From a virus: a stretch of 32,369 bases of DNA. The notes under the pieces are model-generated. The model searched no databases, was not told the DNA's origin, and saw only the letters and a program-made list of their open reading frames with translations. Positions 1 through 32,369 of the stretch are shown piece after piece. The stretch is from positions 1-32,369 of IMG/VR virus record IMGVR_UViG_3300040808_000493; one strand, written 5' to 3'. Made by a program: the position numbers and the translations under genes. Positions within the stretch are counted from its first letter, which is position 1, and each line of letters starts with the position of its first letter.

Positions 1-945
1 CCTTTATTTTGGTGTGTTTGGAATAATGTAGAAATATTAGACGATAGTATATTTGATTTTTACTATAATCCTACAGATGGCAGATATGATGCTGATAGAG
101 AAATGCATCATGTATACAAACACATATCTAGAAATGAAGAAACTTATCATAACGGAGTATTTTTAGCAACAACTAAACATACCATTGGCAAACGAGAGTT
201 TGACCATAAGTATGTTATTACACGTAAAGAGCATGACGAAGTCATTTCAAAATTACGTCCTTATGATATTGTGTTTATTAGTTATAATGAACCCGATGCT
301 GATGATAATTTTAAAAAATTAAAAGAAAGATTTCCAAGGGCAAAACGTGTACACGGTGTAACAGGAATACATCAAGCTCACATCAAAGCAGCAAAACTTT
401 GCGATACTGAAATGGTTTGGATTGTTGATGGCGATGCACATATTGTAGAAGATTTTGATTTTAGCCATGAAGCAAACACTTATGAAATTGATACTGTACA
501 TGTTTGGCAGAGTCAAAACCCAATAAATAATCTTGTTTACGGTTATGGTGGAGTAAAACTTTTGCCAAGAGATTTAACTTTAAACATGAACGTAGACACT
601 GCTGATATGACTACTAGTATTAGCGATAAATTTAAGTCAATGCCTGACGTGTCAAACATTACAGCATTTAATACTGATGAATTTAGCACTTGGAAAAGTG
701 CATTTAGAGAATGTGTAAAACTAGCATCAAAAACTATTAAAGGACAAATAGATGATGAAACTGAAAAAAGATTGGAAATCTGGTGTACACAAGGAGACGA
801 AGCTCGCTTTGGAAGGTATGCTATTAGCGGTGCTTGCGCTGGTCGTGACTTTGGGTATAACAATAGTGATAAGCCAGATAATTTAAAACTTATAAATAAT
901 TTTGAGTGGTTATATGAAAAATTTCGAACAAATTCCGTGGACTGA
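1..945 (+). CDS. Glycosyltransferase-like protein (GT-A type), 5' end outside the window
   Basis: The frame is open from base 1, so the gene begins upstream of the window; 314 residues are visible. An internal ATG lies at 103. A stretch reading IVFISYNEPDAD is followed by a hydrophobic strand ending in Asp-Gly-Asp (residues 143-145 from the window edge), like the metal-binding DxD of GT-A glycosyltransferases. The 34 residues before the internal ATG look like the tail of a preceding copy of the same kind of domain, so the full protein may be multi-domain (inference). It overlaps the following radical-SAM gene, so it is probably co-transcribed with it. Glycosyl transfer is inferred from the motif and general pattern only; donor and acceptor are unknown. 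Confidence 0.6.
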   Translation, partial: PLFWCVWNNVEILDDSIFDFYYNPTDGRYDADREMHHVYKHISRNEETYHNGVFLATTKHTIGKREFDHKYVITRKEHDEVISKLRPYDIVFISYNEPDADDNFKKLKERFPRAKRVHGVTGIHQAHIKAAKLCDTEMVWIVDGDAHIVEDFDFSHEANTYEIDTVHVWQSQNPINNLVYGYGGVKLLPRDLTLNMNVDTADMTTSISDKFKSMPDVSNITAFNTDEFSTWKSAFRECVKLASKTIKGQIDDETEKRLEIWCTQGDEARFGRYAISGACAGRDFGYNNSDKPDNLKLINNFEWLYEKFRTNSVD

Positions 946-1900
946 TATAACCCATTTCGGCCAAAAAACTCTCCTAAAGAGCCATCTTTTCACAGTTTCG
1001 TGGATCACCACAAGATATTGTAATTATTCGTGCAGTTATTGCTGGCCTCACGCAAGATCTAGTGTCCCTGACACTAAACCCACAGAATTATACTTAAAGA
1101 CCATGGATAGTATCAAAGCGCAAGCCCGTGCAAATAACTTTACAGATTTTCATTTTAGTTTCAGTGGCGGAGAACCTACTGCTAATAAACAGTTTATACC
1201 GTTAGTTGAACACTATTGTAGTGACATAGAACCAGCGTATCAAAGCATACACATGACCACAAATCTATCACCTGGCCATAAATGGTGGGATAAGTACTTA
1301 CATATAACGGAAAACTTGCAACGCCGCAGTGTAACAGCAAGTTACCATGCAGAATTTGCAGACGAACAAAAGTTTGGAGACAAATGTTTACAACTCATGG
1401 AAGGAGGTGTTTTTGTTACAATTAATCAAGTTATGGTTCCAGAAATGTTTGAAGATCTTTATCAAAGGCTTGAACGATTTGCCGCCAGAGGCATTAATGT
1501 CACTCTCAAACCACAATCCGACCCTACCGCCTCCTACGTGGTACATGGATATACAGAAGAACAAATTGCAACAATGCGACGAGGATTCCCACAACACTGG
1601 CAAGGAGAAGGAGTTGCACAAGTTGCACTCTACGACAGTAAAGGAAACGAGTACGAAATAGACCAAGCAGAACGATTTAATGCGTTCGGGTTTAATAAAT
1701 TTAAAGGATGGTCTTGTAATGCAGGCTATCAAGGAATAATTATCAGAGATACTGAAGTTAGGCGAAGTCATAGTTGTCATGATGACATACTAGGAACAAT
1801 TACAAACGGTTTTGAAATATTTAAACAACCAACTCCGTGTATTACACCTAGTTGTATGAGTAGTGCTGATAGTAAACTACCAAAAAGAAAAAATGTATAA
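914..1900 (+). CDS. Radical-SAM protein with C-terminal cysteine cluster
   Basis: 328 residues from the ATG at 914; a TTG at 902 is possible but the ATG has a weak GAG element 7 bases upstream. Cys36-x3-Cys40-x2-Cys43 is the radical-SAM [4Fe-4S] motif and GGEP (85-88) the SAM-binding motif. Four late cysteines (268, 288, 309, 314) suggest a Twitch/SPASM-like auxiliary cluster. The same layout is seen in the protein at 5406-6323, so the two are likely paralogues. The start lies 32 bases inside the previous gene, and the next gene starts inside this one. Radical-SAM chemistry is well supported. SPASM/Twitch enzymes often modify peptides or sugars, but the substrate here is not known. Confidence 0.85.
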   Translation: MKNFEQIPWTDITHFGQKTLLKSHLFTVSWITTRYCNYSCSYCWPHARSSVPDTKPTELYLKTMDSIKAQARANNFTDFHFSFSGGEPTANKQFIPLVEHYCSDIEPAYQSIHMTTNLSPGHKWWDKYLHITENLQRRSVTASYHAEFADEQKFGDKCLQLMEGGVFVTINQVMVPEMFEDLYQRLERFAARGINVTLKPQSDPTASYVVHGYTEEQIATMRRGFPQHWQGEGVAQVALYDSKGNEYEIDQAERFNAFGFNKFKGWSCNAGYQGIIIRDTEVRRSHSCHDDILGTITNGFEIFKQPTPCITPSCMSSADSKLPKRKNV

Positions 1901-2879
1901 TTTAGAACAAATAAAAGACATACACTTAGAAGTTACTTCACGATGTCAAGCACGTTGTCCAATGTGTCCGAGACGTATGCAAGGTGGTCCTATGATGCCA
2001 TATGTAACATTAGATGATATAAACTTAGAAACATTTAAAGAATGGTTTTCAGTTAGTTTTATACAACAACTTGATAAAGTTAATATGTGCGGTAACTTGG
2101 GTGATCCTATTATTAATACTGAAACACTTGACATATACAAATACTTACGTGAAATAAATCCTAACATTAATTTACAAATGCATACAAATGGTAGTGCAAG
2201 GAATAGTACATGGTGGCAAGAACTTGCTAGTGTAGATGTAACTGTAGTATTTGGAATAGACGGATTAGAAGATACACATGCCCGCTATAGAATAAACACA
2301 GACTTTCACACCATACTAGAAAATGCAAAAACATTTATTGCCGCAGGCGGCAATGCTAGATGGGACATGTTGGTGTTCCGTCACAATAAACATCAAGTAG
2401 ATGAATGTAGACAACTTGCAAGTGATCTAGGCTTTAGTGATTTTAAATACAAAAATTCTAGTAGATTTAAAAATGGTCAATTTAATGTTTTAGATGATAA
2501 TGGAAAAACAATTGATATTTTGTACCCTACAGAAAAAAGTGAAAGTTTTATAAAAGTAGTAGAAGAAGCAAAACAAGAAATAAACCCAACAATAACTTGC
2601 AAAGCACAAAACTCTCATTCTATATATGTTGGCGCTAACGGTAACATTGCACCCTGTTGTTGGCTAGATTTAGAATGGCTACCACCAGTAAGTGAAAGTA
2701 GAATTGATTACATGGATAAAATAGGAAATTTTCCTAATCTTAATAACCATACTTTGCAAGAAATATTTGACAGTAACTTTTTTAGTAGTATCGAAAACAC
2801 ATGGTCAAACGGTTGTTTAAAAGAATGCCAAAAACAATGCGGCAAGTTTGATAAACTAGGAGCTCAATTTGAAAGTTGA
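1893..2879 (+). CDS. Radical-SAM/SPASM domain protein
   Basis: 328 residues from the ATG at 1893, which sits in ATGTATAA and overlaps the previous stop by 8 bases; a GTG at 1863 is in frame but less likely. Cys18-x3-Cys22-x2-Cys25 is the radical-SAM cluster motif. The usual GGEP is replaced by GNLGDP (67-72), a variant found in some SPASM enzymes. The C-terminus carries Cys236, Cys255-Cys256 and Cys308-x3-Cys312-x3-Cys316, a SPASM-like auxiliary Fe-S cluster set. It is one of four radical-SAM genes in this strand block and is coupled to the methyltransferase gene that follows. Substrate unknown. Confidence 0.87.
   Translation: MYNLEQIKDIHLEVTSRCQARCPMCPRRMQGGPMMPYVTLDDINLETFKEWFSVSFIQQLDKVNMCGNLGDPIINTETLDIYKYLREINPNINLQMHTNGSARNSTWWQELASVDVTVVFGIDGLEDTHARYRINTDFHTILENAKTFIAAGGNARWDMLVFRHNKHQVDECRQLASDLGFSDFKYKNSSRFKNGQFNVLDDNGKTIDILYPTEKSESFIKVVEEAKQEINPTITCKAQNSHSIYVGANGNIAPCCWLDLEWLPPVSESRIDYMDKIGNFPNLNNHTLQEIFDSNFFSSIENTWSNGCLKECQKQCGKFDKLGAQFES
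2858..2862 (+). promoter_or_regulatory. Ribosome binding site deciding a TTG start
   Basis: AGGAG lies six bases before a TTG at 2869. No ATG is near enough to use it, and the next in-frame ATG (2902) would remove 11 well-formed residues. The site therefore supports TTG initiation of the methyltransferase. Confidence 0.6.
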
Positions 2880-3468
2880 TATTGAAGATGTACTATTTTG
2901 GATGGACGCAATTCGTAACAGCGAAAATCAATATCGTACACTAGAAAGTTTTTGGAAAGGCCAAGTACACAGTAAACTTTGGTTAATAGAACAAATGCAA
3001 GAATATAAACTCCGAGGTAATGTTGCTATTTACGGTGGCTGGAATGGAGTACTTGCAAGTTTACTCTTTAATAGTGATCTTGCAATACCTGAAATAGAAA
3101 GCATAGATATTGACCCCATCTGTAAAACTATTGCAGAAACTGTTAATATGCAACAACATATGCAAGGAAGATTTACTGCCACAACAGCAGACATGTGTGA
3201 GTATACTACAGATGCAGATGTTGCTATAAACACTAGTTGTGAGCATCTAACACAAGAACAATATGACAAATGGTTAAACAATATTCAGCCAGGCACTAAG
3301 GTAGTATTACAGAGCAATAATTATTTTGATCTAGAAGAACATGTAAGATGTGCAAATAGCATGGAAGAATTTGTACAACAATCAAAAATATATGTTGCAT
3401 ATGTTGGAGAATTTAAAACACCAAAGTATACTAGATATATGATTATAGGACATAAATTTAATGGGTAA
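2869..3468 (+). CDS. Class I SAM-dependent methyltransferase-like protein
   Basis: 199 residues from a TTG start supported by AGGAG at 2858-2862; it overlaps the previous stop by 11 bases. A glycine-rich motif I (VAIYGGWNGVLASLLF, residues 52-67) is followed by an acidic strand end IDIDP (79-83), as in the Rossmann-fold methyltransferases, where the acidic residue binds the SAM ribose. A later NTSCEHL segment (121-127) sits where motif IV is expected. Lying between two radical-SAM genes in one overlapping transcript, it probably methylates the same product. Methyl acceptor unknown. The motif reading is good; assignment to a subfamily is not possible. Confidence 0.72.
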   Translation: MKVDIEDVLFWMDAIRNSENQYRTLESFWKGQVHSKLWLIEQMQEYKLRGNVAIYGGWNGVLASLLFNSDLAIPEIESIDIDPICKTIAETVNMQQHMQGRFTATTADMCEYTTDADVAINTSCEHLTQEQYDKWLNNIQPGTKVVLQSNNYFDLEEHVRCANSMEEFVQQSKIYVAYVGEFKTPKYTRYMIIGHKFNG

Positions 3469-4756
3469 AACATTCTGCCCTTTGCCATGGATACATTTGG
3501 CAACTAGACCAAATGGCGATGTAAGAGTTTGTTGTACAGCAAACGCTAGTGGAGCAGGCAAGACTGATGACAAAGAAGTAGGACTTGTTAAACAAGATGG
3601 TATTAACATGAATCTACGTGATCATACTATCGAAGAAGTTTGGAATAGTGAGCAAATGCGCAATACTAGATTGCAAATGCTTAATGATGAAATTCCTTTA
3701 AGTTGTAAAAAATGCTTTGAAGAAGAAGCAAAAGGTATAAAAAGCAAAAGGAATTGGGAAACTGAAGTGTGGAATGAAAGGATTAATGTACAAGAAATAG
3801 TTGAGCAAACACAAGAAGACGGTTCGTTGCCTGTAAACATACCTTACTTTGATTTAAGATTAGGAAACTTATGTAATTTAAAATGCATTATGTGTAGTCC
3901 GCATGATAGTTCAAAGTGGATTAAAGATTGGAAATTACAATATCCAAAATATGAACTTATAGATTTAAAACAAGACCAAGGCTGGGATCCTAGTTTTGAT
4001 TATGTATGGTACAAAAAAAGTAGTTTCTTAGACTCTGTAAAAAATCAAGCACACTATATAAAAGAATTATACTTTGCTGGTGGAGAACCTTTGCTTATAC
4101 CAGAACATTATGCAATACTACAATTTATGATAGACGAAGGTTATGCAAAAGATTGTATACTTAGATACAATAGTAATGCTACAGACATATCGCAAAAATT
4201 GCTAGATATGTGGGAATATTTTAAAGAAGTAAAATTTAATTTTAGTATTGACAGCGTTGGCGAAAAAAATAATTATATACGATATCCGAGCAAGTGGGAT
4301 AGTATTGTAAGTAATATGCATTTACTTGATAATACATCAGATCATATAACTGTTAATCTTGCCTGTGCTGTACAACTTCTTAATGTACACAGTTTAGCAG
4401 AACTTGCACAATGGAAGTTAGATCAAAACTTTAAAAAAATAAATCGTGCGCCATATGGTGGAGGCATTATAGGGTTACATTTAGTGTACTTACCGTCGTA
4501 CCTAAATGTACGAGTACTACCTCAAGACTTAAAAGCTCAAGCCGCAGATACGATAAGTAAGTTTGCTAATAGTATTAACACACATGAATTTATTAATAAT
4601 GCTTATGGCAAAATGCGTTGGTTAGGTTTAGTTGATTACATGAATTCAGAAGATTGGTCACATAAACTTCCAGCGGCTGTACAATACTTAGAAATATGCG
4701 ACAAAACAAGAGAATTAAACTTTAGAAATACGTTTAAAGAATTGAGAGATATATGA
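3461..4756 (+). CDS. Radical-SAM protein with N-terminal Twitch/SPASM-like domain
   Basis: 431 residues; the ATG overlaps the methyltransferase end by 8 bases. The cysteine order is inverted relative to classical SPASM enzymes: Cys6, Cys24-Cys25 and Cys82-x2-Cys85 come first (within PLPWIHLATRPNGD and KKCFEEE contexts), then the radical-SAM Cys138-x3-Cys142-x2-Cys145, then GGEP (207-210). This arrangement matches the family called 'twitch domain-containing radical SAM protein', and the enzyme on the other strand at 9094-10128 has it too. The N-terminal cysteines probably hold an auxiliary cluster. Substrate unknown. The next gene starts at the ATGA that ends this one. Confidence 0.87.
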   Translation: MGKTFCPLPWIHLATRPNGDVRVCCTANASGAGKTDDKEVGLVKQDGINMNLRDHTIEEVWNSEQMRNTRLQMLNDEIPLSCKKCFEEEAKGIKSKRNWETEVWNERINVQEIVEQTQEDGSLPVNIPYFDLRLGNLCNLKCIMCSPHDSSKWIKDWKLQYPKYELIDLKQDQGWDPSFDYVWYKKSSFLDSVKNQAHYIKELYFAGGEPLLIPEHYAILQFMIDEGYAKDCILRYNSNATDISQKLLDMWEYFKEVKFNFSIDSVGEKNNYIRYPSKWDSIVSNMHLLDNTSDHITVNLACAVQLLNVHSLAELAQWKLDQNFKKINRAPYGGGIIGLHLVYLPSYLNVRVLPQDLKAQAADTISKFANSINTHEFINNAYGKMRWLGLVDYMNSEDWSHKLPAAVQYLEICDKTRELNFRNTFKELRDI

Positions 4757-5409
4757 CACCTGAAGAAATTGAAAGAGGACTACGTTGGCAAAGTTTAGTC
4801 AACTTAGGTAACCAAGTAAAACTTAAATGGCATATTGACCATCACCAAGTTGAGCAACAATTAGAACAGTTTAAAGATAATTGGTGTCCGTACAATGCTA
4901 AAAAAGACACTCACAATAATCGCTGGGGGTTACCAGTAACAAGTCACACCGGTGATGTTATGGACAATTACCATTTGAATAGTTTTGGTCATATGCAGAA
5001 ATATCATGACATAGAAATGAAGGAAGAAAACTTTAACACACCAACAGAGGTGTATAATAATATTCCTGAGCTTGCAAAACTAGTAGATGTTTTTGCACCA
5101 GATATTGGTCGTGTACATTTATTGCGTGTTGACCAAGGAGGCTTCTTTCCTCCGCACAGAGACTTTCACGGTGTAAGTCCAGAATATTTTAGATTGCTAG
5201 TAGTGTTTGGACGTTGTAGTCCTGAAAATTATGTACAAATGGTAGACGGCAAGCCATTATACCCAGAACCTGGATTTGTTTACTTTACAAACTTTCAATT
5301 AGATCACAGTGTGTTTAGTTTTAGTGATAATCTGTACTCATTAATTTTAACAGTAAAATTAAACGAACGTACACAACAACTAATTTTAAATAACACAATG
5401 GCAGAATGA
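4753..5409 (+). CDS. 2OG/Fe(II) oxygenase-like protein, aspartyl/asparaginyl beta-hydroxylase type
   Basis: 218 residues; start and previous stop share ATGA. His135-Arg-Asp137 and the distal His185 form an HxD...H iron facial triad in a double-stranded beta-helix context (GGFFPPHRD; PGFVYFTNFQLDHS). At ten residues past the distal His, where five other complete domains in this window carry Arg for 2-oxoglutarate, this protein has Tyr195. It may anchor the co-substrate differently or use another acid. It sits between two radical-SAM genes, the only oxygenase in that block. Fe(II) binding is well supported; the hydroxylation target is unknown. Confidence 0.72.
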   Translation: MTPEEIERGLRWQSLVNLGNQVKLKWHIDHHQVEQQLEQFKDNWCPYNAKKDTHNNRWGLPVTSHTGDVMDNYHLNSFGHMQKYHDIEMKEENFNTPTEVYNNIPELAKLVDVFAPDIGRVHLLRVDQGGFFPPHRDFHGVSPEYFRLLVVFGRCSPENYVQMVDGKPLYPEPGFVYFTNFQLDHSVFSFSDNLYSLILTVKLNERTQQLILNNTMAE

Positions 5410-6323
5410 AACTTTCTTACAAAGACCCTGCAAAAGAAGATTGGTTTTTAGTTAGTTGGACACTATCTAATAAATGCAATTATCGTTGTTCTTATTGTCC
5501 AAGCAGACTGCATGATGGAAGTACAGGACATAAAAAATGGGATACAGTCAAACATTTCGTTGAAAACTTTAACGCTAACGGTAAACAAATTTGCTATAGA
5601 ATCTCAGGCGGCGAACCTACTTATTGGAAACATTTTATTGACATGGCCAAACTTGTAAAGCAGCAAGGTCAGTACTTTAGTTTTCTAACTAATGCAAGTC
5701 AAAAAGTAGAATACTTTGCAGAGATAACAAAACACACTGATGGAATGATTATAAGTTATCATCCTGAATTTGCTGATATTGATCATATAATAGAAGTTAT
5801 AAAAGTAATGACTTGCCCTGTTGCTGTTAATCTTATGATGTTACCTGACAGCTTTGATGAGCTATTAGATATTGCAGAACGTTTATTTAATTGTAGCGAC
5901 AATGTAATGATATGGCCAAAGGTAATTTTAGATAAACAAGAAATTGAAGGATATCCTACTAACGAAGTTAGTGCATACTCGACATCACAGCAAACCATTA
6001 TTACTAATTGGCCTTATACACGTAAATTAGATGATACAAAGTTACACAGAGGCGGCCTACTGTTAAATGGTAAAGATATTAATGCAAATGACTTAATAGT
6101 TAATGAGCTTAATGCACATAAAGGTTGGAAATGCTGGGCTGGATTAGATATGATCAGTATTGATATGTGGGGAGACATATATCGTGCTGAGTGTCAGCAA
6201 GGGGGCAAAATAGGTAATTTAGAAAAATATACGTTACCTAATAAAACAATTACATGCGGTAAAGAAAAATGCTACTGTTTAAGTGATATTTATTTACGTA
6301 AAGAGTTAATTAAATTTGTTTAA
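5406..6323 (+). CDS. Radical-SAM protein, paralogue of the one at 914-1900
   Basis: 305 residues, last gene of the plus-strand block; the ATG overlaps the previous stop. Cys24-x3-Cys28-x2-Cys31 and GGEP (68-71) define the radical-SAM core. The C-terminus has Cys243 (GWKCWAG), Cys263, Cys284, Cys289 and Cys291. The segment resembles GWSCNAG and the late cysteines of the protein at 914-1900, so both probably share fold and an auxiliary cluster. It ends one base before the stop of the convergent propeller gene. Substrate unknown. Confidence 0.86.
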   Translation: MKLSYKDPAKEDWFLVSWTLSNKCNYRCSYCPSRLHDGSTGHKKWDTVKHFVENFNANGKQICYRISGGEPTYWKHFIDMAKLVKQQGQYFSFLTNASQKVEYFAEITKHTDGMIISYHPEFADIDHIIEVIKVMTCPVAVNLMMLPDSFDELLDIAERLFNCSDNVMIWPKVILDKQEIEGYPTNEVSAYSTSQQTIITNWPYTRKLDDTKLHRGGLLLNGKDINANDLIVNELNAHKGWKCWAGLDMISIDMWGDIYRAECQQGGKIGNLEKYTLPNKTITCGKEKCYCLSDIYLRKELIKFV

Positions 6324-6324
6324 T

Positions 6325-7464
6325 TTATATTAGTTCTCTGTTTATTATATTTAAATCTTCGTCCATAGATAATATGTAATGTTCTTTTGTTTCTATTTCG
6401 TACCCTATTACTTTTAGTACATGATTATGTATAATAGGTCTTCCTAGCAAGTATTCTTTTAAATATAACTCTTTAACTATAATGCCATGTACATTAATTT
6501 TTAAAATAGGACAACTAGGTGTTCCTGCAGGCATGAATACAGCATGTGTATTATATCGTACACCTGATCTAAACCTATATTTGCCGCCAAATTTAAGTCC
6601 TATATCGAAGTTAGTAGATTGTTTAGTTGTAGTGTCAAATATTAATCCCCAATTACTATCGTCATTGTAATCTTCACCGTAAGGAACTGCTATAATTTTG
6701 TCATGTATCAAAACTCCGCAATTATATTTTTTAGCAAAATCCTTGCATTGGGTTTTATACAGTTTCATTTCTTTTGTTTCAGTATCAAACTCTACAACTT
6801 CATTTAGTCCTGCGGTTTCTCCAAATGGCAATGCATACAATTTATTACCTACAACAATAATGTCACTATACTTGCGTGTTATAGAATTATCAATTCCAGT
6901 TATTTGATAACTGTTAATTTTTTCACCGTCAAACTCTAATAATAAATTATAGTTTGGCTCATCACCTCTTGGCATGCTCCAATAACTACCGTTACAATAA
7001 ACAGTACCCATATGAAGTTTTTTACCCTGTACGGGCATGTTAATAATCTCAACACCATTATTGATGTGTAAAGCAACGTTTGTTCCTTCGTACCCTAATG
7101 GAAAACTAAATCCTGTTTCGCCGTTAGTTGCTAAACTATAAAACTGTCCGGTTCCGTCTAGATCTAAGTCGTAATATTTGGGTTTATAATTTCTAAGTTG
7201 TACAACTCGTTTACATTCGTCCCATATACCGTAAGGTATTAACCATATATCATTTTTAATAACTTGACATACATTAGTTTTACTAGTTACTTTGGGTAAG
7301 TCAAGTTCTATATTTCGTTTTTTGTTTATTACTTTAAATGTAGAATAATCTTTACAAAGATCTGTTGCAAACGGTGGAGATACTAAATCGTGCTTATACT
7401 TTTCAAGTATAAGATGTTTAATTTCTGCTTCTTTATACCAATCTTGAAATGCTTTATATGTCAT
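6325..7464 (-). CDS. Beta-propeller-like repeat protein (shorter copy)
   Basis: 379 residues, the last gene of the minus-strand block. It contains repeated blade-like units built around a beta-strand, then Pro and an acidic or glycine turn: WLIPYG, YWSMPRGDE, LYALPFGE, IIAVPYGE, VFMPAGT. This is the same unit as in the protein encoded just upstream, so the pair probably arose by duplication. The repeats suggest a kelch-like beta-propeller used for binding, perhaps to a glycan or protein. No signal peptide or membrane segment is seen, so a cytoplasmic or virion location is possible. The start overlaps the upstream gene by 11 bases. No enzymatic motif recognised. Confidence 0.65.
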   Translation of the reverse strand: MTYKAFQDWYKEAEIKHLILEKYKHDLVSPPFATDLCKDYSTFKVINKKRNIELDLPKVTSKTNVCQVIKNDIWLIPYGIWDECKRVVQLRNYKPKYYDLDLDGTGQFYSLATNGETGFSFPLGYEGTNVALHINNGVEIINMPVQGKKLHMGTVYCNGSYWSMPRGDEPNYNLLLEFDGEKINSYQITGIDNSITRKYSDIIVVGNKLYALPFGETAGLNEVVEFDTETKEMKLYKTQCKDFAKKYNCGVLIHDKIIAVPYGEDYNDDSNWGLIFDTTTKQSTNFDIGLKFGGKYRFRSGVRYNTHAVFMPAGTPSCPILKINVHGIIVKELYLKEYLLGRPIIHNHVLKVIGYEIETKEHYILSMDEDLNIINRELI

Positions 7465-8689
7465 TTAAATCTATAGTCTTAATTACTTTTTCTTTTATAG
7501 TGTCAAATATTAATATAGTTTGAAAACTATCGCTTTCTCCGTATGGAAAGGCATATATGATATCGTTAATTATAACACATTGATTATATTTTTCTATAGA
7601 TGTACTATCTGTAAAATATTTACTTACGTCTATAGTATAATGCTCTTCGGTGTTTGTGTTAATAACTAATATTTCTGCTAAGTCGCCTTGGCTTTTCCAT
7701 GTATCCTCTGGCTCGCAAACACATCCTCCTCTAGGAATATAGTATAACTTTCCTTTACTGTTCTCAACTCCAGCAAAATATTTTTTACTTTCTTTTCCAA
7801 TTCCTAGGTCTTTAACATACCATTCATCTGTTATGCTGTTTATAACAAGCATTTCGCTCCAGTCCTCGTCGTGGCCTGCTGGCGGAAAAAATATTTTACC
7901 ATTTCTTGTTACAGTGTGCGAAAAATATTTTCTACTAGTACCTGTTTGCTTAGTTTGTATATATTCCCAACCTTGTTTTCTAATTGCAAGAAGATCAAAG
8001 TCTTTATGTTCGCAATATGGTGCTGCATATAATTTACCATTTGATTTTGCAAGTGTTGTCCATTTTTTATTAGCATGTCTTTCGTCTTTATAATCATATA
8101 GTATAGGCGACATATCTATTAATTTGTAGGAACGATTAAAACAGTCGTATTCTATCCTTGAATTAAATGTATTTCCTAAGTTTTCTCCTCGAGGTAAACC
8201 ATAAATTATACCATCTAACATTTGGGTAGTATGCCATCTTTTTGTTTCGTCAGGCAACGCTAACCGTCTAGTAGTTACATTGTTAGTACGCATGTTAATG
8301 TCTAGTACATAATTAAATGGTTCGTGTTCGCCGTATGGTAATGCTATAATGTGTCTGCCATATATGTGACCTTGAATATATTTTCCTTGCCCTTTCTTTC
8401 CTAAATTTAAGTATTCTATGCTATCGTCATTTGTATCTAATACCAATATATTGCTTTCATTGTATGGTAGGAAGTAAATTTTGTTTCTATGTACAATTCC
8501 CTTTTGCCACTTTTCGGTAGTTGAGTCAACTAATAATGGTATTTTAGTAATTGAATGATTAGTTGGATTGTACTTAATCATGTAGTCAACAGATTCGGTA
8601 AGGCCGTATGGCGCACAATAAATCATGTTGTTATTTCCAACAGTCGGATAACTAAATGCTTGAGGGGTCAAATTTATCTCCAAATGCAC
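7454..8689 (-). CDS. Beta-propeller-like repeat protein (longer copy)
   Basis: 411 residues from a GTG at 8689. A TTG at 8671 preceded by GGAG at six bases is an equally good start. Eight copies of an (I/L)-x-x-x-P-(Y/R/A)-G-E type turn have their prolines near residues 27, 75, 118, 166, 223, 269, 319 and 382, spaced 43-63 residues apart, as expected for propeller blades. Examples are IYCAPYGL, IIALPYGE, IYGLPRGE and IYAFPYGE. It overlaps the kinase-like gene upstream by 38 bases and the second propeller downstream by 11, so the three are likely made together. A binding or scaffold role is inferred; no ligand can be named. Confidence 0.68.
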   Translation of the reverse strand: MHLEINLTPQAFSYPTVGNNNMIYCAPYGLTESVDYMIKYNPTNHSITKIPLLVDSTTEKWQKGIVHRNKIYFLPYNESNILVLDTNDDSIEYLNLGKKGQGKYIQGHIYGRHIIALPYGEHEPFNYVLDINMRTNNVTTRRLALPDETKRWHTTQMLDGIIYGLPRGENLGNTFNSRIEYDCFNRSYKLIDMSPILYDYKDERHANKKWTTLAKSNGKLYAAPYCEHKDFDLLAIRKQGWEYIQTKQTGTSRKYFSHTVTRNGKIFFPPAGHDEDWSEMLVINSITDEWYVKDLGIGKESKKYFAGVENSKGKLYYIPRGGCVCEPEDTWKSQGDLAEILVINTNTEEHYTIDVSKYFTDSTSIEKYNQCVIINDIIYAFPYGESDSFQTILIFDTIKEKVIKTIDLNDI

Positions 8690-9107
8690 TACGTAAATCT
8701 TTTTGCATTTTTTCTATAACTATATGTTTGGGATATACATTGCAATTATCCCAATCGACCATATACATATTTTCACCGTTAACAATTATATTACTTAATA
8801 CCCAGTCGCCGTGTACATATGGTAAAGTTTGCTCAATATTTTCTAAACAAAATTTATATACTTTTTTTATAAATTCGGGTGTGTGTTCTAGTGTACTTGC
8901 TGGAACCCCTGCTATTTCTTTTGTGTCTAACCACATAGAATCTTCGTTATGTCCGTAGTCTACAACATAGTTAGGAACAATACTGTTTAGCATTTTTACA
9001 TGTTCATCTAGCCATATCATATCTACAAAATGCCATAGTTTTCTATAGTAACCATCGCCTTTGTAAACACTTCGCTTTTTTTGTTTATTTGTTTTAATTA
9101 AGTCCAT
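8652..9107 (-). CDS. Compact kinase-like protein, C-lobe only (APH/choline-kinase type)
   Basis: 151 residues. His99-Gly-Asp101-x4-Asn106 followed by Asp118-Trp-Asp120 matches the catalytic loop (HGDxxxxN) and metal-binding Asp of aminoglycoside-phosphotransferase-like and choline-kinase-like enzymes. Such proteins normally have 250 or more residues with an N-lobe bearing a glycine-rich loop and ATP-binding Lys. Here only about 90 residues precede the catalytic loop, so most or all of the N-lobe is missing, though KRSVYKGDGYYRK (11-23) could be a remnant. It overlaps the radical-SAM gene upstream and the propeller downstream. It may phosphorylate a small molecule or sugar, or act as a binding protein. 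Confidence 0.65.
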   Translation of the reverse strand: MDLIKTNKQKKRSVYKGDGYYRKLWHFVDMIWLDEHVKMLNSIVPNYVVDYGHNEDSMWLDTKEIAGVPASTLEHTPEFIKKVYKFCLENIEQTLPYVHGDWVLSNIIVNGENMYMVDWDNCNVYPKHIVIEKMQKDLRSAFGDKFDPSSI

Positions 9108-10128
9108 ATGCTTTTGCTACCGGAGGTAGGTAATCCTTTATATACATTTTACGCCAGCTGTCTAACTTATTAATATTATATTTGAATTCTTCTTGTTTTA
9201 GTAGATTAGCAGGTTCATTCATCCATTTATCTACACCTTGAAATTGTGCTTTTAATTCGTCGGGTGCATTTTTAACATGTAACCAATCAGGAGTCATAAG
9301 TAAATTTTCAAAGATGCTCCAGTTGCGTTTGTCTGCATATTCTTTTATGTCATCATAAAACCATGCATTCAAAATACTAACAGTAGGACTTATATCAACC
9401 TTACAAAAGTCCGCCCAACGTTTTGCATTTTCTTCTGCTTCCTTCCATTTAGTACCATGTCTAATATAGTTTATACGATCATCAGTAGCATCTAAACTAA
9501 AACTCATAATAACCATATTAAATTTTCTAAGTAATTTTTCCAATTTAGGATTCCAAATTGTACAGTTAGTATTAAAACGTATTATTGTTTCTGGGTCCAA
9601 TCTTTCTAAAAATCTTGGCAAGTGTTTTACCATCATAGGTTCACCGCCGGTCATGTATACTTCATTAATTGGTAGATCAAGTAATTTATCAAATGCTTTG
9701 TCGTCAGCCCAATTAAAATGTGGAACATCTAACACTCCGTGTAGCGGTGTAACACCTGCTTGGTGCATAGCAACGGCTTCTTCTGCTATTGAACTAGAGC
9801 TCATGTGCCAGCAACTAATACATTTTAAATTACAACTGTTGCCTAAACGTAAGTCTAAATGGCTAAGTCCCGGACCGTATCTTCTTTCTTTTTGACGTTG
9901 ACTTTGTAATCCGTGTTCTTCCATTTCTTTACAACGTCTACAAGCATCAGGCCATTCATCTCTCGCCATTTGCTCTCTAATACCTCTATGGAAGTCACTG
10001 TCATGCCATTCTTGTGGTGTATGTGTTTTGATATTGTATTTGCCTTCAGGTTCTAAGCTCATACAACATAATCTATACGAACCGTTAGTGCCAACATTGA
10101 TTTGATTATCAAGATATTTGCATCTCAC
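9094..10128 (-). CDS. Radical-SAM protein with N-terminal Twitch/SPASM-like domain
   Basis: 344 residues from a GTG start; AAGGAG lies about 11 bases upstream, and the reading frame is closed by a TAA just before that site, so little other choice exists. Cys3, Cys21-Cys22 and Cys63-x2-Cys66 come before the radical-SAM Cys99-x3-Cys103-x2-Cys106 and GGEP (161-164). This is the same inverted order as the protein at 3461-4756, with a shared LDLRLGN-CNLKC segment, so the two are close paralogues on opposite strands. It leads the minus-strand block of kinase-like and propeller genes. Substrate unknown. Confidence 0.87.
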   Translation of the reverse strand: MRCKYLDNQINVGTNGSYRLCCMSLEPEGKYNIKTHTPQEWHDSDFHRGIREQMARDEWPDACRRCKEMEEHGLQSQRQKERRYGPGLSHLDLRLGNSCNLKCISCWHMSSSSIAEEAVAMHQAGVTPLHGVLDVPHFNWADDKAFDKLLDLPINEVYMTGGEPMMVKHLPRFLERLDPETIIRFNTNCTIWNPKLEKLLRKFNMVIMSFSLDATDDRINYIRHGTKWKEAEENAKRWADFCKVDISPTVSILNAWFYDDIKEYADKRNWSIFENLLMTPDWLHVKNAPDELKAQFQGVDKWMNEPANLLKQEEFKYNINKLDSWRKMYIKDYLPPVAKAYGLN

Positions 10129-10196
10129 GACTAAACATACTCCTTAAAAACTAGCATAAGTATATTTAACACTACCGGGTAAAGAAAAAAGTAAAC

Positions 10197-10895
10197 ATGA
10201 ACGATGAATTAGAACAATATTTGTTAGAAAATGACAAGCAAATAGATATTACATATCCAGAACAATTTGATCCTAAATGGGTCGTTATGGAAAGCGGCTG
10301 GCCGTGTTTTAGATTAAGTGCATTAGATAATCAACCTTGGAAAGAAATGTATGCAGAAGCTGAAGCACTTGTAGATAAGTTTCATGTACACAGAGATGAA
10401 TACGGCGAAGGCTGGAAAAGTCTAACACTACACGGACTAAATGAAGACACCCAAACATTGAATAGTTACGGTGATAGACAAGAATCAATTAAACAGTTAG
10501 ATTGGACTTGGGTAGCAAACGAATGTCCAGTAACAAAAAAGTTTTTAACTGATGTATGGCCAGCGGAATTTTTAAATCGTGTAAGGTTTATGTTACTCGA
10601 ACCAGGTGGATATATTCTTCCACATCAAGATAGAGCAGATGAAGAAAAACGTTTAAGTGTTTGTAATATTAGTTTGAACAATCCTGAAGGCTGTAGATTT
10701 GTTTTTAAAGATCATGGCAGAGTTCCATTTGATGATAATGGCAGTGCATTCTTAATGGATATATCTAATGTACATGCTGTATATAATAACAGCGATAAGC
10801 CAAGAATACATATGATCATACACTATGAACTTGGCAGACGCATTAGAGATTTTTTCTATGTCTTAAGAGAAAGTTACTATACTAATAGAGGGTAA
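10197..10895 (+). CDS. 2OG/Fe(II) oxygenase, aspartyl/asparaginyl beta-hydroxylase type
   Basis: 232 residues; first gene of the second plus-strand block, divergent from the radical-SAM gene across 68 bases. His143-Gln-Asp145 and His193 provide the iron triad, and Arg203, ten residues on, the expected 2-oxoglutarate anchor. GGYILPHQD and AFLMDISNVHAVYNN are typical of the beta-hydroxylase-like double-stranded beta-helix. The HxD-to-His spacing is 50, as in the 4753 gene and unlike the tandem family further down (44-46), so it belongs to a different branch. It most likely hydroxylates a peptide or small molecule; target unknown. Confidence 0.82.
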   Translation: MNDELEQYLLENDKQIDITYPEQFDPKWVVMESGWPCFRLSALDNQPWKEMYAEAEALVDKFHVHRDEYGEGWKSLTLHGLNEDTQTLNSYGDRQESIKQLDWTWVANECPVTKKFLTDVWPAEFLNRVRFMLLEPGGYILPHQDRADEEKRLSVCNISLNNPEGCRFVFKDHGRVPFDDNGSAFLMDISNVHAVYNNSDKPRIHMIIHYELGRRIRDFFYVLRESYYTNRG

Positions 10896-10896
10896 A

Positions 10897-12366
10897 ATGA
10901 AAGACTGGAATAGTATTACTATTGATCGTTATTACGAAGATCTAAAAATTGATAACAGAGTAGGCATTGGCATACTCAATATTAATCGTGATATAGATAA
11001 TAAGTGGTTACAAAAAAGATGTTTTGATATGACCTATTTTTACATTAATCGTATGATTAAAATGGGCATGTGTAGTTATGTAGGATTTTATAAAACTGTT
11101 GAAGAAATATTAGAACAAAGTCTTCAAAAAGATAAAGAATTTGCAATGATTGCATGTCAAGGACTACTTTTATTTAGAGGCCCTAGTTTAATAACTCAAA
11201 GTTTAAATTACTATGATAACAATAAAGACTTCTTTACGATAGGTCATATAATGAATAAAGAAGCACAAACAGGAATTCAAGGTTCGTATCCTGGTTTACA
11301 TAGACAATACCTATTTGTTAATTTACAAAAATGGGTAGAACTTGGTAAACCTAAGTTTGATGAAATGGGTGTATTTAAAGATAGAAAGCCTTTACTACAA
11401 AATTACAAACTTAGTAAAGATACAGTACATAGTCATTATACTCCTGAGTGGATAGGTCCTGCAGATGACGCACAAGAAAGCCCTATTGAAATTACAGCAG
11501 ATGGAAGCAACTGGATAGATATTGCTATACGAGCAGGTATAAGAATAGATAATTTAACAAATGATATGCGTGATTGTAAAGTGTTTTTGTATCCATATGA
11601 AAATACACAGCAACTTGCAAATGCATGGCTTAACAAAGATCAAGATGATGGGTTAAACCAAAGCCAAGCGGCTTGGATACGCAAACTTGGCTATCAAGAA
11701 TTTATAGAAAAGGATAGGGTATATGCATTTAACACAGAAACACTTTCAGGTGAAGGTGTAAGAACAGATGGTAAATTAATTGATCATCTGTTTAGTGCAG
11801 CCGCTGGATTTAAGCCACTTGCTATACTAAACTCGAACGGTTTTCATAAAGACACTACAGTAAATTATTTTGATTGGTGTGAAGCAAGTTTAAATTATAA
11901 AAAACATTTGCTAGAAACTTGGGATGGATATGATTTAGACAAATGGTTATTAGAGCATGATCTTAGTTATAACTTTAGTAGTACTTACAGAGGAAACTAT
12001 AAAAAGTTTTGGGAACAAGAAGTTAAGGAACATGGGGGTAGAGAAGCATTTAAAGAGTTATGGGATAGATACAGACAACTAAAACATACCTTTAACGTAG
12101 TAGACATAGTGACCCAACCTAACCAGTTATTTGAACTAATAAATACTGTACAAGGAACAAAAGTACTGTGGACTACAAACATTTGGTCAAGCGAAATGCT
12201 ACAATGGAATGTAGAACCAGAACAACTTGAACAGCATTGGTTTAAATTTGAAGAAATGATTCCGAAAGACTTAGTGCTATATGGGCATGACTATGTCGCA
12301 ATGGATATGAGAGAAAGGTTAAGAAATGGAAAACGCACAACACATCCAAGATTCGAGGATAATTAA
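10897..12366 (+). CDS. Large protein of unknown function in the oxygenase operon
   Basis: 489 residues, starting one base after the previous stop with a GAGGGT element close upstream. I do not recognise a family with certainty. A region around residues 120-150 (FFTIGHIMN... YPGLHRQYLFVNLQKW) and the later FNTE segment recall nucleotide-sugar-using glycosyltransferases that describe a G-H-I-M and N-L loop, but no DxD metal motif is convincing. The C-terminal third (LWTTNIWSSEMLQWN; YGHDY) is aromatic-rich. No signal peptide or membrane span. It overlaps the next oxygenase gene by 41 bases, so it is tied to oxygenase expression and could supply or hold their substrate (inference). Confidence 0.75.
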   Translation: MKDWNSITIDRYYEDLKIDNRVGIGILNINRDIDNKWLQKRCFDMTYFYINRMIKMGMCSYVGFYKTVEEILEQSLQKDKEFAMIACQGLLLFRGPSLITQSLNYYDNNKDFFTIGHIMNKEAQTGIQGSYPGLHRQYLFVNLQKWVELGKPKFDEMGVFKDRKPLLQNYKLSKDTVHSHYTPEWIGPADDAQESPIEITADGSNWIDIAIRAGIRIDNLTNDMRDCKVFLYPYENTQQLANAWLNKDQDDGLNQSQAAWIRKLGYQEFIEKDRVYAFNTETLSGEGVRTDGKLIDHLFSAAAGFKPLAILNSNGFHKDTTVNYFDWCEASLNYKKHLLETWDGYDLDKWLLEHDLSYNFSSTYRGNYKKFWEQEVKEHGGREAFKELWDRYRQLKHTFNVVDIVTQPNQLFELINTVQGTKVLWTTNIWSSEMLQWNVEPEQLEQHWFKFEEMIPKDLVLYGHDYVAMDMRERLRNGKRTTHPRFEDN

Positions 12367-13075
12367 AAACTACGATCCTGTTAGTCACGGCTTAACTTAC
12401 GACTTCTTATATAATAGTAACGATTGGGATATAATTGAACTTAACTATAACGTGGATGTTGAAAGACTAAAAACATGGTGGACTGACGTTAAAGAAAATT
12501 TTGATTACATGTTGTTTAACTTTAACAAGATGTCCGAAAAACTTAATTTAGAAAAAAGTAAAGAAATGGTAGAGCAAGGGTATTGCGGTTACTATTGCGG
12601 ACCAATTGATGGTGTAACACTAGCATGGCCTATAGAACGTTACGAAGCACTGCCTCCTCCAGCACAGTGTAATACTGAAATGTATCCTGAAGTAGATTAT
12701 GATAACTTTATTAACGATGCAAAAATTATGCCTAAATTACAATTTGGCTATTTTAAACAGTTAGTAGAAGAATTAGGATCAGATGCATTTAGACAAGCGA
12801 TTGTTACTAGACATCATCCAGGTATGTATATACGTCAACATATAGATAGTAAAGTACTTAAATTACACATTCCGATAGAAAGCAACAAAAACAGTTATTT
12901 CCATTTTGGAGAAAATAAAGAACGTTCGTATCATATGAAAGAAGGTAAAGCATATATCCTTAACACTGGAGATTGGCACGGAACTACTAACGAAAGTGAC
13001 GACTATAGATCTCATATAATTACAAGGGTAACAGAAGACCATATTTTAAATGTAATAGGAATGACTAATGGATAA
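12326..13075 (+). CDS. 2OG/Fe(II) oxygenase, first of the tandem family
   Basis: 249 residues; the ATG lies 41 bases inside the preceding gene. His172-Ile-Asp174, His218 and Arg228 give a full HxD...H...R set. The core LHIPIE... GKAYILNTGDWHGTTN is shared with the next genes, showing local duplication. About 160 residues precede the core and include a conserved pattern (DWDIIELNYNVDVERLKTWW; TLAWPIERYEALPPP) also found in the genes at 13068 and, on the other strand, 19201, where it may shape substrate choice. Likely hydroxylates Asp/Asn or a related side chain; substrate unknown. Confidence 0.83.
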   Translation: MENAQHIQDSRIIKNYDPVSHGLTYDFLYNSNDWDIIELNYNVDVERLKTWWTDVKENFDYMLFNFNKMSEKLNLEKSKEMVEQGYCGYYCGPIDGVTLAWPIERYEALPPPAQCNTEMYPEVDYDNFINDAKIMPKLQFGYFKQLVEELGSDAFRQAIVTRHHPGMYIRQHIDSKVLKLHIPIESNKNSYFHFGENKERSYHMKEGKAYILNTGDWHGTTNESDDYRSHIITRVTEDHILNVIGMTNG

Positions 13076-13811
13076 AGTTCTAAAACCTTCTCAAGTTGAT
13101 CTGTCAGTTTTAGAAAGTTTAGAATGGGACATTATCATATTAGATAAAAAAATAGATATAAAAAATTTACAATATTGGTATAATATTGTTACATCTAACT
13201 TAGATTATTTAAAATTTAATTTTCAAAAATGTTCTGAGTACATAAAAGAATCTGTTAATAATAAATTTACTACTGATACAAATGATTACGAATGGGAACG
13301 TAACAAAACATATGAAGCATTAACTAACTCGTGGACATTAACTTGGCCAACTCACAGAGATATACCCCTGCCGCCTCCTTGGGCTGCTGACGTAGAGTTT
13401 TTTACAGAATTAAAAAGTTACTTTGATAACAACGGTAATGTTGTAAAAGATTTTGATTATAATGATAATACATATCTTACCCAATATAATTTTGGAGAAT
13501 GGAAATCTATAGTAGAAGAAATAGGCAACTATATTTACAATCCACGAATAACGCAACATATGCCTGAACATATACTTCATCCGCACACAGACGGATACTG
13601 TGCTAGATTGCATATTCCTATGACATATGACAATAGTAAATTTTATTGGGGAGAAAAGTGGAATAGAGAATATAACTTTGAACCAGGAAATGTTTACATT
13701 ATAAATTCAAGAGTTGCACATTCTACTACAAACTTTAGTCCAACAGCAAGGGCAAATATTATTTCAGATATACGCAATGATAAATTTATGGATTTAGTTA
13801 ATTGGAAATGA
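13068..13811 (+). CDS. 2OG/Fe(II) oxygenase, second of the tandem family
   Basis: 247 residues; overlaps the gene before by 8 bases. His173-Thr-Asp175, His218 and Arg228 are all present. The N-terminal half repeats the scheme of its neighbour (EWDIIILDKKIDIKNLQYWY; TLTWPTHRDIPLPPPWAADVEFF), so these two are the closest pair in the set. The core GNVYIINSRVAHSTTN fits the beta-hydroxylase-type fold. All catalytic residues are kept, so it is probably active rather than a decaying duplicate. Substrate unknown. Confidence 0.83.
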   Translation: MDKVLKPSQVDLSVLESLEWDIIILDKKIDIKNLQYWYNIVTSNLDYLKFNFQKCSEYIKESVNNKFTTDTNDYEWERNKTYEALTNSWTLTWPTHRDIPLPPPWAADVEFFTELKSYFDNNGNVVKDFDYNDNTYLTQYNFGEWKSIVEEIGNYIYNPRITQHMPEHILHPHTDGYCARLHIPMTYDNSKFYWGEKWNREYNFEPGNVYIINSRVAHSTTNFSPTARANIISDIRNDKFMDLVNWK

Positions 13812-14455
13812 AGCGATATATAGAAGAACATCAAACAGTTGATCTAGGCTTTGACGTTAAGCGTATATTTTGTGTTGATGTCAAAAAGTTACAGGATTGG
13901 TATAATAATTTACAAGAAAATTACAAAGATTGGAAATTTGTTGTAGGAGAAAATCATCATGTGTGGCAGTTTCCAATTAGTGATCCTACTGGGAAGACTG
14001 GACATATTATTCCAGACGAAACTGGTTACTATACGTTATGCTGGAATAGTGACGAAGAAGGTCCTAAACCTTTTGAGCAAGGTTGTGCAAAACCAGAGTA
14101 TAGGGATAATGATAATGATGAATTAAATCCTAGAAAATGTTTTACAGGATACGGATTAGAAATTGTTAAAAGTCTACCCTTTCGTAGTAAAAAATGGTTA
14201 GTAACTGAGCATGTAACTGGAACTAAATTAATTACACATCAAGACAGTCCAGATAAAATTAGGGTACATATTCCTATACAAACTAATAAAGATAGTAATT
14301 GGATTATAAACGGTAAAGAATATCATATGGAACCAGGTTGGGCATATCTTGTAAACACAACACTTCCTCACAGTGTTGAAAACAAAGGCACAACAGACAG
14401 AGTACACCTTTATGGCAAAGTGTGGACTGAGGATGTAAAAGCATGGTTAATGTAA
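13808..14455 (+). CDS. 2OG/Fe(II) oxygenase, third of the tandem family
   Basis: 215 residues from the ATG at 13808 (ATGA overlap with the previous stop; an in-frame TTG two codons earlier is less likely). His144-Gln-Asp146, His188 and Arg198 are present. The core VHIPIQTN... GWAYLVNTTLPHSVENKGTTDR is nearly the same as in the two-domain protein at 14861, so this member is closer to that branch than to its upstream neighbours. The next gene, a phosphatase-like protein, starts 13 bases before this one ends. Confidence 0.82.
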   Translation: MKRYIEEHQTVDLGFDVKRIFCVDVKKLQDWYNNLQENYKDWKFVVGENHHVWQFPISDPTGKTGHIIPDETGYYTLCWNSDEEGPKPFEQGCAKPEYRDNDNDELNPRKCFTGYGLEIVKSLPFRSKKWLVTEHVTGTKLITHQDSPDKIRVHIPIQTNKDSNWIINGKEYHMEPGWAYLVNTTLPHSVENKGTTDRVHLYGKVWTEDVKAWLM

Positions 14456-14868
14456 AAACATATGCAATGAAAGATGTGCAACCTGTACCAAACAACGAAT
14501 ATCTTATTGGCATACACAGTAATGGTAATTGGATACATTCTGAGCCTGTTATGGCAGATGCAGATAATGTTTTAAATTTAAAATTTGAAGATGTTGAAAA
14601 AACAGGATTAAAAGCAATACAATGGTATAATAATACACAAAAAATCATACATGCTATTGCATGTAGTAATAGTCAAGCAGAACAAATTGTACGTTTTATA
14701 CGTAAGATACCAGAGGGTAAAAAATTACATGTATATTGTGCAAAAGGAAAGTCAAGAAGTGTTGCTGTTGCTAACTATGTTAAAAAGTATTATAATAACG
14801 AAATAATAGACGACAGTGGACATAACAGACACGTTTATAGTCTTTTAGAAAGGTATCATAATGTTTGA
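14443..14868 (+). CDS. Cys-x5-Arg phosphatase-like protein (dual-specificity type)
   Basis: 141 residues. HVYCAKGKSRS has Cys99, Arg105 and Ser106 in the order of the tyrosine/dual-specificity phosphatase signature C-x5-R-S/T, followed by a helix (VAVANYVKKYY) as in that fold. At 141 residues it matches small single-domain members. It is embedded between oxygenase genes with overlaps at both ends (13 and 8 bases), so it is expressed with them. It could remove phosphate from a protein, sugar or nucleotide in the same pathway. The general-acid Asp is not clear from sequence alone. Confidence 0.7.
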   Translation: MVNVKTYAMKDVQPVPNNEYLIGIHSNGNWIHSEPVMADADNVLNLKFEDVEKTGLKAIQWYNNTQKIIHAIACSNSQAEQIVRFIRKIPEGKKLHVYCAKGKSRSVAVANYVKKYYNNEIIDDSGHNRHVYSLLERYHNV

Positions 14869-16033
14869 TTTTGATATTAAAGAATTGCCTAACTTTAAGT
14901 TTTCTTTGCAAGAACTAAAAGACTATTATGCTAAAGTATCTCAGTATGATAATTTAAAATGGCAACCAAATAGTACAAACACATTAGATCACAAAGTAAA
15001 TGGTGTATACAGTTGGGCTATACAAAGCAATTTAAAGGATGCTACAAAGCCTTGTCCACCGTATGACATTAAACATGATACTGAAGTATTAGGCACATTT
15101 GATAACCCTACAGAGCTTGTATTTGGGTTTGGCAAGTATATTGTAGATGCAATACCTGATATTAGACAAACAGTTATAAGTGCCCATCCACCTGGTACAG
15201 TTATACAACAACATATAGATAATACTGAGTTTGTAAAAGTGCATATACCTATACAAACAAACAATCAAAGTTATTTTGTATTTGGCGATTCAAAGTATAA
15301 TTTACAAGAGGGTAAAGCATATCTTATTAATACTACCAATCAACATGGAACAATTAATCAAGGCGATACAGACAGAATACATTTAATATTTAAAATACCT
15401 GTAGACAATGTAGATGAACTACTTAATGCAGAGTGGATATTAGATCCATCTCAAATAAATTTTGATTGCAAAAAAATAGAAAATATAAAATTTAATTTTA
15501 GTGAACTCGAAGATTACTATGATGACCTTGTAGATAATTTTGATTACTTAAAATGGACAATGCCTGAAGTTCCGGGAACTAATCTAAAAGGGTTATACGG
15601 ATATGCTATATTAACTAATTGTGAAAATGTAGACGAACGTCCGTTGCCTCCAGGTATGCGTAAAGACAAAAAAGCATTTGACCCTATTATAAAACCTACT
15701 AAGATGCTTAAAGGGTTTGCTAAAAAACTATACGATCAGATTCCTTATATAGAAGAATTAGTTATTACTGGGCATCCTGAAAATTCTGGAATACCCCCTC
15801 ACGCAGATAAAGACGAACATGTAAGAGTACATATTCCGTTGTATGCTAATAACGATTCGCATTTTATTATTAACGAACACCCGTATGTATTAGAACCTAA
15901 TAATGTTTACATTGTAAATACAAAACGTATACACACTACAATTAACAAAGGTTCTACAGATAGAATCCATTTACATTTTAAAATTCCTATAGGAAAAATA
16001 AATATTTTTTTAAGGACACAAATAAACGTATGA
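14861..16033 (+). CDS. Two-domain 2OG/Fe(II) oxygenase (tandem fusion)
   Basis: 390 residues made of two copies of the same domain. Copy one has His118-Ile-Asp120, His162 and Arg172; copy two has His314-Ala-Asp316, His358 and Arg368. The copies are offset by 196 residues with identical 44-residue triad spacing and the same (V)HIP(I/L)...N and INxG(D/S)TDRIH segments, showing an internal duplication without loss of catalytic residues. Each resembles the single-domain protein at 13808. Both sites look functional, so the enzyme may act twice on one substrate or on two sites. The halogenase gene starts at its stop (ATGA). Confidence 0.85.
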   Translation: MFDFDIKELPNFKFSLQELKDYYAKVSQYDNLKWQPNSTNTLDHKVNGVYSWAIQSNLKDATKPCPPYDIKHDTEVLGTFDNPTELVFGFGKYIVDAIPDIRQTVISAHPPGTVIQQHIDNTEFVKVHIPIQTNNQSYFVFGDSKYNLQEGKAYLINTTNQHGTINQGDTDRIHLIFKIPVDNVDELLNAEWILDPSQINFDCKKIENIKFNFSELEDYYDDLVDNFDYLKWTMPEVPGTNLKGLYGYAILTNCENVDERPLPPGMRKDKKAFDPIIKPTKMLKGFAKKLYDQIPYIEELVITGHPENSGIPPHADKDEHVRVHIPLYANNDSHFIINEHPYVLEPNNVYIVNTKRIHTTINKGSTDRIHLHFKIPIGKINIFLRTQINV

Positions 16034-17247
16034 ACATTTTAATTGTAGGCGGCGGAACAGCGGGCTGGTCAGCAGCAGCATATCTCAGTAAAAGTTATAA
16101 TGTAACTCTTGTAGAGAGTAGTGATATTCCTATTATTGGTGTAGGAGAAAGTACGTTACCACTGATGCAAAAATTTTGTCAAGATTTAGGACTTGAAGAA
16201 TCTCAATGGATGGATAAATGCAGTGCAATTCATAAATTAGGAATACAACATATTGGCTGGAAGAAAGACGTAGATGAATCATGGTTCCATTGGTTTTTAT
16301 ACGACAGAAATAAACACGATACTTTTGACCATTTAGAAAAGGAAACATTACCGCAAGGAATGTTTGAATATGCATACCATGTAGATGCAACTAAATTTGG
16401 AACTGAAGTAATGAAGCCGTTAGCATTAGAAAACGGTGTTACTCATATAATAGACAACGTAGATGATATTATATTAGCTGATGATAACAGTGTTGACCAT
16501 GTTATGCTATCTAAGACTGGTAAAGCACAATATGACTTGTATGTAGACTGTTCTGGATTTGCAAAAATATTCTCTAAAAAACAAAACACAGAATTTCAAC
16601 AATATGATTATTTAAAAAATGATAGTGCGATAGCATGTCCTCAACCATTAGATACAAATATTAAAAGACACACTATAACTAAAACAATGAACCATGGATG
16701 GATGTGGGAAATATCTTTACAAAATAGAAGAGGCGTAGGCTACGTTTATAGTAGTGAATTTTGTTCGGACGACGAAGCAATAAAAGAATACTTAGAGCAT
16801 TGGCCTGATACTGATAGATCAAAGTTAAGGGTTTTAAAATTTACACCTGGTTATGCTAAAACTCCATTCTTCAAGAATGTTGCATCCATAGGTTTAAGTG
16901 CAGGATTTATAGAACCATTAGAAGCAAATGGAATATGGTTAATTAATTTTAGTATTATGGGATTATATAAATGCTTACAAGAAGATACATCTTTTGATGT
17001 GTTTAATAGAAGGTACAAAACAATAATGGAAGATATCAAAAATTTTACAATAAGTCATTATACATTATCAGAATTAGATCATACACCTTATTGGAAACAT
17101 TTTTATGACTTAGAGAAGCAACTAAACACCAAAGACATAGTTAAACAAAAAGGTGAACAGCCAGACACTGCCTTTGGAACATCATTAAATTTATTTCACC
17201 CTTATAGTTGGTGGTCTAAATCTAAATATTTTTTACGTTCTAAATAA
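16030..17247 (+). CDS. Flavin-dependent tryptophan-halogenase-like enzyme
   Basis: 405 residues. The N-terminal GGGTAGW (7-13) is the FAD Rossmann motif, GVGEST (37-42) follows as in tryptophan halogenases, and Lys69 in AIHKLGI lies where the catalytic Lys (PrnA Lys79) is expected. GWMWEI (223-228) matches the WxWxI motif that bars monooxygenase activity, and GFIEPLEANGI (292-302) covers the region of the second active-site acid. At 405 residues it is shorter than PrnA-type enzymes of over 500. A cyanophage halogenase of this class (VirX1) is known to iodinate varied substrates. It would need reduced flavin from the host. It closes the oxygenase operon; its 3' end overlaps the convergent gene by 46 bases. 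Confidence 0.85.
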   Translation: MNILIVGGGTAGWSAAAYLSKSYNVTLVESSDIPIIGVGESTLPLMQKFCQDLGLEESQWMDKCSAIHKLGIQHIGWKKDVDESWFHWFLYDRNKHDTFDHLEKETLPQGMFEYAYHVDATKFGTEVMKPLALENGVTHIIDNVDDIILADDNSVDHVMLSKTGKAQYDLYVDCSGFAKIFSKKQNTEFQQYDYLKNDSAIACPQPLDTNIKRHTITKTMNHGWMWEISLQNRRGVGYVYSSEFCSDDEAIKEYLEHWPDTDRSKLRVLKFTPGYAKTPFFKNVASIGLSAGFIEPLEANGIWLINFSIMGLYKCLQEDTSFDVFNRRYKTIMEDIKNFTISHYTLSELDHTPYWKHFYDLEKQLNTKDIVKQKGEQPDTAFGTSLNLFHPYSWWSKSKYFLRSK

Positions 17248-17759
17248 TATTTTTCTATATTAATCTTCCATAAATTCTGTGGAACATTGTACAACTCCAT
17301 TGTACGATCTAAACTCCAAATTCCTGTTTTAGCAAGCATTGGCATAATAGTATTATTCATACGTTGGCTTTTGCCGCCGTCGTTGTTAATGTTAGTACTA
17401 ATATAAAGTTCTGCGTTGGGATTTTTAGATGCCCAATCAATCTGTATAGGCAATAGATAACTTAAATGTATTCCAGTTTTAAATATATTTCTACCAGTGC
17501 CTAACGTATAGCCTGGTAATTGTGCGCCTCTAAATAATAGTCTATAGGCATTAGGTGATACTTCAGGAAGTTTGTGTGCGCCGGCAATACTTATAATACG
17601 GTCTTGGTCAAATGCTGCACACCAAAACGGACACCAGTCCCATTTCATTTTTTCTAACGAAGTGTTGTTACTATAAGACTGAGAATTACAAAATATCTTA
17701 ACAGCATCTCTGTCATTTTTAGATAATATTCTAAACGTCAGTCTTCCAAGTTTTTCCAT
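17202..17759 (-). CDS. Possible GNAT-like acyltransferase
   Basis: 185 residues, last of a three-gene minus-strand block. The start RLTFRILSKNDRDAVKIF looks like the first strand and helix of GNAT domains. The C-terminal ISTNINN... followed by a helix and KTGIWSLDRTMELYN also fits strand 5-6 of that fold. The acetyl-CoA pyrophosphate loop (Q/RxxGxG/A) is not clear, so the family call is tentative. It overlaps the adenylation-domain gene upstream by 29 bases, suggesting it uses the acyl group that protein activates (inference). Its 3' end overlaps the halogenase 3' end on the other strand. Confidence 0.5.
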   Translation of the reverse strand: MEKLGRLTFRILSKNDRDAVKIFCNSQSYSNNTSLEKMKWDWCPFWCAAFDQDRIISIAGAHKLPEVSPNAYRLLFRGAQLPGYTLGTGRNIFKTGIHLSYLLPIQIDWASKNPNAELYISTNINNDGGKSQRMNNTIMPMLAKTGIWSLDRTMELYNVPQNLWKINIEKYYLERKKYLDLDHQL

Positions 17760-18402
17760 TTGCTTCTTTTCTTCTATGTGAGAATGTCATTGTTTGCATG
17801 TTAAAGATATCACCTGTAGCTCTACCATTTATTATTGCTTCACCTAAATTAGATGTTGCTGTTACAGGGTGAAACATTATATGATCATCTGTTGGTCGAT
17901 TATGCAAATTGAAACTAGGACTATCATAACCTATAAGAATAGGTGGCGGAAACTCTGTCATACCGTACCAGTTTGCTACACACTGTACACCTCTATTTTT
18001 AAATGCATCTATAAAGTCTTGATCTATTTTATTACTACCTGTTACCATGTAACGTACACAACTCATATCTAAGTCTTTAAAGCCCTTTGTACTTTGTAAA
18101 AGCTCTAAATGACGCGGTATAAGCGCAATATAAGACGGTTGTAAGCGTTTAAATGCTTGTATGTACGTATATGGTGTAAAGTTGCTACAAACGTACTGTG
18201 CGCCGCTTAAAACGCTAGGATATGCTGTTATAGTCCAATGTGCAATAGTATTAGCAGGAAACACATCTAAAACTACATCGTTTTCTGTTAATTTTATTTC
18301 AGCAACACTACGTTTTGCACACTTAGTAATGTATTCCCAAGAGTGTGTAATTTGTTTAGGTTCGTCTGTACTACCTGATGTAAACAGTGTTATTGAGCTC
18401 AT
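17731..18402 (-). CDS. Shortened AMP-binding (acyl-adenylate-forming) protein
   Basis: 223 residues. TSGSTDEPK (8-16) is the phosphate-binding loop (A3 motif), NWYGMTE (144-150) the A5 motif that contacts the adenine, and GRATGDIF (193-200) the TGD of A7. Full adenylation enzymes have about 500 residues. Here the N-terminal subdomain before A3 is absent, and the protein ends soon after A7, with no A8 hinge or C-terminal lid with the catalytic Lys. The frame is intact with no sign of a frameshift, so this is a compact form rather than a pseudogene. It could activate a small acid, or pair with the SGNH hydrolase and GNAT-like proteins beside it. Confidence 0.75.
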   Translation of the reverse strand: MSSITLFTSGSTDEPKQITHSWEYITKCAKRSVAEIKLTENDVVLDVFPANTIAHWTITAYPSVLSGAQYVCSNFTPYTYIQAFKRLQPSYIALIPRHLELLQSTKGFKDLDMSCVRYMVTGSNKIDQDFIDAFKNRGVQCVANWYGMTEFPPPILIGYDSPSFNLHNRPTDDHIMFHPVTATSNLGEAIINGRATGDIFNMQTMTFSHRRKEANGKTWKTDV

Positions 18403-19208
18403 TACAATCTCCCAAGTATGTAGTCTGCTATATCTCTATGAACTTGTATTCCGGGATGACCAGAATCTTTAAATAAATCTCTAGCATATCTTAAATTAAT
18501 ATCGCTAGTATCTACTTTATCTAAATCGTATGCAAAAATATTATTATCAATTATAAATTGTTCTTTTGGTTTAAAGGTTAATTCAATTAATTTTATACCT
18601 AAACTTTTACAAACGGATTTTAGTTGTTGCCTAAGATAAGTTGCTTCTTCGTAAAAGAAGTTACTATCCTCTAATACTCTATATAATTTAGCATATTCTT
18701 CTATGCTAGACATATGATTACGGTAGCAAAACAATGCTTTGTCTTTAGTAAAAAATGTAGTTGCATTTACAGGTGGATATTCTATAACTAAAATATTGGG
18801 CTTGCTATGAGTTTTTAAGTAATTAAAAAATGATAATACTTGTAATTTTATTGTGTAAGTAGGGCCTGAATAATTTATAAAATTTAGTTTTGTTGTATTG
18901 CTTACGAGTTCGCTAAAACGATCATTCTGATCAATGCCAATGCCTAATGTAAAACTTGTACCACTAAAATAGATAGACTTACCTTCAGAAGTAATATTAT
19001 CCGACATGCGTAAGCCATAATTGTTAAAAGTATAATTAACTTTTTTATCTCGATAAATCCAGTCATGCGGAGCATACTTTAAATTTCGATTGTACAGTTG
19101 TTCAGAGTCTGTTCCGTAAAACATAGGGGCATCATTTGGCATCATACTAGAGTGTGTATAAGGCCAACTATCGATATTAAAGTTAACAATAGTTTCTAAC
19201 TTAGCCAT
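18402..19208 (-). CDS. SGNH/GDSL hydrolase-like protein
   Basis: 268 residues. GTSFTLGIGI (83-92), with Ser85, fits block I of SGNH hydrolases (GDSxxxG) with Thr in place of Asp. INYSGPTY around Gly115 resembles block II, and Asp248-Ser-Gly-His251-Pro near the C-terminus is the DxxH block V. Ser85, Asp248 and His251 would form the triad. Such enzymes cleave or transfer acetyl and other acyl esters on sugars. It overlaps the 2OG-like gene upstream by 8 bases and abuts the adenylation-domain gene, so the three genes 19208-17202 may add or remove an acyl group on a surface glycan (inference). Confidence 0.72.
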   Translation of the reverse strand: MAKLETIVNFNIDSWPYTHSSMMPNDAPMFYGTDSEQLYNRNLKYAPHDWIYRDKKVNYTFNNYGLRMSDNITSEGKSIYFSGTSFTLGIGIDQNDRFSELVSNTTKLNFINYSGPTYTIKLQVLSFFNYLKTHSKPNILVIEYPPVNATTFFTKDKALFCYRNHMSSIEEYAKLYRVLEDSNFFYEEATYLRQQLKSVCKSLGIKLIELTFKPKEQFIIDNNIFAYDLDKVDTSDINLRYARDLFKDSGHPGIQVHRDIADYILGRL

Positions 19209-19971
19209 TATATGTTATATGTGTCTCGCTTTTTAACAATCTATCTACAGCATCATTTGACGGATCAGAGTGTAACAATATCCATTCTTCATCTCCATGA
19301 TTTACAGGAGCATGTACATTGCTAACATTGACTAGATAAAGTTCACCTGGTTTAGGATTATATGCAGCACGTTCGTATTGCCAAGTATCTGCTGGTGTTT
19401 CGCCTAACTGTGAAAAGAAATGCCATAATGAATCTTCATTAGTTTGTAAATTAACATGTAATCTAATCATATGTTCTGACATATCTTTGCCGTCGTGGTC
19501 TCTATGAGGCCCAATGCCAGATTCTTTAGCACAGTTCATAGCTCTACCCCATGTCCACGCATCTTCTCCTAATTGATCTATCATACTCTTGTACGCACCA
19601 AAATAATATTGTTCAAGATGGTTGTCCATTTTATTTTCCCATGTTTCGTCTAACATTTCTGGAAATTTTTCTTTATTACAAAAGAATGGAGTAGGTATAG
19701 CATCACGTCTTTGTATAGGCCACTGTAATGCCCAAAACCCTGCATCACCTACACATATGCCATTCATTCTAGGATGATCGAGTAAATGAGATTCAAATAA
19801 GTCTTTTTGAGAAAATAAAAATAAACTTTCAGGAGTTGAGAGTTTTACTTGATTAAACCATTCGAGCATTGGTTCGATATCTATAGTAACATTCAATCTA
19901 ACCATGTCCCAATCTAAATTTCTTAGATCTTCTCTAGTATAATTTTGTGGATCTGTAATTAATTTAGTCAT
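19201..19971 (-). CDS. 2OG/Fe(II) oxygenase-like protein lacking the usual Arg
   Basis: 256 residues from the ATG at 19971, chosen because AAGGAG lies seven bases upstream; an in-frame codon at 20004 would run through a terminator-like hairpin. His156-Arg-Asp158 and His220 give the iron triad, but ten residues on there is Trp230 where most neighbours have Arg. The N-terminal scheme (NLDWDMVRLNVTIDIEPMLEWF; FWALQWPIQRRDAIPTPFFCNKEKFPE) matches the tandem family at 12326-13811, so it is a diverged relative on the opposite strand. HxD-to-His spacing is 64, with an insertion holding QLGETPADTW. It follows the fibre-like gene and precedes the SGNH gene. Confidence 0.76.
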   Translation of the reverse strand: MTKLITDPQNYTREDLRNLDWDMVRLNVTIDIEPMLEWFNQVKLSTPESLFLFSQKDLFESHLLDHPRMNGICVGDAGFWALQWPIQRRDAIPTPFFCNKEKFPEMLDETWENKMDNHLEQYYFGAYKSMIDQLGEDAWTWGRAMNCAKESGIGPHRDHDGKDMSEHMIRLHVNLQTNEDSLWHFFSQLGETPADTWQYERAAYNPKPGELYLVNVSNVHAPVNHGDEEWILLHSDPSNDAVDRLLKSETHITYNG

Positions 19972-19977
19972 AAAAAA

Positions 19978-20012
19978 ACTCCTTATACAGTATTTAACCT
20001 GCAATAAGGAGT
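19978..20012 (-). terminator. Rho-independent terminator of the fibre-like gene, overlapping the next ribosome binding site
   Basis: On the minus strand ACTCCTTAT (20012-20004) pairs perfectly with ATAAGGAGT (19986-19978) across a 17-base loop, followed by a run of six or seven T. It lies 19 bases after the fibre-like stop. The 3' arm contains AAGGAG, the ribosome binding site of the gene starting at 19971. Confidence 0.6.
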
Positions 20013-20030
20013 CCTTTGTTTATTGTGATA

Positions 20031-21212
20031 TTAGTTTAAGTTAACCCAAGCACTTCCGTCGTAGCCTTGAAACTTAGCAACATCAGTTACAAATACCATC
20101 ATGCCGGCAGCTGGAGAAGTAATTGCTGCATCTCTCGCAGTAGCATCTGCGTATGTGCCAGGTTGTATTATAGGTGAAGTAAATGTTCCTACATGATCTA
20201 ACGATGCTTTTTTTGCATTAGCAAGGTCAGGACCGTTAAGAACAACTAGTTCTAATTTTGCTTCAGGAAGAGTAGATACACCGTCGCTTGGTGTTACTAG
20301 TTCTCCTCTAACTGCAACAGGAGCAAGTTCTATAGTACCTGCAGGACTATCTAATACACCACCAAAACTAACTTGTCCTAAACCTTCGCCGGCCCCAATT
20401 GCTGTCATCGCATTAAAAGTTCCGTTGTGGGTAACAAAAGTTATGTTTCCGCTTGTTTCAGTACTTGCTTCGTATTGAGTGTAAATTGAAATTGCAAAAT
20501 CGCCAGGGTCTGTTACAAGTTTTAATGTATCAGATTCTAGTCCTCTAGTATCAATAGTTGCTGGTTTAGTACTATTAATTACTCCAATAATTTCACCACT
20601 GGAATTTGTAATTTGTTGAGTTCTATCAGCACTGTATAGCAATCCTGCTAATGAACCATCTGACGAATCAATTATCTTAGCATCTTCTACGGCGTTATAT
20701 ACATCAGCAATAACTCTTCCTGTAGTTCCATTGATAATTTGTGTGCCACCGTCTGCGGTATAGACGTCACCAAATGTAGTACCGTCGATATTTATTGGAT
20801 AAGTTGCACCTTCTACTAATCCAGTGCCTGCTACGGAGTTATCATCACCAGGAACAAACTTTGTACCGTCCCATTTTAAAACTTGACCAACAGTTGCAGG
20901 AGTTGAAAGGTCTACGTCTGATAGTGCGTTAATGTTTTTGTTGTTTAGTTTTGTAGGATCGCCTGGTACAAATGCAGTATTACCGGCATCGTATACTAGT
21001 CCTTGTCCGCCTACAGGTGGTGCAAGCACTGTTACGTCTGTTAAATCATTTAGTGCTAGTGCGTTATTTGCAATGTCAACTGCAACACCGCCTGGTGTTG
21101 TTCCATCGCCAACATATAATTTGCTTGTGTCAGTATCCCATACTGGCTCACCAACTTCTGGAGTGTATCCAGTGCGTTGAGCTGTGGTACCTCTTAATAC
21201 TTTTAATGCCAT
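20031..21212 (-). CDS. Fibre-like virion protein with internal repeats
   Basis: 393 residues; CAGGAG lies ten or so bases before the ATG. The first 45 residues (VLRGTTAQRT... GEPVWDTDTSKLYVGDGTTPGG) are the N-terminal module common in phage fibres and receptor-binding proteins (Mtd_N-like). Residues 57-85 and 97-123 are two copies of L(T/S)DV...GQ..K/VYD/WDG..FVPGD. Residues 149-211 hold three tandem units of about 21 residues with a D-V-Y-x-A or L-L-Y-S-A start. The end, FQGYDGSAWVNLN, is a common C-terminal phage structural motif. It is likely a tail or baseplate fibre or decoration that meets the host surface. A NATAAATA site and a terminator frame it as a single-gene unit. Confidence 0.78.
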   Translation of the reverse strand: MALKVLRGTTAQRTGYTPEVGEPVWDTDTSKLYVGDGTTPGGVAVDIANNALALNDLTDVTVLAPPVGGQGLVYDAGNTAFVPGDPTKLNNKNINALSDVDLSTPATVGQVLKWDGTKFVPGDDNSVAGTGLVEGATYPINIDGTTFGDVYTADGGTQIINGTTGRVIADVYNAVEDAKIIDSSDGSLAGLLYSADRTQQITNSSGEIIGVINSTKPATIDTRGLESDTLKLVTDPGDFAISIYTQYEASTETSGNITFVTHNGTFNAMTAIGAGEGLGQVSFGGVLDSPAGTIELAPVAVRGELVTPSDGVSTLPEAKLELVVLNGPDLANAKKASLDHVGTFTSPIIQPGTYADATARDAAITSPAAGMMVFVTDVAKFQGYDGSAWVNLN

Positions 21213-21255
21213 TTTTAATTAACTCCTGATAACCTTTGACAGTTCTTCTATACTG

Positions 21256-21263
21256 TATTTATG
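21256..21263 (-). promoter_or_regulatory. Late-promoter candidate for the fibre-like gene
   Basis: CATAAATA on the minus strand fits the NATAAATA late consensus of T4-like cyanophages and lies 44 bases before the ATG in noncoding sequence. In AT-rich DNA such octamers also occur by chance. Confidence 0.45.
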
Positions 21264-21275
21264 CCAAACAGGAAA

Positions 21276-21596
21276 TTATTTTCTCTTCTTCATAAATTGT
21301 CTAGTGCGTTTTTGAACATCGCGTTTTACTTTATCAATATTAACTATAAAGTTAACACCTTTTATAGCGTCTTCGTATTCTTCAAAAAGTTCTTCTAGTG
21401 TTGCTTCTAGTTCGTCAGCACCGCGTTGATCTGAAGTGGCACGTGGGTCTACATCAACAACCCACGTATTACCATCATCAAAATGCACTTCTACTGCTTT
21501 AATATATTGAACAGGTACTACTTCCACGTCAATAGATTCGAGTACTTCTGGCCATTTTTTGATAATATCTTTCGCAAATTTACCTTTATTAGCCAC
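21276..21596 (-). CDS. Conserved-type small phage protein, function unknown
   Basis: 106 residues from a GTG start that overlaps the upstream stop by 8 bases. A strand-rich centre (YIKAVEVHFDDGNTWVVDVDPRA) is followed by an acidic helix (ELEATLEELFEEYEDAIKG) and a basic tail (KRDVQKRTRQFMKKRK) that could touch nucleic acid. I recall this type as common in T4-like marine phages but can name no function. It is last in a set of four small genes after the VWA peptidase. Confidence 0.75.
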   Translation of the reverse strand: MANKGKFAKDIIKKWPEVLESIDVEVVPVQYIKAVEVHFDDGNTWVVDVDPRATSDQRGADELEATLEELFEEYEDAIKGVNFIVNIDKVKRDVQKRTRQFMKKRK

Positions 21597-22191
21597 CGCT
21601 CGCAGTCTTCGCTTTGGCTTTCTTAGTTGGGACCAGCTCTTCGGCCTGCTCTCTTAGGCGCTTTGCTTCTTTAAACATTGCGTCAGCCTGCGAACGAAAT
21701 TGAGCAGCAAGATCTTCGTCTGTTAGGACACCAGTTGGTGCATCAGTTTCTCCTGTTGATACACTTTGAACACTTGCTTTTGTTGAAGCTGTTTCAGTAG
21801 AGCCATTAGACATAGCTAAATCTGCAACAGTTACACCTTGTTGTTCTGCTACAAGTTGGTTAAGTTCTGCTAGAACAATACTTGATTGCATGTTTGGTAT
21901 TACTTCAATATCAGTAGTAGGAACTTTAGCTAGTTTACCCATTTTATCAAATTGTACTAACATGTTTCTACCATCAGGCAAACGTGTTCTAAACATTGCA
22001 TCAGCAAGTTCTTTTGCATTTTGACCTGTATTGCTTTCAATCAACTGCATTAGTGCTTGATGGTCGGGTGAGTCTAAAGTATCAGTATAGACTACTAAGC
22101 AATGATCAGGATCATTAGGCACAACTCTATATGCTATTGCACATTTACGTTGACCTTTAACTGATCTTCCTACGTGTTTTAAATCTGCCAT
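21589..22191 (-). CDS. Small phage protein with Ser/Thr/Ala-rich linker, function unknown
   Basis: 200 residues; AAGGGGAA lies before the ATG. The N-terminal 110 residues look folded (CAIAYRVVPNDPDHCLVVYTD; a helix with HQALMQLIESNTGQ). A low-complexity Ser/Thr linker (about 130-155) then leads to a helix (AAQFRSQADAMFKEAKRLREQAEEL) and a Lys/Ala-rich tail. This layout suits a virion-associated or assembly factor, but no family function is known to me. Confidence 0.75.
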   Translation of the reverse strand: MADLKHVGRSVKGQRKCAIAYRVVPNDPDHCLVVYTDTLDSPDHQALMQLIESNTGQNAKELADAMFRTRLPDGRNMLVQFDKMGKLAKVPTTDIEVIPNMQSSIVLAELNQLVAEQQGVTVADLAMSNGSTETASTKASVQSVSTGETDAPTGVLTDEDLAAQFRSQADAMFKEAKRLREQAEELVPTKKAKAKTASGG

Positions 22192-22193
22192 AA

Positions 22194-22442
22194 TTATTCC
22201 CCTTGTGGAGCACCTTCACCTTGTGCTTCAGCGGCTGCTGCCTGCTGTTCTGCTACTGCATTTAAAAATGCTTCTAGCTTAGTGTATAGTGTACCAACAG
22301 TTGTCATTTCGTTTGGTTTAAATGCACCACGCTGACTTGCTACATCAATCACTGATTTCATTGCAGTTAGATCTTGAATAGTAAGATCTGGAGATTGTTG
22401 TGCTTCTGCTTCTGGTGCGGTTTGAGTTTGCTGTTCGCTCAT
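22194..22442 (-). CDS. Small acidic phage protein, function unknown
   Basis: 82 residues with a strong AAAGGAG site before the ATG. Gln/Glu/Ala-rich ends flank a conserved-looking centre, TIQDLTAMKSVIDVASQRGAFKPNE... then a helix (GTLYTKLEAFLNAVAEQQ). Highly soluble, no membrane segment. It leads the small-gene set and has its own late-promoter candidate at 22482-22489. Function unknown. Confidence 0.75.
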   Translation of the reverse strand: MSEQQTQTAPEAEAQQSPDLTIQDLTAMKSVIDVASQRGAFKPNEMTTVGTLYTKLEAFLNAVAEQQAAAAEAQGEGAPQGE

Positions 22443-22481
22443 ATTAAATTTCTCCTTTGTTAATAATATATATGCGCAGTT

Positions 22482-22489
22482 TATTTATT
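22482..22489 (-). promoter_or_regulatory. Late-promoter candidate
   Basis: AATAAATA on the minus strand matches NATAAATA and lies about 40 bases before the ATG at 22442, overlapping the stop of the gene upstream. Weak on its own because of base composition. Confidence 0.35.
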
Positions 22490-22763
22490 TGTACTTCAAA
22501 TGTGGACATGCCAACATGAAATAACTTGCTTCTTTTGGTTCTTCAAAACCAATTTTTATTACGTTAGTAATGCTACCGCTTTTTAAGTCGACATCTTTAC
22601 TAACATAAAATCTTCCTTTTAAGTTTTCTTTAATCCATCTTGCTAAACTGTGTTCTATGTTGTAGACTGGCTCAACTGTAGTGACTTCGAAATGAGGCGG
22701 ACAAAGATCTAATTGCCTCATTTCTAAAAAGTCTAATGGGTTTGGTTCTCGTTTTTTATTCAT
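22485..22763 (-). CDS. Small phage protein, function unknown
   Basis: 92 residues; ATG and upstream stop share ATGA, so it is coupled to the VWA peptidase gene. It begins MNKKREPNPLDFLEMRQLDLCPPHFE, then a helix (IEHSLARWIKENLKGRFYV), a beta region (LKSGSITNVIKIGFEEP), and ends YFMLACPHLKYK. It has two cysteines and no metal-site pattern. The coupling suggests a partner role, but nothing in the sequence proves it. Confidence 0.72.
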   Translation of the reverse strand: MNKKREPNPLDFLEMRQLDLCPPHFEVTTVEPVYNIEHSLARWIKENLKGRFYVSKDVDLKSGSITNVIKIGFEEPKEASYFMLACPHLKYK

Positions 22764-24076
22764 GCGGTTAAATCATAGTGTGCAGTTTGTCCAAATGGTG
22801 CCTGTACGTTTTTATCATGATGACTGTGAATAACAAAAATAGTATCGCAGTAGTCTGGGTCTCCCCAACTATCCCATGCATAGCCGTCTGTGAACATAAT
22901 GAACTTCTTGGGCTGTATATCATTTTCTTTCATATATTCCCAATTGGCCATAAAGTCAGTGCCGCCACCGCCTTTAATTTCGTACTCCATTAAGTCTCGA
23001 CCATCGTCTGAGCTAAAATCATCTTCGTTGTAAACTGCGGTATCAAAACACCAAATTTTAATTTTGTAGTCTTGATATTCTTCCATAATACCTTTAACTT
23101 CACCTAAGAAGTCTTCAGCTTGTTTGTTGCCAATAGATCCGCTCATATCGATACCAATTGCAATATCAATAGTATCTTGAAAATTTTGTCCTGGAAGTAT
23201 TGCACCTGTGTGCCAGCCTTTGCGATTCGGACGAGCAAAACTAAAGTCATGCTTAATTGTGCTTTGGATTTGCATACGAAGTAGCTCACGCCAATTCATT
23301 TTAGGTTCAGTAAGCTCTTTAATCATACGCATAACACCTGCTGGAGTATTTCCTGCACCAGCAGTTTGCGCCGCACTGATCATGTTTTCTTTGATCTCAT
23401 CACGTATCTTTTTTAAATCATCTTTGCTATACTTAGGCTTCTTTTTGCTAACGGCATTACCGTTTCCATCTTTATTGTCTTCGCCTTCGTTGCTTCCTTC
23501 TCCGTCACCTTCGTTCCAGTCAAGGTGTTCGTCGAGCAATTCGCCTAATGCGTTTAACTGTTCTTCGTCATACTTTTCAAAAAGATCTTCATATACTTCT
23601 TCCGAAGTCCAATTTTCATATTTAAAGTCTTGGTAGCACTCTACAATTTTAGGCTTAGTACCAATACGATCACGTACTAGTACATTGTTTACAATATAGT
23701 CTTGTGCAATGTTAGATAGCATAGCATCTAAGTTACGACCTTGCCAAGATCTACGTTCTAAGTGATCAAATACACAGTGAAGAATTTCGTGTGCAATAAC
23801 AAACTCAATTTCTTTATTATCCATAGCATTAAAGAATTGAGTATTATAGTATAAGTTACGACCGTCTACTGCGGCAGTAGGACACCAGTCATCTGCTGCC
23901 TTAATAGTAAGACGTGTTGCCATATTACCGAAAAATGGGTGACGTAGTAACAAACCTACTCGGGCAACAACAATGCGATCGTATACTTCTACTCGCATTT
24001 CATCTAGTTGTTCGGGGGTAATATTGGGGTCAGGTTGCCAATTCTTTTTGCCGATTTCTTGTGTACTAGTGCCCAT
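22760..24076 (-). CDS. VWA-domain metallopeptidase-like protein (DUF2201/VWA-like type), MoxR partner
   Basis: 438 residues. IAHEILHCVFDH carries the zinc-peptidase HExxH (His96-Glu-x-x-His100) with a possible third ligand near Asp126. A charged, low-complexity linker (about 185-225) joins a C-terminal VWA domain with Asp310-x-Ser-x-Ser314 (MIDAS), Thr373 and Asp397. This order matches the DUF2201_N plus VWA-like family usually found next to MoxR AAA+ ATPases, and a MoxR gene lies immediately upstream. The pair probably remodels or matures a protein complex, or inserts a cofactor. It has its own sigma70-type promoter and is separated from moxR by a terminator, so the two can be set at different levels. 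Confidence 0.85.
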   Translation of the reverse strand: MGTSTQEIGKKNWQPDPNITPEQLDEMRVEVYDRIVVARVGLLLRHPFFGNMATRLTIKAADDWCPTAAVDGRNLYYNTQFFNAMDNKEIEFVIAHEILHCVFDHLERRSWQGRNLDAMLSNIAQDYIVNNVLVRDRIGTKPKIVECYQDFKYENWTSEEVYEDLFEKYDEEQLNALGELLDEHLDWNEGDGEGSNEGEDNKDGNGNAVSKKKPKYSKDDLKKIRDEIKENMISAAQTAGAGNTPAGVMRMIKELTEPKMNWRELLRMQIQSTIKHDFSFARPNRKGWHTGAILPGQNFQDTIDIAIGIDMSGSIGNKQAEDFLGEVKGIMEEYQDYKIKIWCFDTAVYNEDDFSSDDGRDLMEYEIKGGGGTDFMANWEYMKENDIQPKKFIMFTDGYAWDSWGDPDYCDTIFVIHSHHDKNVQAPFGQTAHYDLTA

Positions 24077-24109
24077 GTGCTATGTCCTCTTTTCTAACTT
24101 TATATGTAT

Positions 24110-24137
24110 ATTATACATTATTTACAGAATTTGTCAA
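24110..24137 (-). promoter_or_regulatory. Sigma70-type promoter for the VWA metallopeptidase gene
   Basis: On the minus strand TTGACA (24137-24132), 16 bases, then TATAAT (24115-24110). Both hexamers are perfect. The start would fall about 30 bases before the ATG at 24076. AGAGG supplies the ribosome site. Confidence 0.75.
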
Positions 24138-24140
24138 CCA

Positions 24141-24176
24141 TAAAAATAAGGGCGAGCTCAAAAGAACCCGCCCTTA
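24141..24176 (-). terminator. Rho-independent terminator after moxR-like gene
   Basis: On the minus strand TAAGGGCG (24176-24169) pairs with CGCCCTTA (24154-24147), an 8-bp GC-rich stem with a 14-base loop, followed by TTTTTA. It lies 7 bases past the MoxR stop and just before the next promoter. Confidence 0.8.
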
Positions 24177-24182
24177 CCGTTC

Positions 24183-25268
24183 TTAGTTTTGAGCGGCTTT
24201 AATGTACTTTCCATATCGATCGTGGAACTCATCAAAACACTCAATTGCATCTGGATCAATTGGAAGACCGTATTGTGTAAGAGCAAGTTTAATACCCATA
24301 ACTACCAATTCAGTTTCAAAATTATCCATGCTAAAGCGTAAGAAATTGTTGACTTTATCGTCAAAGTTCTTATCTTTCTTAGCTTCTGCTTCTTGCAGTT
24401 CGTAGCAGAGAGACACTGTTAAGGAATACATAGCACTGATTTCTTTAGTATCCATCTCCTTAACCTTACCTGCAAGAATGTCAGTTGGGTTAGGCATCTG
24501 CGACGCAACTTTACGGTGCGCCATAAACTTGACAGCCAAACCTTCACCAACCGAGCCACTTACCAAATCAGTAAGTGTGTTTTCGTCTAAGTCATCTTCA
24601 AGTAGTTCAGAAACAAACGACCAAGAACGAGGCGTTGCAAAAGAACGTGAAGGTGATTTAGGATCGAAATCGTATAGGTCTTTTTTAGCAAACTGTAAGT
24701 AACCTACAACATCTTTATGAATTTTATTTTCAGTAGCCCACTGGAACCAGTCATCAAAATTAACAGCAAGTTCTAAGTGAACAAAACGATTAGCAAGCGG
24801 AGCAGGCATACGATATGTAACACCCTTGTCGCTCTCACGGTTACCAGCCGCTACAATCATTACATTGTCGGGCAGTTTATACTGACCTACTCGACGATTC
24901 AAAATCAACTGATACGCTGCCGCTTGTACAGCAGGTGCCGCTGAGTTCATTTCGTCAAAAAATACCACAATATTATCATACTGCGATGCAAACTCTTCGT
25001 CTGGAAGTTCGCTAGGCGCACCCCAAACCATTTTACCAATATTACTATCAAAATAAGGAATACCTTTAATATCGGTAGGTTCCCAAAGAGATAGTCGAAT
25101 GTCAATCAAATGACTGTTAGGTAACATATTGGTAATTTGTGAAACAATATCCGACTTACCAATGCCGGGAGGTCCCCAAAGAAAAATAGGACGCTTCTTG
25201 CTAATAGCATGTCGAATGCTTGCTTTTGCGCCGTTAGGACCAACTGTACGTGTTGCTGTAGCTTCCAT
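24183..25268 (-). CDS. MoxR-type AAA+ ATPase
   Basis: 361 residues. GPPGIGKS (32-39) is Walker A, VVFFDE (101-106) Walker B and VAAGNRE the sensor 1 region, all typical of MoxR-family AAA+ ATPases. AGGG lies before the ATG. It forms the usual ATPase half of a MoxR/VWA pair with the gene downstream. It would use ATP to remodel a target picked by the VWA protein. It has its own sigma70-type promoter (25317-25344) and a strong terminator, making a one-gene transcript with read-through possible. The target complex in a phage context is not known. Confidence 0.88.
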   Translation of the reverse strand: MEATATRTVGPNGAKASIRHAISKKRPIFLWGPPGIGKSDIVSQITNMLPNSHLIDIRLSLWEPTDIKGIPYFDSNIGKMVWGAPSELPDEEFASQYDNIVVFFDEMNSAAPAVQAAAYQLILNRRVGQYKLPDNVMIVAAGNRESDKGVTYRMPAPLANRFVHLELAVNFDDWFQWATENKIHKDVVGYLQFAKKDLYDFDPKSPSRSFATPRSWSFVSELLEDDLDENTLTDLVSGSVGEGLAVKFMAHRKVASQMPNPTDILAGKVKEMDTKEISAMYSLTVSLCYELQEAEAKKDKNFDDKVNNFLRFSMDNFETELVVMGIKLALTQYGLPIDPDAIECFDEFHDRYGKYIKAAQN

Positions 25269-25316
25269 AGTGTATTCCCTCTTGTGAATCAGTGCTTAAT
25301 TTCTAACTATGTATAC

Positions 25317-25344
25317 AGTATAGCATCATTGTATTAGATGTCAA
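25317..25344 (-). promoter_or_regulatory. Sigma70-type promoter for moxR-like gene
   Basis: Minus strand TTGACA (25344-25339), 16 bases, TATACT (25322-25317). It lies about 50 bases before the ATG. The -10 is part of TATACTGTATAC, a word shared with other promoters in this window. Confidence 0.75.
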
Positions 25345-25361
25345 CCATTTTTTTAAAAAAA

Positions 25362-25745
25362 TTACAAATTTTTTGATCTAGTCATGGCTTTTGTTAAGCC
25401 GTATTTGCGTAAGTCACCGCTAAAAAGAGTAAGTTCAACAGCCTTCTTTTCGTTGGTTACTATGATACTGCGGTTAGTTAAGTAGTATGGACAATCAATG
25501 AATTGATCTAAAAAAATAATAACTTGTGTAGTTAAAGGCATATCTTTAGGATATGGTACATCATAAGTTGCAAGTTCAATTTCTAATAAAACATCATAAC
25601 CTTCGTCAGTAAGACGTAAACCACCTGCACCTTTATTTCTAGTATTTTTCCACCAAAGTGGCATGTGTTCCTTTACGGACAACTCAGAAGAACTTTTACC
25701 TAATTGTTTTAAGAAAATCTTAGTATAGGTTTCTTTCCAGTTCAT
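25362..25745 (-). CDS. Small phage protein, function unknown
   Basis: 127 residues; the ATG overlaps the stop upstream (ATGA). It starts MNWKETYTKIFLKQLGKSSSE and has a mixed fold with WWKNTRNKGAGGLRLTDEGYDVL and later strands (QVIIFLDQFIDCPYYLTNRSIIVTNE). I remember similar proteins in T4-like marine phages without known function. It is the last gene of the set starting at 26032. The downstream gap (25269-25361) holds the moxR promoter. Confidence 0.74.
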   Translation of the reverse strand: MNWKETYTKIFLKQLGKSSSELSVKEHMPLWWKNTRNKGAGGLRLTDEGYDVLLEIELATYDVPYPKDMPLTTQVIIFLDQFIDCPYYLTNRSIIVTNEKKAVELTLFSGDLRKYGLTKAMTRSKNL

Positions 25746-26032
25746 TCTTCTGTTACTACCTCTCCTTGTGTAAGTCTTACTACAAGAAAGTCCTTACAGT
25801 CGAATAAATCGTTTAATTTTTTTGCAAGATTGTGTGCGTGACCAGGATTAGAAAAACTTGTTTTCTTATACTTTGGTCCAGGATAGTTTGTCAGTGAATT
25901 TGAACTTTTAAGATTAAAAGGTTTATCTTTGTAGAACACAGCCCAGATAGCATCTGCATCTAGTACTTGTTCTGATCTATAATTCTTTTTGTTAATGTGC
26001 TCTAATAGCACCGTTGGCTTTGGTCTGCTCAT
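25742..26032 (-). CDS. Small phage protein, function unknown
   Basis: 96 residues; AAGGA lies before the ATG at a longer than usual distance. Features are DADAIWAVFYKDKPFNLKS, a GPKYKKTSFSNPGHA segment and a final strand VVRLTQGEVV. The basic centre might contact nucleic acid. Function unknown. It is coupled to the gene downstream, and a late-promoter candidate lies in front. Confidence 0.74.
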   Translation of the reverse strand: MSRPKPTVLLEHINKKNYRSEQVLDADAIWAVFYKDKPFNLKSSNSLTNYPGPKYKKTSFSNPGHAHNLAKKLNDLFDCKDFLVVRLTQGEVVTEE

Positions 26033-26064
26033 AATATACGTAATCCTTTAATTAACTACGTATA

Positions 26065-26072
26065 TATTTATC
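26065..26072 (-). promoter_or_regulatory. Late-promoter candidate
   Basis: GATAAATA on the minus strand matches NATAAATA, 33 bases before the ATG at 26032, in the 64-base gap between genes. Confidence 0.42.
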
Positions 26073-26096
26073 TCTTTAAACAGTTATCTACGTGCT

Positions 26097-26312
26097 TTAT
26101 AATTTGATCGCAAGTAAAAGTAGAATAGCAATTAGAACAATATTTGTAAAAAAGATACCTATTGCTAGAATAGTATGGTACCATATCCATCTAGTCTTGT
26201 ATGCATTTTCAATAGATAAGACTTCGGGATCAACATCGTCTTTCATCATATCGATTACATATTTTGTTTCTTTTACCTCTTCTGGCTCCTTCCAAAAATT
26301 ATACCATGCCAT
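26097..26312 (-). CDS. Small membrane protein with one C-terminal helix
   Basis: 71 residues from the ATG at 26312 (GGAAT upstream), chosen because an earlier in-frame start would run into the preceding gene. Residues 1-40 are charged (WKEPEEVKETKY...), and 43-70 (IWYHTILAIGIFFTNIVLIAILLLLAIK) form one membrane span, giving a tail-anchored layout. It could act at the host inner membrane, for example in lysis timing or exclusion, but no specific family is recognised. Confidence 0.68.
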   Translation of the reverse strand: MAWYNFWKEPEEVKETKYVIDMMKDDVDPEVLSIENAYKTRWIWYHTILAIGIFFTNIVLIAILLLLAIKL

Positions 26313-26325
26313 AATAAATTCCGTT

Positions 26326-26580
26326 TTATTCGTCGCCCCAACTGGAGCCTCCGTCCATTTGGACTTCAATTATTTCTTCTTGTTTTTCTTTATTTGCTTG
26401 CTTAACAAGCTCTTCAAGTTGTCCGTGTAATCTTGACATTACTATACCAAGAGTAAACGCTAGATTCTTAGCAGTTCCAATTTCTAAACGTATTTCTTTT
26501 TGCCTAGAATTTTCTGCACTTTTTACTTGTTGGATAAACTGTTGTAAAGGTGCAGTGTTAAGATCATCGTTTGTTTGCAC
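26326..26580 (-). CDS. Small helical phage protein, function unknown
   Basis: 84 residues from a GTG start with AGGAG seven bases upstream; it overlaps the preceding gene by 17 bases. It is largely helical with a likely coiled coil (LHGQLEELVKQANKEKQEEIIE), ending in an acidic Gly-rich tail (GGSSWGDE). Function unknown. Confidence 0.72.
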   Translation of the reverse strand: MQTNDDLNTAPLQQFIQQVKSAENSRQKEIRLEIGTAKNLAFTLGIVMSRLHGQLEELVKQANKEKQEEIIEVQMDGGSSWGDE

Positions 26581-27031
26581 GGCTTAACTCCTGTCTCATT
26601 TCAAGTTCGGTATTCATAGGTCCTACAAACTCATAACGATCTAACGTAACTAGTTTAGGACAAAAACTTTTAACCCAACCTTTATCAAATTTAATAATAT
26701 AATAACCTGCACAATACAAACTTTTAGACTTTATACTTTTAGTAAACAGCGGCAGTTTACGTTTTACATCATACATTACGTTATAAGGTGATGTGCTAGT
26801 AGGATAGCCGTATACTTCTTTTTGTATTTCAGGTTTTGCACTTTTATCACGCTCGAAGATTGTTTTTCCGAGCTGCTTTTCTAAATCCTTTTTATTGTCA
26901 TAAAATGTAATTGCTTCACCTGTAGACAACATAAAGCGATCGTCGTTCATGGATATTGTACCAACACGTTCTCCGTTGTTTTCAACAATCCAAAATTTAT
27001 TTTTTAATATTGTTTTTGCTTTAATGCTCAT
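26564..27031 (-). CDS. Phage protein, function unknown, next to the rnh-type nuclease
   Basis: 155 residues; the ATG overlaps the nuclease stop (ATGA). A beta-rich N-terminus (FWIVENNGERVGTISMNDDRFML) is followed by YGYPTSTSPYNVMYDVKRK and a cysteine-bearing core SLYCAGYYIIKF... WVKSFCPKLVTL. The same pattern is, as I recall, frequent beside rnh in T4-like marine phages, hinting at a replication-linked job. No enzymatic motif seen. Confidence 0.76.
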   Translation of the reverse strand: MSIKAKTILKNKFWIVENNGERVGTISMNDDRFMLSTGEAITFYDNKKDLEKQLGKTIFERDKSAKPEIQKEVYGYPTSTSPYNVMYDVKRKLPLFTKSIKSKSLYCAGYYIIKFDKGWVKSFCPKLVTLDRYEFVGPMNTELEMRQELSRANKR

Positions 27032-28011
27032 TTAGGATACCTCGCTTGTAAAGGTTGTGCATACTGTGCGGCATTGTCTGCAATACGTTGCATGTCCCAT
27101 TTAGCACAAAACTTCATTAAACGCATACCAACCTGAGAAATATCTTTAGGTTCAACACTTGAAATAGTATTGTTAATTATTTCTCTAATTTCAGCAGGTT
27201 GTGCTGACAAATCACAAAGAGTAACATTACGAGTATAGTCGTCTAGCACTCGATGTTCTACACCTTCATGATCAGTCCAACGCTGTAACATCATGTTATT
27301 CCAATTAAAGCCTTTATTGTCTTTATCTTCAAATGCTTCTATAAGACCAACCTTGTTTTTTGTACCTTTTTTACGTACACCTGGATATGCACTGAATACA
27401 TTATCACTAGTGTCACCACGCATACATTTTTCAAATAGCATAAATTCAGGATTAGGTGCAGGTTTTACTTCTTTAGTTTTTTTATCTACAACAGGCTTGC
27501 CTTTGTCATCAAAGTAGCCTTCGTGTGTAATAGTTGTATTAGATACACCATTGTACTGTCTAACATTAGGAGCAATAAGTTGTGCAAAGTCACCGTCTGT
27601 GCTGATAATAACATGATTGTCATTAGGATGTGCCTGCACCCAGCCTGCAATCAAATCATCTGCTTCTAGTTGCGGATGACGCATCATTGTACAGTTAGTC
27701 TTAGAGCCAATAAAGTCTTTAAACTCGTCAAAGATCTCCCAAAACACAGTATCTTCTTCTTGCTGTGTAGGAGTCATTGCATCACGAGTTTCTTGTCGAT
27801 TGCGCTTGTATGGCTCATAATAGTCCTTGCGCCAACTACGACCTTCTAAACAAAACACAACATGATCTGCACTAAAGTCAGTCCATGCCTTTTTAACACT
27901 GTTTAGTGTGATATGTAGTGCCATACCAACTTTAGTATCAATGTCACCACGTACTACGTGACGAGCTCTAAAGAAAGTGTTAGCAGTGTCTACTAGAATA
28001 TAAGTGCTCAT
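27028..28011 (-). CDS. rnh: 5'-3' exonuclease / RNase H of T4 rnh type (FEN family)
   Basis: 327 residues. The N-terminal ILVDTANTFFRA (Asp8), the EADDLIAGW segment, STDGDFAQL and RGDTSDN are the acidic metal-binding clusters of the FEN/PIN-like nucleases such as T4 RNase H, which removes RNA primers during lagging-strand synthesis. Length is close to that of the T4 enzyme. GAGGA lies before the ATG. It has its own sigma70-type promoter, in keeping with early expression. Its stop overlaps the following gene. Confidence 0.88.
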   Translation of the reverse strand: MSTYILVDTANTFFRARHVVRGDIDTKVGMALHITLNSVKKAWTDFSADHVVFCLEGRSWRKDYYEPYKRNRQETRDAMTPTQQEEDTVFWEIFDEFKDFIGSKTNCTMMRHPQLEADDLIAGWVQAHPNDNHVIISTDGDFAQLIAPNVRQYNGVSNTTITHEGYFDDKGKPVVDKKTKEVKPAPNPEFMLFEKCMRGDTSDNVFSAYPGVRKKGTKNKVGLIEAFEDKDNKGFNWNNMMLQRWTDHEGVEHRVLDDYTRNVTLCDLSAQPAEIREIINNTISSVEPKDISQVGMRLMKFCAKWDMQRIADNAAQYAQPLQARYPK

Positions 28012-28044
28012 TTGTCCTCACATACATAAGTCATCATATAAACA

Positions 28045-28073
28045 AGTATACTGTCTATGTTGACTTTTGTCAA
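28045..28073 (-). promoter_or_regulatory. Sigma70-type promoter for the rnh-type nuclease
   Basis: Minus strand TTGACA (28073-28068), 17 bases, TATACT (28050-28045). The -35 lies in a perfect inverted repeat, TTGAC-4-GTCAA (28060-28073). The start would be about 28 bases before the ATG at 28011. Confidence 0.75.
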
Positions 28074-28112
28074 GTTTAAATACAGGAATGTAACCAAATA
28101 GTTTTTTTAGTA

Positions 28113-28517
28113 TCATGATACTGAACTTTTGTTTTTATCAATTGGTACAACATTAATATATCCTGCACCTCTGTCAGTATCTAATCCTTCTTCGCCTAGC
28201 ATATTATAAACAATATCACGGAACCAACGATCTACAATTTCTTCTTCTGCATCGTTTTCAATTCCGTATCCTGCTTCAATTAACTGTGCGATAAAATACT
28301 TATTCCAGTCCATTTCAAAGAATCCGTTTCGAACGTTATCTTCATTTACTTTAACATCAAGTACACTTACCCAAGGCTCTTTGCGTCTTGTAGCATACTC
28401 TTTTGGATTCTTCTTTTTAAGAAGTTCCATTTCTTCTTCTTCAACACGGGCTTTTTCTTCAGCAATTCGCTGTTCTTCTTTATCTAATCCTGTTAGTTTT
28501 TTAAAGAACTCTTTCAT
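28113..28517 (-). CDS. Small phage protein, function unknown
   Basis: 134 residues; the GGAGGCAGG context serves as ribosome site. It starts with a charged helix (DKEEQRIAEEKARVEEEEMELL), then EPWVSVLDVKVNEDNVRNGFFEMDWNKYF and a helix (EEIVDRWFRDIVYNML). Similar proteins occur in T4-like cyanophages with no known role. It may have a partner in the tiny ORF immediately upstream. Confidence 0.74.
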   Translation of the reverse strand: MKEFFKKLTGLDKEEQRIAEEKARVEEEEMELLKKKNPKEYATRRKEPWVSVLDVKVNEDNVRNGFFEMDWNKYFIAQLIEAGYGIENDAEEEIVDRWFRDIVYNMLGEEGLDTDRGAGYINVVPIDKNKSSVS

Positions 28518-28633
28518 AGTCCTGCCTCCCTAGCTCTTGTTTCTAAAGTATCAACAACGCGAGCTTGTTTAGATTTATTTTCTTGTCTTTCGAAGTCATC
28601 TGGATCGAAAGCATTTTCAAGTCCCCCATGCAT
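28514..28633 (-). CDS. Tiny ORF between queE and the next gene
   Basis: 39 residues beginning MHGGLENAFDPDDFERQ and ending TLETRAREAGL. It overlaps the queE end by 17 bases and shares ATGA with the next start, an arrangement seen throughout this region. GGA lies six bases before the ATG. A longer open frame continues upstream but only as a shadow of queE. It is plausibly real but short. Confidence 0.45.
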   Translation of the reverse strand: MHGGLENAFDPDDFERQENKSKQARVVDTLETRAREAGL

Positions 28634-29513
28634 TTCCGAATAAGGAGATGTGGAGTCTTGGAGTGAAACGCCACCCTTTTTCCATGCATAGTTCTGCGAC
28701 TTCTTGAACGTTGAGATTGTATTCTTCACTGCGTCCGCCCAACGGCATACAATAAACCGGACATTGAATCCCGGTACTTCTGTAAGCGTCCACAGCCCTG
28801 CCAACTTCTTCAACGTCAGTTGCATCAGCGACAACAAACTTAAGATAAATGTCACTACCATTAATGCCGAAATACTCACTAGCAATGTCAGGCTTAATAG
28901 CAGTATCCCAAGGTTCTCCGCTAACTGAAAGTTTTGGGGAACAACTCCAAGTGACTTCAAATCTGTCTTGATTGTTAAGATAATCTTTAAAGTCTTCTCG
29001 TAACTTTTGAGTAGTATTTGTTTCAAATGTAACATTTTTTAAATCCTGCATCTTAGGATGCTCAAATAAATCGATGTAGAGTTTTTGCCAACCTAGCAAA
29101 GGCTCTCCACCTGTTAGTATTAAGTGAACATCTTGACCATTGTCCATTGTCCACTTGCCTTCTGGTGTAAGACTTAGTAAGTGTTCAACTACTTCATCTA
29201 CAGTTTTATCCATCATAAACTTTTTAAATTCAGGATAGATACTTGCATAAGTATCACAACCTGTATGTATGATAGGTAAATCGTCAAATTTTTCAACAGT
29301 ATTGATTATGTTACTGTCAAGTAAATCTTTTACTTCAGGATTGTGTTTGATACCTTGCTTTTGTTTTTCATCACGCATAGGCTCATCACGACCTAAACCA
29401 AAGTTCATGCAACGAAAGTTACAACCAAATGTTCTTAAGAACACACTAGGGACTCCAACAAACTTGCCTTCGCCCTGTACACTATAAAATGCTTCTGAAT
29501 AACGTAACTTCAT
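28617..29513 (-). CDS. queE: QueE, 7-carboxy-7-deazaguanine synthase (phage type)
   Basis: 298 residues from the ATG at 29513, just after the folE stop; a longer start at 29591 lies inside folE. This radical-SAM enzyme turns carboxy-tetrahydropterin into 7-carboxy-7-deazaguanine. AFYSVQGEGKFVG at the start and LTGGEPLLG are diagnostic. The cluster cysteines are unusual: Cys-x3-Cys in FGCNFRC is followed by about 50 inserted residues before GCDTYAS, which normally follows after two residues. The insertion seems to be a real feature, as the third-Cys context CDTYA is intact. With folE it makes a two-gene pterin/deazaguanine unit; queC, queD and a DNA-inserting enzyme are not in the window. Confidence 0.87.
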   Translation of the reverse strand: MKLRYSEAFYSVQGEGKFVGVPSVFLRTFGCNFRCMNFGLGRDEPMRDEKQKQGIKHNPEVKDLLDSNIINTVEKFDDLPIIHTGCDTYASIYPEFKKFMMDKTVDEVVEHLLSLTPEGKWTMDNGQDVHLILTGGEPLLGWQKLYIDLFEHPKMQDLKNVTFETNTTQKLREDFKDYLNNQDRFEVTWSCSPKLSVSGEPWDTAIKPDIASEYFGINGSDIYLKFVVADATDVEEVGRAVDAYRSTGIQCPVYCMPLGGRSEEYNLNVQEVAELCMEKGWRFTPRLHISLFGNAWGT

Positions 29514-29514
29514 C

Positions 29515-30198
29515 TTAACACGCAAATTCCTGTTGTAATTTAATATTATCCATAAATTCTTTTTTAGTACCCGGATCAATCTTAAATGCACCTTTTAGCA
29601 CAGTTGTCTGTGTAAGACTACTATGCGCCATAATGCCTCGATTTTCACAACAACCATGTGTTGCTTGAATATATACACCTAAGTGATCTGCACCGGTTGC
29701 TCGTTGAATTTCACGTGCAATATCATTTGCAAGTTCTTCTTGTAGTGTGCCACGTCTAGCACACCATTGTGCAATACGAGTATACTTTGAAAGACCAATT
29801 AGTTTAGGACCTGCAATAATACCAATATATGCTACACCCGATACTGGTTGGTGATGATGTGAACACATACTTTTTAGTTCACTTCGAACTACAAGCATAC
29901 CTTCATAGCGTTCATCTGAATCATTTGGAAATGCTGTTGCACTTGGAATAGGGTCATAACGTCCTGCCATAATTTCATTAAAATACATTTTAGCAAGACG
30001 TTTTGCTGTACCTTTTGAATTAGGATCGTTATGTCGATCAATTAGCAATGTATCAAGAACTGTTTCAAATGCTGTTGTTGCTTCTTCAATTAGTTCTTCT
30101 TTATCACCTTTTTGTAGGACTTCTGAAATATTGTCGCCAGCCCAGTAACGAATTTTTGCGTCTTCGAGACGTGCCTTAATTTGTTTGCTCTTACTCAT
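29515..30198 (-). CDS. folE: GTP cyclohydrolase I
   Basis: 227 residues. CSHHHQP (112-118) and the later THGCCENRG segment supply the zinc Cys/His/Cys ligands, and GLSKYTRIAQWCARR the conserved core. It makes dihydroneopterin triphosphate from GTP, the first step to folate or 7-deazaguanine. Next to queE, the deazaguanine route is the likelier one, perhaps for modifying phage DNA or tRNA. GGAG lies before the ATG. Expression is driven by a strong sigma70-type promoter with a possible operator. Confidence 0.93.
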   Translation of the reverse strand: MSKSKQIKARLEDAKIRYWAGDNISEVLQKGDKEELIEEATTAFETVLDTLLIDRHNDPNSKGTAKRLAKMYFNEIMAGRYDPIPSATAFPNDSDERYEGMLVVRSELKSMCSHHHQPVSGVAYIGIIAGPKLIGLSKYTRIAQWCARRGTLQEELANDIAREIQRATGADHLGVYIQATHGCCENRGIMAHSSLTQTTVLKGAFKIDPGTKKEFMDNIKLQQEFAC

Positions 30199-30230
30199 TT
30201 TTATCTCCGATGTTTAGGCAGTGGATTGCC

Positions 30231-30268
30231 GTGTATACTGTAAGCAATTCATTATATACAGTATACAC
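30231..30268. promoter_or_regulatory. Perfect 12-bp inverted repeat, operator candidate at the folE promoter
   Basis: GTGTATACTGTA (30231-30242) and TACAGTATACAC (30257-30268) are perfect inverted copies 14 bases apart. The second copy contains the -10 of the folE promoter and the first lies just past the likely start, suggesting a dimeric repressor site or a leader hairpin. Confidence 0.5.
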
Positions 30269-30288
30269 TTATTTAGGTTTTTTGTCAA
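30260..30288 (-). promoter_or_regulatory. Sigma70-type promoter for folE-queE
   Basis: Minus strand TTGACA (30288-30283), 17 bases, TATACT (30265-30260). The leader to the folE ATG is about 55 bases. Confidence 0.8.
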
Positions 30289-30290
30289 CC

Positions 30291-30449
30291 TTAAAGTTGT
30301 TTTCTTGCTGCTTTTTTGCGGGCTTCTTCTTTCTCCCACTGTTGGCGGTTTGTCCATTCAACTTTTTTCTTTTGATATTCTTCTTCGCTTAATGAATGCC
30401 AACCAATGCATTTACCAGTTGGCGATCTTTTACAGCCACATAAAGCCAT
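30291..30449 (-). CDS. 52-residue CDGSH-like Cys/His protein
   Basis: A short gene missed by a 60-residue cutoff, from the ATG at 30449 with AGGAGA (30455-30460) six bases upstream. It begins MALCGCKRSPTGKCIGWH: Cys4-x-Cys6-x7-Cys14-x3-His18, close to the CDGSH iron-sulfur motif (C-x-C-x8-C-x3-H) but one residue shorter. The rest is a charged helix rich in Lys, Glu, Gln and Trp. It probably binds a metal or a [2Fe-2S] cluster; a zinc knuckle is an alternative. Its downstream neighbour is folE, whose promoter lies immediately after its stop. Confidence 0.72.
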   Translation of the reverse strand: MALCGCKRSPTGKCIGWHSLSEEEYQKKKVEWTNRQQWEKEEARKKAARKQL

Positions 30450-30461
30450 GATGTTCTCCTA

Positions 30462-30668
30462 TTAACTAAAATATTTGTCTAGCATTTCTAGACGATCATT
30501 GGCCGCAGCCATAGAATCCAATTCTTTTTGAATTGTTTCAATGATATCAGAATGTTCACCAATACCGACAACTTTTTGCATATACACTTCGATATTAGTT
30601 TTGTGCAATTCAATCTCCGCCTCTGCGTGTTTCCTTGCTGCTCCGATCATTTGTTCTCTCAAATCCAT
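30462..30668 (-). CDS. Small helical phage protein, function unknown
   Basis: 68 residues from the ATG at 30668, where AAGGAAAGGAAA gives a good ribosome site; a longer start at 30746 lies inside the HIT gene. It begins MDLREQMIGAARKHAEAEIELH and is helical throughout, with GIGEHSDIIETIQKELD in the middle and NDRLEMLDKYF at the end. As I recall, such proteins are widespread in T4-like marine phages. Function unknown. Confidence 0.76.
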   Translation of the reverse strand: MDLREQMIGAARKHAEAEIELHKTNIEVYMQKVVGIGEHSDIIETIQKELDSMAAANDRLEMLDKYFS

Positions 30669-30678
30669 TTTCCTTTCC

Positions 30679-31050
30679 TTAGTATTTTTGTTTAGATGGA
30701 ATGACGCCCCTAACGCCGCCTTTCGGATCTTCCATATCTCCATCACGACGGAAGATTAAATGTACATGGGGATACATGCATGTCTGTCCGGCACTTACTC
30801 CCATATTTATGCCTATATTGTACCCGTCAACATTGTTATCGGCTTCTATATTTTGTTGACCCATAGCAAGTGCAAATTTAAAACATTTAAGTATTTCGTC
30901 TTGTGTTGCTTCTTTTGGAACTACAAGTGTATGACCTTCTGTTACAGGGTAGATATCTTCATAAACAACAAAGTCACGAGTGTCTAACATAACATTAGTC
31001 CAAGGCGCACGACCTTCTTCTTGGGCTTTATCTAATGTATCAGTAGTCAT
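30679..31050 (-). CDS. HIT-family protein with variant triad
   Basis: 123 residues from the ATG at 31050 (overlapping the preceding gene by 11 bases); ATG at 31059 or TTG at 31083 are alternatives. The C-terminal motif YPHVHLIFRRDGD has His95 and His97, but the first His of the HxHxH triad is Tyr93. The surrounding VVYEDIYPVTEGHTLVVPK and GVRGVIPSKQKY match HIT nucleotide hydrolase/transferases. Substrates of such proteins are dinucleoside polyphosphates or nucleotidylated adducts. Activity with the variant triad is uncertain. Confidence 0.8.
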   Translation of the reverse strand: MTTDTLDKAQEEGRAPWTNVMLDTRDFVVYEDIYPVTEGHTLVVPKEATQDEILKCFKFALAMGQQNIEADNNVDGYNIGINMGVSAGQTCMYPHVHLIFRRDGDMEDPKGGVRGVIPSKQKY

Positions 31051-31309
31051 AATCTGCATCGTCTTCAAAGTCTCCCATTTCAACTTTTGATGCTTCCCAT
31101 AATTCTAATACAGTTCTTAGTCCATATTGCATAACGGAAAACTCGTTTAATTCTTCTTGAAATTTTCGAACTTCGTCAATTTGTTCTTTTGATAGATCGT
31201 CAATTAAATCAACACCATAAAACTCACAAATATATTCTTCACAACTACGAAGAATATCGTCTTCAATATTAGTTTCCCATTTATGAATTCGATCCCAATT
31301 AAATGACAT
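31040..31309 (-). CDS. Small acidic phage protein, function unknown
   Basis: 89 residues; AGAGGTAAAATA precedes the ATG, which shares a base with the upstream stop. Features are an N-terminal WDRIHKWETNIEDDILRSCEEYICEFYG, an acidic middle and a run of acidic and aromatic residues at the end (GDFEDDADYDY). No motif known to me. Confidence 0.72.
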   Translation of the reverse strand: MSFNWDRIHKWETNIEDDILRSCEEYICEFYGVDLIDDLSKEQIDEVRKFQEELNEFSVMQYGLRTVLELWEASKVEMGDFEDDADYDY

Positions 31310-31509
31310 TATTTTACCTCTAACAACGGTTCAATAGTAGAAGTATCGTGCCAATCATAAACTGATTCATCTTGGTACTGATGTCTTCTACTATGTGTTT
31401 CTTTAACAAACATACCGTCTCTTTTGCGATAAACAGTATATACTTCTTTTATAATTCCTTCTTTTTCTGCTTGTACAGCATCTTTAAAAGGTCCTTCTTT
31501 TAGTGTCAT
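31309..31509 (-). CDS. Small phage protein, function unknown
   Basis: 66 residues from the ATG at 31509, which shares ATGA with the phosphoribosyltransferase stop and has AGGA upstream; a start at 31542 would lie inside that gene. The sequence runs MTLKEGPFKDAVQAEKEG, then a strand YTVYRKRDGMFVKETHSR and a polar end. Function unknown. Confidence 0.7.
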   Translation of the reverse strand: MTLKEGPFKDAVQAEKEGIIKEVYTVYRKRDGMFVKETHSRRHQYQDESVYDWHDTSTIEPLLEVK

Positions 31510-32063
31510 TGTCCTACATTCTCCCATGGATATACAAGCCAAACATCCTCTTCGGCTTTATTTACTTCGTGAACACTATAGTCTATAGTGCCTTCGAATT
31601 CGCTTGCTAAATTATCAGTAAGAACAGCAAACCGAACATTACGATGCCACACAGTGTCCCATGCACTTGTTTCGTGCGGTAGACAACTACTAGGCCAATC
31701 TTCTTTGATCCAATTTAATGTTGCACCTGTGTCGTTGATATCATCTACAATAAGAATGTTTTTACGTTTATGTAGATCCCAGCGGCTTTTGTAAATTTCA
31801 CGTTCTTCTTCGTCAACGTAACCAAACGCATCATCTGCCATCCAACAGTTAGTTTCACATTCGCTATCATCGTCACGCAAACTAATTTTTAATGCTTCGC
31901 AACGTACACCTAACATATGTGATAAAATTGTAGCAGGTACGTTACCACCACGTGTAATACCTACTATATAATCAGGACGCCAATTATCATTATACATTTG
32001 AAGAGCAATATTTAAACATGCTCGTTCTACATCTTGCCAACTATAATAATGTTTCTTAATCAT
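31506..32063 (-). CDS. Phosphoribosyltransferase-like protein (PRTase type I)
   Basis: 185 residues. ILIVDDINDTGATL (103-116) is the PRPP-binding signature, and YIVGITRGGNVPA (32-44) is a phosphate loop of type I PRTases such as hypoxanthine or xanthine PRT. ATG and upstream stop share ATGA. It may salvage a nucleobase for phage DNA synthesis or a modified base; which base cannot be told. Confidence 0.82.
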   Translation of the reverse strand: MIKKHYYSWQDVERACLNIALQMYNDNWRPDYIVGITRGGNVPATILSHMLGVRCEALKISLRDDDSECETNCWMADDAFGYVDEEEREIYKSRWDLHKRKNILIVDDINDTGATLNWIKEDWPSSCLPHETSAWDTVWHRNVRFAVLTDNLASEFEGTIDYSVHEVNKAEEDVWLVYPWENVGQ

Positions 32064-32359
32064 TTCAATGCTTCCCAGGTTTTGTATTTTTCAAGTTGTG
32101 CTTCATAAGCATCTTTTAGTTCTTTTAGTTTAGGATACTTAGATTCCATATCTACGTCACGCTTTAATAATAACATAGCATCACGCATTTCGTCAAGTTC
32201 TTTTAACACATCTCTACCCTGCACTTCTAGTTTACCGTCTATATGCATTGAGGCGTCAGTACTGAGGCGGTCATTCGCAATAGTCAATTGCCCGGAAGGA
32301 TTAGGATTATAATAGCTAGGTGTGCTATTAAAGATAGCAGTTGTAGTATGATCACGCAT
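32060..32359 (-). CDS. Short phage protein, 5' end uncertain at the window edge
   Basis: 99 residues from an ATG at 32359, but the frame stays open to the edge and no clear ribosome site is visible before it. Contains SGQLTIANDRLSTDASMHIDGKLEVQGRDVLKELDEMRD and a helical end. The MHIDGKLEVQGRDVL section is a small beta region as in some virion-associated proteins. As I recall, this type is conserved in T4-like marine phages; function unknown. Confidence 0.7.
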   Translation of the reverse strand: MRDHTTTAIFNSTPSYYNPNPSGQLTIANDRLSTDASMHIDGKLEVQGRDVLKELDEMRDAMLLLKRDVDMESKYPKLKELKDAYEAQLEKYKTWEALK

Positions 32360-32369
32360 CGTCTTTTGC

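Follow-up and report, generated by a model that had tools for sequence, protein, structure and literature searches.

Precedents for enzyme-rich islands in marine phages exist, as host-recognition clusters and as predicted halogenated-sugar clusters. The host-recognition clusters (HRCs) of pelagimyophages and cyanomyophages, in the available parts of their description (Zaragoza-Solas et al., 2020, PMC7029224), are large islands amid structural genes that carry fibres and glycosyltransferases and, in pelagimyophages, radical-SAM cassettes. The locus compared here lies in a 32,369-nucleotide viral sequence (the window) and is likewise a large island, set beside a fibre gene, with a radical-SAM cassette. 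HRCs are described as hypervariable and non-syntenic and lie between VrlC and gp14, whereas the window island has a core that is syntenic in its own clade, with some genes swapped, and moves as a block. The fibre genes of HRCs are paralleled by g24 on the right and by tail-fibre and structural PHROG matches left of the island in relative G001, the left protein of which has partial virion-protein matches only. Set against their several glycosyltransferases are a firm epimerase, in the left extension described below, and weak or fold-based glycosyltransferase (GT) calls. In the 37 kb examined, pelagimyophage HTVC008M has 2OG genes and a halogenase, and none of its genes is annotated as radical-SAM.

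The halogenase cluster of jumbo cyanophages such as S-SSM6a was interpreted by Iyer et al. (2021, PMC7824862) as a source of polysaccharide decoration or of a metabolite. As characterized in the accessible portion of that paper, it resembles the window in combining a halogenase, several 2OG oxygenases and methylases. It has a carbamoyltransferase core, whereas Pfam found no carbamoyltransferase among the window island genes or in the left extension (the island may continue past the known sequence) and no HAD phosphatase among the window island genes; the window additionally has the radical-SAM cassette, the propellers and the link to a fibre. The T4-like environmental genome TARA_ERS488813_N000010 (Nishimura et al., 2017, PMC5332604) is, like the window, a radical-SAM-rich marine phage sequence, with 12 such genes; the available part of the report notes them as Fe-S proteins and describes no island, mobility or bacterial cassette. 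The window halogenase g19 belongs to the flavin-dependent family represented by VirX1 and a cyanophage Syn10 enzyme (PMC8407142, as far as its accessible text goes), and shares 31% identity with the annotated Syn10 halogenase that matches it best. The initial annotation held that the locus far exceeds the metabolic genes usual in phages. That holds relative to deposited phages but not relative to these precedents (PMC5332604 and PMC7029224, in the parts available). The three-radical-SAM cassette found here had no description in the openly accessible literature searched, a body largely without subscription journals.

Extent and enzyme content of the island

The window is best explained as most of a mobile island of a marine T4-superfamily myophage. 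T4 gp23 scored above cut-off in two of nine records searched (all nine possibly fragments). Genes g01-g23 fill positions 1-20004 with small overlaps and a single larger gap of 68 bases (10129-10196), and the Mtd_N fibre gene g24 adjoins them (Table 1), as expected of the tightly packed tailoring island beside a fibre gene proposed at the outset. They encode five radical-SAM enzymes, eight 2OG-type domains, a flavin halogenase, an AMP-binding fragment and two beta-propellers; g25-g31 form the right flank. The left end of the record falls within the island. A near-identical record, which shows 7 mismatches over 26,651 bases, runs 9.8 kb further left. This extension adds an NAD epimerase, one more radical-SAM gene (the sixth), genes that look GT-like by eye, and an ORF that is rich in glycine, fibre-like and interrupted by the contig end. 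The left ORF of record G013 is fibre-like by eye and has no PHROG match. No membrane protein was judged convincing among g01-g24, and the island enzymes of the window look soluble. Hydrophobic proteins occur in the islands of some relatives: G001 encodes one of 104 aa, and those of G003 and G004 resemble desaturases.

Table 1. Coordinates of island genes and late-promoter-like sites in the window
Feature	Position	Strand	Assignment
ATAAATA site	892..898	+	late-promoter-like; 15 nt ahead of g02 ATG
g01	1..945	+	3' portion; full protein 653 aa in near-identical record; GT-A-like by DGD motif only
g02	902..1900	+	radical-SAM enzyme; PF04055 E 1.4e-11; ATG 914
g03	1863..2879	+	radical-SAM/SPASM enzyme; PF04055
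g04	2869..3468	+	methyltransferase-like (motif inference)
g05	3461..4756	+	N-terminal twitch radical-SAM enzyme; NF033640 408 bits
g06	4753..5409	+	2OG-type oxygenase; H135 D137 H185; no Pfam match
g07	5406..6323	+	radical-SAM enzyme; PF04055 E 5.6e-11
g08	6325..7464	-	beta-propeller; paralogue of g09; swapped allele
g09	7454..8689	-	beta-propeller; model mean pLDDT 82.3
g10	8652..9107	-	short APH/RIO-kinase-like protein; weak Pfam matches under cut-offs
g11	9094..10128	-	N-terminal twitch radical-SAM enzyme; NF033640 220 bits
g12	10197..10895	+	2OG-type oxygenase; PF05118 E 1.5e-13 and motif
g13	10897..12366	+	GT-A domain (17-262) and methyltransferase-like domain (270-487), both tentative
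g14	12326..13075	+	2OG-type oxygenase; PF05118 E 4.2e-9 and motif
g15	13068..13811	+	2OG-type oxygenase by motif; under Pfam cut-off
g16	13802..14455	+	2OG-type oxygenase; PF05118 E 8e-11 and motif
g17	14443..14868	+	dual-specificity-phosphatase-like; PF00782 E 0.0064, under cut-off
g18	14861..16033	+	two 2OG-type domains; PF05118 E 2.3e-23, two stretches, and motif
ATAAATA site	15998..16004	+	late-promoter-like; 25 nt ahead of halogenase g19; same context in relative G002
g19	16030..17247	+	predicted flavin-dependent halogenase; PF04820
g20	17202..17759	-	GNAT-like acyltransferase by eye; no Pfam match
g21	17731..18402	-	AMP-binding fragment, 223 aa; PF00501 E 2.9e-19, positions 168-330 of 384 only
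g22	18402..19208	-	SGNH-hydrolase-like by eye; no Pfam match; swapped allele
g23	19201..20004	-	2OG-type oxygenase; H167 D169 H231
g24	20031..21212	-	fibre, Mtd N-terminal domain (PF18454 E 2.1e-10); island right edge
ATAAATA site	21256..21262	-	late-promoter-like; 43 nt ahead of fibre g24

The enzyme classes read at first from the sequence largely withstood profile searches. All five radical-SAM genes (g02, g03, g05, g07 and g11) pass PF04055, and the N-terminal twitch model NF033640 (curated cut-off 170 bits) is exceeded in 28 of 28 records. Viperin-like antiviral function was considered for g02 and g07 and rejected on NF038283 scores of 37 and 44 bits against a cut-off of 180. The eight 2OG-type domains each retain an intact HxD...H motif, the HxD and distal H being at least 90% conserved per domain among 7-22 mostly related homologues each. 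PF05118 is matched above cut-off by g12, g14, g16 and g18 (twice) and falls short in g15 (17.8 bits against 22.6), while g06 and g23 have no PF05118 match in Pfam; the motif profile was seeded with g12, g14 and g16 homologues and so gives no independent score for g15 or g23. Domains of this Asp/Asn-hydroxylase type suggest amino-acid or protein chemistry as readily as sugar chemistry.

The predicted halogenase g19 matches PF04820 at E 2.5e-95, with 320.5 bits against a cut-off of 21. Its GxGxxG and active-site lysine positions are present, and its WxWxIP motif lacks the proline. Acyl-modifying genes are represented as proposed, by the PF00501 fragment g21 and, by eye, the GNAT-like g20. The proposed methylation stands on methyltransferase-like motifs in g04, a motif inference with no Pfam or NCBIfam match and a best PDB-sequence match of E 0.3 or worse. 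Sequence profiles found no credible PDB relative for the propellers or for g13. The AlphaFold2 model of g13 (mean pLDDT 62.7) gave nothing in Foldseek at E 0.001 or better, and VIA-align returned Z scores of 8-10.6 to many GT-A-type chains and of 8-10 to a few others including methyltransferases; these matches lie close to noise level and the domain call is therefore tentative. For g01, PDB sequences gave no match and Pfam GT2 reached just E 0.047, in one of 11 homologues. Both GT assignments, that of g01 and that of g13, are thus weak, a point that counts against a glycan reading.

Enzymes of these classes match natural-product tailoring, and the island might make an amino-acid or sugar compound, halogenated and hydroxylated, that diffuses away to signal or to poison competitors. 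A metabolite is among the readings that Iyer et al. (2021, PMC7824862) offer, in the accessible portion of their paper, for the jumbo-cyanophage cluster, and in one Bdellovibrionota locus the cassette stands isolated. However, among the island genes Pfam revealed neither a carrier protein nor a gene for export or resistance, nor a complete adenylation domain, g21 spanning only part of one, and a secondary metabolite leaves the fibre-gene tie and late promoters unexplained; we regard it as unlikely.

Block exchange and allele swaps among relatives

Close relatives preserve the gene order of the island, at about 45-100% identity throughout the window-type clade, and distant relatives keep a core set in variable order and orientation. 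All four of g02, g03, g04 and g05 are present in 28 of 32 loci of at least 14 kb, a count in which all loci were found via g05 and some are near-copies. In comparisons with G002, G009 and G016, pS is 0.03-0.48 in the core and 0.42-0.74 in the flanks (g03-g18 and flanks, respectively: 0.03-0.28 and 0.42-0.67 for G002, leaving out g08; 0.20-0.48 and 0.51-0.71 for G009, leaving out g08 and g09). The lower core values argue that the block spreads as a unit. In the more distant G001 the core (pS 0.55-0.67) has diverged as much as the flanks, so that block exchange is demonstrated only inside the close clade. A breakpoint at 1892/1893, the point of the g03 ATG (1893), is common to three of five relatives; the other two records stop before or near it. 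Ka/Ks values are mostly 0-0.25 (maxima 0.30 for g21 and 0.47 for g20), and to judge from these sequence comparisons the enzyme set is conserved under purifying selection.

The block also occurs in another backbone: the 356-kb phage record G1194 carries an island at 235433-259277 that terminates in a homologous fibre gene and in which no halogenase was found. Its flanks are not virion genes, an observation that runs counter to a virion link. The halogenase tract (16155-17258) is swapped at gene length in four of five relatives; the halogenase is an exchangeable part. The other swapped positions inside the block are g01/g02, g08/g09, g22 and g24: g08 is 55-57% identical to clade relatives beside 95-97% for g07, g09 has two allele types (62% and 92-95%), and g24 is 50-55% identical to diverged alleles beside 85-100% for most core genes. 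A core nearly unchanged next to such fibre alleles argues against a tight, coevolved enzyme-fibre match. Joint allele switching of g19 and g22 was entertained and rejected; it holds in six clade records and is broken in L152, where g19 (52%) is of the window type and g22 (93%) of the other type.

Swapped internal alleles, a variable island size (all 12 of 12 records have between 6 and 15 radical-SAM matches) and the differing core order and orientation of distant relatives are what unrelated selfish cargo gathering at a permissive spot might produce. Such an origin is nonetheless highly improbable given the order kept in the window-type clade, purifying selection, the four core genes retained in most longer loci and the same block in a second backbone. 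The relatives do not show the loose cargo that would have refuted the original idea of one biosynthetic-type unit, which is upheld by in-order co-occurrence in close relatives, transfer of the block as a whole and the lack of a conserved short precursor gene.

Cellular counterparts of the radical-SAM cassette

Some Bdellovibrionota genomes likewise contain the three-radical-SAM cassette, accompanied by methyltransferase-like genes, GT-like genes or both (best 80 matches of a genome scan; further carriers are possible). Its best conserved member, g02, is 52-57% identical to five Bdellovibrionota homologues, and g01 homologues lie in five of the eight best loci. The g02 query had no match among 50,697 deposited phage records and, at E 1e-40, none in two other phyla, from which 398 and 395 genomes were sampled; 22 of 368 genomes matched in the positive control. 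Three gene trees place a second set of phage sequences within the Bdellovibrionota clade. In the g03 and g05 trees several bacterial loci (L183-L186, L189, L195, L197 and L222 among them) bore phage labels, and these two trees are used for clade membership of rows and not for group counts. The link of the phage to Bdellovibrionota comes from island genes alone.

Radical-SAM enzymes of the SPASM/twitch kind are characteristic of RiPP maturation, and processing of a dedicated precursor would suit their presence and weak NCBIfam similarities. However, among 484 short ORFs of 20-95 aa that lie outside larger genes, drawn from seven phage records and eight Bdellovibrionota loci, no conserved candidate emerged within the cassette, cross-record matches lying in the phage backbone. 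This accords with the lack of a visible short precursor-peptide gene noted at first, and we place very little weight on this explanation.

Some cellular cassette loci adjoin GT2, asparagine synthase, epimerase and acyltransferase genes. GT2 matches account for seven of 53 neighbour genes, a set that omits the L181 neighbours, which did not resemble polysaccharide genes, and includes six from two probable phage contigs. The L181 cassette has chromosome-like surroundings free of phage genes, by eye. Together with the left-extension epimerase and the tentative GT-A domain of g13, the GT2 genes near the cellular cassette lead us to infer a glycan link.

Late motifs, fibre genes and the probable target

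T4-type late motifs stand before the radical-SAM block, the halogenase and the fibre gene, and g23-g20 lie downstream of g24 on the same strand. In 15 records, tested with a composition-matched 8-mer control and the shorter core ATAAATA, TATAAATA ranked top of 56 same-composition 8-mers (23 of 33 against a median fraction of 5%) and in 120 of 183 places ATAAATA preceded a called start by 3-60 nt, counts that are not independent because related records are included and gene starts were called mechanically. In the relatives of the window, late-type motifs adjoin virion genes. These motifs and the edge fibre genes would fit a late, virion-linked role. The window itself has one match to TATAAATA, too few to be telling, and the same counts represent depletion; the wider control and the shorter core decided the matter. 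Late promoters are also expected for late remodelling of the host surface.

Our leading, though tentative, reading is a late, mobile island for glycan-type decoration of virion fibres, with the host surface a close second. GT and NDP-sugar genes and the radical-SAM cassette would build an unusual sugar-type unit in the cytosol, which would then be trimmed by methylation, eight 2OG hydroxylations, halogenation and acyl transfer. The finished unit may be attached late, most likely to virion fibres, altering adsorption or shielding; the swapped genes (g01/g02, g08/g09, g19, g22, g24) would set a variable final pattern on a constant scaffold.

Virion fibres are the best reading of the target, the cell surface being nearly as likely. 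Remodelling of the infected cell, in which enzymes acting on host-made NDP-sugars or lipid-linked glycans modify LPS or capsule against readsorption of other phages or of the phage's own progeny, is a serious if less probable account. It is the published interpretation of pelagimyophage HRC and jumbo-cyanophage glycosyltransferases (PMC7029224 and PMC7824862, in their accessible parts), and both the polysaccharide-type neighbours of some cellular cassettes and the phage-free setting of L181 agree with it. Against it, neither the window island nor its left extension has a recognisable flippase, polymerase or initiating transferase, late-type motifs adjoin virion genes in relatives, and the fibre gene accompanies the block even into the non-structural surroundings of G1194.

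A bolder and rather doubtful extension of the fibre reading is that the cassette represents a previously unrecognised pathway common to large marine myophages and Bdellovibrionota, and that the late mobile island writes a hydroxylated, methylated and halogenated surface code on the phage's own fibres, moving with the fibre gene. Were this true, the phage sequences nested in the Bdellovibrionota clade would mean that some such phages infect predators.

Marine phages carry tailoring chemistry well beyond apparent replication needs. As the island forms a defined, conserved, mobile and apparently late unit linked to a fibre gene, and a smaller version of it exists in cells, the targets of phage radical-SAM, 2OG and halogenase enzymes become testable. 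If the pathway is new, it would be an extra source of unusual C-H chemistry; if the island decorates virions, phage host range and visibility would hinge on covalent chemistry hidden from genome sequences alone.

Composition of the island and its surroundings

Family searches recovered the five radical-SAM genes of the initial annotation, a Trp-halogenase-family protein (g19), an AMP-binding fragment and the fibre gene beside the island (g24, matching Mtd_N). The HxD motif and distal His are intact in all eight proposed 2OG-type domains, five of which exceed the PF05118 cut-off and one of which falls below it. Among the radical-SAM enzymes, g05 and g11 are members of an NCBI N-terminal twitch family. 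The halogenase retains both the FAD-binding GGGxxGW and the lysine position. The β-propellers g08 and g09 are paralogues of each other, and g13 may join a GT-A domain to a methyltransferase-like domain in a predicted structure of poor quality.

A near-identical record (7 mismatches across 26,651 bases) extends the island 9.8 kb leftward of the window start and completes g01 (653 aa). Left of g01 lie GT-like genes (by eye), an NAD epimerase and a further radical-SAM gene, the sixth, along with a glycine-rich fibre-like ORF truncated by the contig end.

A tRNA search of the window (32,369 bases, the whole IMG/VR record) found none. Right of the fibre gene, the exonuclease, FolE-like and phosphoribosyl-transferase genes and the QueE-like frame might together form a 7-deazaguanine pathway, which could serve to modify DNA or tRNA. 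The VWA protein of the VWA/MoxR pair matches 738 deposited phage records, most closely those of jumbo phages, Phosso and PA5oct among them, hinting at the lineage of the window's phage.

Positions of features in the window and in related phage records
Feature	Record	Position	Strand	Remark
Island g01-g23	window	1-20004		four runs of genes
Run g01-g07	window		+	
Run g11-g08	window		-	
Run g12-g19	window		+	
Run g23-g20	window		-	downstream of fibre g24, on its strand
Tract boundary	window	1892/1893		ATG of g03
Halogenase tract	window	16155-17258		gene-length
VWA/metallopeptidase-like and MoxR-type ATPase pair	window	22760-25268		
Exonuclease, FolE-like (phrog_2197), phosphoribosyl-transferase genes	window	27028-32063		
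QueE-like frame	window	28617-29591		by eye
Window-type island, g02 to g24	G1194	235433-259277		
Fibre-like protein, ~195 aa	G001	31381-31965		within island
Fibre-like protein, ~195 aa	G1194	242415-242999		within island
Desaturase-like proteins	G003	10115-10858, 16773-17582		by eye
Desaturase-like proteins	G004	95318-95956, 98075-98749		by eye
Radical-SAM match	G019	5194-5745		two in-frame stops
Radical-SAM match	G028	14728-15279		two in-frame stops

Linkage, block transfer and allele exchange

Searches of 2.9 million viral contigs gave 63 loci with g05 and 20 with g13; of the 32 g05 loci that span 14 kb or more, all retrieved via g05 and some of them near-copies, 28 contain g02, g03, g04 and g05 together. 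Gene order is constant in the window-type clade over identities of ~45-100%, and distant relatives (g05 about 45%) hold the core set in variable order and orientation. All 12 larger records contain 6-15 matches to PF04055 and 1-6 to PF05118, and NF033640 exceeds its cut-off in 28 of 28 records. The island genes are a unit. Neither g02 (50,697 records searched) nor g13 has a match among deposited phage records.

Synonymous divergence (pS) from the relative G002 is 0.03-0.28 in g03-g18 (g08 left out) vs 0.42-0.67 in the flank g26-g39. Core and flank values are 0.20-0.48 and 0.51-0.71 for G009 and 0.21-0.42 and 0.47-0.74 for G016 (g08 and g09 left out of both cores), with comparable core values (0.15-0.52, swapped genes left out) for G017 and G018. 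The contrast is confined to the close clade, because core (0.55-0.67) and flank are alike against the more distant G001. Core Ka/Ks is mostly 0-0.25 (maxima 0.30 for g21 and 0.47 for g20), so purifying selection acts on these genes. Nucleotide tracts of G002, G009 and G016 share the boundary at g03, near or short of which the G017 and G018 records stop. The halogenase is swapped as a single tract in G002, G009, G016 and G018, and alleles are swapped at g01/g02, g08, g09, g19, g22 and g24 with adjoining genes remaining alike.

The island moves as a block. It recurs on a different backbone in G1194 (356,312 bases), where no halogenase was seen within it and the fibre gene again stands at its end; fibre gene and enzymes therefore travel together, the match between fibre alleles and enzymes not being tight.

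The ~195 aa fibre-like protein is conserved between G001 and G1194 (52% identical), has paired late motifs in G1194 and was not seen among the window's genes. G003 and G004, two distant relatives, encode hydrophobic fatty-acid-desaturase-like proteins within or adjoining their radical-SAM islands, and the radical-SAM matches with in-frame stops are either a decayed island gene or overrun the gene end.

A radical-SAM cassette in Bdellovibrionota

A g05-profile scan of bacterial genomes returned at least 78 loci, the best eight of which (L174-L181, 43-48% identical) all contain g02, g03 and g05 (the g03 of L180 being distant), with g04 in six and g01 in five. Seven of the eight are MAG contigs with Bdellovibrionales, Bdellovibrionia or Halobacteriovoraceae in the title; L180, titled only 'bacterium', is also among the matches of the Bdellovibrionota phylum search. 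Of 368 Bdellovibrionota genomes, 22 have a g02 match, which is single in 20 of them; samples of 398 and 395 genomes from two other phyla gave none. L182 (Neisseriaceae) and L188 (Gammaproteobacteria), two further MAG contigs with similar island genes, may be phage DNA misbinned with bacteria. In trees of g02, g03 and g05, phage or phage-like sequences form a second group inside the Bdellovibrionota clade, apart from the window's clade (joint-clade support 100/100, 99/96 and 100/99, respectively; the g03 and g05 trees are used for clade membership only), a pattern compatible with transfer in either direction between phage and Bdellovibrionota.

Among 53 neighbours of cellular-type cassettes (those of L181 left out, six from L182 and L188), seven match the GT2 family, two PF05118, and one each asparagine synthase, epimerase and acyltransferase. 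L181 has the cassette alone, flanked by pilus-like and amino-acid catabolism genes (by eye), a setting that does not point to polysaccharide.

Late-promoter motifs and probable function

The 8-mer TATAAATA, the T4 late-promoter consensus, occurs 33 times in 1,004,617 bases (15 records). Of these copies, 23 lie 3-60 nt before a called start, an upstream fraction ranking first of 56 same-composition 8-mers (median 5%). It is also about six-fold rarer than these (33 vs a median of 189 in the 15 phage records, 1.0 Mb), as though selection acts against copies outside promoters. The core ATAAATA lies upstream at 120 of 183 places in 15 records. In the window it precedes g02, the halogenase and the fibre; G001 has it upstream of a tail-sheath gene and a tail-fibre-like gene and ahead of g24 and the run leading into g01-g07, and G1194 ahead of a fibre-like gene, a g18-type 2OG gene, g23 and g24. 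These motifs predict, rather than prove, late expression of the island.

In line with the reported lack of a visible short precursor-peptide gene, 484 short ORFs gave no conserved one accompanying the cassette. Hydropathy gave no convincing membrane protein among g01-g24, the sole flag lying inside radical-SAM g07; hydrophobic proteins are present in islands of some relatives. A self-contained lipid-linked polysaccharide pathway in the window's phage is therefore unlikely, and the enzymes' substrate is likely soluble. Because of the epimerase, the GT-like genes, the late-promoter motifs and the fibre gene attached to the block, we tentatively prefer a reading in which a tailored glycan-type unit is attached to virion fibres late in infection; going from the enzymes to their substrate is our inference. 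Remodelling of the host surface ranks second and is somewhat less likely than fibre decoration; production of a diffusible metabolite is less likely again.

Pelagimyophage host-recognition clusters comprise fibres, glycosyltransferases and radical-SAM cassettes (PMC7029224), and 12 radical-SAM genes occur in a T4-like environmental genome (PMC5332604). In HTVC008M, a halogenase and 2OG genes lie among structural genes. The window's island shows neither hypervariability, a tested feature of host-recognition clusters, nor a carbamoyltransferase core, one of the S-SSM6a-type clusters of jumbo cyanophages (PMC7824862), and is thus counted as a variant rather than a member. What it adds to these known systems is a conserved architecture that is transferred as a block and tied to a fibre gene, together with the evidence from late-promoter motifs and a radical-SAM cassette common to phages and Bdellovibrionota.
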